The notes under the pieces: generated by a model
The model's input: only the letters and a program-made list of their open reading frames with translations
Told to the model about the DNA's origin: nothing
Database searches by the model: none
From: Microcoleus sp. FACHB-672
GTDB lineage: Bacteria; Cyanobacteriota; Cyanobacteriia; Cyanobacteriales; Oscillatoriaceae
Assembly (NCBI RefSeq): GCF_014695725.1
Contig: NZ_JACJOU010000013.1
Span: 1 to 64,000, forward strand
DNA length: 64,000 bases
Direction: 5' to 3'
Made by a program: the position numbers and the translations under genes
Shown: positions 1-64,000 of the stretch, piece by piece
Numbering within the stretch: position 1 is the stretch's first letter
Layout of the letters: the number at the start of each line of letters is the position of its first letter

Positions 1-1906
1 TAACCAATCCCTGATGGGGAATCATGGTTCCTTTGGGTTTGCCGGTGGAACCTGAGGTGTAAATAATATAGGCAAGATTGGAAGTATCGGCTATATTAAC
101 AGGATTTTCTTCGTTATATTGAGCAATGGTTTCCCAGTCTGTATCTAAGCAAACGACTTGTGCCGAATGTTGGGGAAAAATTTCAATTAAATGTGTTTGA
201 GTTAACAGAACCGGCGTCTGAGCATCTTCTAAAATAAAGCCTAATCGCTCAGAAGGATAGGCTGGATCAAGTGGGACATAAGCGCCACCGGCTTTGAGAA
301 TTCCCAAGATTGCCACCATCATTTCTAAGGATCGCTCCAGGCAAATCCCTACGAAAACTTCTGGCCCTACACCGAGCGAACGCAAGTAGTTTGCGAGTTG
401 ATTTGCTCTAGCGTTGAGCTGCCCGTAAGTTAGCTGTTTGTCTTGAAAAACTGCGGCTACAGCGTCGGGTGTAAGCTCTACTTGGGCTTCAAATAGCTGG
501 TGAACACACCTGTCGTGCGGGTAATCTGTCTGCGTGTTATTCCACTCAATGAGGATCTGATGTTGTTCTGCTGGGGTTAACAGTGGCAGCTCTGAAATGC
601 GCTCTACTGGGTTGGCAACAATTCCTTCGAGTAAGGTTTGGAAATGCCCCAGCATTCGAGTGATCGTATCAGCATCAAAGCGCCTGCAATCATATAAAAT
701 CTTAAGTGTTAACTCAGATTGTGCGAACACCGTCACGGTAATGGGGTAATTTGTGCTGTCGTGGGAGCGGACATCACAAATTTCCAGATGACTTATGTGT
801 TCTCGTAAAGCTGGATCAACAGGGTAATTTTCAAAAACTATGATGCTTTCAAATAGCGGGATATTGTGAGGAAGTTGGCTCCATTGATGCTGAATTTCTA
901 CCAGCGGACTGTATTCGTACTCGCGCAGCTCAACCTGCTGAAATTGTAGTTGTTTTAACCATGATAAAATTGACGCCTCTGCCGGCATCGAAACCCTCAT
1001 CGGCAGCGTGTTGATGAACATTCCCACAATAGATTCAGCGCCCAGCAAATCAGGAGGACGCCCCGAAACAGTCGCCCCGAAAACAACATCTTCTTCGCCA
1101 CTATAACGACTCAAAAGCAATGCCCAAGCGCCCTGGACGAGTGTATTTAATGTTAGCTGATGCTGCCTGGCTAAAGATTGAAGCGCAGCCGTTATTGATG
1201 GAGAAAGCGATATTTCGCGCTCACCTTGCTCGTTTTCTGGGTAGGATAAACTTAAATTTTGATCAACAAGTAATGGAGTCGGTGCAGTAAAGCCTTTGAG
1301 CGTCTCCCGCCAGAAAAATTCCGCAGCAGACAAATCCTGCCGATGTAACCAGGCAATGTAGTCTCGATAAGGGCGAGGACGCGCTAGGTTTAGTTCCTTG
1401 CCTTCGCAAAAGGCGTCATAAAATGCAAAGACTTCCTTGAGAATTAAGGGAAGCGACCATCCATCTAATATTAAATGGTGATGGCTCCAGATGAATTGAT
1501 AAGTATTTTCTTCTAACTGAATCAACGTGATGCGAATTAGCGGCGCGGATGTCAGTTCAAAATTTCGTTTTTGGTCTTTTTTGAGAAATGTTTCTAGGTG
1601 CGCTTGCTGTTTGATAGAAGATAGCGCTCTCCAATCCAAGTGTTCCCAAGGCAGATTGACTTGTTTGCAAACAACTTGGATTGGCTCTTTTAAGCCCTCC
1701 CAAACAAAAGCAGTGCGTAAAATCGAGTGCCGATTAATAACCTGCTGCCAACTCTCTTTAAAGGATGCAACATTGATTCTACCCTGGAAAGTGCAAAGTA
1801 GCTGCCCAAAATACACACTTGATTTTGGTTGATAAAGCGTGTGAAACAGGATGCCCTGTTGAATGGGCGAGAGGGGATAAAACTCTGCGATATTGCTTTT
1901 ACTCAT
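1..1906 (-). CDS. Non-ribosomal peptide synthetase, condensation-adenylation module (partial, runs off left edge)
   Basis: The reading frame opens at an ATG (1906-1904) and stays open to base 1, so the 3' part lies outside the window. The first ~440 residues are a condensation domain. It starts with a YPLSPIQQGILFH motif and has the catalytic HHLILDG (HHxxxDG). The rest is an adenylation domain up to the A3 signature YTSGSTGKPKGT; the substrate-code region is not in the window. The YPLSPxQxGxLFH type of opening is typical of C domains that accept a D-residue donor (DCL). That fits, because the preceding gene ends in an epimerization domain. One base separates this ATG from the stop of the upstream NRPS gene, so the two are almost certainly one operon with coupled translation. 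Role inferred: next elongation module of the same peptide. Confidence 0.93.
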   Translation of the reverse strand, partial: MSKSNIAEFYPLSPIQQGILFHTLYQPKSSVYFGQLLCTFQGRINVASFKESWQQVINRHSILRTAFVWEGLKEPIQVVCKQVNLPWEHLDWRALSSIKQQAHLETFLKKDQKRNFELTSAPLIRITLIQLEENTYQFIWSHHHLILDGWSLPLILKEVFAFYDAFCEGKELNLARPRPYRDYIAWLHRQDLSAAEFFWRETLKGFTAPTPLLVDQNLSLSYPENEQGEREISLSPSITAALQSLARQHQLTLNTLVQGAWALLLSRYSGEEDVVFGATVSGRPPDLLGAESIVGMFINTLPMRVSMPAEASILSWLKQLQFQQVELREYEYSPLVEIQHQWSQLPHNIPLFESIIVFENYPVDPALREHISHLEICDVRSHDSTNYPITVTVFAQSELTLKILYDCRRFDADTITRMLGHFQTLLEGIVANPVERISELPLLTPAEQHQILIEWNNTQTDYPHDRCVHQLFEAQVELTPDAVAAVFQDKQLTYGQLNARANQLANYLRSLGVGPEVFVGICLERSLEMMVAILGILKAGGAYVPLDPAYPSERLGFILEDAQTPVLLTQTHLIEIFPQHSAQVVCLDTDWETIAQYNEENPVNIADTSNLAYIIYTSGSTGKPKGTMIPHQGLV

Positions 1907-1907
1907 T

Positions 1908-4900
1908 TCACACCTCTCCCAGAACTGCATTAATTTTGTCTAAATCTTCTTGACTCCACTGGCTCCACTGAAACTCTGCAAAATCAGAGGGGGTGTAGCC
2001 ACCGGCATCGGGTGATTGGCAATGAGCGATTAGCGTTTGCAGTTTTGCCATAAACCCTTGCGCCAAGTTTTCTATGGTACTTTGCTGATGAATTTCTTGG
2101 CTGTATGTCCAATCTATTTGCAGCTTTTCACTGACAACAAAACCATTAATTTCTAATAGATAACTCCGATTACCTCGTGGGCTGCAAGTTAGACCCGGAG
2201 ACGTTGAGGAAAGGGCAAATAGAGAAGAGGCCGGCAGAACTTGGTCAAATTGTCCCAGATAGTTAAAACTTACTTCAGCTTGAGGCAAATAAAGCAATGT
2301 ATCAGCAATTTCGCCAGTCAAATATCGCAAAATGCCATAGCCAATGCCGTGATTAGGAATGCCTCGCAACTGCTCTTTAACCGCCTTCAAAGCCTCCCCA
2401 GGATGTGTGGCTTCTAAATATAACCAGACTGGAAATAAACTGGTAAACCAGCCCACAGTATGCGATAAATTTACATTCTCAAAAATATCTTCGCGTCCAT
2501 GACCTTCTAAATCAACAAGCAAGGTTTGTTTTCCAGTCCATTCTTCAAAAGCCTGTAGCAAAGCTGTCAACAATACATCATTAATTTGTGTGTGATAAGC
2601 TGCCGACACTTCTTGCAACAAAGAACGGGTTTCTTCGACACTTAATGTCACGGATACCGTGTTGGCTGTTGCAACTGTATTTGTCCCATTAACATGATCC
2701 ACCGGCAACGGAGAAACCTTTTTGCCAGAATGTGAAAGCCAGTGATTCAACTCTTGTTTTAATTCCCCCGATTGGGCGTACAAATTCAAGCGTTCTGACC
2801 ACTGTTTAAATGAAGTTGTTTTAGCTGGAAGTGTGAGCGCTTCATTTCGGCTTAGTTGTTCGTAAGCGGTCTGAAAATCTTCAATTAAAATCCGCCAGGA
2901 TACCCCATCAACAGCTAAGTGGTGAATTACAAATAACAAGTAATTCGGTTTTTGATCGCCAAAGTCGAACAAGGCAACGCGCATCAACGGCCCTTGCGAT
3001 AAGTTCAGACTGGCTTGCAAATTATCCACAGCTTTTTGCATGGCCGGTTCTTGTTCCTGTGCCGGCAGCGATGACAAATCTATTTCGCTAAATGGTACAG
3101 CCTCATCAGGTTCAGCATTTTCCTGTTGCCAGCCGGTTTCTTCGTGCAGAAAACGTAGGCGCAACGCATCATGATGCCTTAACAATTGCCGCACAACTTC
3201 TTCCACGCGTTTTAAATTAAGCGGTTGCTTCGTTTTTAGAAGAATTGACTGGTTCCAGTGATGGGAATCGGATAAATTTTGTTCAAAAAACCAGTGCTGG
3301 ATAGGTGTGAGGGAAAATTTTCCTGTGATTAGTTCTTGTTGAGATTCCAGCGCAGTAGTTGTGCCGGCAACGGCTGCTAGTTGAGCAATTGTTTGATATT
3401 GAAAGAGTTGTTTAGGTTTAAGTTTTAATCCGGCTTGATGCGCTTTAGCAATCACTTGAATGCTGAGGATAGAATCTCCCCCTAATTCAAAAAAATTGTC
3501 ATCAACGCTAACTTGTTTAAGACCAAGAACTTGACTCCAAATCTGTGCTAAGGTTTCCTCCACCGACGTGCGAGGTGCGGTAAAAATTTCTTCAAGTTCT
3601 GGTCGAGTTGTATGGGGTGCCGGCAACGCTTTACGGTCTACTTTTCCATTAGGCGTTAAAGGCAGCGCTTCTAAAATGACAAAGCTTGCCGGCACCATAT
3701 AATCCGGCAACTTTTCCTTAATAAATTCGCGTAGATCCTTGATAAGGAATGAGGGATCAGGGATTAAAGATGAAGGAACGAGATAGGCAACTAAACGTTT
3801 TTCTCCCGGTACATCTTTACGAGCAATAATAACACTTTGATGCACAATTGGATGCTGATTAATGATTGCCTCAATTTCAGAGATTTCTATCCGGAAACCT
3901 CTAATTTTTTCTTGGAAGTCAATTCGCCCTAATAGCTCAATGGTTCCATCGGGTAAATATCGGGCTAAATCGCCGGTTTTGTACAGCCGATTTGAAGCCC
4001 TTATCAAATCGCCTTCTCCCTCTCTTTCTTTAAAGAAGGGGTTGGGGATGAATTTTTCTGCGGTCAAATCTGGCCGGTTTAAATATCCTCGTGCTAAACT
4101 ATTTCCTCCAATATACAGCTCTCCGGAGACGCCAACCGGCACTGGCTGAAGATGAGAATCTAAAATATAAGTTTGGGTGCCGGCAAAGGGACGACCTATC
4201 GGAATTAACCCCTCGCTTTGCAGCTCAGTTACATTGCTTTCAAAGTAAGTGCTGTCGATGGTTGCTTCTGTCAGTCCATAGGAGTTTATCACGCGAGTTT
4301 CTGCCCCACAAAAGCGTTTAACTTCCTGATATTCTTTGCCATACCAGCTATCAGAACCGGCAATTAGCAACCGCATAAACTTGAGAGACTGATTGGTTTT
4401 CTCTAAATATTGAATTAAACCTCTTAAAACAGCCGGTACAAATTCAGCACAATCAATTTTTTCTTGAACCATTAGCGAATAAAGTTTTTCTGGTTCTAAC
4501 AAAAAATCTCGTGGACAGAGAACTAATTTCCCCCCAAAACAGAGCGCCCGGATCAAATCCCCAGAAAAGACATCGAAGGAGAAATTTGCCATTTGTAAAT
4601 GACAAGTTGCTGTCGAATCAAGCGAATAATTATTCTTCCAAGCAGTGTAGGCATTGATCAAATTGCTGTGGGAGATCATCACCCCTTTGGGAGTGCCGGT
4701 GGAACCAGAGGTATAAATGACATAAGCCAAGTTTGAAGAAGAACATGGCTGAGTTAGTTGGGGATTCTTAAAATAATCAGTTGCCTTGCTTTGAATTGAA
4801 TTTTGGCTTGGAATATCACCATCATTCCACTGATCTAAACAGACGATTTGAGCAGAATATTTAGGCAGATTTTCTAATAGTCTTGTCTGAGTAAGTAACA

Positions 4901-6650
4901 CCGGCACCTGTGCATCTTGCAACATGAAGGCGAGACGTTCCGATGGATAGGTGGGATCAAGGGGAACATAAGCGCCGCCGGCTTTAAGAATGCCGAGAAG
5001 TGCGACAAGCATTTCTAGGGAACGTTCAACACAAATTCCTACTAAAACTTCGGGCTGCACGCCTAAAGTTTGTAAGTGATTTGCTAAAAAATTAGCTTTT
5101 TTATTCAGTTCTCGATAAGTCAGATTTTGGTTTTCAAAAACAGCAGCAATGGCATCGGGTGTGCGTTCCACTTGTGCTTCAAATAGTTGATGTATGCACA
5201 AGTTTTGTTCTAATTTACTTGTTTCTTGGCTTTCCTTAACCCACTCTATTAGCAGTTGATGCTGTTCTGCTTCTGTGAGCAATGGTAGTTGGGAAATTCT
5301 CTGTTCTGGATGTTTAACAATTCCTTCTAATAAAGTTTTAAAATGTCCAATCGTGCGGCTGATGGTGCCGCTCTCAAACAAATCTATATTGTACTCAAAG
5401 CAGCCATAAAGCCCATCCGGCTTTTCCTCCATTTCCAGGGTTAAATCAAATTTAGAGGTGCCGCTATCAATGTCTAAAACACTCAAAGTTACCCCCGGTA
5501 ATTCCAAAGGTGGCATGGGTGCGTTTTGCAGCAAAAACATCACTTGAAACAGCGGGTTATGACTGAGGCTTCTTTCTGGTTTCAGTTCTTCAACGAGCTT
5601 TTCAAACGGTAAATCTTGATGATCATAAGCACCAAGCGTTACTTCTCGAACTTGTGCGAGTAATTCGCAAAAGCTGGTGTTTTCAGACAGTTGGGTGCGA
5701 AGAATTAATGTATTGACAAAAAAACCAATGAGTCCTTCAATTTCAGCTTTATTACGATTGGCGATGGGAGAACCCACTATAATATCCGTGCGCTCTGTGT
5801 AACGATAGAGCAACGCGTTAAAGGCTGCGAGAAGTGTCATAAACAGGGTGGCATTCTCGCGGTTACTGAACTTCTTCAGGTTGTCACTGACAACTTTTGA
5901 CAGGACAAATGATTGTCTTGCACCTCGAAATGTCTGAACGGCTGAGCGCGGTTTATCTGCCGGCAACTCCAGTAATAGAGGTGCATCTTTAAGCTGCTGC
6001 TTCCAATAATTTAACTGAGTTTCTAACTTCTCTCCTTGCAAGTTTTCCTGCTGCCAAATTGCAAAGTCGGCATATTGAATCGGAAGCTCAGGAAGCGGGG
6101 AGGATTTGCCTAGCAAAAAAGCTTCATAAAGGGCTGCTAATTCTTTTATCAGCACTCCTAATGACCAACCATCTGAAACAATATGGTGAATATTTACTAG
6201 CAGAATAAATTCTTGCTCGTCTAACTTAATTAGCGTGATTCGCAGCAAAGGAGGTTCGGCTAAGTTGAAGGTTGTTTGAGCCTCTTCAAGAATTGCCGTT
6301 TGGATTTGAGGATGGGGGTTTTGGATTTGGGTAAAATCTACGATTTGTAATTTTAAATCCACATTGGGATAAATGACTTGAACTGGCTGCCCGTCTTCAA
6401 GGGTAAATCCTGTTCGCAAGGCTTCATGCCGGCGCACAATTTCTTGAAAACTTTCTTCTAAAACAGGGATATTAACCCGCCCTTTCAATTGCACGGCAGC
6501 CGGCAAGTTGTAGAAAGAATTGCCCGATTCAAATTGATCAAGAAACCACAGCCTTTGTTGAGCGAATGAAGTGGGAAGCACAAAGACTTCCTCTGAACAA
6601 GTTGAAGTGGCTGGCATTTCTGAAGAGGAGTTAAAAAGAGGCAACGTCAT
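1908..6650 (-). CDS. Non-ribosomal peptide synthetase, C-A-PCP-E module
   Basis: A single NRPS module of 1580 residues. The condensation domain (~25-450) has HHIVSDG at 155-161. It is followed by an adenylation domain with YTSGSTGTPKGV, a carrier domain with FFELGGDSILS, and an epimerization domain that begins LTPIQHWFFEQ and carries HHLAVDGVSW. Reading the ten specificity positions by eye gives D-V-G-E-L-A-S-I-D-K. This resembles codes recorded for ornithine or other basic residues (DVGEIGSIDK type), so a D-Orn-like residue is the best guess, at low confidence. The gene follows the FAAL-NRPS gene by 49 bases and precedes the next NRPS gene by one base. The E domain must pair with the DCL-type condensation domain of that next protein. 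Start is the ATG at 6650. Confidence 0.95.
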   Translation of the reverse strand: MTLPLFNSSSEMPATSTCSEEVFVLPTSFAQQRLWFLDQFESGNSFYNLPAAVQLKGRVNIPVLEESFQEIVRRHEALRTGFTLEDGQPVQVIYPNVDLKLQIVDFTQIQNPHPQIQTAILEEAQTTFNLAEPPLLRITLIKLDEQEFILLVNIHHIVSDGWSLGVLIKELAALYEAFLLGKSSPLPELPIQYADFAIWQQENLQGEKLETQLNYWKQQLKDAPLLLELPADKPRSAVQTFRGARQSFVLSKVVSDNLKKFSNRENATLFMTLLAAFNALLYRYTERTDIIVGSPIANRNKAEIEGLIGFFVNTLILRTQLSENTSFCELLAQVREVTLGAYDHQDLPFEKLVEELKPERSLSHNPLFQVMFLLQNAPMPPLELPGVTLSVLDIDSGTSKFDLTLEMEEKPDGLYGCFEYNIDLFESGTISRTIGHFKTLLEGIVKHPEQRISQLPLLTEAEQHQLLIEWVKESQETSKLEQNLCIHQLFEAQVERTPDAIAAVFENQNLTYRELNKKANFLANHLQTLGVQPEVLVGICVERSLEMLVALLGILKAGGAYVPLDPTYPSERLAFMLQDAQVPVLLTQTRLLENLPKYSAQIVCLDQWNDGDIPSQNSIQSKATDYFKNPQLTQPCSSSNLAYVIYTSGSTGTPKGVMISHSNLINAYTAWKNNYSLDSTATCHLQMANFSFDVFSGDLIRALCFGGKLVLCPRDFLLEPEKLYSLMVQEKIDCAEFVPAVLRGLIQYLEKTNQSLKFMRLLIAGSDSWYGKEYQEVKRFCGAETRVINSYGLTEATIDSTYFESNVTELQSEGLIPIGRPFAGTQTYILDSHLQPVPVGVSGELYIGGNSLARGYLNRPDLTAEKFIPNPFFKEREGEGDLIRASNRLYKTGDLARYLPDGTIELLGRIDFQEKIRGFRIEISEIEAIINQHPIVHQSVIIARKDVPGEKRLVAYLVPSSLIPDPSFLIKDLREFIKEKLPDYMVPASFVILEALPLTPNGKVDRKALPAPHTTRPELEEIFTAPRTSVEETLAQIWSQVLGLKQVSVDDNFFELGGDSILSIQVIAKAHQAGLKLKPKQLFQYQTIAQLAAVAGTTTALESQQELITGKFSLTPIQHWFFEQNLSDSHHWNQSILLKTKQPLNLKRVEEVVRQLLRHHDALRLRFLHEETGWQQENAEPDEAVPFSEIDLSSLPAQEQEPAMQKAVDNLQASLNLSQGPLMRVALFDFGDQKPNYLLFVIHHLAVDGVSWRILIEDFQTAYEQLSRNEALTLPAKTTSFKQWSERLNLYAQSGELKQELNHWLSHSGKKVSPLPVDHVNGTNTVATANTVSVTLSVEETRSLLQEVSAAYHTQINDVLLTALLQAFEEWTGKQTLLVDLEGHGREDIFENVNLSHTVGWFTSLFPVWLYLEATHPGEALKAVKEQLRGIPNHGIGYGILRYLTGEIADTLLYLPQAEVSFNYLGQFDQVLPASSLFALSSTSPGLTCSPRGNRSYLLEINGFVVSEKLQIDWTYSQEIHQQSTIENLAQGFMAKLQTLIAHCQSPDAGGYTPSDFAEFQWSQWSQEDLDKINAVLGEV

Positions 6651-6699
6651 CGGCTTGATTTTGATTAATTACTGTTTGTTGCTGGCTGGCTTTTAACGG

Positions 6700-9600
6700 T
6701 TAGCGTAAAGAAGGTAATTTCTTGCGGTAAGCTTGGCGCGAAACCGGCACAATTTCCTGTTCTTGCAGTTTTTCGCCTTTCTTCTTAGCTTGGGAAATTT
6801 TTTCGCAAAGTCCGCTAATCGTTTGAACTTCAAATAAATCACGCAGAGGTAACTCTACCTGAAATGCTTCGCGCACTTTAGTCAACAATTGAGTTGCCAT
6901 TAAGGAATTTCCGCCTAGTTCAAAGAAACTGTCATAAATTCCGATTTGTTCTAGGCTTAACAGTTCAGACCAAATCCTTGCTAACCGCTCTTCAACCGGC
7001 GTTTGAGGAGCAACAAAGTTTTCATCCAACTCAGACTTAACAAAGTTAGGTGCGGGAAGTGCTTTGCGATTGACTTTGCCATTAGAAGTTAAGGGCAGAG
7101 TATCCAAGAGCATAAAGGTTGCCGGCACCATATATTCTGGCAGCTTTTCTTTTAGGAAACTTTGCAACGCTTTGAAGGATGAAACATCAGAAATTGAGGA
7201 AGAAGGCTCAGGAATAATATAAGCAACAAGACGCTTATTTTGCTGTTCGCCGAACGTTGTAACAACAGCTTCTCGCACGTCTGGATGTTGCCCCAGCGCT
7301 GCTTCGATTTCTCCTAATTCAATGCGATAGCCACCGACTTTAACTTGAAAGTCTTGTCTTCCTAAAAATTCAATATTTCCATCGGGGAGAAAGCGTCCTA
7401 AATCTCCTGTGCGGTAAAACTTTTCGCTGGTTCGAGGATGGGTAAAGAAGCTGGCAGCCGTTTTTACCTCATCGCGCCAGTAACCTTGGGCGAGTCCGAT
7501 GCCGGCAATATAAAGCTGCCCTGGAACCCATACCGGACAAGGTTCTAGCGCTTCATTGAGCACGTAGAAGCGCTGGTTTTTCATTGCTTGCCCGTAAGGA
7601 ATGCTTTTCCAACTTGGGTTGACTTGTTTAATTGGATAAAGAATTGACCAAATCGAGGCTTCTGTTGCACCCCCCAAGCTAATAACTTCTACTCCTTCAA
7701 CTGCGGCTTGAATTTGAGCCGGCAAGTTTAAAGGCAGCCAGTCTCCACTGAGCAAAACTAACCGCAAGCTTGCCAGGATTTCAGGAGTTTTACTGGCATA
7801 GTCCACCATCATTTGCATTAACGCCGGAACCGAATTCCAAATCGTAATTTTCTCGCGCTGCATTAACTTTGCCCAATAGGCAGGATCTTGGGTTTTCCCG
7901 GCTTCGGGAATAACAATGGTTCCCCCAGCAGCTAGGGTGCCAAAAATGTCATAAACTGAGAGATCAAAACTAAGGGAAGAAAGTGCAAATACTCGGTCAT
8001 TTCCTCCCACATTGAACCGCTGATTAATGTCAAAAATTGTGTTAACAGCACCGCGATGATTAATCGTTACACCTTTGGGAGTGCCGGTGGAACCAGAGGT
8101 GTAAATAACGTAAGCGAGATTCTCTTGAGAAATGAGGGCTGGGGCATACGGAATCAGAGATAAGTTTTCTCCGAATGCTTGATTATCTTCAATACAGATT
8201 CTTTGAAGATTTTTTGGCCATTCTAAGGCGGTATTAAGCCAAGATTGGGTGACGACGATCTGCACTTCTGCTTGGGCGAATAGATGCGATCGCCTCGCCG
8301 GCGGGAGTGCAGGATCAATGGGCACATAGGCTGCCCCAGACATGAGGATGCCTAGGCAGGCGACAACTTGCTCCCACCCTTTCTCCATAACGACGGCAAT
8401 TAGGGTATTTGGGCGTGCACCGAGTTGTTGCAATCGGCAGGCGAGGTAATGGGAATGCCGGTGTAATTCTTCGTAAGTTAGAGTGCGCTCGCTTGTCACC
8501 ACAGCCGCTTTTTGAGGGTGCAGAGGCACGCGATCTGTAAATAAGCTGTGAAGCGTCGCTGCCGGCACAGGTGCGTCGGTGGCGTTGATTGCATTGCGTT
8601 GCGTTAATTGTGCCGGTGGCAATAATTCACGGTGGATTTCTTGCGAGCTTTCTGTTTCATTGGCTAGACGTTGGAGGAAGTTGCAATAGGCAGCAAACAT
8701 ATCATCCAACATTCCGACGGGAAATAATTCTTCAACACAATCCCAGTAAAAAACAAGCGCTCCTGCTTCTTGAAATACTTGATGATCGAGAAAAACTTGG
8801 GGCGTTTGGGTAATACCGTAAATGAGCTTTCCTAGCCAATCTAAGGGAAAATTTTGTTCGCCTTGAGCATCTTGAGTTAAGGTGCTCGTAAACACCACCG
8901 GCATCATGGCGCTTGAAATTCTGTTTTGGTGCCGGCTTAACTCGCGCAACACTTCTACGCCACTGACATAACGATGATCTAGATCGTTCCAAAGTTGTTC
9001 TTGAATGCGCTGCACTCGCTGTGCAAAAGGCGCTGGTGTGGCGTTATTTACTTCCAGCAAAGTTAATGAGGTGAAATCTCCAACGATGTCATTAACTTGG
9101 GGATGCAATGGCAAACGATTGAATAAAGTTAAACCAATTGTAAAGTGAGGATTCTTGCTCCAAACCGTTAAGATTTCCGCAAAGGCAGCTAGCAAAATTC
9201 CTGAATGAGTGATGTTGGCTTTTGTGGCTTTACTTTTCAATTTTTGCCAAATTTTTGCCTCTAATTTACCGCTGCGCCGCACAAAACGTGGTTCTTTAAT
9301 GGCAGCGGGATTTTGAGCCAGCGGGAGTTCGGGTGCTGGGGGTAAACTGGGGAGCCGGTTTTGCCAATACTCTAAAGAACGCTGATAGAGTTCTGAATGG
9401 CGGCTAGCTATTTCACCTAATACATAATCTCGGAAAGAGATTTGAATTGGATTGAGTTGCTCTGTGCCACCTTGATAAAGTTTTGCAAGTTCTTGGCCAA
9501 TGATTTGAAAACTCGAAGCATCGCCAATTAAGGCATCAAAACTTAAGTGAAGCCGAACTTGCTGCTCATCTAATCGAGATGCCCGAATTTCAAACAAAGG

Positions 9601-12600
9601 CCAGTGATCACAGGGTAATATCTGATGGGATAATGAATTGCGAATTCCTTCCAGTCGAGAATTGACAACTTCAGAAGTTTGCTCCCGCAAATCTAGGACT
9701 CGAATTTGATAAGCCGGCACTTTTTCTAGAATTTGCTGCTGCCCGTTAGGCAGTACAATTGCTCGCAGCATTTCATGACGTTCGATAAGTTTTTGCCAAG
9801 CTTTGTTGAATCGTTCTAAATCTAAATTGACCGTGTCAATCTCTACATAAATATGCGTCGCAATATTACCTAATTCAAATGCCTTGCTACGACCGACCCA
9901 GTAAGCTTGCTGGATATCACTTAGGGGGAAAGGTTGATGCCGGCTATCTTGATCTGGGACAATTGCAGGTAAGGAATTGACAGCTAGTTTTGCATCGGTT
10001 TCTTGGGCTTGTTGCTGTGCGATCAAACTGCCCAAAGTTGCAACAGTAGGAGATTGAAATAGGCAGCGCAAAGGTAACTCAACCTGAAATGTTTCCCGCA
10101 CTTTGGCAACCAGTCGAGTTGCCAGGAGAGAATGTCCTCCTAATTCAAAGAAATTGTCGTCAATTCCGACTTTTTGTACACCTAAAACATTCGCCCAAAT
10201 ATCCGCTAGTTGCTGTTCTTGTGGGGTGCGCGATGCAATGAAAGTTGAACCTAATTCTAGTCGAGTTTTCTCAGGAGACGGCAGCGCTTTGCGGTCTACC
10301 TTTCCATTCGGAGTTAAAGGCAGACTTTCCAACATGACAAAAGTTGCCGGCACCATATAATCTGGCAGTGTTCGCCCCAACTCATCCCGCAAATCCCTCG
10401 ATTTGAGCGCAACAGATTGCCCTTTAGGAACAATATAAGCAACTAACCGCTGATTTCCTAAATTCTCCTGACGCACAACCACTACGGCTTCTCGCACCGC
10501 CGGATTTTCTAGCAATCTCGCCTCAATTTCTCCAAGTTCAATGCGGAACCCCCTCACTTTTACCTGATTGTCTATTCGTCCTAAGTATTCTAGATTCCTA
10601 TTCGGCAAATAACGCGCTAAATCTCCGGTTTTGTAGAGTCGGCTATTCGGTTCATTACTAAATGGATTAGTAATAAACTTTTCTGATGTTAAATCGGGCT
10701 GATTGTAATAACCTCGCGCTAATCCCTCCCCTCCAATATAAACTTCTCCTGGCACGCCAACCGGCACCATCTGTAAATTTCTATCTAGTAAATAAACCTG
10801 AGTGTTGCTAATCGGACGACCTATGGCGGGAATTCCTTCTGAATTTCTTTCAATTAAGGCAAATGTCGAGTAAGTCGTATCTTCAGATGGGCCGTAAAGA
10901 TTGTATACCTTTTGAATGTGCGGGCGTTGATAAAGCTGTTGAACTAAGGCATTTTGTAGCGGTTCACCGGCTAAATTAATTGTGCCAACAGAAGTCGGGA
11001 TGCTATCACTTCTGAGTAACTCTGAAATTGCACTGGGAACGGTATTAATTAAGGTGACTTGACTGGCTGCTTTCAATGTGGGTAAATGCAGGGCATTTTC
11101 AGCTAATATCACAGTCCCTCCCCAACTCAGTGGCACAAATATCTCAAACACAGATAAGTCGAAGCAAATCGATGTTGAGGCGAGAACTCCGGTTAATTCT
11201 TTTGGGATAAAAACTGATTTTGCCCAATTTAATAAAGCGACGGTGCTTTTGTGTTCAATGGCAACACCTTTCGGGGTGCCGGTGGAACCGGATGTATAGA
11301 TGACATAGGCTAAATTAGCGGGATTTTCCTGATTTGAACTTAAATCTTTGCTTTGGGCATTTAGGTTATGCCAATGCTCTAAACAGACAATTTTAGCGCT
11401 CGATTGAGGCAGTGTTTCTAATAGTCTTTCCTGAGTGATTAACACCGGCACCTGTGCATCTTGCAACATGAAGGCAAGGCGTTCAGATGGATAGGTTGGA
11501 TCAAGCGGGACATAAGCGCCGCCGGCTTTAAGAATTGCTAGAAGTCCCACAAGCATTTCTAGGGAACGCTCAACACAAATTCCGACTAGAACTTCGGGTT
11601 GAACTCCTAATGTTTGCAGGTAGTTTGCTAAGGTATTGGCTTTTTCGTTGAGTTCTTGATAGGTGAGTTGTTGATTTTCAAAAATTGCAGCAACAGCGTC
11701 GGGTGTCCGTTTAGCTTGTGCTTCAAATAGCTGATGAATGCACAGATTCTCTTCAGGTGCGGTGGTTTTCTTGCTTTCGTTAACCCACTGCACCAGTAGT
11801 TGATATTGCTCGGTTTCTGTCAGTAATGGCAGTTCGGAAATTTGGCATTCTGGATTGACAATAATTTCTTCTAATAGGGTTTGGAAATTACCTATCATCC
11901 GAGTAATTGTATCCGCTTGAAATAAATCGGTGTTATATTCCCATGTTCCGATTAATCCTTGTTCAGTTTCTTCTAAGAATAAAGTTAAATCAAAATTAGC
12001 CGTGCCGGTGCCCACTTCCTGTGAACTAAATTTCAGTGCCGGCAAGTCCAAAGTCTGCGTCAAATTATTTTGAAAGACAAAGGCAATTTGAAATAGCGGC
12101 GAATGACTTAAATCTCGTTCTGGTTGCAATTCCTCTACCAGCTTCTCGAAAGGCAAATCTTGATGAGCGTAAGCACCTAAAGCGACTTCGCGAACTCGAC
12201 TCAGTAACGCTCGGAAACTGGGATTGCCGCCAAGATCAGTTCGCAACACTAAAGTATTGACAAAAAAGCCAATTAAGGGTTCTACTTCTGCTCGATTGCG
12301 GTTAGCAACCGGCGAACCGATTAAAATATCTTCTTGTCCGGTATAGCGGTAAAGCAAGACTTTGAATGCTGCCAGCAAAGTCATGAATAACGTGGTTTTT
12401 TCTTGCCGGCTTAATTCACAAACCGCCTCAGTTAAACCCATAGGAAACACCCAACTTTGCCGCTTTCCCTGAAATGTTTGAACCACAGGACGAGGAAAAT
12501 CCGTCGGTAAATTTAACACCGGCAGGTTTCCGCTTAGCTGCTGTTTCCAGTAATTTAGCTGAGTTTCTAAGACATCTCCCTGCAACCATTGACGCTCCCA

Positions 12601-15237
12601 AACGGCAAAATCTGCATACTGAATTGGCAAGGGAGGAAGTGAAGCTATGTTCCCAGCAGAAAAAACTTGATAAAGTGCTGCAACTTCTCCTAAGAAAACG
12701 CCCATTGACCAGCCATCAAATATAATATGATGTGCTGTCAAAATGAGAACGTATTCGCCTTCAGATAGTTGCAACAGTTTGGCGCGTAACAAAGAATCTT
12801 GTTCTAAGTTAAACGGGGTTCGCGCTTCCTCAAGAATGAAATCTTGAATTTTATTGCCCTCTTGAGAAGAGGAGTTCTGATTTTCAGTTTGACTCAAATC
12901 AAAAACCGGCAATTCCAAATCCCGATTGGGATGAATCACCTGCACCGGCTGCCCTTCCACTACAGCAAATGTGGTTCTTAAAACTTCATGCCGGCAGACA
13001 ATTTCATTTAAACTTTTCCTCAATGCTTCTACATCAAGCTGTCCTGTTAAATGGATCGTCGTGCAAAGGTTGTAAAAGGGGTTTGCCGGCTCTAATTGAT
13101 CAAAAAACCACAACCGCTCTTGAGCAAACGATAACGGGATATTCTCTTTATGAGAAATCGGCACAATTGCTGAAATAGCGGGAACTTCTGCCACTTGCTC
13201 AAGAATTTGTCTAGCCAACTGAGACAGATTGATTTCTTCAAAAAAGTCTGCAACTGATAAACTCACTCCGAGGTCAGTTTCAATTTTATTTTTTAACTCA
13301 AAAACTTTTAAAGAATCGAGTCCTAAGCTATTTAAAGGCTGCTGCAATGAGCCAATAGATAATTTCACCGGCAGGACTCGCGTTACCTGCTCTAAAAGAT
13401 AAGCTTCCAGAATCGGCACCCGTTCTTCTAGAGTTTTTGCCAACAATATTTCACGGGTTAAACGTGCTTTGCTTTCTTCAATCTCAGATAGTTCTAGAAG
13501 GCTACTTCCTACAACATCTAAACCGCCATTCAAGAATTCGACTTTACAAGCGCGACGCTGAATTTTTCCACTGGTTGTTTTTGGAATCGTGGTTGGTTTA
13601 ATTAAGACCACTCCATAAACTTCTACCTCAAATTCTTCTGCGATTGCCTGACGAATGGCTGCGGCAATTTCTTCTGTATTCGGTGCTTGTCGGGATTCTA
13701 ACTCTTGCACCACGATAAGCTGTTCTTCTCGCTCAATTTGTACTGAAAAAGCCGCATTGGCAGCCAGTCTTAAACCGGGATGGCTGTGCTCAACAATTCT
13801 TTCAATATCTTGGGGATAAAGATTGCGACCCCGAATGATAATTAAATCTTTGAGCCGACCTGTGATAAACAGCTCTTGTTTATGGAAAAAGCCTAAATCT
13901 CCAGTGCGTAAAAACGGCCCTTCTCCTGTATCTGAAAGATACGCTTGAAAGGTTGCCTTTGTTTCTTCTTGCCGGCTCCAATATCCCTGCGCCACAGAAG
14001 AACCGGCAACCCAAATTTCACCGACTTCGCCATCAGCGCACCGGATCAGCAAATCAGGATTGACAATCGCAACATTAATATCAAAATCAGGACAACCGCA
14101 GCCAACCAGGGTTCGCGCACCCTCTTCTTTTTCTGCTATTTCTACAACTCGATTTTTTTCAAGCGCCGCTGCTTCCACAGAGCGAAAAACCGGCGCATCT
14201 TTTTGATGAACTGTAGAAATTTTCAGGGTTGTTTCTGCCATTCCGTAAGCCGGACAAAAGGCATCCCAACGAAAACCGTAAGGTTCAAATACTTTAAAAA
14301 ATTGTTCTAAAACTTGTTTATCAATCGGTTCTGCGCCGTTATAAGCCACACGCCAGGTACTTAAATCTAGTGTCGCTCGTTGCGCCGGCGAAATTTTACG
14401 CGCGCAAAGATCGTAAGCGAAATTTGGCCCGCCGCTATGGGTGGCTTTATAACGTGAAATTGCTTCCAGCCACCGAACCGGACGCTGAATAAACGCTGCC
14501 GGCGGCATGAAATAACAGGGAATTCCTTTATAAAGTGGTTTTAATAATCCATCAATTAACCCCATGTCGTGAAAATGGGGTAGCCATGTCACGGCAACGC
14601 TATCTTGTGTATGTTCAAAACCGCGATCAATACAATCAATATTGTGCAGTACATTGGCATGACTAATCATCACGCCTTTTGGAGTGGAGGTGGAGCCAGA
14701 AGTGTATTGCAAATAAGCTAAATCGTTACAGTTGATTGCCGACTCAACCCATGCGTCCTCACCATTGGCAAGTGCGTCAGTCGCTATCCAGCGCATCGCT
14801 TTTAACTGCGGTGCTCGCTCAAATATTGCTTCTAAATTACCGGCAATTCGCGTCGTTGTCAGTGCAAAACTTGCCCGTGCATCGGTTGCAATAACTTGAA
14901 TTTTTGGTAAATTGCGCTTCGCCTTGGGTGGGTAAAGCGGAACTGCGATCACTTGGCTATATAAACACCCGAAAAAGGCGACGAGATAATCAAGTCCTGC
15001 GGGATATAGCAGCAAAGCGCGTTCCCCACTCGCACCCAGCGATTGCAAGTGAGCTGCGATCGCACGACTTTGCCGATCTAATTCTTGATAAGTGATGCTG
15101 ATTTCTTCAGTTTCGCCTTCTGGCAAAAAGGTATAAGCGATCTGTTCTGGCTGGTGGAAGGCTCTGTAGCGCAGGAGTTCCACTAAATTGGCACAACTCA
15201 GGGAGAGTTGCGAAAAGTTTTGAGAATAATCGGCCAT
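6700..15237 (-). CDS. Fatty acyl-AMP ligase-loaded NRPS: FAAL-ACP-C-A-PCP-Cy-A(Cys)-PCP
   Basis: A protein of 2845 residues that starts a lipopeptide. Residues ~10-590 form a fatty acyl-AMP ligase (YTSGSTSTPKGV, LPHFHDMGLI), followed by an acyl carrier domain with LGLDS (Ser642). Next come a condensation domain (HHIIFDG 836-842), an adenylation domain (~1165-1655) and a PCP (Ser1703). Then follows a heterocyclization domain in which the usual HHxxxDG is replaced by DxxxxDxxS (D1901, D1906, S1909) with the PVVFTS motif near 2113. A second adenylation domain and a C-terminal PCP (Ser2778) finish it. The second A domain reads D-L-Y-N-L-S-L-I-W-K, the classic cysteine code, so a thiazoline ring is predicted. 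The first reads D-L-F-N-N-A-L-T-Y-K, which I recall as an alanine code in cyanobacterial NRPSs (less certain). No thioesterase is present here. The gene heads the minus-strand NRPS operon, divergent from the TonB receptor gene. Confidence 0.96.
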   Translation of the reverse strand: MADYSQNFSQLSLSCANLVELLRYRAFHQPEQIAYTFLPEGETEEISITYQELDRQSRAIAAHLQSLGASGERALLLYPAGLDYLVAFFGCLYSQVIAVPLYPPKAKRNLPKIQVIATDARASFALTTTRIAGNLEAIFERAPQLKAMRWIATDALANGEDAWVESAINCNDLAYLQYTSGSTSTPKGVMISHANVLHNIDCIDRGFEHTQDSVAVTWLPHFHDMGLIDGLLKPLYKGIPCYFMPPAAFIQRPVRWLEAISRYKATHSGGPNFAYDLCARKISPAQRATLDLSTWRVAYNGAEPIDKQVLEQFFKVFEPYGFRWDAFCPAYGMAETTLKISTVHQKDAPVFRSVEAAALEKNRVVEIAEKEEGARTLVGCGCPDFDINVAIVNPDLLIRCADGEVGEIWVAGSSVAQGYWSRQEETKATFQAYLSDTGEGPFLRTGDLGFFHKQELFITGRLKDLIIIRGRNLYPQDIERIVEHSHPGLRLAANAAFSVQIEREEQLIVVQELESRQAPNTEEIAAAIRQAIAEEFEVEVYGVVLIKPTTIPKTTSGKIQRRACKVEFLNGGLDVVGSSLLELSEIEESKARLTREILLAKTLEERVPILEAYLLEQVTRVLPVKLSIGSLQQPLNSLGLDSLKVFELKNKIETDLGVSLSVADFFEEINLSQLARQILEQVAEVPAISAIVPISHKENIPLSFAQERLWFFDQLEPANPFYNLCTTIHLTGQLDVEALRKSLNEIVCRHEVLRTTFAVVEGQPVQVIHPNRDLELPVFDLSQTENQNSSSQEGNKIQDFILEEARTPFNLEQDSLLRAKLLQLSEGEYVLILTAHHIIFDGWSMGVFLGEVAALYQVFSAGNIASLPPLPIQYADFAVWERQWLQGDVLETQLNYWKQQLSGNLPVLNLPTDFPRPVVQTFQGKRQSWVFPMGLTEAVCELSRQEKTTLFMTLLAAFKVLLYRYTGQEDILIGSPVANRNRAEVEPLIGFFVNTLVLRTDLGGNPSFRALLSRVREVALGAYAHQDLPFEKLVEELQPERDLSHSPLFQIAFVFQNNLTQTLDLPALKFSSQEVGTGTANFDLTLFLEETEQGLIGTWEYNTDLFQADTITRMIGNFQTLLEEIIVNPECQISELPLLTETEQYQLLVQWVNESKKTTAPEENLCIHQLFEAQAKRTPDAVAAIFENQQLTYQELNEKANTLANYLQTLGVQPEVLVGICVERSLEMLVGLLAILKAGGAYVPLDPTYPSERLAFMLQDAQVPVLITQERLLETLPQSSAKIVCLEHWHNLNAQSKDLSSNQENPANLAYVIYTSGSTGTPKGVAIEHKSTVALLNWAKSVFIPKELTGVLASTSICFDLSVFEIFVPLSWGGTVILAENALHLPTLKAASQVTLINTVPSAISELLRSDSIPTSVGTINLAGEPLQNALVQQLYQRPHIQKVYNLYGPSEDTTYSTFALIERNSEGIPAIGRPISNTQVYLLDRNLQMVPVGVPGEVYIGGEGLARGYYNQPDLTSEKFITNPFSNEPNSRLYKTGDLARYLPNRNLEYLGRIDNQVKVRGFRIELGEIEARLLENPAVREAVVVVRQENLGNQRLVAYIVPKGQSVALKSRDLRDELGRTLPDYMVPATFVMLESLPLTPNGKVDRKALPSPEKTRLELGSTFIASRTPQEQQLADIWANVLGVQKVGIDDNFFELGGHSLLATRLVAKVRETFQVELPLRCLFQSPTVATLGSLIAQQQAQETDAKLAVNSLPAIVPDQDSRHQPFPLSDIQQAYWVGRSKAFELGNIATHIYVEIDTVNLDLERFNKAWQKLIERHEMLRAIVLPNGQQQILEKVPAYQIRVLDLREQTSEVVNSRLEGIRNSLSHQILPCDHWPLFEIRASRLDEQQVRLHLSFDALIGDASSFQIIGQELAKLYQGGTEQLNPIQISFRDYVLGEIASRHSELYQRSLEYWQNRLPSLPPAPELPLAQNPAAIKEPRFVRRSGKLEAKIWQKLKSKATKANITHSGILLAAFAEILTVWSKNPHFTIGLTLFNRLPLHPQVNDIVGDFTSLTLLEVNNATPAPFAQRVQRIQEQLWNDLDHRYVSGVEVLRELSRHQNRISSAMMPVVFTSTLTQDAQGEQNFPLDWLGKLIYGITQTPQVFLDHQVFQEAGALVFYWDCVEELFPVGMLDDMFAAYCNFLQRLANETESSQEIHRELLPPAQLTQRNAINATDAPVPAATLHSLFTDRVPLHPQKAAVVTSERTLTYEELHRHSHYLACRLQQLGARPNTLIAVVMEKGWEQVVACLGILMSGAAYVPIDPALPPARRSHLFAQAEVQIVVTQSWLNTALEWPKNLQRICIEDNQAFGENLSLIPYAPALISQENLAYVIYTSGSTGTPKGVTINHRGAVNTIFDINQRFNVGGNDRVFALSSLSFDLSVYDIFGTLAAGGTIVIPEAGKTQDPAYWAKLMQREKITIWNSVPALMQMMVDYASKTPEILASLRLVLLSGDWLPLNLPAQIQAAVEGVEVISLGGATEASIWSILYPIKQVNPSWKSIPYGQAMKNQRFYVLNEALEPCPVWVPGQLYIAGIGLAQGYWRDEVKTAASFFTHPRTSEKFYRTGDLGRFLPDGNIEFLGRQDFQVKVGGYRIELGEIEAALGQHPDVREAVVTTFGEQQNKRLVAYIIPEPSSSISDVSSFKALQSFLKEKLPEYMVPATFMLLDTLPLTSNGKVNRKALPAPNFVKSELDENFVAPQTPVEERLARIWSELLSLEQIGIYDSFFELGGNSLMATQLLTKVREAFQVELPLRDLFEVQTISGLCEKISQAKKKGEKLQEQEIVPVSRQAYRKKLPSLR

Positions 15238-15778
15238 TGATCTCTATCAACCCCAAAGTGTTGAACACGGCTGCAAAAAGTCAAAATTATCCCGTCAAAG
15301 CTTGAAAGCCTTGTCAGTAAACGCTTATAGCTGTTTAACTAAGGAATCTGCGAGAGCGCGTTTTGCTTGTTTTGCGCTCACCGGCCTGCCAGCGCCTTGA
15401 TGCAATCTGTAACAGGCTTCACAGTTATTCACCTTACCATGATGCAACTAATTGTCAATAGGCCGGTTCTAAATTTATAAATTTTACCAGGAACCTTGAA
15501 TAATCTTTCTCAGCTATTGAAGGTAAGATTTTGCCACGGGGTTGCTTAATGTGCAGTTTTCGTGCTTTCATGAATGCTGCTACTTGGCAAGAGGGGTTAT
15601 ACCCCCTGATAAGTAATGAATTTTATTGTCATTAAACTGTGATTGACAGAATGGATGACTTTGCTATTTAATTAGAATTCTTTCTCATTAAAGACTGAAC
15701 ACGGCTTCTAAAACTGATGAAACGTGGACTCAGGCAGATCATCAGGGTGTGACTGGCTCGATTTTTGTGTGAGGAGTA
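15238..15778. promoter_or_regulatory. Divergent intergenic region between NRPS operon and TonB receptor gene
   Basis: These 541 bases separate the divergent NRPS operon and the TonB-dependent receptor, so both promoters must lie here or close by. The half nearer the receptor is AT-rich. A GAGGAG ribosome-binding site sits at 15771-15776, just ahead of the receptor ATG at 15779. No ORF or RNA gene is recognisable. Shared iron control would be expected for such a locus, and one candidate operator is listed separately. Confidence 0.5.
15614..15634. promoter_or_regulatory. Candidate Fur-like operator
   Basis: The dyad TAATGA-N9-TCATTA lies about 145 bases upstream of the TonB receptor start, in an AT-rich stretch. 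The half-sites match those of the Fur consensus (GATAATGATAATCATTATC). The spacing is nine bases instead of three, that is, one extra hexamer under the hexamer-repeat model of Fur boxes. This is pattern matching by eye; a single AT-rich dyad may arise by chance. Confidence 0.3.
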
Positions 15779-18556
15779 ATGGACAGACAACAGCAATTTC
15801 TCAGGGGTTTGGGGCTGGCAGGACCTTTATCAGTGTTAATCGCTTTGCCGGCAAAAAGTGAGATCGCCCAAGTGACCAACGTTCGGGTCAACCAGACGCC
15901 AAGCGGCCTGGAGGTTATCTTAGAAACCGCAGACGGCAAACCTTTGCAAGTCTTCAGTTACAGCTATGGTGAAACCTTCGTCGCGGATGTGATCACTACT
16001 CAGTTGCGTTTGCCGGCTGGTAATGTATTTCGTCAAGACAATCCAGCACCAGGAATCACCTCAATCGAAGTAATCCCGCTGGATACTTACAGCATTCGAG
16101 TCATCGTTACCGGCGAGACAGGTGTACCCACCGCACAAGTGAGCAATAGCAAACAGGGTCTAGTTCTCAGCGTCAATCCCGGTACTGAAACAACCGCACA
16201 ACAGCCGGCACCGACTAGACCGACAACGCCATCAGAGCAACCCAGCATTGAAGGGCCGCCGGCACCGATCCCCACACCGCCCTCTGGTCAGCAACCCACA
16301 CTACCAACGATCCCCACGTCACCCGACACCGAACCAGAGACTGAAACACCGATCCCCAGACCTTCTCCAGATGCCGGTGAACCAGACGTTCAAACCCCCT
16401 CGACTCCGCCATCTCGTGAACCGGGTGCTGAAATTCCGCCACTGCCTTCCACTGGGCCTGACTCCACTCAAACAGAAGCAGAACGACCTGTTGACCTGAT
16501 TGTGACAGCCACCCGAACCGCAGAAGAAGTGGAAGATGTACCGCGTTCTGTCACTGTCATTGATCGTGAAGAGATCGCAGAACAGGCAACCTTTTCCAGA
16601 AACCTCCCCGATGTACTGGGCCAGACGGTTCCCGGCTTAGGCCCACCAAACCAAAGCTACCGTTCCTTCGGTCAGTCTTTGCGGGGTCGCCGGCCTCTGG
16701 TATTGATTGACGGCGTGCCGGTGAGCACCAACCTTTCAACCGCCTATGTTACAGAACTGCGATCCATTGATCCCAGCGCGATTGAGCGAGTTGAAGTCAT
16801 TCGCGGCCCTAGTGCAGTTTATGGGGAAGGGGCGACAGGGGGTGTGATCAACATTATTACCAGGTCGCCTGGTGAAGAGGGCATTACTTCGACAATCGAA
16901 GCAGATCTGACGAACTCCTTAAGCCATATCGAGGACAGTTTCGGATCGAACGTTGTTTATGGACTCTCTGGCCGGCAGGGTAATGTTGACTTTACCACCA
17001 GCGCCTCAGTCGTCAAAGTTGGCGGAGTTTTTGATGCCGAAGGCGATCGAATTCCCCTCGCTGAAGTCGATGCTTCGGATAGCACAACGATTAACTTACT
17101 CGGCAAAGTTGGCCTAGATATTACCGACGACCAGCGCATCCAACTGACGTTTAATCATTTCCGCGACACGCAAGAAGTGAAATACGTCACCGATCCAGCC
17201 GTTGACGAAGATGAAGATGACGAAAAAGCCAGAGCACTGAGAAGAAACTTACAATTTATTGGAGTGACTGGCCCACAAAACCTGAACACTGTCGCAACGC
17301 TAGATTATTCCAATCAAGACATCTTTGGCAGCCGCGTTCAGGCACAAGCCTACTTTCGGCATAACGCCAGTGGCGGCGCATATTTTGACAACCGCATTTT
17401 CGAGCCAGAAAGCCCAACTGATGTTGTCAATTCCCGACAGGAAACAGAACGCTTAGGCGGACGATTGCAGATTGATACCCCTTTTAGTGATGTTGCCAGC
17501 TTACTTTGGGGGGTTGATTATGTAAATGAGGATATCGCCCAGACGTTTCAAGTTTTTGACCCGGAAGAGTTCGATGCAAGCGGAGGTACCGTTCTGCGAA
17601 AAATCGGAGAGCGCGTTTTTGTCCCCCCTTATGAAGTGAATAACTTGGGTTTGTTCGCCCAGGCGCAATGGGATGTTAGCGAGCAATTTCTTTTAAGTGG
17701 CGGCTTGCGTCACGAACGCATCGGACTGAGCGTTAACGACTATATCACCTCAGAAGATCAGCCGATTGAAGGGGGAGATCGGGATTTTGATGCAACGGTT
17801 TTTAATGCCGGCCTTGTTTTTAAAGCCACGGAAGAAGTTAGTTTCTTTACTAACTTTGCCCAAGGTTTTTCCATCCCAGATTTTGGGCGCATTCTCCGCA
17901 GACCTCCCGAAGGTTTTGTTGCGGTTAACTCAGATTTGCCGGTAACAGAACCGATCAAAACGAATAACTACGAACTTGGCGTTCGAGGTCAGTGGTCTCG
18001 GGTGCAAGTTTCCCTGGCCGGTTTCTACAATACCTCAGAGCTTGGTTCCACTCTGCAAGAGGATGAAAACGGTCGATTAGAAATTATCCGTGCCCCACAA
18101 CGTATATACGGCGCTGAAGCCACCCTTGATTGGCAACCGACAGATGACTGGCAACTCGGCGGAACCGCAAGCTGGACAGAAGGTGAAAGTGATGATGATG
18201 AAGATGGCGAATATTTAGCGCTTGATAGTAGCACTATCCAGCCGATAAAACTGACAGCTTATCTCGAGAATCAAACCACACCAGGCTGGAGTAATCGTTT
18301 GCAATTGCTCTTTAGTGGGAATCGCAGCGCCGGCTTTGAAGCTGAACTGGATGGTGCACCGATTGAAAGTTACATCACAGTAGATTACCTCAGCAGCATT
18401 CAAATCGGGCGAGGAACACTGCAAATTGGCATTCAAAACTTGTTAAATGAGCAGTATTCCACTGTCCAATCTCAATGGCTGGGTGGTTTTCTAGATTCTC
18501 TGGACACCGCAGCTAGAGGCAGAACGCTCACTGTAGGCTACAGCTTGTCTTTTTAA
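15779..18556 (+). CDS. TonB-dependent siderophore-type receptor with N-terminal AMIN domain
   Basis: A 925-residue outer-membrane receptor that imports a metal chelate using TonB energy. A short hydrophobic leader precedes an AMIN domain (~30-132), a feature common in cyanobacterial receptors of this class. A Pro/Thr-rich linker (~138-235) follows, then a TonB-box-like DLIVTATRT (~239-247). The plug domain contains VPRSVTVIDREEI and RVEVIRGPSAVYGEGATGG. The rest is a 22-strand-type beta-barrel ending in the aromatic C-terminus YSLSF. The ATG at 15779 has a GAGGAG site six bases upstream. It is divergent from the NRPS operon and followed by PepSY and MFS genes, which suggests it takes up the product of that NRPS. 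The substrate is inferred from this neighbourhood; homologues also carry other chelates. Confidence 0.93.
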   Translation: MDRQQQFLRGLGLAGPLSVLIALPAKSEIAQVTNVRVNQTPSGLEVILETADGKPLQVFSYSYGETFVADVITTQLRLPAGNVFRQDNPAPGITSIEVIPLDTYSIRVIVTGETGVPTAQVSNSKQGLVLSVNPGTETTAQQPAPTRPTTPSEQPSIEGPPAPIPTPPSGQQPTLPTIPTSPDTEPETETPIPRPSPDAGEPDVQTPSTPPSREPGAEIPPLPSTGPDSTQTEAERPVDLIVTATRTAEEVEDVPRSVTVIDREEIAEQATFSRNLPDVLGQTVPGLGPPNQSYRSFGQSLRGRRPLVLIDGVPVSTNLSTAYVTELRSIDPSAIERVEVIRGPSAVYGEGATGGVINIITRSPGEEGITSTIEADLTNSLSHIEDSFGSNVVYGLSGRQGNVDFTTSASVVKVGGVFDAEGDRIPLAEVDASDSTTINLLGKVGLDITDDQRIQLTFNHFRDTQEVKYVTDPAVDEDEDDEKARALRRNLQFIGVTGPQNLNTVATLDYSNQDIFGSRVQAQAYFRHNASGGAYFDNRIFEPESPTDVVNSRQETERLGGRLQIDTPFSDVASLLWGVDYVNEDIAQTFQVFDPEEFDASGGTVLRKIGERVFVPPYEVNNLGLFAQAQWDVSEQFLLSGGLRHERIGLSVNDYITSEDQPIEGGDRDFDATVFNAGLVFKATEEVSFFTNFAQGFSIPDFGRILRRPPEGFVAVNSDLPVTEPIKTNNYELGVRGQWSRVQVSLAGFYNTSELGSTLQEDENGRLEIIRAPQRIYGAEATLDWQPTDDWQLGGTASWTEGESDDDEDGEYLALDSSTIQPIKLTAYLENQTTPGWSNRLQLLFSGNRSAGFEAELDGAPIESYITVDYLSSIQIGRGTLQIGIQNLLNEQYSTVQSQWLGGFLDSLDTAARGRTLTVGYSLSF

Positions 18557-18633
18557 GACTAAACCGAGCTAAAAAGAGCGGAAAATTCACTGCCTTTTAA
18601 ATAGGACTGCCGGTTAACTAATTCTGATTGAGT

Positions 18634-18660
18634 GTAGGGTGTGTGGCTCACGCACCCTAC
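18634..18660. terminator. Stem-loop between TonB receptor and PepSY genes
   Basis: A 10-bp stem (18634-18643 with 18651-18660, one G.T pair) with a 7-base loop lies 78 bases after the receptor stop. The arms read GTAGGGTGTG and CGCACCCTAC. There is no T-run, so it could be a terminator, an mRNA stabiliser or a copy of the dispersed GTAGGGTG-type palindromes seen between cyanobacterial genes. Confidence 0.5.
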
Positions 18661-18781
18661 TCAGTTATTCAGAGAAATTGAGGCGGCATGATATCAGAAT
18701 AGAGGAATAGTTTTTGAGCGATAAAAAGGAGCCGGCTGGAGCCATTTAACTACCCATCCTTTCCAAATTCGGTGAATCAAT

Positions 18782-19945
18782 ATGAAATTACGTCAGCTCG
18801 CCTTGAGTGTACACCGCTATTTAGGAATATTAGTCGGACTAATACTGGTTCTAATTGGCTTAACCGGCAGCTTTTTAGTTTTCCATAAAGAGATCAATGA
18901 ATTCCTCAATCCCCACCTCTCTCATGTCATTCCCCAAGGAGAGCGAATATCTGTCCAATCAGTTGTTGATACTGTGCGATCAGCCTATCCCGATTTAACG
19001 CTTTCTTTCATTGATCTGCCTAAAAAGATCGATAGCGTTTATAAAGTAGCAATGACATCAAAAAACGATGAATTGCTTTACTTTTACCTCAATCCCTACA
19101 CTGGAAATATCCTCGGTTCTCAACAGTGGGGACGCACCTTAACCACTTTTATCTATGATCTGCACTACAAACTGCTTGCCGGCGAAACCGGCATGAAAGT
19201 TGTTGGCATCTGCGGCATATTGTTGCTACTGCTCAGCATCACCGGCATCATTTTATGGCCAGGTTGGAAAAAATTAATTTCAGGCTTTAAAATTCGCTGG
19301 AATTCCCCAAGCCGACTCATTAATTACGACCTTCACAAAGTCGGGGGAATCTTCTCAGCCATCTTTCTAATAATCATCGCCTTCACCGGCACCGCCATAA
19401 TTTTTTACACTGAATTTGAAAACACCGTTTACTCAATAACTCAAACATCCCATCCGCCGGAACTCACATCAAAAGTTGTAAAAAACAAGCCGGTGATGTC
19501 AATAGATGCCATTTTAAAAAAAGCCGATGCAGCTTTACCAGGGGCAAAAACAACCTTTGTTTCCCTTCCAAACCAACCCGAAAAAATTATCCAAGTTAGA
19601 AAGAAATTCCCCCAAGAAATCACCCCAAATGGAAATAGTAGAATCTATCTTGACCAGTACAGTGGCCAAGTTTTACGCATAGAAAACGCCTTAAAAGCCC
19701 CTTTAGCCAACAGAATTATAAACTTACAATTTCCCCTCCACATCGGCAACTATGGAGGCATAGGAACCCGAATCATTCATGTATTCATAGGTCTTTCCCC
19801 CGCCTTCCTATTTTTTACAGGTCTCGTATTGTGGCGACAACGCCAGTGGGCCAAAGCACGAAAAGAAGAAGCCATCCGCCGCAGCCTAGGCATCCCAACT
19901 TACGAACAAGAACCCCTTCGGCTAACCGAATGGCCCTGGTTTTAA
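18782..19945 (+). CDS. PepSY-associated TM domain protein (iron-regulated membrane protein / PiuB-like)
   Basis: A 387-residue inner-membrane protein of the PepSY_TM family. The first helix is at ~10-33 after the typical opening LALSVHRYLGILVGL. Two further helices lie around 140-160 and 190-215 (GGIFSAIFLIIIAFTGTAIIFY), and the last is near 340-355 (IHVFIGLSPAFLFFTGLVLW). The periplasmic loops between them carry the PepSY-type segments. Members are often encoded beside TonB-dependent siderophore receptors, and some act as reductases or accessory permeases in ferric-siderophore use. The ATG at 18782 is 225 bases after the receptor stop on the same strand. The role here, handling the imported chelate at the inner membrane, is inferred from position. 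Confidence 0.88.
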   Translation: MKLRQLALSVHRYLGILVGLILVLIGLTGSFLVFHKEINEFLNPHLSHVIPQGERISVQSVVDTVRSAYPDLTLSFIDLPKKIDSVYKVAMTSKNDELLYFYLNPYTGNILGSQQWGRTLTTFIYDLHYKLLAGETGMKVVGICGILLLLLSITGIILWPGWKKLISGFKIRWNSPSRLINYDLHKVGGIFSAIFLIIIAFTGTAIIFYTEFENTVYSITQTSHPPELTSKVVKNKPVMSIDAILKKADAALPGAKTTFVSLPNQPEKIIQVRKKFPQEITPNGNSRIYLDQYSGQVLRIENALKAPLANRIINLQFPLHIGNYGGIGTRIIHVFIGLSPAFLFFTGLVLWRQRQWAKARKEEAIRRSLGIPTYEQEPLRLTEWPWF

Positions 19946-20020
19946 ATAACCAAAATAAGATATTAAAATAAGCAGTTAATCCTTACAAAAACTTATAACA
20001 CTTCCCCCTAGTTCATCTCA

Positions 20021-20050
20021 TCTGCGTTAATCTGCGTCCATCTGCGGTTA
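20021..20050. repeat. Short 10-bp-period repeat (TCTGCG units)
   Basis: TCTGCG occurs at 20021, 20031 and 20041, exactly 10 bases apart, ending in GGTTAAAAAT just before the MFS gene. The same unit recurs near 29806 and, as an inverted pair, near 21363-21410. It is a dispersed intergenic repeat of unknown role. Confidence 0.6.
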
Positions 20051-20066
20051 AAAATATATACCTATC

Positions 20067-21362
20067 GTGCGAACATTCCTAACCATTTGGAGCGGTCAAA
20101 CAGCCTCACTCATTGGCAGTAAAATGTCCAGATTTTCCCTCACAATATGGATGTGGGAAATTACAGAACAAACAACAGCATTAGCATTATTCGCCTTCTT
20201 CACTCAAATCCCACGAATCTTAATTGCACCCTTCGCCGGCATCATCGTAGATCGCTACAATCGGAAACTTCTAATGATAGCCGGCGATACCGTTGCCGGC
20301 ATATCAACCATCGCCATCTTATTCCTTTATCTCACCCACAATCTGCAAATCTGGCACCTATATGTAGTCGGCTCAATCACCGGCACCTTCGAGCAAATTC
20401 AAGAACTTGCCTACTCAGCAACAATATCAATGATGGTGCCCCAAAAGCAGTACAGCCGCGCCAGCAGTATCGGCTTTTTAGCAAATTATAGCTCTAATAT
20501 CATGGCACCGGCACTCGCAGGTTCTCTCTACTATCTCATTAGCCTCGCCGGCATCTTAACTATCGACCTCATCACCTTTGTACTCGCCGTCACCACAGTC
20601 CTCTTCGTACAAATCCCGCAACCAAAAATCACGGAAACAGCACAACAAAGCCGGCCAAATATCCTCCACGAAATCAGTTTCGGCTTCCGCTACATCGCCA
20701 AACGCCCCAGCTTACTAGCGTTGCTGCTATCAGCTTCCCTGTTTTGGTTCGCCCACGATATCGGCGCAGCACTTTATTCACCCATGATTTTAGCCCGCAC
20801 CGGCAACGATGCCAGAGTCTTGGGAACCGTCGCCTCAGCAGCCGGTATTGGTGGCGTACTGGGGGCGCTGATCATCACCGGCTGGGGTGGCCCAAAGCGC
20901 CGAATCAACGGTTTTCTGCTGGGAATGGTGGGTGCCGGCGCGAGTAAAATCGTGTTTGGCTTCGGTCAAATGCTATTCATTTGGATTCCAGCACAATTTT
21001 GTTCATCGCTCAATTTTCCACTGCTGGGCAGTTCTTATGATGGGATTTGGTTGGCCAAGGTTAAACCGGCAGTGCAAGGGCGCGTATTCGCCACTCGTTC
21101 AATGCTGATGATGATCATGTCAGCACTCGGTTACTTAATAGCTGGGCCACTTGCGGATTATGTATTTGAGCCGGCAATGAAGCCAGAAGGTTCGCTGGTA
21201 CCCATTTTTGGGGGAATATTTGGGACGGGTAACGGTGCCGGTGTGGCGCTACTGTACGTTATTAGCTCAATCTGTTTATTGCTTGTTGGGTTAAGTGGGT
21301 ATGCTTGCCGCCGGTTGCGCGATGTGGAACGCCTTGTGCCGGATCGGGATGAGAATTTTTAA
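20067..21362 (+). CDS. MFS transporter, EntS-like (MFS_3 family) exporter
   Basis: A 431-residue major facilitator with about 12 membrane segments. It opens MRTFLTIWSGQTASLIGSKM and has a cytoplasmic DRYNRK loop after helix 2 (residues ~63-68), both typical of the MFS_3/EntS group that exports siderophores or drugs. The start is a GTG (20067). Together with the receptor and PepSY gene on the same strand, this makes it the likely exporter of the NRPS product. It ends in a convergent stem-loop shared with the acylase gene. Substrate is inferred from context; macrolide-type efflux is the main alternative. Confidence 0.87.
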   Translation: MRTFLTIWSGQTASLIGSKMSRFSLTIWMWEITEQTTALALFAFFTQIPRILIAPFAGIIVDRYNRKLLMIAGDTVAGISTIAILFLYLTHNLQIWHLYVVGSITGTFEQIQELAYSATISMMVPQKQYSRASSIGFLANYSSNIMAPALAGSLYYLISLAGILTIDLITFVLAVTTVLFVQIPQPKITETAQQSRPNILHEISFGFRYIAKRPSLLALLLSASLFWFAHDIGAALYSPMILARTGNDARVLGTVASAAGIGGVLGALIITGWGGPKRRINGFLLGMVGAGASKIVFGFGQMLFIWIPAQFCSSLNFPLLGSSYDGIWLAKVKPAVQGRVFATRSMLMMIMSALGYLIAGPLADYVFEPAMKPEGSLVPIFGGIFGTGNGAGVALLYVISSICLLLVGLSGYACRRLRDVERLVPDRDENF

Positions 21363-21410
21363 CCGCAGATAAACGCAGATAAATTAGCAATTATTGGTGT
21401 TTATCTGCGG
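21363..21410. terminator. Convergent stem-loop between MFS and acylase genes
   Basis: A perfect 12-bp stem (21363-21374 with 21399-21410) with a 24-base loop fills the gap between two converging genes. The arms are copies of the dispersed CCGCAGATAAAC repeat in inverted orientation. It probably acts as a bidirectional terminator, and the right arm is followed by GTTTTAAAAC. Confidence 0.6.
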
Positions 21411-21413
21411 GTT

Positions 21414-23546
21414 TTAAAACTGTTGCCGAGAAGCTAAATGCGCTTCAATTTCCGGGCGAGATCGCCATACTGGCCTTAATTGTTTGCCGGCAAATAACTT
21501 TAACTGATCGCCACGATGCGGCGAATTGGGTTGCGTTGCATTGCCATAACTGGTCAGTGCCATTGCTTTTACCGGCTGAGAAAATTCAATCACGGCAACA
21601 TAAGAATCTCCCCCAACTGCTTCAAAATGACCGTCTTTTGTGGGAGATAATTCAAGCGCACGAAATGCACCCAGAAAATCTTCAGCACCATTTGCCGGCA
21701 AATTAACATCCCCCGAATCAAGCCGGTTTACCTCGCCCCACGCGATATCTAGTGCGCCATAAGTCGCCTCAACTTTGGCTGCAACTGCTTCTAATGTCGC
21801 AACCGCGTCGGCAGGATCTGCCAAACCATCGGGCGTTGTCAGGGGAGATTTTTCACTCCAAGGTTTCGCAAACAAGTTATCAGAATCCATTGCATCAGCC
21901 CAGAATGCAAAAAGCACGGCACCTCGGCTATCTGCATCTGCGTTGCGATCCCAATTTTGCAAGACATCAGCTGCCCGACGCGCCAATTCACTACCCTGAC
22001 GGGCTGCAGGAATTAAATCGTCTAGCAAACGATCAGCCAATTCCATGCGCGTTGAGTGCTTATATTTAACCACTTCATCAAACGAGAGTTTGTCATCTTC
22101 AAGCAGCATCTTAGCCGAACGTTGGGGCCGCAAATTCATCGGGCCACGCGGTGCCATATAAGAGGGATAATTATCTGGCTCGATTGCCGGTGGAAATGTT
22201 GTTGTCCAGGGCGAATCGTTAGCATTTTGCAACCAGCCGGTGGGTGGATCGATCACACGAGGTAAGTCTTCGTAAGGGTGATTTTTTGACCATAAATTCC
22301 CAGAACTATCGCCTGGGATAATACCTGACCAATCTTCAAAATCTCCTTGAGAACGCACCGGCACCTGACCGTTAAAAAAGTGCATAATATGCCCTTCTCG
22401 ATCCGCATATATCACCGTGAACATGGGAATTTGCAAGCGTTTAAGAGCGATTTCAAACGCTGTCAAATTGTTCGCCCGTGCCATCTCCCACCACTCTTCT
22501 AAAGCTCCCGGCTGATCTAATCCTACAACTCGCAGCGCAATTGCTTTATCATCTTTTTGCGCCACAACCGGCCCGTGAATGGATCGCCGCACGCTCAAAG
22601 GTTCTTCACGTAGAGTCCCGTCTGCTTGTTTCACTTTCAAGACTTTGTTTTCTATCTCAAAAGCTCTGGTTTTTCCATCGAAGCGATAACCATCCTTTGC
22701 TAATTGCAATTCGTAGGCATCCCAGCCATCATGGGTGTTAACCGTATGAGTCCAACCGAGGTTATTATTAAAAGCAATTTCTAGAACAGGAAATCCTACG
22801 AGGGTTGCTCCATAAGCATCAATTCCCGGGGCATTCAGTTGCGCTTCATACCAAAGAAATAAGTCTGCCCAAGGAAGATGAGGGTTGGCAACTAACATGG
22901 CATTTCCACTTTCTGAATGTGAAGGTGCAATCGCCCAACCATTAGAACCGGCAGGATTGGCGTCTTCGTGAATATTGGAAAGACTTTGTGGGTTGACAAC
23001 AAAGGTGAAATGAACAACACGCTGCAAGTGAGCGAGTAAATCTGCCGGCTCAATGGGCAGCACAATTTCTAATTCGTCGTCAATTTCATCACGATGTTGT
23101 TTAGCATAAGCGTTGATGCCGGCGGCAAAGGCATTAAGGTTAGTTTGAAACTCTGGACTTTGGGCTTTATACCATTCGCTGGCGCGTTGGGGAATTCCCA
23201 TTGTGTGTACCCATTGATCGGATTCTAAATAATCTTCCCCCCAGTATTCTGCTGCCCGTCCCCGCGCTTGAGCATACAAACGTAAAATCAGATTGCCGTG
23301 ACTTTGCATCTGCGCCCAACCAAAGGCGTGAAACAAACTTTTTGCATCTTGTGAAAAAATATGAGGAACGCCATAGGTATCCCACAAAATTTCGTTGCTT
23401 TGTGAGCCGGCAGATGGGCTGTAGATGCCTAGAAGCAAAGTTATGGCAAAACTGGCAATTAATAGAGTGATTCGTAACAATCGCCCTTTAAGACGAGCTG
23501 AAAGCGGGAGATTTAAGAACATATTTAGAAGGTAGAGCCTGAACAA
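21414..23546 (-). CDS. Penicillin acylase family protein (PvdQ / acyl-homoserine lactone acylase-like)
   Basis: A 710-residue secreted Ntn-hydrolase. The N-terminal hydrophobic helix (~22-42) is a signal sequence. The alpha chain opens with ILWDTYGVPHIF. The self-cleavage site is at PAG|SNGWAIAPS, making Ser201 the N-terminal nucleophile of the beta chain. The beta chain carries the oxyanion region NPHLPW, HTVNTHDGWD and SIHGPV. Family members hydrolyse amide-linked acyl groups: penicillins, N-acyl-homoserine lactones, or, for PvdQ, the fatty acyl tail of the pyoverdine precursor. Here it ends convergently with the exporter of a fatty-acyl-primed NRPS locus. A PvdQ-like removal of the acyl tail in the periplasm is therefore an attractive inference, with AHL degradation as the alternative. 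Confidence 0.9.
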   Translation of the reverse strand: MFRLYLLNMFLNLPLSARLKGRLLRITLLIASFAITLLLGIYSPSAGSQSNEILWDTYGVPHIFSQDAKSLFHAFGWAQMQSHGNLILRLYAQARGRAAEYWGEDYLESDQWVHTMGIPQRASEWYKAQSPEFQTNLNAFAAGINAYAKQHRDEIDDELEIVLPIEPADLLAHLQRVVHFTFVVNPQSLSNIHEDANPAGSNGWAIAPSHSESGNAMLVANPHLPWADLFLWYEAQLNAPGIDAYGATLVGFPVLEIAFNNNLGWTHTVNTHDGWDAYELQLAKDGYRFDGKTRAFEIENKVLKVKQADGTLREEPLSVRRSIHGPVVAQKDDKAIALRVVGLDQPGALEEWWEMARANNLTAFEIALKRLQIPMFTVIYADREGHIMHFFNGQVPVRSQGDFEDWSGIIPGDSSGNLWSKNHPYEDLPRVIDPPTGWLQNANDSPWTTTFPPAIEPDNYPSYMAPRGPMNLRPQRSAKMLLEDDKLSFDEVVKYKHSTRMELADRLLDDLIPAARQGSELARRAADVLQNWDRNADADSRGAVLFAFWADAMDSDNLFAKPWSEKSPLTTPDGLADPADAVATLEAVAAKVEATYGALDIAWGEVNRLDSGDVNLPANGAEDFLGAFRALELSPTKDGHFEAVGGDSYVAVIEFSQPVKAMALTSYGNATQPNSPHRGDQLKLFAGKQLRPVWRSRPEIEAHLASRQQF

Positions 23547-24043
23547 GGAATAATTTATCCGTTTATTCGGTTTTTGTTAAGCGTGATCCCACTTTTACCT
23601 CAGAAAAATTAAGATTTATGTTTTTATATTTAAATTTATCTAAAAGTAAATATATTTTTAAATTAGGGCATTCTATAGAAAGGTAAGTAGTAAGCAAAAT
23701 TAAACATGACTCCAGAAGAGGGGCATCGGGCATAGAACAAGGAGGGATAATCACTACAAAGGGCCAAGATCAAAAGGTGTTACGTTTATTTATGTATCGC
23801 TACTTTATCATTCTGGAACAGTATTTTTCCGTTTGAGCCGACAGTGTTAAACACTCGTCACGAGAGTTTTAGAAACCTCAATTTGACAAGCTATTGCGAA
23901 GGTTTTCGAGTTTTTAGTTAGGGTGGCACTATTTTTATCTTATTTTGTGATTTAGGAACTACAAAATAAGTGGTTTCTAAAAAATCATCAATTTACTTTT
24001 TTTGTTTCATTCAATTCATCAGCAACATATTTATTTAGCAAAA
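23547..24043. other. AT-rich intergenic region
   Basis: About 500 bases between two diverging genes. The segment is AT-rich and contains only short open frames without homology that I recognise. It presumably holds the promoters of the acylase and of the large kinase gene. No clear operator was seen. Confidence 0.5.
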
Positions 24044-27000
24044 ATGAACATTACTTTAACAGGCTATCAACTTAAAGCTTTACCCCTTCATGAAGGCGAA
24101 AAAACGATGATCTTTCGGGGTATAAAGCAATTAGATCAAACCTCAGTCATCGTTAAAATACTTAAAGCCCAGTATCCAACCCTGGAAGAAATTACTCAAT
24201 TAAGACACGAATACAAAATTTCCCAAAGTCTAAATAAGGAGGAAATTGTTAGACCGATTGCTTTAGAAAATTATAATAACGGTCTGGCATTAATTTTGGA
24301 GGATTTTGGGGGAGAATCTCTTAAAGAATTTATCAGCCATGAAAAAATTGATTTAGCGCAGTTTCTTTTGATTGCCATTCAGCTAGCATCTGCTCTCGCG
24401 GCTTTGCATCAAAACCAGATAATTCATAAAGATATTAAACCTCACAACATTATCATCAATCCAAAAACTAAAAAGGTTAAAATCACCGACTTTAGCATTT
24501 CTTCGCGCCTGTCAAGAGAAACCCAAAACCTGAGCAATCCCAATTTGATAGAAGGCACACTCGCCTATATGTCACCGGAACAAACCGGCAGGATGAATCG
24601 CTCGATTGATTACCGCACCGATTTCTACTCTTTAGGCGTCACTTTTTATGAGATGTTAACAGGTTCGCTTCCCTTCCCCTCCACCGATCCGCTAGAACTC
24701 GTTCACTGCCATATTGCTAAACAGCCGATTCCTCTTCATGCTGTAGAAACGCTTGATGAAACGCCGACTTTTCCGGAAATTTTCGGGGCAGTTTCTGATA
24801 TCGTGATGAAACTTTTAGCTAAAAATGCAGAAGACCGATATCAAAGCGCTCAGGGGCTAAAGGTAGATTTAGAAGAGTGCCTGATTCATCTGCAAAAGAC
24901 AGGGAAAATTCAAAATTTTACTCCAGGTAAACGGGATAAGTCTGGAAAATTTTACATCCCTCAAAAATTGTACGGGCGCGAAGCAGAAGTCGTGACCTTG
25001 ATGGATGCTTTTGATCGAATTTCTGGAAAGCAAGCTAACAAAAACTCGAAAGAGGAATTGGGCGATCTCCGTTCGGAGATGATGTTAGTTTCTGGTTACT
25101 CAGGCATCGGTAAATCTTGTTTAGTTCAAGAAGTGCATAAACCGATTCTTGCAGCGCGTGGGTATTTTATTGCCGGCAAGTTCGATCAGTTTAAACGAAA
25201 TATTCCTTATGCGGCTTTAATTCAAGCTTTCGCCGAATTAATTCGACAGCTTTTAACAGAAAGTTCTGATCGCATCTCTATTTGGAAAGAAAAGCTGGAA
25301 AATGCTTTGGGTGCAAATGGTCAAGTAATTGTTGATGTGATTCCCGAAGTTGAATTGATCGTAGGACATCAGCCGGCTGTCCCTCAAATGGGTCCTGCTG
25401 AATCCCAAAATCGCTTTAATCGGGTGTTTAAACAGTTCATTCATGTCTTTACCCGAAAAGAACACCCGCTTGTCTTGTTCCTGGATGACTTGCAGTGGGC
25501 AGATAGCGCTTCCTTAAAGTTAATTCATCTGCTAATTGCTGATCCTGACAGCCAATACCTGCTGATGATTGGGGCATATCGGGATAATGAAGTCAGCTCA
25601 ACTCATCCGTTAATATTGACTTTAGATGAGATTAAATCTGGCGGAGCAATTGTGAATAATATCACGCTCCAGCCTTTAGCGTTCCCTCATGTTCAGGAAT
25701 TAGTTGCCGATACCCTCCACGAAAAAGAAAGATCGAAAGAACTTGCTGAGCTAGTTTTTAATAAAACCGGCGGTAATCCCTTCTTCTTGACTCAATTACT
25801 GCAAACGTTTCATGCTGAGAAGCTTGTACATTTTGATTTCTTTGAAGGTCGCTGGTTGTGGAATATTGAGCAAATTCAAGCTATTGGGATTACCGATTAC
25901 AATATTGTCGAACTGGTTGCCAGAAACATTCAAAAGCTGCCGGAAAAAACTCAGCATCTTTTAAAACTAGCCGCCTGTATTGGCAACTCTTTTAGCCTAG
26001 ATGTGCTTGCCATTGTCAACGAGCAATCGGTGTTAACCACTGCCGATGAGCTATGGGATGCACTGCAAGCCGGCTTAATTTTGCCGCTGAGCAACGCCTA
26101 CAAAATTCCCCTATTTTTTGACGAAACTCACCGGGGTGCTTTAGTTTTTGAAGACATCCGAGTTAGCTACAAATTTTTGCATGATCGGGTGCAACAAGCT
26201 GCCTACTCTTTAATTGCAGAAGACCAGAAAAAAGCCACGCATTTAAAAATTGGCCAACTGCTGTTGCAGAAAACAGCAAAATTTTCTCTGGAAGAAAATA
26301 TCTTTGATATTGTTAATCAGCTCAATATCGGTTTGGAACTGATTACCAGTGAAACGGAAAAAGAGCAACTTGCTAACTTAAATCTGATTGCCGGCACAAA
26401 AGCGAAAGCAGCGGCAGCTTATGAAGCGGCTGTTAGGTATTTAACTGTGGGATTAAAACTGTTGCCGGCAAACAGTTGGCAGGATCACTATGATCTGGCG
26501 TTGTCCCTGCATTTAGAAGCCGTAGAAGCGGAATATTTAAACATCAACTTTAATAAGGCAGCCACTTTGGTTGCAGTTGCCGGCGAACAAGTGACCTCTC
26601 TACTTGATAAGGTCAAAGTGTATGAACTGCAAATGCAGGTTTATATCGCTCAACTAGAGATGATCAAAGCCGTTGATACCGGCTTGCAAGTTTTGGAAAG
26701 CTTGGGCGTTTATCTCCTAACACTCAGCAGCGAAGACAGTTTAGTGGTTGAGTTGCCCGAACTTGCGGAATTAGAAAACATTCCCGCCATGACTGATCCG
26801 CATAAGCTGGCGGCTATGCGGATTTTAAAACTCCTGTGTACGCCGGTTTTTCAGGCAAAACCTGAGATTTTTCTGCAAGTCATCTTAACGATGATCAATC
26901 TTTGTATTGAACACGGAAATTCAGCACTTTCAGCGTTTGCCTATGGTTTTTATGGCTTGTTGCTGTCTGGACTCGGAAAACTGGATGCAGGATATCAAGC

Positions 27001-29506
27001 CGGCTTGATTGCTTTGCAACTACTAGAGCAATTCGACGCCAAAGAACTCAAGGCTAAAGTTTACAACCTATTTAATGCCAATATTAGAAGCTGGACAGAA
27101 CACGCAAAAAACAGTGTAGCTTCCTTCCAAGAAGGCGTTCAAAGCGGACTGGAAACTGGAGATATCGAATGGGGCGGATATTGTATTGGTAACTATTGCG
27201 GGTACTTATTCTTCACTGAAAAAAGCTTAGAGTCTGCCGTACGACAACAAGCGCCTTACATTGATTTGGCCATAAAAATTAAGCAAGAAATTCCCATTCA
27301 CTTTTCGAGTGTGTGGCGACAATTAGGGCTAAACTTTCAAGGCAGAGCAGCCGATAAATATTTGTTAATTGGCGAAAGTTTTGATGAAGCTCAAATGTTA
27401 CCCCGTTTAATTGAAGCGAAAACCGGAACTGTTTTATTTGTGTTTTATGTTGCTAAAACGATTCTTTTATATCAGTTTAGAGATTTTGAAGCTGCCATAA
27501 AATCAGCATCCTTGGCGGCTGAACAAGCCGGCTCTGCATTTGGTTTTATGCAGGTTGCCGTCCTTAACTGCTACCACTCTCTGGCGCTCCTCGCTCATTA
27601 TCCCCAAGCCAACCCCAGCGAACAGCAACAATTCGTAGAGCAAGTAGAAACCAACCAAAAACAGATGAAAATCTGGGCGCAGCACGCTCCCGCCAACTTC
27701 CAACACAAGTACGATCTAGTAGAAGCAGAAAAAGCACGGGTTTTAGGCGAATCTTTAAGGGCGATGGAATTTTATGACAGCTCCATAAAAGCAGCCAAAA
27801 ACCAAGGCTATGTTCAAGAAGAAGCGATGGCAAATGAACTGGCGGCGCAGTTTTATTTTGAGTGTGATAAAGAAAAGATCGCTCAAGCTTATTTAACTGA
27901 AGCTTACTACTGCTATATTCGCTGGGGAGCTGTAGCAAAAGCAAAAGATTTGGCTTCAAGATATCCAGGTTTCTTCGCTCGCCTACTTGCTAGAGTAACT
28001 AACAATCTTGAAGTGACGCGGACGACAACCTCGACAACGGGAACAGTTTCAGCAGCATTAGATTTGGCAGCGGTGATGAAAGCTTCGCTTGCTATTTCTT
28101 CGGAAATTGTTCTTGACCGGCTGCTCGAAAAGTTAATGCACATTGTGGTTGAGAATGCCGGTGCGCGAAAAGGATTTCTCCTGCTTAAAGAAGCAGAAAA
28201 ATTGGTGGTGGTTGCAGAAAAAAATGTGGCCAACCACACTTGTTCCGTGCTGCACGCGATTCCCATAGAAGCGGTTGAAGATTTGCCCCTTTCGATGATT
28301 AATTATATCGAAAGAACCCAAAAAACAGTGGTTGTAGATGCAGCGACAACCGAAAGTTTATTTATAACCGATCCCTACATTTTGAAAAACCAACCTAAGT
28401 CTATCTTAGGGTTGCCCATTCTTCATCAAGGAAAGTTAACCGGCATTCTTTATTTGGAGAATGACTTGACGGCGGGAACCTTTACCCCAGAACGCTTAGA
28501 AGTTCTGAAAGTTTTGACTTCTCAAGTTGCGATTTCGATTGAAAATGCTCATCTATACACAAATTTACAAGTGTATTCCCAAGAGCTAGAAGTCAAAAAT
28601 ACTGCCTTGAGTGAAAAAACCCAAGAACTTCAACAAGCGTTTCACAAGCTGCAACAAACTCAAAGTCAACTGGTTCAAACCGAAAAAATCTCAAGTTTGG
28701 GGCAACTGGTTGCAGGAATCGCGCATGAAGTGAATAACCCCGTTAGCTTCATCACCGGCAACCTGCATCACGCTAGCAGTTATGTACAGGATTTGCTCAA
28801 ATTCCTGAATTTATACCAGGAACACTTCCCGAATCCCCCGGCTGAAATTCAAGAGGAAGCAGAAGCGCTAGATATTGATTACTTAATTGAAGATTTGCCT
28901 AAAATGCTTTCTTCGATGCAGGTAGGAACTGATCGCATTCGAGAAATCATGCAGTCGTTACGCAATTTCTCACGAGTGGATGAGCAAGCGAAAAAGCCGG
29001 CAGACATTCATCAGGGTATTGACAGCACACTGATGATTCTGCAACATCGCCTGAAAGCAAAAGCAGAACGTCCGGCAATTCTTCTGGTGAAAGAATATGG
29101 GGATGTGCCTCAGATAGAATGTTATGCCGGCCAGCTTAACCAAGTGTTTATGAACATTTTGGCAAACGCAATTGATGCTTTAGATGAGAGCAACCGGCAT
29201 CGTTCTTACAAGGAAATTGAACAAAATCCCAATCGCATCAAAATTCGCACAGAACTCAGCGCCGGCTGGCTGGTGATTCGGATTTCTGATAATGGGCCAG
29301 GGATGCCTGAAGACGCTAAGCAACGTCTGTTTGATCCTTTCTTCACGACAAAGCCGGTGGGTAAAGGCACTGGATTAGGATTATCGATTAGTTACCAAAT
29401 TGTGGTTGAAAAACACGGAGGAAAATTGAGCTGTGTCTCAGCACCCGGAGAGGGAACAGAGTTTATTCTTGAGGTGCCGGCTGTTTATTCAAGTGATGCC
29501 GATTAA
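24044..29506 (+). CDS. Multi-domain Ser/Thr kinase - AAA ATPase - GAF - histidine kinase
   Basis: A signalling protein of about 1820 residues; I take the ATG at 24044 rather than the TTG at 24002. Domains in order: a Ser/Thr kinase (~10-275) with catalytic HKDIKPHN (~128) but DFS instead of DFG at ~149. Next is an AAA_16 predicted ATPase with Walker A GYSGIGKS (~351) and Walker B LVLFLDDLQWAD, then a long TPR-like helical region (~750-1350). A GAF domain follows (~1370-1530), then a HisKA segment with AHEVNNP and a HATPase domain with NANAIDAL-like N box, DNGPGMP and GKGTGLGLS. This architecture is common in filamentous cyanobacteria; none of its inputs are known here. No response-regulator gene is adjacent. 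A stem-loop terminator follows 31 bases after the stop. Confidence 0.93.
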   Translation: MNITLTGYQLKALPLHEGEKTMIFRGIKQLDQTSVIVKILKAQYPTLEEITQLRHEYKISQSLNKEEIVRPIALENYNNGLALILEDFGGESLKEFISHEKIDLAQFLLIAIQLASALAALHQNQIIHKDIKPHNIIINPKTKKVKITDFSISSRLSRETQNLSNPNLIEGTLAYMSPEQTGRMNRSIDYRTDFYSLGVTFYEMLTGSLPFPSTDPLELVHCHIAKQPIPLHAVETLDETPTFPEIFGAVSDIVMKLLAKNAEDRYQSAQGLKVDLEECLIHLQKTGKIQNFTPGKRDKSGKFYIPQKLYGREAEVVTLMDAFDRISGKQANKNSKEELGDLRSEMMLVSGYSGIGKSCLVQEVHKPILAARGYFIAGKFDQFKRNIPYAALIQAFAELIRQLLTESSDRISIWKEKLENALGANGQVIVDVIPEVELIVGHQPAVPQMGPAESQNRFNRVFKQFIHVFTRKEHPLVLFLDDLQWADSASLKLIHLLIADPDSQYLLMIGAYRDNEVSSTHPLILTLDEIKSGGAIVNNITLQPLAFPHVQELVADTLHEKERSKELAELVFNKTGGNPFFLTQLLQTFHAEKLVHFDFFEGRWLWNIEQIQAIGITDYNIVELVARNIQKLPEKTQHLLKLAACIGNSFSLDVLAIVNEQSVLTTADELWDALQAGLILPLSNAYKIPLFFDETHRGALVFEDIRVSYKFLHDRVQQAAYSLIAEDQKKATHLKIGQLLLQKTAKFSLEENIFDIVNQLNIGLELITSETEKEQLANLNLIAGTKAKAAAAYEAAVRYLTVGLKLLPANSWQDHYDLALSLHLEAVEAEYLNINFNKAATLVAVAGEQVTSLLDKVKVYELQMQVYIAQLEMIKAVDTGLQVLESLGVYLLTLSSEDSLVVELPELAELENIPAMTDPHKLAAMRILKLLCTPVFQAKPEIFLQVILTMINLCIEHGNSALSAFAYGFYGLLLSGLGKLDAGYQAGLIALQLLEQFDAKELKAKVYNLFNANIRSWTEHAKNSVASFQEGVQSGLETGDIEWGGYCIGNYCGYLFFTEKSLESAVRQQAPYIDLAIKIKQEIPIHFSSVWRQLGLNFQGRAADKYLLIGESFDEAQMLPRLIEAKTGTVLFVFYVAKTILLYQFRDFEAAIKSASLAAEQAGSAFGFMQVAVLNCYHSLALLAHYPQANPSEQQQFVEQVETNQKQMKIWAQHAPANFQHKYDLVEAEKARVLGESLRAMEFYDSSIKAAKNQGYVQEEAMANELAAQFYFECDKEKIAQAYLTEAYYCYIRWGAVAKAKDLASRYPGFFARLLARVTNNLEVTRTTTSTTGTVSAALDLAAVMKASLAISSEIVLDRLLEKLMHIVVENAGARKGFLLLKEAEKLVVVAEKNVANHTCSVLHAIPIEAVEDLPLSMINYIERTQKTVVVDAATTESLFITDPYILKNQPKSILGLPILHQGKLTGILYLENDLTAGTFTPERLEVLKVLTSQVAISIENAHLYTNLQVYSQELEVKNTALSEKTQELQQAFHKLQQTQSQLVQTEKISSLGQLVAGIAHEVNNPVSFITGNLHHASSYVQDLLKFLNLYQEHFPNPPAEIQEEAEALDIDYLIEDLPKMLSSMQVGTDRIREIMQSLRNFSRVDEQAKKPADIHQGIDSTLMILQHRLKAKAERPAILLVKEYGDVPQIECYAGQLNQVFMNILANAIDALDESNRHRSYKEIEQNPNRIKIRTELSAGWLVIRISDNGPGMPEDAKQRLFDPFFTTKPVGKGTGLGLSISYQIVVEKHGGKLSCVSAPGEGTEFILEVPAVYSSDAD

Positions 29507-29537
29507 ACGCTGCAAACTTTTTGCTTTGCTGCTCATA

Positions 29538-29572
29538 AAATTGGGGCAACCTGAATTAGATTGCCCCAATTT
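29538..29572 (+). terminator. Stem-loop terminator of the hybrid kinase gene
   Basis: A perfect 12-bp stem (29538-29549 with 29561-29572) with an 11-base loop. The arms read AAATTGGGGCAA and TTGCCCCAATTT. The arm ends in T residues, but no long T-run follows. Confidence 0.7.
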
Positions 29573-29805
29573 ACTCACTTTATGAAGAAAGCAGATATAA
29601 CGGTTCTCAATTTGATGCAAGGCTGGGAGAAGGCAGAAAGACCTTGGGGGGCTTCCCCCCAAACCCCCCATTGGGTGACGGTTGCGTCCCCCAAACCCCC
29701 TCCAAAAGGGTTGATTTGCTGAGCGTCAAAACCCTAGAACTTGTCAGGATTTACTCAATATTTCTTCCCCTGAATCTAATCGAGGTTGAAATAGATCCGT
29801 CTTTC

Positions 29806-29835
29806 ATCTGCGTTTATCTGCGTTTATCTGCGTTT
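29806..29835. repeat. Three tandem copies of ATCTGCGTTT
   Basis: ATCTGCGTTT is repeated perfectly at 29806, 29816 and 29826 and followed by AAAAAT, just beyond the pepA stop. This is the clearest copy of the dispersed 10-bp-period repeat family also found at 20021 and 21363. Confidence 0.8.
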
Positions 29836-29846
29836 AAAAATCCCCA

Positions 29847-31325
29847 TCAAGCGTCACCTAACACCCAATTCACAAGCGTGCGGACTGGGAAGCCGGTGGC
29901 TCCGACACTGTTATAACCGCTTTCTTTATCCGTCCAAACAGGACCCGCAATATCTAGGTGAACCCAAGGCGTTTCTTTAACAAATTGCTTCAGAAACAAA
30001 GCAGCCGTAATTGAACCACCGGGACGCGGGCCGGTATTTTTCATATCCGCGAGCGGAGATTTTAAGCCTTCAAAATATTTCTCTTCCAAAGGCATCCGCC
30101 AGAATTTTTCACCGGCCATTTCCGATGCTTTTAGCAGTTGATTTGCCACGGTATCATCAGGACTCCATAAGCCGGCAATATCATCGCCCAATGCGATAAT
30201 GCACGCGCCGGTTAGGGTTGCCAAATCTACAATTGCGTCAACTCCCAGTTTTTCAGCAAACACTAAGGCATCTGCCAGGGTCAAACGCCCCTCAGCATCC
30301 GTGTTGTTAATTTCAATTGTTTTGCCGTTTGAAGCCGTGAGGATGTCGCCAGGGCGCATGGCGTGACCGCTAATCATATTTTCAGTTACGGCTGAGATGA
30401 AGTGAACTTCCACATCTGGCTTCAGCAGTGCGATCGCTTTAGCTGCACCCAGAGTAGCACCGGCACCCGCCATGTCTACTTTCATCATCTCCACACCGCT
30501 GCCGGCGACTTTGATGTTCAAACCGCCAGAGTCAAAGGTCAAACCCTTGCCCACAATTGCCAGTTTGCGGCGTGGTGTCCCTTCTGGTTTGTAGGTGAGG
30601 TGGAGGAACTTGGGCGGCAGATCGGAGGCTAGAGCAACGCCTAAAAAGGCTCCCATGCCGAGTTCTTCACAGGCTTCTCGTTCAAGGATTTCAATCTCTA
30701 AGCCATGTTCAGAGGCAATTGCTTGGGCGGCTTCTGCCATTGTTACTGGCGTTACCGAATTCGCCGGCGCTGCAACGAGTTGGCGTGCGAGCATCACACC
30801 GGCACAAATTTGCTGAGCACGGGTGATGGAGGCTTCTGTGCCGGCTAAGCCCAGCAAATCAATCTGTTCTAGTTTTAGCCCTTTATTTTCAGTCTCAGAT
30901 TTGAAGCGATTATCCTGATATAGAGCCAGTTCTACGCCTTCCACAATCGCCTCTGCTGTGGCATCCGGTGCCTCATGCCACACCGGCAACGCTAACGCCA
31001 GAGTTTTGCACTTTTCTTTATTTGCCAATCGCGCGGCGGCAGCGGCAGCCCGACGCCAGCTGTCTAATTTCAGGGCGTCTGCTTTGCCCAAACCGACTAC
31101 AATGATTTTGCGAATGGGGCTGCCGGTGCCCACGCGAGTCACGGCGCTGCTGCCGTCTTTTCCCTTAAATTCGCTTTCTTCAATCAGTTCTTTCAAGGTG
31201 CCGGCTAGCTTTTCATCGAGTTGCGCCAAATTGCCGGTTAATTCGACGGCGTCCTCAAACAATCCGATCGCTAGGGCATCCCCTGACCAATCCAAGAAGC
31301 TAAGTTCAATCGCTCGAAAATCCAT
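29847..31325 (-). CDS. pepA: Leucyl aminopeptidase (M17 family)
   Basis: A cytosolic metallo-aminopeptidase of 492 residues from the ATG at 31325; an upstream in-frame start at 31382 would add 19 residues that lack conservation. The C-terminal catalytic half carries [11 protein letters not shown] and the M17 signature [14 protein letters not shown]. It binds two metal ions through Lys, Asp and Glu residues in these segments and removes N-terminal amino acids, feeding peptide turnover and Cys-Gly cleavage. Length and motifs are complete. It stands alone on the minus strand. Confidence 0.95.
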
Positions 31326-32133
31326 TCTGCGTTCTACCTTTTGATTACTTATACCATTACTACTATGGCAAAACTTCTTCAATTTTATAATTAAAACGTC
31401 CGGGCTGTTTAAGCCGACTCGGCCAAAGTCACTGTGCCGAAATCTCTGGCCGCTCCTGCGGGTTAGCCTGCATAATGGTTATGAAACTGTTGCTTTTACA
31501 TTCTTTTATACCAAGTCTATTTTAACTTGTAAATATTGAATTTTTTTGATTTAAAAAAGGTTATTGTAAAAAAGCCTTATGGCAAAACTATTATCTATTT
31601 TTTAGCAGAAGTAGACGAATTGAGTTGAAATTTTAATCTTTTAATTTGAATTTAATATATTATCAATAATCTGATATTTGTCAAAAATTGAGTGTATTCT
31701 TCAGGCTGGTTAGCGAAATAAAATTGCATTGGGAAGCCGAATTCGCTGATATTTCGATTTTGCCTGACTCGGAGGGTTAGCGAATGTGGATTAACGATGA
31801 CATCAATAAAATCCTGAATCTCAGTTCTCGCGCCATCTCCAATGAGTTTAACCGGCAGTTAAGGTGTTGTGGTTGACAAACCTGAGATAACTTCTGGGCC
31901 AACTAAACGTTTGCATTTGTTTATGATTTGAGTCACTATTTATAAAAATAAAAGTTAATATGTCAGGAGCCAGCGCTTAGCTCATCAAAGTGAGAGTCAA
32001 AAGTCAGGAGTCGCAGGGGCGATTGCCCAAAAAGCCCGCTCAGGCTTCGCCCGGATAGGAGTGAAGTCCCAACTCAAAACTCTTGCAGGCTCAAACCTCA
32101 AAACTCAAAACTCTTGAAGGCTTAACCTCATCC
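31326..32133. other. Intergenic region, AT-rich, no gene recognised
   Basis: About 800 bases between the divergent pepA and lytic transglycosylase genes. No convincing ORF or RNA was found. Near the right end, a short direct repeat containing CTCAAAACTCTTG occurs twice, around 32074 and 32104, just upstream of the transglycosylase ATG. A CAGGCTTCGCCCGG element at about 32041 resembles debris of dispersed repeats. Confidence 0.5.
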
Positions 32134-34317
32134 ATGTTCAAGCAACGACGCAAACCCAATGTTTCTGTGGCGATCGGGACAGGAATCTGTGTTCTGGTAC
32201 TCGGAATTAGCTTGCCAGTAATAATATGGAACGGAGTCGGGATGTTCCAAAACCAGCTGAAGCAGGTGGATGTCCAAGACCCGAAATCGGAAGTGTTGCC
32301 GCTGGCACTGTTATCACCGGAAAAACGGGCGTCAAAGCTGGAGACGCTGGCGCAGGAGCCAAAATCACAAGATCGCAACCGCGCTCGTTATCTTCTTGCC
32401 AGCGATCTGATTGGGCAGCAGCAGGGAGCTGAGGCGCTGAAATGGTTGGAAGATTTGGAGAAAGATTATCCGCTTCTCGCCGGCCATATTGCTGTGCAAC
32501 GTGCCCGCGCTTATGAAGTCGCTGGGGATGCCGGTAAAGCTGAGGAGGCTTGGAAAGAAGTTCTCAAGCGCTATGGTAAAGATCCGGTGGCGGCTGAAGC
32601 TTTGTTTGCCTTGGGCAAAAAGGACAGCAAATATTGGGATCGAGCCATTGAGGAATTTCCTAAACACCCCCGCACAATAGAAATTGCCAGCCTCCGGTTG
32701 CAGAAAAATCCTAATCAGCAGGAGATGCTGATGGTACTGGCGAAACACGGCCTTTACCACCGGGATATTATTTCCGTGTTAGACCGGCTCGACAGTAAGT
32801 TTGGGGAAAAACTGACGGAAGAAGAGTGGGAAGCCGTTGCTTTCGGTTATTGGGAAAAGCAGGCGTATGGGAAAGCCGGCCCTGCCTATGCTAAAGCCAC
32901 CCGCACCCCGCGCAACGCATACCGTGCCGGTCGAGGTTTGCAGCTAGGGGAAAAACAAGACTCCGCTGCCAGTGCTTATAAAAAGCTATTGCGAGAATTT
33001 CCGGAAGCTGAAGAAACTGCCACAGGACTCCTGCGCTTGCAACAGTTAGTCAGTCCTAAACAGGCAATTGACTATCTTGATGCAGTGGTCAAGCGGTTTC
33101 CAGAAAAAGCACCGGACGCTCTATTAGAAAAAGCAAAAGTTCTAGACAGCCGGAAAAATGCCAAAGCAGCGGAAGAAGTGCGTCAAAAACTTCTGAGCGA
33201 ACACAGCAAATCTAACGCTGCTGCACAGTTGCGCTGGACTCAGGCTCAGCAACGAGCCGGTGTGAGCGATGTGCAAAGAGCTTGGGAATTCGCGCAGCAA
33301 ATTATTACTGAAAATCCTGACAGTGAGCAAGCACCAGAGGCAGGTTTCTGGGCCGGCAAATGGGCGAAGATTTTAGGAAAAGATGCCGAAGCTAAGCAAG
33401 CCTTTGAGTGGGTACTTGCCAAGTCTCCAGAATCTTACTATGCTTGGCGTTCTGCGGTGCTGTTGGGTTGGGATGTGGGCGACTTCACAACCGTGAGAGA
33501 TCGCACACCGCTGGTACTGCAGCCAGAAGTGTTGCCCAATCTGCCGGCAGGTTCTGATGTGTTAAAAGAACTCTACCAACTCGGTCAAGGCGCAGAAGCT
33601 TGGAAACTTTGGCAGGGAGAATTTAAAAAACCGATGGAGCCAACGGTTGCAGAACAGTTTACAGATGGTTTGATGCGGCTGGCAGTTGGCGATAATTTAG
33701 AAGCAATTTACATGGTGGCCAGTTTAGATCAGCGAGAGAAACCTGAAGAGAAACTGCAATACCAAACTCTCAAACAAGAACGCGCTTACTGGCACGCTCT
33801 TTATCCATTTCCATTTTTGGATAGTATTGTTAACTGGTCTGAAGATCGCAAGCTCAATTCCCTACTTGTAACCAGCTTGATTCGGCAGGAATCGCGTTTT
33901 ATGCCGGCAATTAAATCGGGTGTTGGTGCAGTTGGGTTAATGCAGGTGATGCCAGAAACCGGCGCTGAAGTCGCTAAAACTTTTGGTGTTAAGCAATACA
34001 AACTAGACAATCCAGATGACAACATTCAGCTAGGGACTGGCTATTTAGATTTCACGCACCGCGAATATAAAAATAACTCCTTGTTAGCTGTCGCGAGTTA
34101 CAATGCCGGCCCTAGTAATGTAGCCGATTGGGTTGCTAAAAATGGTTTCAGCGATCCCGATACCTTTGTAGAAAAAATTCCTTTCGAGGAAACTCAAACC
34201 TACGTCAAATCTGTTTTTGGCAATTACTGGAATTACCTAAGACTCTACAATCCAGAACTAAGCCAACGCTTAGCCCAGCACTCAGAATCGATGCAAACTG
34301 CATCGAAAAAGGAGTAA
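32134..34317 (+). CDS. Soluble-type lytic murein transglycosylase (Slt70-like, TPR + SLT domain)
   Basis: A periplasmic enzyme of about 727 residues that cleaves peptidoglycan glycan strands, forming 1,6-anhydro ends. I choose the ATG at 32134 (MFKQRRKPNVSV) over an upstream TTG at 32083. A membrane helix or uncleaved signal lies at ~11-32 (VAIGTGICVLVLGISLPVII). The middle 450 residues are helical TPR-like repeats, the superhelical U-domain of the Slt70 type. The C-terminal SLT domain has the catalytic Glu in LIRQESRF, then GAVGLMQVMPETG, and later SYNAGPSNV. The next gene on the same strand is a class D beta-lactamase. A stem-loop lies between them, so they may be separate transcripts. Confidence 0.94.
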   Translation: MFKQRRKPNVSVAIGTGICVLVLGISLPVIIWNGVGMFQNQLKQVDVQDPKSEVLPLALLSPEKRASKLETLAQEPKSQDRNRARYLLASDLIGQQQGAEALKWLEDLEKDYPLLAGHIAVQRARAYEVAGDAGKAEEAWKEVLKRYGKDPVAAEALFALGKKDSKYWDRAIEEFPKHPRTIEIASLRLQKNPNQQEMLMVLAKHGLYHRDIISVLDRLDSKFGEKLTEEEWEAVAFGYWEKQAYGKAGPAYAKATRTPRNAYRAGRGLQLGEKQDSAASAYKKLLREFPEAEETATGLLRLQQLVSPKQAIDYLDAVVKRFPEKAPDALLEKAKVLDSRKNAKAAEEVRQKLLSEHSKSNAAAQLRWTQAQQRAGVSDVQRAWEFAQQIITENPDSEQAPEAGFWAGKWAKILGKDAEAKQAFEWVLAKSPESYYAWRSAVLLGWDVGDFTTVRDRTPLVLQPEVLPNLPAGSDVLKELYQLGQGAEAWKLWQGEFKKPMEPTVAEQFTDGLMRLAVGDNLEAIYMVASLDQREKPEEKLQYQTLKQERAYWHALYPFPFLDSIVNWSEDRKLNSLLVTSLIRQESRFMPAIKSGVGAVGLMQVMPETGAEVAKTFGVKQYKLDNPDDNIQLGTGYLDFTHREYKNNSLLAVASYNAGPSNVADWVAKNGFSDPDTFVEKIPFEETQTYVKSVFGNYWNYLRLYNPELSQRLAQHSESMQTASKKE

Positions 34318-34346
34318 ATTGTTTGCACAAACCTTAAAAGCAAACA

Positions 34347-34393
34347 CAGATAGGGGTATGTTTACTTGTCTGCCGGTAGACATACCCTATCTG
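34347..34393 (+). terminator. Stem-loop after lytic transglycosylase gene
   Basis: The arms CAGATAGGGGTATG (34347-34360) and CATACCCTATCTG (34381-34393) pair with a single bulged base over a 20-base loop. It sits between two co-oriented genes and probably terminates or attenuates. Confidence 0.6.
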
Positions 34394-34456
34394 CTTATTA
34401 AGCTTATCTGCATTTATCTTTAGCTGATCACTCCCACTAACTCCTTCCATAAGGTT

Positions 34457-35326
34457 ATGAACCGAGTCTTTCGTTGGATCATTGTGGGCTTCATGGTGTC
34501 TGGCTGTAGTACAGTTGTCCTATTTCAGACTGTGAAATCCGGCTTAACGATGCCTAAGGCAGAACTTGAATCATCAGTTGCGAGTACAGTTGCCCAAACC
34601 ATCGATTTCAGCCGGCACTTTCGAGCATTGGGAGTTGAAGGATCGATTCTGATTTATGACTCAACGAACGATGTCACCTATCAACATAACCCCCAGCGCA
34701 ATGCAACTTCTTTCTTACCGGCCTCGACGTTTAAGATTCTCAATTCTCTGATTTCACTGGAAACCGGCGTTATTTCAGATGAAATATCTGTTCTCACCTG
34801 GGACGGTATTCAACGGCAGATTCCTGAATGGAACCGAGACTTAAATATGCGAGAGGCAATCAAACTGTCAGCCGTTTGGTTTTATCAGGTTCTAGCCCGT
34901 CGAGTGGGGCACGATCAGATGCAAAAATGGGTAGATCAAGTAGGATACGGCAACCAAAAAATCGGCAGCAAAGCTGATATCGATAAATTTTGGTTAGAGG
35001 GAGAACTCCGAATTACACCTGAACAGCAAATTCAATTTCTGCGCCGGCTCTACAAAAATGATTTACCTTTTTCGGAGCGATCTCTGTCTATCGTTAAAGA
35101 CATTTTAGTGATTGAGAAAACCCCAGATTACACGATTCGAGCAAAAACAGGCTGGGTCGGGTTTGGCAATAAAGACATTCCTCAAATCGGTTGGGTGGTT
35201 GGTTACTTAGAGAAAGGCAAGAACGTTTATTTCTTTGCTACCAACATCGATCCTCGCAATGAGGAAGACGGACCGAAGCGAATGGAACTAACGCGCCGCT
35301 GCTTCAAAGATTTAGGACTATTGTGA
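34457..35326 (+). CDS. Class D beta-lactamase (OXA-type), probable lipoprotein
   Basis: A 289-residue serine beta-lactamase. The N-terminus has a hydrophobic segment ending in VSGC (Cys17), a lipobox-like site, so it may be lipid-anchored. All class D motifs are present. They are the nucleophile S90-T-F-K93, S138-A-V140, Y164-G-N166, W179 (the Trp that supports the carboxylated Lys) and K230-T-G232. Family enzymes acylate and hydrolyse penicillins through the carboxylated lysine; some relatives are sensor domains, but no extra membrane signalling region is present here. It lies just behind a lytic transglycosylase, which hints at peptidoglycan stress or recycling. Actual resistance cannot be judged from sequence. 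Confidence 0.92.
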   Translation: MNRVFRWIIVGFMVSGCSTVVLFQTVKSGLTMPKAELESSVASTVAQTIDFSRHFRALGVEGSILIYDSTNDVTYQHNPQRNATSFLPASTFKILNSLISLETGVISDEISVLTWDGIQRQIPEWNRDLNMREAIKLSAVWFYQVLARRVGHDQMQKWVDQVGYGNQKIGSKADIDKFWLEGELRITPEQQIQFLRRLYKNDLPFSERSLSIVKDILVIEKTPDYTIRAKTGWVGFGNKDIPQIGWVVGYLEKGKNVYFFATNIDPRNEEDGPKRMELTRRCFKDLGLL

Positions 35327-35486
35327 ACCCTTAAGCAGCCGAAACAATGCCTCGATTGCTCAATTTATGCAATAAGTCGTCAGCGAATAAATTTAAAAAA
35401 TAACAATTATCTTTGTGCAATTAATTCAATTTTTATCCAATTCCTCTGCCCTTATACCACTTGCTTAATGTAGTCCTTTAAGTCAG

Positions 35487-35519
35487 TTCATCAGACACCC
35501 GTGAAGAATGTCTGATGAA
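35487..35519. terminator. Convergent stem-loop between beta-lactamase and histidine kinase genes
   Basis: A perfect 11-bp stem (35487-35497 with 35509-35519) over an 11-base loop, with arms TTCATCAGACA and TGTCTGATGAA. It lies between two converging genes and is likely a bidirectional terminator. Confidence 0.65.
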
Positions 35520-35554
35520 GAATTCTGTGAAATTAATTTAATGCGTCCTAGCTG

Positions 35555-37804
35555 CTAACCGGCAACCTTAAAGGCTGCTGATTGTGTTACCGGAATTTCT
35601 ATAACAAACTCTGTTCCCTCTCCGGGCTGAGAGAAGCACCTGAGAACTCCCCGATGTTTATCTACCACAATTTCGTAGCTAATCGATAGCCCCAATCCGG
35701 TGCCTTTACCCACCGGCTTGGTGGTGTAAAACGGGTCAAACAATTTTGATTTGACTGCCTCAGTCATGCCGGGGCCGTTATCTCGAATCCGAATCGTTAC
35801 GCCGCCTTCATAAGGTTCTGAAACTTCGGTAGAAATGGTAATAACACCCGGGTTTTCCTGCTCTTCTAAGGCATCAAGGGCATTACTTAAAATGTTCATA
35901 AAAACTTGGTTGAGTTGGCCGGCGTAGCATTCTACTTGTGGCAGCTCGCCGTACTCTTTAATCAGCTGAATTCCTGTTTTTCCTGCTGGTGTTTTCAAGC
36001 GATGCTGCAAGATCAGCAGGGTGCTATCAATTCCCTCATGAATATCTACCGGCTTCATCTGCGCTTGATCTACTCGCGAGAAATTTCGCAATGACAGCAC
36101 TATCTGGCGGATGCGATCAACTCCCAGATGCATAGATGACAGCAATTTGGGTAAATCTTCGATTAAAAATTCCAGTTCAATCTCTTCTGCATACGCTTCA
36201 ATTACATTTTGGTTGCCCTGTTGGTAAAGCTCCAACAGTTGAAGTAACTGTTGGGTGTAGTTATGGGCGTGGGAGAGATTGCCGTAAATAAAGTTAACGG
36301 GATTGTTGATTTCGTGGGCGACACCGGCAACCAACTGTCCCAAAGAAGACATTTTTTCGCTCTGAATTAATTGAGATTGGGTTTGTTGCAACTCGTGCAG
36401 GGTTTGCTGCAACTCTTGGGTTTGCGCTTGGGCAACAGCGGCGGCAATGCGCGTTTGATCGTAAAGTTCTGCTTGATCGAGTGCCAGTGCCAGTTGATTG
36501 GCAATCGCGTGCAAGAGTTCCACTTCATGCTCACTCCAGGGTCGCACGTTTTCACTACTCGCACAACTCACCACACCTATTGCCCCTGATCGCGTTTGTA
36601 TGGGCAGCGCTAATAGAGATTTAATCCCTCGTCCCTCAAAGAATTTTTGCAGAACCGGATCGCTCAGATTCGCTACTTCATCGGCTTGAAACCGTTCCAT
36701 CTTTAGAAGCTTCTGTGTGAAACTTCCAATTTCAACAGCGGAACAGCAACCCAAAAAACTCGATAAATCTGAGTTTTTTGATTCATGCACCACTTCCCAA
36801 CTACTATAATTAAGGGTTGAGAGTTGAGAATGTGGAAAAATAAATTCTTCTTGTTTCAATCTCAATTCTTCTTTTTTCTGGGCTGCCGGTCGATACCAAA
36901 TAAACTGGCAGCGATCAATCTGTAAAAGTGTGCGAATCTCGCTCACTGCCGTTTCTAAAATTGTGTCGAGGTTTAAGGATAAACGGATCTGGCTAGCCAA
37001 CCGGAAAAGTAAGGCATCCCGTCGGCTTTCTTTGAGCTTGTTTTCATGAAGCAGTGCATTTTCAATGACTGAGGCTGCCTGAAAGGCAAGCATAGTGAGG
37101 AGTTTAAGATCCTCTGCCCTATAGGTGAACGGGCAAGTGCTGCTGAGTGCGAGGGCACCAATAACTTTATCTTTGGTTTTTAAAGGAACGCAAATTAAAG
37201 AGCTGATTGGCTCATGATCGGCAATATATCTAGCATCAGATAAGACTTCGTTAACGATTTCTCCTTTGCCGGTTAATACAATACTGCCAACGATGCCTTC
37301 ACCGATTTTTCGAGTTAGATTTGAATTCCATTCTTGACCGAATGCGGCGACAATCTCAAGCTTGCCGGTGCTTTCATTGACTAACATGACTGAGCCGCCG
37401 GTTGCCGCTATGAGTCTCTGGGCTTCTTCAACGATTAATTTAGTAACTTCTTTAAGATCTAAGCTAGCGGTTATTTTTTGAGAGGTTTCATAAAAAAATT
37501 CACTTTCTCTATATTTATCCAATAACTCAAGTGCTAGGGTTTTCTTTTCTAATTCTTTATTTGCTAAATAAGAAAGCAAGCCGGCAACAGCAGATGCACT
37601 CTCATCTCCACTGACCCAGCCAATCACTTCATCTGAAACTTCGACAGAATACTTCTCGTTCAGATTTTTGACTTCGCTTCCTATCAAGATTTTGCCGTCT
37701 GTATCCTCAACGCTAATGGCTTTACCCATTACTGCGATGAGGTTCTGGAGTGCAGACAAGCATTCTTTTTTAGAAATAATTTTCTTTAAACTAACTTGAG
37801 CCAT
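35555..37804 (-). CDS. GAF-domain sensor histidine kinase
   Basis: A soluble kinase of 749 residues. An N-terminal region of ~90 residues that I cannot assign is followed by two GAF domains (~110-255 and ~265-450), a coiled-coil linker (QELQQTLHELQQTQSQLIQ), a HisKA segment with AHEINNP and a HATPase domain (NILSNALDAL, DNGPGMTE, GKGTGLGLS). The kinase core closely resembles that of the hybrid kinase encoded at 24044-29506 (AHE[IV]NNPV.F, DRIR.I..SLRNFSR, ECYAGQLNQVFMNIL), which suggests a shared origin. No response regulator is adjacent. The ligand is unknown. The ATG at 37804 is used. Confidence 0.93.
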   Translation of the reverse strand: MAQVSLKKIISKKECLSALQNLIAVMGKAISVEDTDGKILIGSEVKNLNEKYSVEVSDEVIGWVSGDESASAVAGLLSYLANKELEKKTLALELLDKYRESEFFYETSQKITASLDLKEVTKLIVEEAQRLIAATGGSVMLVNESTGKLEIVAAFGQEWNSNLTRKIGEGIVGSIVLTGKGEIVNEVLSDARYIADHEPISSLICVPLKTKDKVIGALALSSTCPFTYRAEDLKLLTMLAFQAASVIENALLHENKLKESRRDALLFRLASQIRLSLNLDTILETAVSEIRTLLQIDRCQFIWYRPAAQKKEELRLKQEEFIFPHSQLSTLNYSSWEVVHESKNSDLSSFLGCCSAVEIGSFTQKLLKMERFQADEVANLSDPVLQKFFEGRGIKSLLALPIQTRSGAIGVVSCASSENVRPWSEHEVELLHAIANQLALALDQAELYDQTRIAAAVAQAQTQELQQTLHELQQTQSQLIQSEKMSSLGQLVAGVAHEINNPVNFIYGNLSHAHNYTQQLLQLLELYQQGNQNVIEAYAEEIELEFLIEDLPKLLSSMHLGVDRIRQIVLSLRNFSRVDQAQMKPVDIHEGIDSTLLILQHRLKTPAGKTGIQLIKEYGELPQVECYAGQLNQVFMNILSNALDALEEQENPGVITISTEVSEPYEGGVTIRIRDNGPGMTEAVKSKLFDPFYTTKPVGKGTGLGLSISYEIVVDKHRGVLRCFSQPGEGTEFVIEIPVTQSAAFKVAG

Positions 37805-38074
37805 TTGTTTGTCTGCCTCTCAGAAGTGTTATCTCGATGATTTTCGCTGATTCTTATAAGTTTGAGTTGTAGTATTCAAACAAAATCTAAAATGGATAGA
37901 TATATTAACCGGCAATCGGGAGGAACGGAGAAATCTTTTATTTATAATTTATTAAAGTATAATCTCAATGATCTCAGTTTAACCTCCGAAAAGTCATCAA
38001 ACGTTGCTTTCCGTAAGTTCACGGATAATAGCACCCGTACATTCACGCAGCTTAAATTTGAACACTGGTTATTC

Positions 38075-38566
38075 ATGACAGGCAAGACATTCTATCAAGA
38101 TTTTTTAATTCGTTCGTGGCAACCGCAGGATCGAGCCGGCGCTGCGGCAATCATTCGGGACGTTTTAGCTGAGTATGGTTTGGGTTGGGAAGCTGCCGGC
38201 GCAGATCGGGATGTATTGGAGATTGAAGCGTGTTACTTATCAACCGGCGGCGAGTTTTGGGTAATTGAAAAGCAGGCTCAACTGGTGGGCACCGGCGCTT
38301 ATTATCCGGTGAAGCGGGGTATCAATGCTGTAGAAATTCGCAAAATGTATCTTTTGCCCGAAGCCAGAGGACAAGGATTAGGTAAATTCTTACTGCAGGA
38401 GCTAGAAAAAACGATTGCCTCTCGCAATTTTCAAACGATTTGGATTGAAACCGCCAGCGTCTTGAAAGAAGCCACACGTCTCTATGAAAGCAACGGTTAC
38501 CAACCGGCAACTGGGGTAGAGACAAGCCGGTGTGATCGGGTTTATGTGAAGTATCTATTGCCCTAA
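38075..38566 (+). CDS. GNAT family N-acetyltransferase
   Basis: About 163 residues from the ATG at 38075 (MTGKTFYQDFLIRSW). The open frame extends back to 37862, but that part has no family resemblance. The acetyl-CoA binding signature LLPEARGQGLGKFLL is present (R/QxxGxG/A), preceded by the beta-strand VEIRKMY and followed by LYESNGYQPATG. Substrate unknown; similar small GNATs act on amino acids, amines or proteins. It converges with the EamA transporter gene, with only five bases between the two stops. Confidence 0.88.
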   Translation: MTGKTFYQDFLIRSWQPQDRAGAAAIIRDVLAEYGLGWEAAGADRDVLEIEACYLSTGGEFWVIEKQAQLVGTGAYYPVKRGINAVEIRKMYLLPEARGQGLGKFLLQELEKTIASRNFQTIWIETASVLKEATRLYESNGYQPATGVETSRCDRVYVKYLLP

Positions 38567-38571
38567 CTTTT

Positions 38572-39435
38572 CTAGAATAATGTCATGAATAAAACCCCTA
38601 CAATCATTGTTGCTGAGCCGAGAAATCGCTCTTTAATACCTTTTTCTTTAAAAATAAAGTAACCCAACAACACCCCCATTAAAACACTGGTACGCTTGAT
38701 AGCAATGACCTTAACAACCAGGGTCATCGTTAGCGCTTGCATTTGGAAAATTACGGCTAAAGCGCAGCACAAACCCATTGCTAGTAAAACCGGCAATCCT
38801 TTGATAATTTTCTTTGCCGGCTGAGAGGTTTTGAATAACAGGATAGGTAGTAACATTAACGTCATTACGATAAACAACGCCATGACCCAAAAAACAGGCG
38901 AGGAATTTTGCACGCCTACCTTATCAAAGTTGGAGGTAATGCTCCAGATAAATGCCACAATTAACATATAGCGCGGCCCTTTGGTTTGCACCAATGCTTG
39001 AAATGGAGCTAAATAACCTTTAGATTTTTCTTTAATATTTAATAAATAAGAGCCGATTACTAATAGCACAATCCCCATCAAATCAAATTTGTCTGGCCAC
39101 TCTCCCACAATTAAAGGAGAGGTGATCACCATAAATAAAGGCGTTAAAGCAATCATCGGAAGCGTCAGTGATAAATCTGATTCTTTAATGGCTTTGATGT
39201 AAAGCAGGGTGCTGATCGTATTTAGAGTGCCACCAATAGCAAGGGAGATCCAAAACAGGTTTCCCAAAGGAGGAATTTTAAATAAGATAGTAAAAGGAAT
39301 TAAAAAAAGAGCGCAAAAAAAAGTGAGCGCCCAAGAAACGACGTATTCATCATTATTTTTAAGACCTTGCTTACCGAAAACATCTTTAATCGCTTCAAAA
39401 AAAGCTGTCAAAAAAGATAAAAGAAACCAAAGCAT
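38572..39435 (-). CDS. EamA/DMT family transporter
   Basis: A 287-residue membrane protein with about ten helices in two repeated halves, as in EamA drug/metabolite transporters. The first repeat opens LLSFLTAFFEAIKDVFGKQGL and the second begins near residue 150 (MLIVAFIWSITSNFDKVGV). The last helices read VLMGVLLGYFIFKEKGIKERFLG, a typical EamA ending. Substrate cannot be assigned. The start is the ATG at 39435. Confidence 0.88.
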   Translation of the reverse strand: MLWFLLSFLTAFFEAIKDVFGKQGLKNNDEYVVSWALTFFCALFLIPFTILFKIPPLGNLFWISLAIGGTLNTISTLLYIKAIKESDLSLTLPMIALTPLFMVITSPLIVGEWPDKFDLMGIVLLVIGSYLLNIKEKSKGYLAPFQALVQTKGPRYMLIVAFIWSITSNFDKVGVQNSSPVFWVMALFIVMTLMLLPILLFKTSQPAKKIIKGLPVLLAMGLCCALAVIFQMQALTMTLVVKVIAIKRTSVLMGVLLGYFIFKEKGIKERFLGSATMIVGVLFMTLF

Positions 39436-39628
39436 AAGCTTTCAGATACGAATTTTGCACTAGAAGGAGTGTAATAGACTTGCAATAATTTTTATCTTAA
39501 GGGGGCTGCCGGTCATCATCCTTAAGTTAGAGTTATTGAGCGAAACAAGCAATTTCAATTGAAGTGTGGGAGGAAAAGAGGAAAGTAAAAGTAGGTTTTA
39601 CTGTTTACTTTCTCTTTCTTTTCTTTTT

Positions 39629-41359
39629 TTAGGCTAAAGAAGTCGCGCCGGCAGCATAAGCTTCAACCGGCACCAGCCGCCAATCCCCATCCCCTTTTAG
39701 TTCTAAAACGTAGTGGTGATACTTCAGTAAGCTGGCACGGTGCCCAACACTGATAAATGTTGTATTGGTTGCTTGCAAATGCTCGTAAAGATTCTGCTCA
39801 TTTTTAATATCTAAAGCGCTTGTAGCTTCATCTAAAAAAGCATAGCGCGGTGAAGAAAGCAGGAGGCGGGCGAAGGCGAGACGCTGTTGTTCTCCCACAG
39901 ATAACATATCTCCCCAGTCTAACTCTGCATCAAACCCACCTACTCTATCTAGCAGATATTCGAGGTTGACTTGTCGCAACACTTTTTTGAGTTCTTTATT
40001 TGCAATATTGCGATGAGTGCTGGGGTAAAGTAATTGGGTGCGTAAGGAACCTAAAATCATGTAAGGACGCTGGGGCAAAAACAGCATTTCCTCTAAATTC
40101 GGTCTGATTAGAGAGCCGGTTCCACTGTCCCACAATCCCGCAATCGCACGCATTAAGGAACTTTTGCCGGCACCACTATGACCGACGATTAATAAGCCTT
40201 TACCCGGTTGAATTGTAACAGACAGATCCCTAACCAAAATCTTTTCTGAGTTAGGAATTTGCAAGGTGAGATGCTTGAGGGCTAAATAAGAGCCGGTTGT
40301 CATATCAATGCAAGGAGTTTCAAGCTTGCGAATTGGGGTGGGTTTTTCCAAAACTTCAGTAATACCTTCTAAGCGATTAATTCCAGCCGCAAACACGCTG
40401 AGTTTGTCAAACTCATCGACGATCACAGAGAGGGCATCTAAAACTTGCCTGAACGCAAAAATTGCTTGGGTAATGACTCCAAATTCAACATGACCGGAAA
40501 AATACAAGGGAGCGACGACTAAGGAAGGTACTATGACGACTAGATAGCGATAGCCCGTGGTAAAAAAATCCAAATTTCGTTCCCAGCCAATCAGAAGATT
40601 AAAGTTGCTAATAACCCCCATTAATTGCCGCTTTACTTGTTTTGATTCCTGTTGCTCTCCCTGATAAAACGCAATAGATTCTGCGTTGTCACGAATACGC
40701 ACTAAACCATAACGAAAATTGGCTTCTCTTCGCAACTGGTTGAAGTTTAACCCGATCAGTCGCTTACCGAACCAAACGGTCATGCCGGTGCCGACGGCAG
40801 CGTAGATAATTAGCACACTCACAAGTGGGATAGAAATCGACCAGAGAATGCCAATAAAGGCAATCAAATCGATGCCGGCATTCAGCAAAATTAACAAATA
40901 CTCAAGGCTTTCTTGGGTAAAAGATCTGATATCTTCAGAGATGCGCTGATCTGGATTATCAATGCTTCTATTTTCATGAATTTGATAATAAGCGCGATTG
41001 CAGAAATACCGATCTAGAAAATAAGTAGTCAGCCAATCCCGCCAGTAAAGACTGAGCTGTTTTCGGACGTAACGATAAAACACAACAATTGGCGTGGCAA
41101 TCGCGAACACACCACCATAAACGAATAACAGATGAAAGTATTTGGAAGCATCTTTATTCGAGAGGGCGGTCATGTAATCTCTATTTACATAGCTAATGGT
41201 CACATTAATGCCACTAACTAACAGCAACAACAACAGCAAAATCGCCAGTAATCCCCTGGCTTTCCATTTCTCTTCAGAATACCAATAGGGTTTGGCAAGC
41301 CGCAAAAACTGCTGCCACAACTGCCCGTCAAATCTGTTCATGTTCTTTGTTTTGAGCAA
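39629..41359 (-). CDS. ABC transporter ATP-binding/permease protein, SbmA/BacA-like (ABC_membrane_2)
   Basis: A 576-residue half-transporter. The membrane domain (~15-330, about six helices) belongs to the SbmA/BacA/YddA-type group (ABC_membrane_2) rather than the usual exporter fold. The nucleotide-binding domain (~355-570) has Walker A GHSGAGKSS, a degenerate signature SVGEQQR and Walker B RYAFLDEATSALD. Relatives move peptides, cobalamin or very-long-chain acyl compounds; the cargo here is unknown. Initiation may instead be at Met7 (41341), which is closer to the usual N-terminus. It stands alone, with a long gap upstream. Confidence 0.9.
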   Translation of the reverse strand: MLKTKNMNRFDGQLWQQFLRLAKPYWYSEEKWKARGLLAILLLLLLLVSGINVTISYVNRDYMTALSNKDASKYFHLLFVYGGVFAIATPIVVFYRYVRKQLSLYWRDWLTTYFLDRYFCNRAYYQIHENRSIDNPDQRISEDIRSFTQESLEYLLILLNAGIDLIAFIGILWSISIPLVSVLIIYAAVGTGMTVWFGKRLIGLNFNQLRREANFRYGLVRIRDNAESIAFYQGEQQESKQVKRQLMGVISNFNLLIGWERNLDFFTTGYRYLVVIVPSLVVAPLYFSGHVEFGVITQAIFAFRQVLDALSVIVDEFDKLSVFAAGINRLEGITEVLEKPTPIRKLETPCIDMTTGSYLALKHLTLQIPNSEKILVRDLSVTIQPGKGLLIVGHSGAGKSSLMRAIAGLWDSGTGSLIRPNLEEMLFLPQRPYMILGSLRTQLLYPSTHRNIANKELKKVLRQVNLEYLLDRVGGFDAELDWGDMLSVGEQQRLAFARLLLSSPRYAFLDEATSALDIKNEQNLYEHLQATNTTFISVGHRASLLKYHHYVLELKGDGDWRLVPVEAYAAGATSLA

Positions 41360-42094
41360 CGCACATCTGTTGGGTGTGATAAAAGCTTGAGATTAACACA
41401 AAGGTTAAAGTTTCAGCTAGGAAAGTCACAGAGATCGATTCTTTCCAACGTTATAAACGATCGTGCAGTTGTTTTGGGTTCAATCAAAACAAATTTTTGA
41501 CTTTGGCCCATCAAGATCGTTACAGAACGCCTAGAGGCTTCTATGGCAGCTTTTGGGAGGCTACAGGTCTTGTTGAACACACCACCTTAGCCTAATTGAA
41601 CTAGGCTTGCTTATTCTACAGGCAGAAGATCTCTTTCAGATGGGGATCGCCACCAACCATGTCATTTTGGCCGATGACAAGTCTCTACGAGAAACCACTT
41701 AATCAATTAAGTTAAAAAGAAAATAAAAATTTATCTATGAACAAAAAACTTCAGAAATAAATAAGAGGTAATTGGGTAAGTTTTAGAGAAGAATAAAAAT
41801 TGATTTAAGGAACAATATAAAAAATCTTAAATAACTAAAAATTTCTGTCGCAATAAGCTTTTAGTGAATTTATAAATTACAACCCAATTAAATTTCTATG
41901 AAAGCTATAAATTACGCGTCATTGATTGAGAGTAAAAGGACAGGTTAAAAAAGTTTCGATATGAGAAAGCGCCAAATCCGAAGAAGCAAATAACACCCTC
42001 TATCAATTTGCAAAATGAAATGGGGTTTTAAGAAATGCTGGCGCAACCACTCAATCGAGTTGTATTTCCGACAAAGATATGGCTGCCTTTCGCT
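41360..42094. other. Long AT-rich intergenic region
   Basis: These 735 bases between two minus-strand genes hold no convincing ORF or known RNA. A weak stem (41589-41594 with 41602-41607) is visible. The middle (41700-41960) is strongly AT-rich. It should contain the promoter of the BacA-like transporter gene and the end of the liv operon. Confidence 0.5.
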
Positions 42095-42817
42095 TTACCC
42101 TAAATACGCCTGCTTGACTCGCTCATCTTTGAGTAAGTCTGAAGCTGGGCCGGTGAGAGTGATGTGACCGGCTTCGAGGACATAGCCCCGATCAGCAGTT
42201 TGCAATGCGAGGCTAGCATTTTGTTCTACCAAAAGAATAGTGACGCCGGTGGTACGCAAGTTTTGGATGATCGAAAAAATCTCGCGCACGATCGCCGGTG
42301 CTAACCCCAAACTAGGCTCATCTAAGAGTAACAATTTTGGCCGGCTCATTAACGCTCTCGCAATTGCAAGCATCTGCTGTTCACCGCCGCTGAGTGTTCC
42401 AGCTAACTGCTGCCGGCGTTCTGCTAGACGCGGAAAAAGTTCAAATTGACGATCTAAATCTGCCTTCACTTCCGCCAAATTCGAGCGGATATATGCGCCC
42501 AATTCCAAGTTATCTAAAACTGTTTGCCGCGCGAGCACTCGGCGACCTTCTGGACTGTGGGCGATGCCTAGGCGCACAACTTCATGCGGTTGGCGTCGCG
42601 TAATATCACGCCCCCGGTAGAAAATCTTACCTTTTCGCGGGTTGACAATTTTAGAAATCGCTCGCAATGTTGTGCTTTTACCGGCTCCATTTGCACCAAT
42701 CAGCGTTACCACCTCGCCGCTATTAATTGTTATATTAATATCTTGCAATGCTTGAATTCCGCCATAATTAACATATAGTTCTTTAATTTCTAATAGCAAT
42801 GTGCTAGTCGATTCCAT
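42095..42817 (-). CDS. livF: Branched-chain amino-acid type ABC transporter ATP-binding protein LivF
   Basis: A 240-residue ATPase of the HAAT (hydrophobic amino acid transport) importer. Walker A GANGAGKST, signature LSGGEQQM and Walker B LLLLDEPSLGLAP are present, and the ending EAGHITLTGPASDLL...VKQAYLG is typical of LivF. It is the last gene of the operon livK-livH-DUF2887-livM-livG-livF, 65 bases behind livG. Substrates of cyanobacterial HAAT systems include neutral amino acids (Nat type). Urea (Urt) is also possible in principle, but no urt-specific neighbours are seen. Confidence 0.94.
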   Translation of the reverse strand: MESTSTLLLEIKELYVNYGGIQALQDINITINSGEVVTLIGANGAGKSTTLRAISKIVNPRKGKIFYRGRDITRRQPHEVVRLGIAHSPEGRRVLARQTVLDNLELGAYIRSNLAEVKADLDRQFELFPRLAERRQQLAGTLSGGEQQMLAIARALMSRPKLLLLDEPSLGLAPAIVREIFSIIQNLRTTGVTILLVEQNASLALQTADRGYVLEAGHITLTGPASDLLKDERVKQAYLG

Positions 42818-42882
42818 GCAAACCTCAGATTAATTTAAAAATATTTTTAACACCAATTCCTTCCGATTTCTCCTATATTTTT

Positions 42883-43707
42883 TTATTCATCTCCTAAATA
42901 GGCTTCAATCACGGCGGGATCGCTTCTGACGGATGCGGGGTTTCCCAGGGCAATCAATTGACCGAAATGCAAGACAGCAATGCGCTCACACAAACCCATG
43001 ACTAAGGGCACATGATGTTCTATTAAAATGATGGTTAAGTTAAAAGAATCACGCATCTCCCGAATAAATTCACTGAGTTGTTGTTTCTCATTGGTGTTCA
43101 TACCGGCAGCCGGTTCATCAAGCAGTAACACTTGCGGTTCTAACGCCAGTGCTCTAGCAATTTCCAGGCGGCGCTGATCGCCGTAGGAAAAGTTTTTGGC
43201 TTTTTCGCCGGCGCGATCGCTCAACCCTACCAAATTCAGCAATTCCAAAGCTTTTTCGCGGGTTTGACGTTCTTCTGTGGGTGCCGGTGGCAAACCCAGC
43301 ACCCCAATTACCCAAGATAATAAAGGATTTTTCACGCCGCGATTATGGAGATGTCTAGCAACCATCACATTTTCCAGCGCCGACAAATCGGCAAATAAAC
43401 GAATATTTTGAAACGTTCGGGCAATTCCTTTAGCGGCAATTTGATGGGGTTTGAGAGCGGAAATGTTTTGCCCTTGATAAATCAGTTCTCCACTAGAGGG
43501 AACGATCATTCCAGTCATTAAATTAAACAGGGTGGTTTTTCCCGCTCCATTTGGGCCGATCAGTCCAAATATTTCATGTTGCTTCACGTTGAAAGAGACT
43601 TCATTAACAGCAACTAAACCCCCAAATTTGCGAGTTAAAGCCTTTGCTTCTAGGAAGGTACTTTCATTCGTGAAAGTTGAATTTTGGCTAGTGGTTTGTG
43701 CGTTCAT
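42883..43707 (-). CDS. livG: Branched-chain amino-acid type ABC transporter ATP-binding protein LivG
   Basis: A 274-residue ATPase with Walker A GPNGAGKTT, the signature region FSYGDQRRLEIARAL and Walker B VLLLDEPAAGMN. The insertion after the Q-loop (RTFQNIRLF) and the ending RSDPAVIEAYLGDE mark it as LivG. It pairs with LivF to drive import through the LivH/LivM channel. Only 11 bases separate it from livM upstream, so translation is likely coupled. Confidence 0.94.
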   Translation of the reverse strand: MNAQTTSQNSTFTNESTFLEAKALTRKFGGLVAVNEVSFNVKQHEIFGLIGPNGAGKTTLFNLMTGMIVPSSGELIYQGQNISALKPHQIAAKGIARTFQNIRLFADLSALENVMVARHLHNRGVKNPLLSWVIGVLGLPPAPTEERQTREKALELLNLVGLSDRAGEKAKNFSYGDQRRLEIARALALEPQVLLLDEPAAGMNTNEKQQLSEFIREMRDSFNLTIILIEHHVPLVMGLCERIAVLHFGQLIALGNPASVRSDPAVIEAYLGDE

Positions 43708-43718
43708 ACAGTTAGAAA

Positions 43719-44648
43719 TTACAATCGCTGCGTCTGCCGGCGTTTTTTAAATAATTCGGGTGTTACTAAACCTTGGGGGAAAAATATTGTACCGACAACA
43801 ATTAGCACCCCAAAAATAATGAGACGCCCATCTCGCAAAAATTCTGCTAACCAAATGGGTAAGCGAGGGATTTCTGCCAAGGATCTCAATATTTCAGGCA
43901 GTGCTGTAAATACCATACCTCCTAACACCGGCCCGACAAAGGTTCGGGTTCCACCAATTAAAACTGAGGTTAAGTAAACGATACTGGCATCAAATGTACC
44001 CTGACGGGCGTTCCAAGTATTGAGAAAGTGGGCACTGATAGATCCAACAATGCCGGCTAAAATCGCACCTAAGGTAAATGCTAAAACTTTATAATAAGTT
44101 GGATTAATCCCTACTGCACCGGCAGCCAATTCATCCTCGCGAATGGCTGTCAGCGCCCGTCCGACGCGAATGCGTTCAAGCCGATAAAATAAAACCATAC
44201 TAATGATCAGTAATGGCAGCGCTACCCACAAATATTCAAGGGGAGTGGCAAAAGGTTGAGGAATGCCAAAAATTCCAACTGCGCCGCCGGTGATTTCCAA
44301 ATTGAGGGATAGAACGCGCAGAACTTCTACAAAAGCGATGGTGGCAATCGCTAAATAAATTCCTCGCAATCTCAGTGCCGGTATTCCGACTAAAAGACCT
44401 AATATTCCGCTGACAATGCCGGCAATCAGCATTTCTAAAAGCAGCAGAGGGATAGGAAACAAACCCTCAGTAGGGGGAAAAACTTTAGTTGACAAAATTG
44501 CCGAAATATACCCGCCCAAGGCATAAAAACCAGGGCTAGCTAGAGAGAGTTGCCCAGCCATCAGTGGCAAATACAAGGACAGTCCCAGCAGTGCCCCCAT
44601 GATCATGGACACAATCAGAAATCCGTAGGTGCTGAAAAAATTTTCCAT
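43719..44648 (-). CDS. livM: Branched-chain amino-acid type ABC transporter permease LivM
   Basis: A 309-residue inner-membrane permease with 8-9 helices and the conserved loop GRALTAIREDELAAGAVGINPTYYK before helix 6. The C-terminal half has FVGPVLGGMVF. It forms the translocation channel with LivH. The gene is separated from livH by an inserted DUF2887 gene and a 286-base gap, unlike the usual direct livH-livM arrangement. Confidence 0.94.
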   Translation of the reverse strand: MENFFSTYGFLIVSMIMGALLGLSLYLPLMAGQLSLASPGFYALGGYISAILSTKVFPPTEGLFPIPLLLLEMLIAGIVSGILGLLVGIPALRLRGIYLAIATIAFVEVLRVLSLNLEITGGAVGIFGIPQPFATPLEYLWVALPLLIISMVLFYRLERIRVGRALTAIREDELAAGAVGINPTYYKVLAFTLGAILAGIVGSISAHFLNTWNARQGTFDASIVYLTSVLIGGTRTFVGPVLGGMVFTALPEILRSLAEIPRLPIWLAEFLRDGRLIIFGVLIVVGTIFFPQGLVTPELFKKRRQTQRL

Positions 44649-44934
44649 TGCAATTAACGATACCGATTACAAATATTATTAACGGTTACTTTTTAGAATA
44701 GAGGAACTTAGTAAGTTTATCGAGTCAGCGCTTATTATTAAATGGGTTGTCATTCCTGTTTTAGAAATTTTTTGGTTAGTTCATTACACAGATGTGCCGA
44801 TTTGAGCAATTATTGTGGCTTTCAGAGCCGATGTGATGGATTGCCGGCTGATGCGAGAGTGGCGAAGCTGGTAGTTTTAGTAAACATATTTCTGCAATGC
44901 CCTCGGCTTTTTACCAATTAGCCACTCCCTAAAT

Positions 44935-45747
44935 TCAGCTATCAGATTGTCTTTCGGATGCCTGCCTTACCCTCTCAATATCCAACTCTAATGCTGCTGC
45001 TATCTGTTCTAAACTTAACCCTAATTGCAATAGCCGAGGCACAGTTTCTAACTTGCCTTCTAACTTGCCTTCTAACTTGCCTTCTTCCTTGCCTTCTAAC
45101 TTAACATCTTGAAAGTATTTTGTCTGTTTTAACTCACTTAAGTTAAACATGGCTTCTATCTCCTGCCGGCTTAAATCGGGAAATTTATAGAGCAAGATTG
45201 TCTCAATAAATTCTATCACCTTTCGCTTAATCGCCTCATCCCAAAGCTCTATATGCGCTTTCTGGATTAACTGTCTGGCTTGTCGCTGTGCGGTTGTCTC
45301 ATCTTCAACGACTAATTGCACGATTCCCACTCCCAAGGATTGGTTTGCGGTTTCGCCTAATTCATCTAAGTAAACCCACTGCACTTGCTGACTGGCAACC
45401 AAACACTGATATTCTATGGGGACTCCTGGATCGAGCCGGCGTTGGTAAAACACCGGCACTGCACGCCAATCTTTTTTAGGTTTGTTTTGCCCTAGATAAA
45501 GGAAAATTTCCGTAAAGAATCGGTAGTAAAAATCTTTGTCAGACTGAAATTGAACTTCAACAAAATAGATCGGCTGTTGAGTTTCACTCGCCGGCACAAA
45601 CACGCCATCAATACGTTTAACGGTTTCCTTAATTTCAACTGACTGGAACTGATAAGCATTGCCTTCGGATGCCGGCTGACCGATTAACTCAAAAAAAATG
45701 CCGGGAAATGTTTGAAAAATCTGATAAAAGAGGCTATCTGTTTTCAT
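44935..45747 (-). CDS. DUF2887 / Rpn-family putative nuclease (PD-(D/E)XK-like)
   Basis: A 270-residue protein that opens MKTDSLFYQIFQTFPGIFFELIG. This is typical of the DUF2887/Rpn group of predicted PD-(D/E)XK nucleases related to recombination-promoting transposase-like proteins. The putative active-site strand is VFVPASETQQPIYFVEVQFQSD, containing an ExQ-type motif (E..Q in place of ExK). The C-terminus holds a charged KLEG repeat encoded by a 12-bp tandem DNA repeat (45049-45108), then a helical tail. It sits inside the liv operon between livH and livM, 40 bases behind livH. This family is abundant and mobile in cyanobacterial genomes. A transport role is unlikely. Confidence 0.85.
   Translation of the reverse strand: MKTDSLFYQIFQTFPGIFFELIGQPASEGNAYQFQSVEIKETVKRIDGVFVPASETQQPIYFVEVQFQSDKDFYYRFFTEIFLYLGQNKPKKDWRAVPVFYQRRLDPGVPIEYQCLVASQQVQWVYLDELGETANQSLGVGIVQLVVEDETTAQRQARQLIQKAHIELWDEAIKRKVIEFIETILLYKFPDLSRQEIEAMFNLSELKQTKYFQDVKLEGKEEGKLEGKLEGKLETVPRLLQLGLSLEQIAAALELDIERVRQASERQSDS
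45049..45108. repeat. 12-bp tandem repeat inside the DUF2887 gene
   Basis: Five 12-bp units starting at 45049; the first three are identical (TAACTTGCCTTC) and the last two diverged. On the coding strand they encode KLEG/KEEG repeats. Such units can change in number by slippage without breaking the frame. Confidence 0.9.
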
Positions 45748-45787
45748 GATTTATGTAGATTGCAAAGCATTTTAAACCCCTGACATC

Positions 45788-46738
45788 CTACACTTTCTGT
45801 ACAAACCGGCGGCCCAGCAAGCCTTCAGGTTTAACTAATAGCATGAAAAACAATATCCCAAAGGCAACCGCATCTTTATAGGCAGAAAATTCTCCCGGTA
45901 CAAACGCCTCCACCAGTCCAATTGCCAAACCCCCCACCACAGCACCGGGAATGCTGCCTAAACCTCCCAGTACAATCACTGCTAAGCCTTTAAGCCCAAC
46001 AGCAATTCCAAAATAAGGGCCGGCAATACTCACACTAGAACCGACTAACGTTCCTGCCAATCCTGCCAGAAAACTGCTGATGAAAAATGTCAAAACAATA
46101 AAAAAATCTGTGTTAATCCCAAGCAAACTAGCCGTCAGCCCATCTTCAGCAACAGCCCGCATCGCTTTTCCATATTTTGTACGATTGATAAAATAACTTA
46201 AAATTAGCAAAATTAGCACAGAAACCCCAAAGATTACGATCTGAACTGTGCGGATTGGGATGGGGCTTTCCGGCGTACCAAAGTTAATGGATGGCGGTAA
46301 ATTACCATAAGTATTGGCGGGAAATGTGTAGCTTTCTGCCCCAACTAAATACTGAATTAAATTGACAATGACTAATGCCACGCCTAAGCTTGAAACCACC
46401 GTCAGCAGCGGATCTGCACCCTGCCGACGCAAAGGTCGAAAAGCCAAACGTTCCACGGCGACTCCAACCAAACCGGCAAGAGTGCTGCCTAAAAGCAATG
46501 CAAAGATAAATGGTAAGCGAATGGGCAATTGCACATTCGCGAATAATCCATTAAACCCGAAGGCACCACCCATCAGCGCATAAGTGAAGTAGGCACCTAG
46601 GGTAAAGATTGCCCCGTGTGCAAAATTAATAATGCCCAAAATAGAGAAGATCAGAGTGTAACCCAGTGCAAATATGGCATAAACACTCCCAATCGATAAC
46701 CCGTTAAGAAATTGTTGAAAAAATAAGCTTAAATCCAC
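45788..46738 (-). CDS. livH: Branched-chain amino-acid type ABC transporter permease LivH
   Basis: A 316-residue inner-membrane permease with about eight helices. It shows the family opening FFQQFLNGLSIGSVYAIFALGYTLIF and GIINFAHGAIFTLGAYF, the loop YGKAMRAVAEDGLTASLLGI, and the ending KPEGLLGRR. It partners LivM in the membrane. The start codon appears to be a GTG. It lies 138 bases behind livK, and that gap contains a stem-loop. Confidence 0.94.
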   Translation of the reverse strand: MDLSLFFQQFLNGLSIGSVYAIFALGYTLIFSILGIINFAHGAIFTLGAYFTYALMGGAFGFNGLFANVQLPIRLPFIFALLLGSTLAGLVGVAVERLAFRPLRRQGADPLLTVVSSLGVALVIVNLIQYLVGAESYTFPANTYGNLPPSINFGTPESPIPIRTVQIVIFGVSVLILLILSYFINRTKYGKAMRAVAEDGLTASLLGINTDFFIVLTFFISSFLAGLAGTLVGSSVSIAGPYFGIAVGLKGLAVIVLGGLGSIPGAVVGGLAIGLVEAFVPGEFSAYKDAVAFGILFFMLLVKPEGLLGRRFVQKV

Positions 46739-46789
46739 AATGATTCTAATAAATCTCCACCGATTAGGGACGCGCTCTATTTTATACTA

Positions 46790-46828
46790 AACGCAGAGAA
46801 ACGCAAAGGTTATTATAAACTCTGCGTT
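46790..46828 (-). terminator. Stem-loop between livK and livH
   Basis: The arms AACGCAGAG (46790-46798) and CTCTGCGTT (46820-46828) form a perfect 9-bp stem over a 21-base loop, in the gap between livK and livH. In binding-protein operons such structures often stabilise the upstream message or cause partial termination, so that more binding protein than permease is made. The arms also resemble the dispersed CTGCGTTT repeat. Confidence 0.5.
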
Positions 46829-46876
46829 CCTTTACGTGTCCTCTTATCAACCCCCCCTGTATTAAAGGCAATGGGC

Positions 46877-48106
46877 TTATTTCAGATAAGTAAATTTACC
46901 CTTATTTCCATCAGCATCCATTTTGATTTGAGCGACGTAAAAATCTTTCTGAACGATTTCTCCTTCGGAAGTAAAAGAAATCTCACCGATGGGCGTATCG
47001 TACTTTCCAGCTAATATTTGTTTGTTCAGTTCTGTTCGCAGTTGAGGGAGAGACATTTTAGAAATGTCAGTTTTCTGATCGACTGCTGTTAGGGCTTCTA
47101 CAAAGACTTGAACAGCGGTAAAAGCTTGAGCGCTAAATTGAGGGGGATCTTTTTTATATTGGTTGGTATAAGCTGTGCGATACACGTTATTGATTTCGCC
47201 CGAATGCTCAGGACTGTAAGCTTGGGCAACTAAAACGCCATCACAAAGTGCTTTGCAGACTGGATAGACATTCGGAGTATTGAGACCGTTACCGCCAATA
47301 ATTAAGCCTTTATAGCCGAGTTCTCGCAATTGCCGAACTAAGTTTCCGCCGTCAGAAGTTAGGCTAGAAATAATTACGAGATCGGGCTTTAAATTCATCC
47401 CGTTAGTTGCTTGGGTTTGAAAGTCTGTGTCAGTTGTTTGGAATTTTTGAACGGTTACAAGCTCAAGCCCTTGTTCCTTCACGGTTTGCTGAAAAATGTC
47501 TGTTTCGGATTTGCTATAAGCATCATCTTGAGCATAAAAAACAGCAACTCTTTTGAGCTTAGGATTGATCTTAATTGCTGCTTTCACTGCATTGGGTGCA
47601 ACGACCGTTACGGGTGCTGAAACACGAGCGATATAGTCTCCAATTTGGGGAATTCCTTTGGCCGTAGTAGAAGGCCCAAGTACTGGCACCTTTGCGTTAT
47701 TTGCCACCGGCTGGGCAGCAAACCCTTGCTGTGAGCGACTCGGCCCGACAATGCCAACGACTTTGTGTTTAGTAATCAGCGATTGAAAGGCATTAATTGC
47801 GCCGGCTTCATCTCCTCCCGTATCTTCAAAAATCAGTTTAATGGGGGTGCCATCAACGCCGCCTTTGTCGTTGAAATATTTCTCGGCAATTTTTGCACCG
47901 GCAACTGATTCCTGACCGATTAAACCAACGTTGCCGGTTTGTCCTACAGCAATGCCAATGGGAATTGCCCCAGATGAGCCGGCTGTTGTTGAAGACGTGG
48001 TCTCAGTTGAGGAATTTGAACCACTATTTGTCTCACCACAAGCACTTAGCAGTAAAGCAAAAGTAACCAATAAAGCACAGGTACGATGAGCCGCAAATTT
48101 TTTCAT
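46877..48106 (-). CDS. livK: ABC transporter substrate-binding lipoprotein, branched-chain amino-acid (LivK/HAAT) type
   Basis: A periplasmic binding protein of about 409 residues from the ATG at 48106 (MKKFAAHRTCALL); an in-frame start at 48169 adds 21 unlikely residues. A lipoprotein signal with LLLSAC (Cys23) is followed by a Ser/Thr-rich tether. The Peripla_BP_6 fold contains PIGIAVGQTGNVGLIGQE, VVGIVGPSRSQQ and the hinge region of this family. It captures the substrate and delivers it to LivH/LivM. It heads the operon; its leader includes a strong hairpin at 48263-48294. Confidence 0.93.
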   Translation of the reverse strand: MKKFAAHRTCALLVTFALLLSACGETNSGSNSSTETTSSTTAGSSGAIPIGIAVGQTGNVGLIGQESVAGAKIAEKYFNDKGGVDGTPIKLIFEDTGGDEAGAINAFQSLITKHKVVGIVGPSRSQQGFAAQPVANNAKVPVLGPSTTAKGIPQIGDYIARVSAPVTVVAPNAVKAAIKINPKLKRVAVFYAQDDAYSKSETDIFQQTVKEQGLELVTVQKFQTTDTDFQTQATNGMNLKPDLVIISSLTSDGGNLVRQLRELGYKGLIIGGNGLNTPNVYPVCKALCDGVLVAQAYSPEHSGEINNVYRTAYTNQYKKDPPQFSAQAFTAVQVFVEALTAVDQKTDISKMSLPQLRTELNKQILAGKYDTPIGEISFTSEGEIVQKDFYVAQIKMDADGNKGKFTYLK

Positions 48107-48673
48107 AAAAACTAAAGGGAAATTCTTTAGGAATATTTTACTGAGGCTGTAGCCAATTAAAGAGCGCATTTGTGTTTCTTTATCGGCACTCGGTTAAGTC
48201 TATCGTGCATCCAGTGATTACAATTGGCTACCTTTTCAGGCTCACTCGCATCACCGGCAGCCTGAAAGAGTCGGCGATGCAACCGACTCTTTCATTGAGA
48301 ATATCCAGGATTCTGGCTAGATTTTGCACTGGTTTGCAAAGCTCTACTGCATCACCGGCAACCGATGTTGTATTCTACAGCCGAACGCCGCTGTTTACTC
48401 AGGGGTGCCATCGCTATTTTTGAGCGCTAGCTATCCCTCAGGTGCCCCTGGTAAACCGGGAAACAGGCTGCCGGCAACCAGTCTGTATGCACGGAAACAC
48501 GCAGCTTTGGGGCCTGGGATCACAGCATTCGTAGACAAAAAGGTTGACTTTCGGCTGGGGTATCGCTTATTACTATTTACTTAGTGGTGCATATACGTTA
48601 CGAATTATGAAGGATCGTTTTTATTTTTTAAGGAGCCAACTTATCGCACACAACTTGTAGCAGAGGAAAGCCC
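48107..48673. promoter_or_regulatory. Divergent intergenic region between livK and rlpA-like gene
   Basis: About 570 bases that must hold the promoters of the liv operon and the RlpA-like gene. Two structures are visible: an inverted pair of GTAGCCAATT (48149-48158 and 48222-48231) and a strong hairpin at 48263-48294. Short open frames here (for example 48324-48584) have no family resemblance. Confidence 0.5.
48263..48294. promoter_or_regulatory. Strong palindrome upstream of livK
   Basis: A perfect 12-bp stem, TGAAAGAGTCGG (48263-48274) with CCGACTCTTTCA (48283-48294), over an 8-base loop, about 160 bases ahead of livK. No T-run follows on either strand. It could be an operator for a dimeric regulator, a leader hairpin or a repeat copy. 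Confidence 0.55.
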
Positions 48674-49960
48674 ATGCCGTTTCTCGGACTTATTTGGATA
48701 ACACCTTGTTTGAGCTGTGGAGTCGAATCTGGTCAGGGTTTAGCCAAAAGCCCCGTTCCCTTAATCAGCGCAGTTCCAGCTAAAGGTTTATCGGCAGCCG
48801 GTTTTGAGATTAATTGGTCTCATTCTTGGTTCTCTCAGGCAAAAGCAAGTACAAGTATTTCAAGTTCATTTGCTCCCCCAGTTGTCTTGCTGCCACTCAA
48901 TTGGATGCTTCAGCAAGGACGCCATTACTCTCAACTAAAGCGAGTCAAACCTTTCCGTTCTTGGCCGTGGCTAACTTTTGCAGACAAACCGCTTTGCCCT
49001 TCTGAGCAAGTGCCGCAAACCCCTCAATTAATAACGGTTTCACAAACCACTCAGCAGCCGTTTGAACCGTTGGATGTCAAAGTTCCAGTTGAAAGCGATT
49101 CCGCAAATAAAATTTTTGAGTTTTTTCACAATTTAGTGCCTCGAACCGAGAGAGTTGAACCCCCCTCTCATGCAGTGCCGGTGTCGGTGGTGGTTATTCA
49201 CACCGAGCAAAACGCTCAAGCCGGCAGCACTCAAGCTAAGGCTGGAGACAGCAAGCTGCAAGGCTTTTGGCGGAATTTGAAGTCGAGACAGGATCGGGAT
49301 GCCGCCGGCTCATCCTCCAACCGGCAAACGTTTCAGGTTCGGGTGAAAGAGTATGTGATTGCAGAAGTGCCTGAACGCGCCCAAGCAAATAAGATTGCTC
49401 ACGCGCTGGAACAATCTTTCAAAGACCGGCATTTCCAGCCGGCACAACTGCAGCCGGCAATGGTGAATGGAACGCCAGCGCTCAAAGCCGGCACTCGAAC
49501 AATCCTGACAATCGATAAAAAACTAGGTGCCGGTCTTAAAAGCAACCGCGAATTACTGGCTATTGAGTGGGTGAACAATCTCCGAATTGCCCTAGAAACA
49601 CCCCCATTAACTCTGGTGGAAGCTCAAGCGAAGATGCACCAATTGGTGGAAACGCCAAGGAAAATTGAGGGGATGGCTTCTTGGTATGGGCCTTATTTTG
49701 AAGGTCGCCCCACTGCCACAGGTGAAACGTATCGGCAAACTGAACTTACTGCCGCCCATCCCTCCTTGCCTTTCGATACCTATTTGAAAGTCACTAGCCT
49801 GGAAAGTCGCAAGACAGTGATTGTGCGAGTCAATGATCGCGGCCCTTATGTTGGAGATAGAGCCTTGGATCTCTCCCGTGAGGCGGCCCGATGCCTCAAT
49901 AGTGTGGAATCTGGAGTCGTGCCGGTGGAGGCTGTCGTCATGCAAAAGACTAGAAGCTAG
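48674..49960 (+). CDS. RlpA-like septal ring lytic transglycosylase family protein
   Basis: A 428-residue protein with a C-terminal double-psi beta-barrel (~330-425): GMASWYGPYFEGRPTATGE, VRVNDRGPYV, DLSREAA. In RlpA this domain binds or cleaves denuded glycan strands, with Asp and His in the groove. The first ~325 residues are a low-complexity and unassigned region, a common layout in cyanobacterial RlpA-like proteins. The ATG at 48674 (MPFLGLIWITPCLSCG) gives a weak leader. Enzymatic activity is inferred from family only. Confidence 0.88.
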   Translation: MPFLGLIWITPCLSCGVESGQGLAKSPVPLISAVPAKGLSAAGFEINWSHSWFSQAKASTSISSSFAPPVVLLPLNWMLQQGRHYSQLKRVKPFRSWPWLTFADKPLCPSEQVPQTPQLITVSQTTQQPFEPLDVKVPVESDSANKIFEFFHNLVPRTERVEPPSHAVPVSVVVIHTEQNAQAGSTQAKAGDSKLQGFWRNLKSRQDRDAAGSSSNRQTFQVRVKEYVIAEVPERAQANKIAHALEQSFKDRHFQPAQLQPAMVNGTPALKAGTRTILTIDKKLGAGLKSNRELLAIEWVNNLRIALETPPLTLVEAQAKMHQLVETPRKIEGMASWYGPYFEGRPTATGETYRQTELTAAHPSLPFDTYLKVTSLESRKTVIVRVNDRGPYVGDRALDLSREAARCLNSVESGVVPVEAVVMQKTRS

Positions 49961-50025
49961 GGAAGAGAGGGGAAACCACAAGGAATTTCTGCTCGCTCGT
50001 GTTGAGAGCAAATTGTACTAATTCT

Positions 50026-50164
50026 CTACAAGTCAACTCCACATAAAGCTGATAAGATATCATGCCGTACAGTAATTGATGCGAGAATTGGTGACGTTAA
50101 ATTTTCCAGCTCGACTTCGAGATTTTGCCGCAATTTTTCTAAATTTTTTGGCATCGACCAACGC
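50026..50164 (-). pseudogene. IS630-type transposase remnant (C-terminal end, inverted copy 1)
   Basis: Read on the minus strand this encodes a transposase tail (RWSMPKNLEKLRQNLEVELENL...ILASITVRHDILSAL) ending at a TAG (50028-50026). It is about 90% identical by eye to the plus-strand segment 51898-52035, in opposite orientation. The two form inverted repeats of ~130 bases around the trans-sulfuration gene. No intact transposase remains. Confidence 0.8.
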
Positions 50165-50206
50165 AATCGGCGTCAGAATCCATTTAGCTCGCTACGCGAC
50201 AATAGC

Positions 50207-51421
50207 TTACCGTCCAACGCTTGACATTGTTCGATCTAAGTCCCTACAGAGATCCTCCGCGTCTTCCAGTCCCACTGATAGTCTGAAAACCCCATCCCCT
50301 GCAAAGTTGCGGTACGCCTCAGCCTGCGTCTCATCGAGTGCGAAAGAGGTTTCTAGCATTTCCTGAGTCGAAATATAGTAGATAAGACTACGCTGATGAC
50401 CGAGGGACACAGCATAGTGAATGACTTGCAATCGCTGGGCAAAAGCTTGAGCAACGGCAAGAGCATCTTTGGCCTGGAAAGCGATCATGCCAGAAAAGTT
50501 TCGCATCTGCCGTTTTGCTAATTCGTGTTGCGGATGGGAGGGTAGACCTGGATAAATCATCTGTTTGACTTGAGGATGAGATTCCAGGAATTGTGCCACT
50601 TTCAGTGCATTTTCCTGATGAGCTTTCATGCGGATAGGCAATGTAGCGATCCCCCGCATGATCAGCCAAGCGTTAAATGGGCTAAGCGCCCCCCCCAGAT
50701 GAACCAGCAGATCGCGAATTCCTGATAGTTCATCGCTTGCCCCCAGAACTGCTCCACCAATTGCATCCCCATGTCCACATAAATACTTGCTTAGGGAGTG
50801 GACGACAAAATCTGCACCTAAACTGAGGGGCTGAGTCGCTACAGGGGTGGCAAAGGTCGAATCAACCGAGAGCTTTGCACCAGCAGCATGAGCTATTTGT
50901 GCGATTGCCCTAATATCCGACAATCTAACAATCGGGTTACAAGGGGTTTCAATATGAATCAGCTTGGTATTGGTTTGAATTGCTGCTTCTACAGCCTTCA
51001 AATCTGTTGTGTTGACTCGCGTTACCTGAATCCCAAAACTAGGAATCAATCCCTTCATCAATTCAGCCGCGCCAACATAAGCAACGTCGCTCATGACCAA
51101 GTGGTCGCCCGACTTAAGCTGGTGAAACATCAAGGCTGAAATGGCTGCCATACCGCTCCCAAATGCCACACAAGCCTCAGCACCTTCTAAAGCTGCCAAT
51201 TTTTGTTCTAGCTGTTGAACCGTTGGATTGCCCTCACGGGTATAAAAGAACGTTGTTTGACCCTGTAAATTCTCAGCCGAGAAAGGAGTATCTGCATCGG
51301 TCACAAAAGATGATGACATTACAATATTGGGGGAGGAAGCACGAGTAGTGCTATCAGGTTTTTCTCCAGCATGAATTGCTGTCGTTTGCAACCCTTGAAA
51401 CTCGAAATCATTTGCTGACAT
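50207..51421 (-). CDS. PLP-dependent trans-sulfuration enzyme (cystathionine gamma-synthase / methionine gamma-lyase family)
   Basis: A 404-residue Cys/Met-metabolism PLP enzyme. It opens GLQTTAIHAGEKPD, binds cofactor phosphate with YTREGNPT, has FGSGMAAISA and VDSTFATP, and carries the PLP lysine in VVHSLSKYLCGHGDAIGG. Members make cystathionine or homocysteine from activated homoserine, or eliminate methanethiol from methionine. The position of the Cys in LYGCTF-type methionine gamma-lyases reads AYVGAAE, so that activity is not specifically indicated. An AGGAG site lies ~13 bases before the ATG. The gene is bracketed by inverted transposase remnants, suggesting it came with, or was trapped by, mobile DNA. 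Exact reaction not assigned. Confidence 0.92.
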   Translation of the reverse strand: MSANDFEFQGLQTTAIHAGEKPDSTTRASSPNIVMSSSFVTDADTPFSAENLQGQTTFFYTREGNPTVQQLEQKLAALEGAEACVAFGSGMAAISALMFHQLKSGDHLVMSDVAYVGAAELMKGLIPSFGIQVTRVNTTDLKAVEAAIQTNTKLIHIETPCNPIVRLSDIRAIAQIAHAAGAKLSVDSTFATPVATQPLSLGADFVVHSLSKYLCGHGDAIGGAVLGASDELSGIRDLLVHLGGALSPFNAWLIMRGIATLPIRMKAHQENALKVAQFLESHPQVKQMIYPGLPSHPQHELAKRQMRNFSGMIAFQAKDALAVAQAFAQRLQVIHYAVSLGHQRSLIYYISTQEMLETSFALDETQAEAYRNFAGDGVFRLSVGLEDAEDLCRDLDRTMSSVGR

Positions 51422-51441
51422 GAAGTGAAAGATCTCCTGAG

Positions 51442-51597
51442 TTATTTTTTCAGTTCAAGGTTTCCCTGTATTGCGGTGCCGATCGCCTGCTCGTCTGGAG
51501 CATTACTTTGCAGCAGTGCATGAGCAACATTGGCTTGGTCGGTGTGACTGTCGATCATCTTGTCCATTGATTCGCGTGAACTTTCAAGTGTCATCAT
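51442..51597 (-). pseudogene. Truncated gene 3' end upstream of the trans-sulfuration gene
   Basis: A 51-residue frame (MMTLESSRESMDKMIDSH...) ends at a TAA 20 bases ahead of the trans-sulfuration ATG. The frame stays open upstream of the ATG (…SPLNGVPR-) to about 51640, where transposase-derived sequence on the other strand begins. It therefore reads like the C-terminal end of a larger protein cut off by the insertion. I do not recognise the family. A real small protein is possible but less likely. Confidence 0.5.
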
Positions 51598-51616
51598 TCG
51601 AGGAACACCGTTAAGG

Positions 51617-52035
51617 GGAGAAAATTTCTTTTGGGAGTTTTCTTACCTAAATATAGATTGTTTTCAAATTTTTTTGAATTTGATTTCTCAACAGTTTGAA
51701 GATTCGCTATTAATTATCCAATTGGATAATGGAGCCTTTCATAAAGCGAAACGGCTCTTTCTTGCCAAACAACATCATTTTATTCTTTCAGCATCATTTT
51801 ATTCTTTTAGCCGGCGTATTGTACGCAATTAAATCCTTACGCCTGCGGCGGGGCGAAGCCCTATGAACAAGTTTGGCAATATCTCAAGCGCCCCTGGCGT
51901 TGGTCGATGCCAAAAAATCTAGAGGAATTGCGGCAATATCTCAAAGTCGAACTGGAAAAATTAACGCCACCAATTCTCGCATCAATTACTGTACGGCATG
52001 ATGTCTTATCAGCTTTATCTGTAGTGAACGTTTAG
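51617..52035 (+). pseudogene. IS630-type transposase, degenerate copy 2
   Basis: The plus strand encodes fragments of a DDE transposase. First comes LNIDCFQIFLNLISQQ...LLIIQLDNGAFHKAKRL (the second Asp region, QLDN). After a frameshifted stretch follows the C-terminus YEQVWQYLKRPWRWSMPKNLEELRQYL...ASITVRHDVLSALSVVNV, with a stop at 52033-52035. The part that should carry PxxSPxLNPIE is lost and holds a 19-bp tandem duplication (51773-51791 and 51792-51810) plus a GC-rich CGCCTGCGGCGG insert. The final ~130 bases match copy 1 at 50026-50164 in inverted orientation. Confidence 0.8.
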
Positions 52036-52123
52036 AGAATAGGTATTAGATGTGGGAAAGCTTATTTTGCCACAAACTCGCTATTCTTCTTTGAGGCCGG
52101 CAAGATGCCGACCCCAGGAGCAA

Positions 52124-53668
52124 TTAGCGATCAATACTGCTTAAACAGCGAATGGCTTCCAGCATCCCTCTGGCTTTGTTGAGGGTTTCTTCGTATTCTT
52201 TTTCTGGCTCAGAATCGGCAACCAAACCGGCACCGGCTTGAACAGATACAATATTTTGCCCGTTGCCTTGGCTGCGAACGACCATTGTGCGAATGGCGAT
52301 TGCACTGTTGAGCTGACCCTCAAAATCGTAATAGCCATAAGCACCGGAATAGGGTCCGCGCCGGCATCCCTCTAACTCATGAATAATTTCCATCGCCCGA
52401 ATTTTAGGCGCACCGCTAACGGTGCCGGCGGGGAAGCAAGCTTTCAATAAATCCCAGGCGGTTTTGTCTTTCGCCAACTGACCAACAACGTTACTGACAA
52501 TGTGCATCACATGAGAGTAACGCTCAATGATCATTAATTCGTCAACCTTGACAGTGCCATTGATACAGGCGCGGCCTACATCATTGCGGCCCAAGTCTAC
52601 GAGCATCACGTGTTCAGCAATTTCCTTGGGATCTCGTAGCAATTCTTCAGCGAGGGCGTCATCTTCCTGCGGAGTTTGGCCCCGCCGGCGCGTCCCAGCA
52701 ATCGGTCGTAGCAGTGCTTGTTGGCTGCCATCTGCGGTTCGCTCAGCTTTGACCATCACTTCCGGACTCGAACCAATAATCTGCCAGTCCCCGAAGTGCA
52801 AATACGCCATGTAAGGTGAAGGATTAACCAGACGCAGTGAGCGATAAAGGGCAAATGGATCGCCGGTGTACTCGGCTTCTAGTCGCTGAGATAAAACAAC
52901 TTGAAAAATATCCCCGGCCTTGATGTAATCTTTTGCCTTGCGGACATTCTCACAGAACTGCTCTTGGGAAATGTTGCTGGTATGGGTTAATTCCGGCCCT
53001 TGGGTTCCCTTGCTTTCTGGTGGTGTCCAAGCTAAAAGTGTATCCTGGCTCGACAGGGGCATCTGTAGTTTGCTCACCAATCCCTTAACGCGATCGCACG
53101 CTTGCTGGTAAGCGCCGGCCAAATCCCCACCGGCATCCCGCAGATCCGCATAAGCGATCGCCCAAATCTTGCGCTTGACTTGGTCAAAAATCAGCAGGTT
53201 ATCTACCTGCATCCACAACCCGTCCGGCAAGTCTGTTTCCTCTGCTGGGTAAACCGGCACACGCGGTTCTATCCAGGGAATGAGTTCATAACCCCAAAAA
53301 CCAAATAAACCCCCGATTCCTGGCGGCAGTTGCGGCAAATTCACCGGCTGATAGGGTTTTAGGCAGTTAGCGAGAACTTCAAATGGATCGCCTTCAAATA
53401 CTTCTTCGCTGCCGGTGCGGTGAGTTTGGGTGGTGCGATTGCCTTTTGTTTCCAGAACCCAAAGCGGATCGCAACCGAGAAAACTGTAGCGGCCAATTTT
53501 TTCTCCGCCTTCCACCGACTCCAAAAGAAAGCTGTAAGGTTGGCCGGCGCAAACTTTGTACCAAGCAGACACCGGCGTATCGAGATCCGCTGCCCATTCC
53601 TGGTACACCGGCACAAAATTTCCTTGCTGGGCTAACTGAGAAAACTGTGAGAAATCCGGTAAAATCAT
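52124..53668 (-). CDS. trpE: Anthranilate synthase component I
   Basis: A 514-residue chorismate-utilising enzyme making anthranilate, the first step of tryptophan synthesis, with a separate glutamine amidotransferase TrpG. The N-terminal domain contains the tryptophan-binding LLESVE motif (residues 48-53), so feedback inhibition is expected. The catalytic C-terminal half has the signatures IAGTRRRG, LAEELLRDPKEIAEHVMLVDLGRNDVGR and GTVSGAPKIRAMEII. No TrpG fusion. It stands upstream of nothing obvious on the minus strand and downstream of psaD, a pairing I recall from other cyanobacteria. Confidence 0.95.
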   Translation of the reverse strand: MILPDFSQFSQLAQQGNFVPVYQEWAADLDTPVSAWYKVCAGQPYSFLLESVEGGEKIGRYSFLGCDPLWVLETKGNRTTQTHRTGSEEVFEGDPFEVLANCLKPYQPVNLPQLPPGIGGLFGFWGYELIPWIEPRVPVYPAEETDLPDGLWMQVDNLLIFDQVKRKIWAIAYADLRDAGGDLAGAYQQACDRVKGLVSKLQMPLSSQDTLLAWTPPESKGTQGPELTHTSNISQEQFCENVRKAKDYIKAGDIFQVVLSQRLEAEYTGDPFALYRSLRLVNPSPYMAYLHFGDWQIIGSSPEVMVKAERTADGSQQALLRPIAGTRRRGQTPQEDDALAEELLRDPKEIAEHVMLVDLGRNDVGRACINGTVKVDELMIIERYSHVMHIVSNVVGQLAKDKTAWDLLKACFPAGTVSGAPKIRAMEIIHELEGCRRGPYSGAYGYYDFEGQLNSAIAIRTMVVRSQGNGQNIVSVQAGAGLVADSEPEKEYEETLNKARGMLEAIRCLSSIDR

Positions 53669-54106
53669 GGACGCAACGACCTGTAGTTCATTAGCAATAC
53701 TTTTATTTGCGTTAGATCTGCAAAGACCAGAGCAAGCTGCTCAGCCTCAGATATCTAACTTTTTAATCAGATTACACGCACTTAGAGCTTAATTTAAAAT
53801 TTAGAAATTCAAAATTTAAAAGAGTCTGAGCTGTACTCTCCAACAAGCTTGTTGTCGGCACTGTGTTTTTAATAATAACCGCAGATGATAGGGCAGCGTG
53901 CTCTGCCGGCATCGGTCGATAGTTTAGAAGGAGTTTCGAGTTTGGCCAGAGGTTTCGTCAGATTACCCATTGTAAAGTCATAGAATTCACCGGCTCTTTG
54001 TCTGCCTTCTCATCTACTCTTTTGCTGGCAAGGGTTGAGACTGGCGATAAGAAGAGGGCAGGCTGTGAACCCGCCCCCTCCTTATCTGCAATAAGTCACG
54101 ACGCCC
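53669..54106. other. Intergenic region trpE-psaD
   Basis: About 440 bases between psaD and trpE, both on the minus strand. No ORF or RNA was recognised. It should contain the trpE promoter and leader. I looked for a short Trp-rich leader peptide and found none that convinced me. Confidence 0.5.
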
Positions 54107-54132
54107 AGTTTTAGGGGAAGCACCCCAAAACT
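54107..54132 (-). terminator. Stem-loop at the end of psaD
   Basis: The sequence AGTTTTAGGGG (54107-54117) pairs with CCCCAAAACT (54123-54132) with one bulge and a 5-base loop. It overlaps the psaD stop codon. No T-run follows on the minus strand, so it may stabilise the abundant psaD mRNA as well as terminate it. Confidence 0.5.
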
Positions 54133-54556
54133 AAACTTGGTAAGTCGTTTTACCGCTGAATTTGATTGACGCAGGTTCCGGGTTGCTGCCGATATTGCGA
54201 TCAACCTTGCCCACATAGGGACGGCCTTCGTTCACTTTTTCAGGGAAGACGCCATCTTTAGGATGTAGGTACTGGATTTCGCCGCTCGCGTAAATCCGGT
54301 AAATTTTGTAGTCCGTAATTTTGAACTTGGCCCTCAATTGCTGGCCACCCAAGGCAATGCAGTATTCCTTCCGGGCTAAGTACAGCAGGTTTTCACCTTG
54401 CCGCATGATAGCTGAACCGCCGGTGGGCAATTCAAAGACTTGTTCCTTCGGGCTAGTCCAAGTAATCGCGTATTTTTCTTCAACTTCTGCTTTTGACAGT
54501 AAGCCGCCGGTGCCGCCCCCAAAGATCGGAGATTGTCCAGTTAAAGTTTGTGCCAT
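54131..54556 (-). CDS. psaD: Photosystem I reaction center subunit II (PsaD)
   Basis: A 141-residue stromal/cytoplasmic-side subunit of photosystem I that docks ferredoxin and helps to hold PsaC. The ATG at 54556 ([20 protein letters not shown]) matches the usual start; an upstream in-frame ATG at 54589 would add 11 residues. The conserved run [28 protein letters not shown] is present, as are the basic ferredoxin-contact region ([20 protein letters not shown]) and [14 protein letters not shown]. Single gene, same strand as trpE and the peptidoglycan-binding protein gene. Strong light-regulated expression is expected from the family. Confidence 0.98.
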
Positions 54557-54695
54557 GAATGACTCTCTCTTACTTAATGTTTCAGGCAATTTTTATGGAA
54601 TCGTATCACCGAGACTCCCCCTATCTATAAACTTGGTCATGAACTGTTACAGTTCTTTAGGTAAAGGGAGTGCTGAGGGCTAAGTGCTGAGTCTG

Positions 54696-55184
54696 TCAAT
54701 TCGGGTTGTAGCCACGGGGAACTTGGCTGAGAGCATTCCAAGTTTGCTGACCGACAATGCCATCGACGGCTAGACCAAAGCTTTTTTGGAAGGCGCAGAC
54801 AGCCTTGTACGTCAGGAAACCAAAGTTTCCATCAACGACGCCGTTGTAGTGACCCGTCAACCAGAGAACCTGCTGCATGGTTTTGACAGCCTGACCTGAA
54901 CGACCTTGTTCCAGCACCGGCATATTAACTGGGGTGCCGGTGGCCAGTGCTTGCCAGGTGAAGGAGCCGACAACGCCATCCTCTGGGAGAAAGACGCTAA
55001 ACTGGAACATCTTGACCGCAAATTCCACTGTTTTGTCGAATATGCCGGTAATGGGTTGCCGGTAGGCTCCCCAGCGCTTTAATAGCTTTTGCAATTCCAT
55101 CACTGCAGTGCCTTCGTATCCTAATTGCAATTGCGGCTTACTGATAGAGGCTTTAACAGAATTGTCTTGGTTAGTAGATAACAT
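54696..55184 (-). CDS. Peptidoglycan-binding domain protein (two PG_binding_1 repeats)
   Basis: A 162-residue protein consisting of two PG_binding_1 domains (~19-83 and ~89-156). Each contains the pattern [GR]xAVxxxQ ... GxFxxxTxxAVxxFQ ... DGxVGxxTWxAL. No catalytic domain and no obvious signal peptide is seen at this start (MLSTNQDNSVKASI). Such stand-alone modules are frequent in cyanobacteria; they probably bind cell-wall or other glycans. It lies upstream of psaD by 139 bases on the same strand. Confidence 0.88.
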   Translation of the reverse strand: MLSTNQDNSVKASISKPQLQLGYEGTAVMELQKLLKRWGAYRQPITGIFDKTVEFAVKMFQFSVFLPEDGVVGSFTWQALATGTPVNMPVLEQGRSGQAVKTMQQVLWLTGHYNGVVDGNFGFLTYKAVCAFQKSFGLAVDGIVGQQTWNALSQVPRGYNPN

Positions 55185-55652
55185 AATTAATCTTCCTTTA
55201 AGTTAAGTGTCTACATTTCCCAAGATAGGGCTGCCGGCTTCCCTCGCACCTCGCCTGTCTGATGTATTCAAATGGGTGATTAGAAGCAACCCTGCCGGTT
55301 CACCCAACAGCAGGATGTTGCTTAAAATTATTACTTCAAGTTTCACTCCCCTTGCAGGGATTTTCTTAGTTGAAAGTGCTGGCTTGACTGACGCGTATCT
55401 GCACCAGACAACGATGGTTTCAGCACCATTGACGGGGATTCTGTTATGGATGTTATTTTCGCAAAATTAGCACGTCGCTCTTTCAAAACTGAATAACTTT
55501 TGCGGCATTTTGTTAGAAAAAATTACCTGAGTCAGCGTAATCTTCTCTCCTCAAAAACTAAACCGCTTGCAAAATTCAAAATCCTTGTAAATTATCTGTG
55601 TTTATCTGTAGTTATTATTAAAAACCACAACTTTTACACGCAATCTATTCGG
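55185..55652. other. Intergenic region without recognised gene
   Basis: About 470 bases between two minus-strand genes. Open frames such as 55207-55470 start with GTG and show no family resemblance or coding-like pattern. An ATCTGTGTTTATCTGTAG element near 55595 looks like a decayed copy of the ATCTGCGTTT repeat family. Confidence 0.45.
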
Positions 55653-56153
55653 CTAGCGCTTCTTTTGCCAATTAGAGCGAGGAGGCAGCCGGCGAACCAT
55701 AAATTCTCTATCCCTAACATCACTGCGTTTAGGAGAAGGCGAACTCGGAGAAACCGGCTGTCTCCACAAAACGGACGGAATACTCATTGCACCGAAAATC
55801 ATGACAATTGTGGCAGTCATCCAAACGAGGAGGCGATTTGGTTTATAGTCAGCACGCTCTATTTGCCAAAAAACCTGATTGTATCGCCAGGTAGCTAATG
55901 CAATTAGAATAATCCCTATAAGTGCTAAATTTATGCCAAGCGTCTCAGAACTAAGGAAAGAATGGGTAACAATCGCCTTGCCGGTGATACTAATTTGCAG
56001 TTGCCTTAAAAATAAGCCAAATCGTGAAATTGCAAAGCCAAACCCAATCAATGCAATTGAAGTTCTCAGCCAAGCAAGAAAGGTTCTTTCATTTGCTTGA
56101 TGCTCTCGTTGCCGGTCAATTTTCGGTACATTTTCTCTTTGTTGATCGCTCAC
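55653..56153 (-). CDS. DUF202 (YidH-like) membrane protein
   Basis: A 166-residue membrane protein of the DUF202 family. The conserved opening ANERTFLAWLRTSIALIGFGFAISRF forms the first helix. Two more helices follow at ~80-95 (LGINLALIGIILIALATWRY) and ~110-130 (LLVWMTATIVMIFGAMS), and a short charged tail ends the protein. Function unknown; the yeast relative Vtc1 works in polyphosphate synthesis, but no direct inference is justified. The start is a GTG at 56153. Confidence 0.88.
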   Translation of the reverse strand: MSDQQRENVPKIDRQREHQANERTFLAWLRTSIALIGFGFAISRFGLFLRQLQISITGKAIVTHSFLSSETLGINLALIGIILIALATWRYNQVFWQIERADYKPNRLLVWMTATIVMIFGAMSIPSVLWRQPVSPSSPSPKRSDVRDREFMVRRLPPRSNWQKKR

Positions 56154-56302
56154 AAAAAAGATACCAAATTAACACAAGGGTCGGAATAAAGTTGCCGGCA
56201 TTGGGGAGAGCATCCGTGGTTACATATTTTCGTCACCCACAAGATGTTAGGCGCGGATGCTATGCCACTACATAGATAATATATATTTCGGTTAAAGCAA
56301 TA

Positions 56303-56794
56303 TTACCGATAATTGGTAAATTGCAAAGCCACCGGCAAGTCTTCTTGCTTGAGGCGTTGAATCACCTCTTGCAGCTCATCTTTAGATTTAGCAGAAACCC
56401 GCACAACATCGCCTTGAATTGAGGCTTGAATTTTTTTAAATTCGTCGCGGATTAATTTGCTAATTTGCTTAGCAATTTCTTGGCTAATGCCCTTTTGTAG
56501 CTTAATTTCTTGACGAACTCGGTTGCCGCTAGCTGAATCAACCTTACCGTAATCAAAGATTTTTAATGACAAATTGCGCTTAACGGCTTTTGTCTGTAAA
56601 ACACTGTGAACCGCTTCTAGGGTGAATTCACTATCTGTGTTAACTATCAGCGAGTCACTGCCCAATTCTAGGCTGGTGTTGGTATCTTTGAGATCATACC
56701 GGCTCTTAATTTCCCGTTCGGTTTGGTCAACCGCATTCACCAATTCCTGCCGGTCAAAATCGCTGACAATATCAAATGAATAAGTAGAAGCCAT
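56303..56794 (-). CDS. YajQ family nucleotide-binding protein
   Basis: A 163-residue member of the YajQ family with two ferredoxin-like folds. It has the expected opening [22 protein letters not shown] and the closing [25 protein letters not shown]. In other bacteria YajQ proteins bind nucleic acids or nucleotides, including cyclic-di-GMP. The length is exactly that of the family. It is transcribed on its own, between the DUF202 and MAPEG genes. Confidence 0.95.
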
Positions 56795-56884
56795 AACAAA
56801 GTAAAAAGTGAAGAGTGTTCGCCTAACCGGCGCTCTTAGCGCATCGAAAAAAACTGAAAAGTGCCTTAAACAATACCAATCGCT

Positions 56885-57307
56885 TCAAAGCGCCACAGAA
56901 TTGTTAACAGCCAGTAAACTGAGAACAAATAATGTGAGCGTTGAAAGAGAGCCAATGCCAAACATTAGCGATCGCGCCAAAGGCACATTCAAAATATAAA
57001 AAACCGAGTGCAGCAACCTCGCTACCACAAATGCGATCGCCGCACCGGCAGCCAAAGTAGAATTCTGACCCGTCACATAAGCCATCAGTGCAGCCGCCGC
57101 AAACACCATAAACGTTTCAAATGAGTTTTGGTGCGCCCAAGTTGCTCTTTGACCGTATGCCGGCAGTTTATCAAACATAGCGCGGGGCGCTGCTATGTCC
57201 ATCCCCACCTGAAGGCGAGCATAAGCCACCACCAGGAAAGGAAAATAAATCAGAGCAGCTGCCGCCGCAATGCAATCTAGCAGAATGGCAGACACAGTTA
57301 ATTGCAT
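56885..57307 (-). CDS. MAPEG family membrane protein
   Basis: A 140-residue protein with four helices of the MAPEG (eicosanoid and glutathione metabolism) superfamily. Typical features are the R-N/H-x-x-E-like AHQNSFETFMVFAAAALMAY and VARLLHSVFYILNVPLARSLMFGIG. Bacterial relatives sometimes have glutathione transferase or peroxidase activity; substrate not assigned. It follows the DprA-like gene by about 10 bases on the same strand, so they may share a message. Confidence 0.9.
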   Translation of the reverse strand: MQLTVSAILLDCIAAAAALIYFPFLVVAYARLQVGMDIAAPRAMFDKLPAYGQRATWAHQNSFETFMVFAAAALMAYVTGQNSTLAAGAAIAFVVARLLHSVFYILNVPLARSLMFGIGSLSTLTLFVLSLLAVNNSVAL

Positions 57308-57316
57308 GAGAACTCG

Positions 57317-57820
57317 TTAATCAAAGTAAAACAGAGTCACAACTCGCCGTTGTTCCTCGGCTTCCTGACACGTCTGTAGCAACGTGTGGCTGTCGTGAAA
57401 TGCAAAGCAGATCAACTGCTGGCAGCGAGAAACAATCTCCTGGTTGCACAAAGCACTTGCTTCTGCAAGCGACAGCGTGTCGTTACCGGGATTTTCCACT
57501 AAGTGCATCACGTGCTCAAGTGGTTCGCGAGACTCGGCTGGCTGACGAGCCAAGCTTTGCGGCAAGATCACCGTTAGCAAGTTGGGATCAGCCCGCATTG
57601 CTCCTCGGATCGCCGCTGCATTCGTGCCGGTGGCACCGGAGGTGATGAGACGGTTGCCGGATAAAACCAAGGCATAACTCATCATCTCAATCAGGTGCTG
57701 GTGGGTAATGGGAACATGACGCGATCCTAAAAGGGCAATCCGCTTAGCGCCAGTTTGCTGGATCGTCGCTAGTTCTTGCGCCAGTGTATCTATCTTGGGG
57801 ATGTCTATCGATTGACTCAA
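57317..57820 (-). CDS. DprA/Smf-like Rossmann protein (DNA recombination-mediator protein A-like)
   Basis: A protein of about 167 residues of the short, cyanobacterial DprA-like type. The nucleotide-binding/LOG-like core reads KRIALLGSRHVPITHQ, then SGNRLITSGATGTNAAAIRGAMR and EASALCNQEIVSRCQQLICFAFHDSHTLLQTCQEAEEQRRVVTLFYFD. The frame contains no ATG upstream of the core. I prefer the TTG at 57820 (MSQSIDIPKID), which fits the N-terminus I recall for relatives; another TTG at 57886 is possible. Full-length DprA loads RecA on incoming DNA; this protein lacks the C-terminal winged helix, so its role is uncertain. Confidence 0.85.
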   Translation of the reverse strand: MSQSIDIPKIDTLAQELATIQQTGAKRIALLGSRHVPITHQHLIEMMSYALVLSGNRLITSGATGTNAAAIRGAMRADPNLLTVILPQSLARQPAESREPLEHVMHLVENPGNDTLSLAEASALCNQEIVSRCQQLICFAFHDSHTLLQTCQEAEEQRRVVTLFYFD

Positions 57821-58140
57821 AGACGCTACAACGCTGAACAGAACAACCACGACATTGTAGCAGACAGAAGGTGTGGCATGGCTCAAATTCTCACAGCAAA
57901 ATGGGAACTAGGGGTTACTTCACCCCAAACAGTCTGGCAATTAATTGCCTCAGCCCAAATTTGCAGATGAAGTCTAGCACCAAAAAGGTTGGTTAACCGG
58001 CACGAGCGGGTTATTAACACAGGCGAGGGTTCGGTTGCCTTGCGGCGGTTTCAATCGGCAACAAAACTTGACAAAAACAACAAAAAGTGCAGTAAAGATA
58101 CAGCTTAGGAATAGCATAGCTAAAACAGGAAAATTCACCA

Positions 58141-59607
58141 ATGGTTCGCAATATTTCAACAACGCCCTTAAAAACAGATGTGAAACCGGCCCTAACTTGG
58201 GCAAAAGCAATCATGCCATCGGCAGCGGAATTTGACCCCACACCCCTGCCCACCCTTGCCGGCACACTGCCTGCCGGTTTACGCGGTTCCCTCTACCGTA
58301 ACGGCCCAGGGCGGTTAGAACGCGGCGGACAGCGCATGGGCCATTGGTTTGATGGGGATGGGGCGATTCTGGCGGTTCATTTTAACCAAAAAGGACGAGA
58401 AGGAACGGCTACCGGACTCTACCGCTATGTAAAAACCACCGGCTACCAAGACGAGGAAGCAGCCGGCAAACTTCTTTACGGCGGCTATGGTATGACAGGA
58501 AAGGGTCCTATTTGGCGACGATTGACGAAAGCTGTGAAAAATGCAGCAAATACCTCTGTGCTGGCGTTACCCGACAAGCTACTAGCGCTTTGGGAAGGCG
58601 GGCACCCCCACCAACTGGATCTGCAAACCTTAGAAACCGTTGGACTGGATGATTTACATGGGTTAAAAACCACTTGGAACTACTCCGCCCACCCGAAACG
58701 TGACCCCCAAACCGGCGAGATTTATAATTTTGGAGTATCGGCTGGGAAAAATGCCGTCTTGCAAGTTTACCGATCAAATAGCGCCGGCAAGTTGCTGCAA
58801 CACAATAGCATCACCCTGGATGGCGTGCCTCTAGTTCATGATTTTGTCCTCGCCGGCAACTATTTAGTCTTTTTCATCCCGCCGGTGCGCCTTAACCCTC
58901 TGCCGGTGCTGTTTCAGCAAACAAGCTACAGCGATGCGCTTGCTTGGCATCCAGAAAAAGGAACGCAGATTTTAGTCATTGATCGCAACACCTTAGAAGT
59001 GGTCAGTCGTGGTGAAGCGGAACCCTGGTATCAGTGGCACTTCGGCAATGGCTATGTCGATGCCGGTGGATCTGTGGTGGTAGATCTTGCCCGCTACGAA
59101 GATTTTCAGACCAATCACCGGCTCAAGCAAGTGGCAACCGGCCATGTAGAAACGGCTGCGAAGGCGACACTATGGCAACTTCGCCTTGATCCGCAATCGG
59201 GTCAAATCACTCAACAGCAAGAAGTGGTTGATCGCAGTTGCGAGTTTCCCACGGTCGCCCCCGCCGAAATGGGCCAAGCCTCGCGCTTTACTTATCTAGC
59301 CCTCCACCGGCAAGGCGTTGATATTGCCCCAGAACTTTATGGCACAATCGCCCGCTTCGACTATCACACCGGCACCCTCACAGAGGCTGATTTAGGAGAT
59401 AACCGCTACCCAACGGAACCCCTCTACTGTGCGGATTCCGAAAATCCTGATCGCGGTTGGATCATCACCGTCGTGTTTGATGGCGAGCGCAACAGCAGCG
59501 AAGTTTGGATTTTTGACGCCGATCAGCTAGATGCGCCGCCGGTGTGCCGGTTGGCTTTACCCAGCGTTGTGCCAATGGGATTTCACGGCACTTGGAATCC
59601 AGCATGA
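58141..59607 (+). CDS. Carotenoid oxygenase (RPE65/CCD family)
   Basis: A 488-residue carotenoid cleavage dioxygenase-type enzyme. The opening LRGSLYRNGPGRLERGG and MGHWFDGDGAI are family hallmarks. The four iron-binding histidines are visible at H184 (SAHPK), H233 (LVHDF), H300 (QWHFGN) and H482 (GFHGTW). It would oxidatively split carotenoids or apocarotenoids at a conjugated double bond, producing retinal-like or shorter products; the substrate cannot be named. Soluble or peripherally membrane-bound. Divergent from the DprA-like gene and followed by a stem-loop terminator. Confidence 0.95.
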   Translation: MVRNISTTPLKTDVKPALTWAKAIMPSAAEFDPTPLPTLAGTLPAGLRGSLYRNGPGRLERGGQRMGHWFDGDGAILAVHFNQKGREGTATGLYRYVKTTGYQDEEAAGKLLYGGYGMTGKGPIWRRLTKAVKNAANTSVLALPDKLLALWEGGHPHQLDLQTLETVGLDDLHGLKTTWNYSAHPKRDPQTGEIYNFGVSAGKNAVLQVYRSNSAGKLLQHNSITLDGVPLVHDFVLAGNYLVFFIPPVRLNPLPVLFQQTSYSDALAWHPEKGTQILVIDRNTLEVVSRGEAEPWYQWHFGNGYVDAGGSVVVDLARYEDFQTNHRLKQVATGHVETAAKATLWQLRLDPQSGQITQQQEVVDRSCEFPTVAPAEMGQASRFTYLALHRQGVDIAPELYGTIARFDYHTGTLTEADLGDNRYPTEPLYCADSENPDRGWIITVVFDGERNSSEVWIFDADQLDAPPVCRLALPSVVPMGFHGTWNPA

Positions 59608-59665
59608 GCAATTGTTAAATTGTTCAGACTAGGGGCAGTCATTTATTTCCTTCTAACTTTCCCTC

Positions 59666-59694
59666 AAAAGGGGGAACTCACTTCCCCCTTTTTT
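59666..59694 (+). terminator. Rho-independent-like terminator of carotenoid oxygenase gene
   Basis: A perfect 11-bp stem, AAAAGGGGGAA (59666-59676) with TTCCCCCTTTT (59682-59692), over a 5-base loop and followed by further T residues. It lies 58 bases after the stop codon and is the best intrinsic terminator in the window. Confidence 0.8.
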
Positions 59695-60022
59695 CCTCTA
59701 AAGTAAAGAAATTAACAACAATTCCTCAAAGAATGTTGCGTGCCGGTTTAGGCAGCAATGCCTGAAGTTTTTTAGATGTCGGTGGTATTACTGAGACTCA
59801 CAAAAGACGCATAACTTTACACTCTTGAAGCTTAAGTCGCTTTTCTCCCGCTCACAGATTTTTAAAATAAAAAAATACCTATTTTTGCAGATTTTTTAGC
59901 AACTACAAACAATATTTTTGAGTAAAACTTATAATTTCTTACACATAGCTTCTTTGAATTAAACAACTAAGTTTTAACATTCGTTAAAATAAATAAGAAC
60001 ATTTTCCTTTGATAGGGATGAA
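59695..60022. promoter_or_regulatory. AT-rich region upstream of the hydrolase-kinase operon
   Basis: About 330 bases, increasingly AT-rich toward the gene. It presumably contains the promoter of the RsbQ-like gene. A GATAGGGATGAA stretch ahead of the ATG at 60023 provides a modest ribosome-binding site. No RNA gene was recognised. Confidence 0.45.
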
Positions 60023-60838
60023 ATGGCTCAGAACATTCTTGTACGGAACAATGTAAACGTGTTTGGGCAAGGGTCACAGCCCATGCTATTTGCACATGGG
60101 TTCGGTTGTGACCAGAATATGTGGCGTTTCGTAGCGCCGGCCTTCGAGAACGACTACCAAATTATCTTATTCGACTATGTAGGATCTGGGAAATCGGATC
60201 TTCACGCTTACAGTGCTGAGCGTTACAGCGAACTCAACGGTTATGCCCAGGATGTCCTTGATATTTGCAAAGCATTAAATTTGACAAATGTGATTTTCGT
60301 CGGGCACTCCGTCAGTAGCATCATTGGCATTTTGTCATCCATAGAATCCCCTAATTACTTTGAGCGGCTCATACTCGTTAGTCCTTCACCTTGCTACATA
60401 AATGATCCCCCTAATTATGTAGGAGGATTCGAGCGCAGAGACATTGAAGATCTGCTCGATATTATGGAGAAAAATTACATTGGTTGGGCAAGCTTTCTCG
60501 CTCCAGTTATTATGAAAAATGAGGATCAACCTGAGCTAACTCGTGAGCTAGAGACAAGCTTTTGCTCGACCGATCCAGTGATCGCAAGCCGCTTTGCCCA
60601 GGTCACTTTTTTTTCCGACAACCGCAGTGATTTGCCAAAAGTGACGGTGCCGTCACTCGTCTTGCAATGCAGTGAGGATGCGATCGCTCCGATTGAGGTG
60701 GGGCATTACCTCCAGCGCCACTTGCCTGAAAGCACCTTGCAACTGATGAGAGCTACAGGACATTGCCCACACATGAGCCATCCACGGGAGACCATCCAAC
60801 TGATTAAGGAGTATCTAATTGCCGCTCATGCTACCTGA
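60023..60838 (+). CDS. RsbQ-like alpha/beta hydrolase (RsbQ/KAI2/D14 family)
   Basis: A 271-residue alpha/beta hydrolase that is strikingly like Bacillus RsbQ. It has [12 protein letters not shown], then the nucleophile elbow GHSVSS (Ser96), Asp219 (QCSEDAIAP) and His247 (TGHCPHMS), the same triad numbering as RsbQ as I recall it. RsbQ is needed to activate its PAS-domain partner RsbP, probably by handling a small ligand; the plant relatives KAI2/D14 are butenolide receptors. The downstream PAS kinase gene overlaps this one by 11 bases, which makes a ligand-delivery or sensing partnership very likely. The ligand is unknown; an apocarotenoid is a speculation prompted by the neighbouring carotenoid oxygenase. 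Confidence 0.93.
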
Positions 60839-62612
60839 GGCACACTGCCAAGAGTTTATGCTCTGCCACCCAGACGAGGTGCTGAACACCGTACCCTGCG
60901 GCTTCCTCTCGTTTACCGACGATGGCACAATTTCCCTCGTTAACGCCACAATGCTGGAATTACTCGGCCACGAGTTCGATGCTGTATGGGGCCGGCGCAT
61001 CGAATCGATTTTACCACTTGCCAGCCGCGTCTTTTTTCAGACCCATTTCTTCCCCCTGCTAAAACTGCACGGCAAGGTGGAGGAAATATACATCTCAGTC
61101 AGATCCAAGCAGGGAACTGATATCCCCATGCTCGTCAATGGGGTGCGCCGGGAACGTGTAGGAAGCTTCGTCAATGACTGCATCTTTGTACCGATGCGGC
61201 AGCGTATCCAGTACGAAGCTGAAATTCTTCAGGCAAAGAAAATAGCAGAAGCAGCCATCCTCGCCCAAAACCTAGCAAACGCTGCCCTAGAGCAAGTTCA
61301 GGTAGAATTGGCAGCCAAGCAAGTAGAGCTGCTCGAACTCAATGCTAAGCTCGAAAAGCAAGTTGAGCAACGCACTGCCCAACTGCAACAAGCATTAAGT
61401 TTTGAATCATTGCTGCAACGAATTACCGATAAAGTCCGTGACAGTCTCGACGAGGCACAGATCCTGCAAACAGCTGTGCAAGAATTGGGGGTTGGGTTAG
61501 GGATCGAATATTGCGATGCCGGTATTTACAACGCTGATCAAACCCTCGTTTCGATTGCTTACAAATACGATAAAACCCAGACGTTGACTCAAGGGCAAGT
61601 TGGGGAAATTGCTCCTATGCGTCCAGTTATTTATCCCTCCCTTTTGCGTGGAGAAGCTTCTCAATTCTGTGAGATCGCCCCTGATTGGGTACTCCATAGC
61701 TCTAGTCAATTAGCAAGCCTTGCGTGCCCTATCTATGACGACCAAGGAATTTTAGGCGATCTGTGGCTGTTCAGGCAAAAAGAAGGAAGCTTTAGCAACT
61801 TAGAAATCCGGCTAGTACAGCAAGTTGCAAATCATTGTGCGATTGCAATGCGCCAATCTCGCTTGTATCAGGCAGCTCAGCTTCAAGTACAAGAACTGGA
61901 ACGGCTGAATCAGCTAAAAGATGATTTTCTTAGTACCGTTTCCCATGAACTGCGGACTCCTATGTCCAGTATCAAAATGGCAACCCAGATGCTGGAAATT
62001 AGTTTAGAGCCTTTGGGCGTATTCACCAGTGACTCGAACTTAATTAACCGCTATTTCAAAATTCTCCAAGAGGAGGGGCAGCGCGAGATTAGTTTAATCA
62101 ACGATCTCCTCGATATGACTCGCCTAGATTCAGGGACTGAACCGCTTAATCTCACTGATGATGTTATTCTCGAATTTTATATTCCTCATATTGCAGAACC
62201 ATTTATTGAACGTACCCGCAATCAACAGCAGCAATTGGAAATCAAAATTCCTGAAAATCTCCCCCCATTAACCACGGATCTTTCCTATTTAGAGCGGATT
62301 TTGACTGAACTTCTGCATAATGCCTGGAAATACACTCCTCCGGGAGAAACCATCACTTTATCTGCTGAAGCAACCCCAACCGGCTTAGAAATTTTGGTCA
62401 GTAACTCTGGCGTGGAAATTCCTGCAGATGAATGTGATCGGATCTTTGACAAGTTTTACCGCATTCCTAACAATGACCCCTGGAAACATGGTGGAACAGG
62501 ACTAGGGTTAGCGTTGGTGAAAAAATTCGCAGATCAGTTAGGAATTGACATCTCCGTTAAAAGCACTTACGGGGAAACGACTTTTGTTCTGAAGTTTGAG
62601 TCTTTCGGATAA
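60828..62612 (+). CDS. PAS-GAF sensor histidine kinase coupled to RsbQ-like hydrolase
   Basis: A kinase of 594 residues from the ATG at 60828; a TTG at 60819 would add three. Domains in order: PAS (~15-118, [24 protein letters not shown]), coiled coil (~125-190), GAF (~195-350), HisKA with phospho-acceptor His373 ([12 protein letters not shown]), and HATPase (~480-594: [25 protein letters not shown]). The N-terminal PAS plus coiled coil resembles the input of RsbP, but the output is a histidine kinase, not a PP2C phosphatase. The 11-base overlap with the hydrolase gene indicates translational coupling. The cognate response regulator is not adjacent. Confidence 0.93.
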
Positions 62613-62788
62613 CAAAACTATAAGCGTGTCGGCTTTAGGAGATATCTGAGTTGCTGCCGGCATTCTTTAACTCAAATATGACTCTACCGATTTTGCGCCG
62701 GCAACCATAAAACAGAAATGAAAAAATGGCCAATCCATTATCATACATTCCTGCAATGAAGCCTAAAATTAGGTTTTCCCTTTTCTCC

Positions 62789-64000
62789 TTATTTCAGCAA
62801 TTCCTTTAATTTTTGCTGATTCCAAAGTGAGCGATATAAACCGCCTTTCTGCATTAACTCAGGATGAGTGCCGGCTTCTACAATCTGACCTTGCTCCATG
62901 ACAAAAATGCGGTCAGCGGTTGCGGCTGCGGACATCTGATGAGAAATGAAAATTACCGTTTTGCGCTGGATGCCGGTGGATAAATTATTTAAAATATCCG
63001 TCGCCGTCTGATTATCCACACTCGAAAGCGCATCATCCAAAATCAACACCGGCACATCCATCAACAAAGCCCGCGCCAATGCGGCACGCTGCCGCTGTCC
63101 CCCAGAAAGCGTAATTCCGCGCTCTCCCACAATCGTTTCATATTGCTGGGGAAAATTCAAAATTTCTCCCTCAATTTGCGCTTGTTTCGCTGCATATTCC
63201 ACTTCTGGTTGTTCAGCTAAAGCATTGCCATAACGGATATTATTTCTAATTGTCGTGCTAAACAAAAAACTATCTTGAGGAACGTAAGCAAGCGCCCCCC
63301 GCAAATCCTGCAATCGTACTTCAGTAATATCGCAACCATCTAAAAATAATTGTCCAGGTGCAATATCCAACAAGCGCGGCAAGGCATTTGCCAACGTCGA
63401 TTTACCCGAACCAATGGGACCCACAACCGCCACGGTTTCACCGGCAGCAATCTCAAAGGTGACATTTTTTAAAGCCGGCACACTCGCACCCGGATAAGTA
63501 TAAGTCAACCCCCGTGCTTGCAAAGTCCCCCGCACCGGCTTTGGTAATTCAATAGCTTTCGCAGAGTTCTGAATTCTAGGCTCAACTGTAAGAATCGACT
63601 CGATGCGATCAATACTGACTTCACCTCGTTGATAAGCAGTAATCGTGAAACCTAGCAGCGCCGTTGGGAATACTAAACGCTCAACATAAAGAATTAAAGC
63701 AATAAAATCCCCCACCGTAATTTGCTTTGCTGCAATTGCCCCGGCACCAAATGCCAGCAACACCAGCAAACTCAAACTTGCCAATCCAGAAAGAATCGGA
63801 AACAGCAGCGTCCGAGTTCTGGCTAACTTCAAATTCGCCTCTAAAAGCCGACTGTTATTCTGGGCAAAAGCGCGACGTTCGTTTCCCTCCTGTGCGTAAA
63901 TTTTAATCAGGGAAATGCCGCTCATATCCTCCTGAATCAACTCACTCAAACCAGAGAGTTCTTCTTGCACCACTAATTGTTGATTACGGAGGCGATCAGC
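62789..64000 (-). CDS. ABC exporter half-transporter (MsbA/MdlB-like), partial at right edge
   Basis: The frame is open to base 64000, so the N-terminal membrane helices lie outside the window; an apparent GTG start at 63973 is just an internal Val. The visible part has the end of the type I exporter membrane domain (GISLIKIYAQEGNERRAF coupling region and the last two helices) and a complete nucleotide-binding domain. That domain has Walker A GPIGSGKST, signature LSGGQRQRAALARAL, Walker B VLILDDALSSVD and switch His ISHQ. It works as a homo- or heterodimer in the inner membrane; cargo (lipid, peptide or drug) unknown. Confidence 0.93.
   Translation of the reverse strand, partial: ADRLRNQQLVVQEELSGLSELIQEDMSGISLIKIYAQEGNERRAFAQNNSRLLEANLKLARTRTLLFPILSGLASLSLLVLLAFGAGAIAAKQITVGDFIALILYVERLVFPTALLGFTITAYQRGEVSIDRIESILTVEPRIQNSAKAIELPKPVRGTLQARGLTYTYPGASVPALKNVTFEIAAGETVAVVGPIGSGKSTLANALPRLLDIAPGQLFLDGCDITEVRLQDLRGALAYVPQDSFLFSTTIRNNIRYGNALAEQPEVEYAAKQAQIEGEILNFPQQYETIVGERGITLSGGQRQRAALARALLMDVPVLILDDALSSVDNQTATDILNNLSTGIQRKTVIFISHQMSAAATADRIFVMEQGQIVEAGTHPELMQKGGLYRSLWNQQKLKELLK

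Follow-up and report, generated by a model that had tools for sequence, protein, structure and literature searches.

Beta-hydroxy-Asp lipopeptide siderophores, the cyanochelins, are a published class of cyanobacterial products that are made when iron is scarce and that bind and photoreduce Fe(III). PMC12628792 defines them by two beta-hydroxy-Asp residues, which serve as iron ligands; CyanoBH_Asp clades have been named in PMC12971057. In PMC12628792, cyanochelin B is described as primed by a FAAL and as containing a Cys-derived thiazoline and two beta-hydroxy-Asp. This lipopeptide is photolabile; it monopolizes iron without UV and shares iron with neighbours under UV light, and its authors suggest a hydroxyl beside the thiazoline as a third bidentate iron site (PMC12628792).

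We analysed a window of 64,000 nucleotides from Microcoleus sp. FACHB-672 (G000:C13:1-64000), in which base 1 of contig C13 is the window start. With a probability of roughly 0.6, the window holds the opening section of a cyanochelin-class siderophore locus along with genes for uptake, export and an acylase that work as in the pathway proposed below. The reading is based on gene content, domain order, codes, synteny, linkage and the active site of the acylase; we infer the identity of the residues, their hydroxylation, the amination, the removal of the acyl group in the periplasm, the reduction and the control by iron. A preliminary description had named an acyl-primed NRPS with a Cys heterocyclization module, a divergent TonB-dependent receptor, a PepSY_TM protein, an exporter and an acylase. 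Every part was found in that order by Pfam/NCBIfam profile matches, with scores far above chance, such as 545.7 bits for Condensation and 455.6 bits for Penicil_amidase.

Genes in the window

NRPS1 (6700..15237, minus strand) has the order FAAL-T-C-A-T-Cy-A-T, assigned from Pfam/NCBIfam matches, domain calls, motifs and codes. With bases derived from residue numbers, it comprises on the minus strand the FAAL (13513-15189), a carrier (13183-13422), the C domain (11794-13146), A1 with the code DLFNNALTYK (10279-11727), a T domain (10018-10215), the Cy domain (8668-9972), A2 with the code DLYNLSLIWK (7057-8559) and a second T domain (6808-6987). The A1 code is Ala-like and would select residue 1, and the A2 code we take to be that for Cys. 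In the Cy domain, FDALIGD stands in the place of HHxxxDG. Orthologues of NRPS1 in two genomes of the same genus are 84% and 83% identical. NRPS2 (1908..6650, minus strand, C-A-T-E) carries the A domain code DVGEIGSIDK, presumably for ornithine, and has orthologues at G001:C8:1139262-1143920 and G002:C17:62058-66800. Only the 5' part of NRPS3 lies in the window (2..1930, minus strand), where a C domain and the first part of an A domain are followed by the end of contig C13. The acyl-primed line with Cys heterocyclization described earlier was recovered as a FAAL-T-C start and a Cy domain before a Cys-coded A domain, the line being truncated in NRPS3.

A divergent control region of 541 bp (15238..15778) separates NRPS1 from the TonB receptor gene. 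It contains a candidate promoter, TTGACA (15643-15648) with TATTTA (15665-15670), and the sequence TTCTCATTAA (15682-15691), which is possibly a Fur-type site. An island in this region is conserved in our genome, in the relatives G001 and G002, in G205 of another family and also in G101; the candidate had no entry in the consensus scan. Of 25 receptor genes, 8 had TTCTCATTAA upstream with at most one mismatch, compared to a shuffled mean of 2.1 and a maximum of 7 in 60 rounds. The pattern itself was derived from the window and related genomes, and five of the eight sites are probably common by descent. These counts weakly suggest a Fur-type site.

The receptor gene (15779..18556, plus strand) encodes AMIN, plug and beta-barrel domains by Pfam. 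One match per genome at E <= 1e-50 was found in all three genomes of the genus, our own included, with identities of 92 and 97% for the two orthologues; the identity to the receptor adjoining the cyanochelin B genes is 45.3%. It is followed by the gene for a PepSY_TM membrane protein (18782..19945, plus strand; PF03929, 226.7 bits), perhaps a periplasmic ferri-siderophore reductase, and that for an MFS transporter (20067..21362, plus strand; PF07690), which has orthologues in both relatives and is the probable siderophore exporter. All three genes are divergent from NRPS1, as had been described. The exporter had been called EntS-like, a name that fits only loosely: NF007792 scored 68.9 bits with a cut-off of 324, and EntS was rejected in favour of a general MFS protein.

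The acylase and chain loading

The last gene of the block (21414..23546, minus strand) encodes an Ntn-hydrolase acylase (PF01804, 455.6 bits) with an N-terminus that was judged signal-like by eye. Since the G001 orthologue starts at residue 9 of our open reading frame and the G002 orthologue is equally long, translation probably starts at the ATG at 23522. Its assignment to the PvdQ family held at the superfamily level but not beyond. NF051460 gave 249.7 bits against a cut-off of 950, and the nearest solved structures are glutaryl/cephalosporin acylases (652 bits; PvdQ, 216), so PvdQ was rejected. As in the glutaryl-7-ACA and cephalosporin acylases, the N-terminal Ser of the beta-chain is aligned and the catalytic Ser-His frame is kept; Ser201, His223 and the Asn residues of QNAND are invariant in all 32 aligned acylases, ours included. 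Unlike the glutaryl-7-ACA acylases, whose carboxylate-binding residue we take to be Arg57-beta, all 32 lack the Arg at this site, and the column holds Ala, Glu, Asn, Thr, Ser or Gly. By analogy to pyoverdine, we infer that the enzyme removes the fatty acid in the periplasm.

Among 386 genomes, 35 had the acylase, 26 had TauD and 23 had both (Fisher p 3e-25, uncorrected for kinship), and the linkage spans several families and plasmids. Loading is of the FAAL-T-C type in all 27 TauD clusters for which a FAAL was seen and an acylase is linked; two of the 27 are imperfect (G308 and G336), most were picked for having the acylase and only 6 came by random draw. The FAAL-KS clusters, that of cyanochelin B among them, had no acylase in the locus (3/3). 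The acylase tracks amide loading, which is a new point of this analysis. Of eight TauD clusters near a FAAL-KS match, seven were inspected and only G474 was confirmed as a single assembly line. In G597, G524, G541 and G494, TauD is followed downstream by FAAL-KS on one strand, and in G482 and G461 the two are on opposite strands; these six may each hold separate clusters, and the p of 0.007 is therefore soft. A strict rule joining acylase and TauD was rejected because 52 of the 104 TauD clusters without a FAAL-KS match had no acylase within 60 kb, among the matches listed in the family search. L057 and L070 have FAAL-T-C and TauD with no acylase seen in sequence stretches that stop inside the cluster.

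The linkage also fits a product that stays acylated as a cyanochelin-like lipopeptide, where the acylase would serve recycling or iron release, acting only on the imported ferric siderophore or on acyl siderophores of foreign origin. Microbial tailoring of acyl siderophores is reportedly in print (Gauglitz 2014), and cyanochelin B itself is a lipopeptide (PMC12628792). Taken alone, this explanation leaves the missing acylase of the FAAL-KS clusters unaccounted for, though a C-C-linked tail could be cut in neither model, and we consider it doubtful but a serious competitor. It is less probable still, and in our view improbable, that a quorum-quenching, self-protecting or general amidase lies near the siderophore genes by chance. 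Acylases of the superfamily with other substrates, AHLs among them, are known; the AHL acylase AiiC reported from Anabaena PCC 7120 might be a counterpart, and the glidonin acylase GdnD detoxifies lipopeptides and sits far from its own cluster. Among the matches listed in the family search, 97 of the 150 acylases were not within 60 kb of TauD, and many acylases of family f6 were not near it. Against a chance neighbour stand the strong co-occurrence with TauD, the linkage across families and plasmids and the fit to the loading chemistry. Removal of the tail in the periplasm is the reading that we prefer.

Continuation on contig C9 and class of the product

The locus is unbroken in the two same-genus genomes G001 and G002, and the remainder of the line was placed on contig C9 of our genome. 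The NRPS3 part on C13 aligns with the NRPS3 of G001 over residues 1-641 and with that of G002 over residues 1-640, and C9 matches the C-terminal part of the same gene in both. C13 would join C9 by this synteny rather than by sequence across the junction. A continuation of C13 into C15, an NRPS cluster with FkbH and thioesterase domains whose product would be no beta-hydroxy-Asp siderophore, was rejected as very improbable: the first 100 bases are identical in C15 and C9 and the last 100 in C13 and C29, so the ends alone cannot choose the partner of C13, but in two relatives a single NRPS3 gene is matched by C13 at one end and by C9 at the other, and in G001 a different single gene is matched by C29 and C15.

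NRPS3 of G001 and G002 has two modules, and G205, G101, G187 and G199 have a single C-A-T gene followed by a separate C. The break in our own NRPS3 resembles one shared A domain repeat, which favours a single module.

With C9 as the continuation, the Asp modules and hydroxylases sit beyond the window. The C9 part has two Asp modules, a free and an NRPS-fused TauD-type hydroxylase, a terminal reductase and an aminotransferase. Both Asp modules carry the code DLTKIGHVGK, as do both cyanochelin B modules assigned to beta-hydroxy-Asp. Two C-fold domains on C9 lack HHxxxD and each precedes an Asp-coded A domain; they are of the interface type, a name that we take to follow Reitz 2019. Two Asp-coded modules with two TauD domains correspond at the gene level to the two beta-hydroxy-Asp of the class, and the FAAL-carrier start corresponds to its fatty-acid priming. 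Since the two hydroxylated-Asp modules match those of cyanochelin B, the locus is, as judged from its genes, of the known cyanochelin class. No KS match was found in the C13 and C9 parts (our own gap at the break excepted) or in the unbroken G001 and G002 loci, and the core is not a PKS/NRPS hybrid as in cyanochelin B. Because the class is defined by the two beta-hydroxy-Asp, the absence of PKS is taken here to mark a variant; in this variant the fatty acid would be joined by an amide (FAAL-T-C), without a ketosynthase.

Proposed pathway and comparison with known systems

In the proposed pathway, the FAAL would activate a fatty acid, and the first C domain would form an amide between this acid and residue 1, whose code is Ala-like. 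The Cy domain would close the following Cys into a thiazoline, NRPS2 would add D-Orn, NRPS3 at least one residue (partial Asn-like code) and the C9 enzymes beta-hydroxy-Asp, Gly and beta-hydroxy-Asp, where the free and fused TauD hydroxylases would act at the C domains of the interface type, in which the catalytic motif is missing. The reductase would release the chain, which is probably then aminated, and the MFS protein would export the product. The acylase probably then cuts off the fatty acid in the periplasm, in parallel to PvdQ in pyoverdine. Uptake of the ferric siderophore would fall to the TonB receptor, and its reduction perhaps to PepSY_TM.

The locus looks able to make, export and take back an iron-binding lipopeptide of a known type, and its pairing with a putative tail-cutting enzyme recurs in other cyanobacteria. 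Tentatively, and at less than even odds, we propose that cyanobacteria run a widespread pyoverdine-like maturation, in which a dedicated non-PvdQ acylase strips amide-primed beta-hydroxy-Asp siderophores and ketosynthase-primed lines keep the tail; in our own subgroup, the freed amine of residue 1 beside the thiazoline nitrogen would form a third bidentate iron site. Amide priming with an acylase versus ketosynthase priming without one is a prediction readable from genomes. If the acylase acts as proposed, the finished siderophore may no longer be a lipopeptide. If many relatives shed the tail before release, their diffusion and retention at membranes would change, as would their detection by mass spectrometry, and lipopeptide screens would overlook the deacylated siderophores.

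The siderophore function proposed in the preliminary description was borne out at the gene level; 'undescribed' has to be narrowed, given the published cyanochelin class. Yersiniabactin and pyoverdine, its suggested analogues, are not the closest ones; cyanochelin B matches in the Asp modules, the FAAL and the Cys thiazoline. Pyoverdine maturation shares an acylated siderophore precursor and an exported acylase of the same Ntn-hydrolase superfamily (PvdQ; PMC5474475), but the acylase subfamily, the chelators and the phylum are different.

The annotated plasmid clusters of Nostoc NIES-3756, Leptolyngbya boryana (pLBX) and Gloeothece citriformis PCC 7424, for which we know of no product, share the FAAL-T-C start, TauD and the TonB receptor, and their acylases are 56-67% identical to ours. 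No Cy module was found in the stretches examined of these three clusters. Unlike the window, all three carry siderophore-binding ABC import genes, and those of L. boryana and NIES-3756 carry PKS modules.

The cyanochelin B cluster (Leptolyngbya sp. NIES-3755 plasmid 2, AP017310.1) shares FAAL priming, the Cys-Cy thiazoline, two DLTKIGHVGK Asp modules, one with a free and one with an NRPS-fused TauD, the Gly module, the terminal reductase and a divergent AMIN-TonB receptor with an MFS gene. Unlike the window, it loads via FAAL-KS and PKS modules and encodes transporters of the FecBCD and DevABC types, and no match to the acylase was found on its plasmid. Our locus has PepSY_TM, the acylase and the aminotransferase, and in the window FAAL-T-C and an amino acid precede Cys, followed by D-Orn. 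No publication describing the predicted residue order was found in a search outside which the 2021 cyanochelin survey lay. Both this order and the amide-primed, PKS-free start would set the product apart from cyanochelin B.

The locus and its continuation on a second contig

The preliminary description had seen a siderophore-like locus with a cysteine heterocyclisation module at the beginning of contig C13 (381,725 bases), which belongs to a genome of 6.37 Mb in 34 contigs with 99.84% completeness. The window covers bases 1-64000 of this contig. Domain matches and gene order confirmed all of its parts: the NRPS genes with the Cy module, the divergent receptor, the PepSY_TM protein, the exporter-like gene and the closing acylase. 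On the minus strand, NRPS1 encodes FAAL-T-C-A-T-Cy-A-T, NRPS2 encodes C-A-T-E, and of NRPS3 the 5' part, coding for its first 643 residues, lies inside the window. The plus strand carries the genes for an AMIN-containing TonB receptor, a PepSY_TM protein and, beyond it, an MFS transporter; the acylase gene (21414-23546, minus strand) follows the MFS gene. It adjoins a very large gene that fuses Ser/Thr kinase, AAA, GAF and histidine kinase parts (24002-29506), a neighbour also found in both same-genus relatives. Further along are a class D beta-lactamase homologue (34457-35326; 282.6 bits, NCBIfam family cut-off 250), adjoining a lytic transglycosylase gene, and an SbmA/BacA-like ABC half-transporter (ABC_membrane_2; 39629-41359), for which the top NCBIfam match was a peroxisomal fatty-acyl transporter model with a score under the cut-off.

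Read along the genes, the final 100 bases are identical in C13 and C29 and the opening 100 in C15 and C9, so the ends alone give no choice of the partner contig. The locus is unbroken in two same-genus genomes, G001 and G002. C13 matched residues 1-641 of NRPS3 of G001 at 79% and 1-640 of G002 at 81%, and C9 matched residues 1822-2680 at 80% and 1802-2632 at 74%, respectively. The gene order of C9 also parallels that of G001, and by these matches and this order together the assembly line goes on in C9. A continuation on C15 was rejected because C29 and C15 match two parts of one other G001 gene (87 and 96% identity). As far as the contigs show, with the NRPS3 stretch between C13 and C9 outside the sequence seen, C9 encodes in order the rest of NRPS3 (A-T-C), a free TauD hydroxylase, Cx-A-T, C-A-T-C-TauD, Cx-A-T-reductase (Cx, interface-type C domain), an aminotransferase, a methyltransferase and a thioesterase. 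The reductase was scored with Pfam on the G001 protein (88% identical) and was also found in the protein encoded on C9.

At the contig breaks (window 1-150 and the ends of C29, C15 and C9), identical A-domain stretches, 100 bases or longer, occur in two NRPS clusters of this genome, which explains the assembly break and suggests recent gene conversion between the clusters. The second cluster, on C15, includes a gene (L009, 9423-13670) for a protein of 1415 residues that combines an FkbH domain (301 bits, cut-off 146.65) with a carrier domain; the carrier was the sole Pfam match at 0.001, and for some 690 residues at the C-terminal end there was no match.

The acylase, the hydroxylase and the loading chemistry

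In an even draw of 386 genomes across the phylum, the acylase (E <= 1e-120) was found in 35, TauD (E <= 1e-80) in 26 and both in 23 (Fisher p 3e-25, kinship ignored). TauD was also present in 21 of 25 genomes with an acylase at least 59% identical, and in 2 of 10 below this value. Both genes lay at most 60 kb apart on one contig in 17 of the 23 genomes. In G101 they are on either side of contig ends, in our genome the pair is joined by synteny, and in G280, G080, G161 and G145 they were unlinked. In the cyanobacterial family f6 (217 genomes), 145 had an acylase match and 123 a TauD match. From the 150 TauD matches listed, 112 clusters were built, and among these a listed acylase was within 60 kb in 52 of the 104 clusters without a FAAL-KS match and in none of the eight that have such a match (Fisher p 0.007; best three FAAL-KS candidates per genome scored). 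Most of these eight may be neighbours of FAAL-KS genes rather than one cluster.

The architectures were compared in 33 entries, which come from 32 genomes or records and were mostly picked from the acylase and TauD lists, and the loading types are raw cluster counts that ignore kinship. All 21 TauD clusters with acylase and FAAL both in view had FAAL-T-C loading, in which the fatty acid would be joined by an amide. Two of them fit imperfectly: G336 has its acylase and its FAAL-T-C protein each broken into two ORFs, and the FAAL gene of G308 lies about 15 kb from TauD on the opposite strand. G354 has FAAL-T-C and acylase without TauD; the FAAL was out of view in G103, G253 and G093. In G338 and G145 TauD is in view but neither FAAL nor acylase, and G127 and G302 have the acylase without FAAL or TauD. 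From 42 further f6 acylase-linked clusters eight were drawn at random, and the first six examined were all FAAL-T-C. FAAL-KS in a single protein, joining the fatty acid through a ketosynthase, occurs in Leptolyngbya sp. NIES-3755, G291 and G474, and no acylase was seen in the examined stretches of these clusters, genome-wide in G291 and G474 at the limit used, or on the NIES-3755 plasmid. G174, with separate FAAL and KS, has no acylase in its genome. Contrary to the pattern, no acylase was seen in the FAAL-T-C clusters with TauD of L057 and L070, where the examined stretches stop inside the cluster. The pattern makes chemical sense, since an amidase can cut an amide-linked tail but not a ketosynthase-linked one.

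The nearest solved structures of the acylase are cephalosporin/glutaryl acylases (652 bits; PvdQ 216 bits), and in the alignment its residue 201 falls on the N-terminal Ser of the beta chain. All 32 aligned sequences, our own included, keep Ser201, Asn202, His223 and the Asn residues of QNAND (ORFs of 600-800 residues, split copies excluded). The column of Arg57-beta, which we take to be the glutaryl-binding residue, held Ala (20), Glu (5), Asn (3), Thr (2), Ser (1) and Gly (1) and no Arg in the 32. By its kept catalytic residues the enzyme is an acylase; with the Arg absent, it is probably not one for glutaryl substrates. The N-termini, inspected by eye, are mostly basic and then hydrophobic, which suggests export.

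Variation among clusters with the same start

Seven clusters (our own, G001, G002, G205, G101, G187 and G199) share the FAAL-T-C-A-T-Cy-A-T start. Their codes differ at positions 1, 3, 4 and the Gly position. Four have the exact Cys code, G199 departs from it by one letter, and G205 and G187 read DMYNFGVLWK; all 14 Asp codes were exact or off by one or two letters. The near-constant Asp codes beside the varying positions fit a conserved chelating end.

In G205, G101, G187 and G199 the A domain of NRPS3 has the code VDWV[IV]SLADK, without the usual first Asp, presumably a beta-alanine type code; this residue is therefore unlike the partial code of the window. In G378, G032, G384, G551, G575 and L057, FAAL-T-C is directly followed by TauD and an interface-type module, which would place the fatty acid on the beta-OH-Asp itself.

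The predicted product and cyanochelin B

The A-domain codes, individual letters of which hinge on the alignment, were in order DLFNNALTYK, DLYNLSLIWK, DVGEIGSIDK, partial ...IGEVGK, DLTKIGHVGK, DILQLGLIWK and DLTKIGHVGK. We take them as Ala-like, Cys, Orn, Asn-like, Asp, Gly and Asp. The Cy domain carries DxxxxD, and HHxxxD is absent from both Cx domains. The predicted chain is acyl-Ala-thiazoline-D-Orn-X-betaOHAsp-Gly-betaOHAsp, which would be released by reduction and probably aminated.

Acylases are reported to process the tails of the NRPS products pyoverdine (PvdQ) and glidonin (GdnD), with a telomycin acylase named as similar, in passages among PMC12210259, PMC11877528, PMC10587159 and PMC5474475. 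In the titles and visible abstracts of one limited literature collection, which did not cover the 2021 cyanochelin survey, no paper was found to describe such an acylase paired with a cyanobacterial siderophore, also when marinobactin acylase or deacylated FAAL siderophores were looked for. PMC12628792, which describes cyanochelin B, does not contain the word 'acylase' in its main text. Automated mining with cyanobacterial hydroxylase clades has been published (PMC12971057), so similar loci may have been flagged as metallophore clusters before.

The cyanochelin B cluster has the codes DLYNLSLIW (final letter not read), DAWTIAAVCK, DILQLGLIWK, DLTKIGHVGK, DVWHFSLIDK, DLTKIGHVGK and DILQLGLIWK, and PMC12628792 gives the solved structure of its product as thiazoline, Phe, Gly, beta-OH-Asp, Ser, beta-OH-Asp and ethanolamine. 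The Gly code and both Asp codes are identical to ours in 10 of 10 letters, and so is the Cys code as far as its nine letters were read; this identity gives the firmest of the predicted residues, independently of general code meanings. The proposal of a siderophore locus holds at gene level: it is a real one of the cyanochelin class, and two contigs show nearly all of it. Judged from its genes, it is an amide-primed variant without PKS steps. What is new, and testable, is that the acylase recurs and that it matches the loading chemistry.
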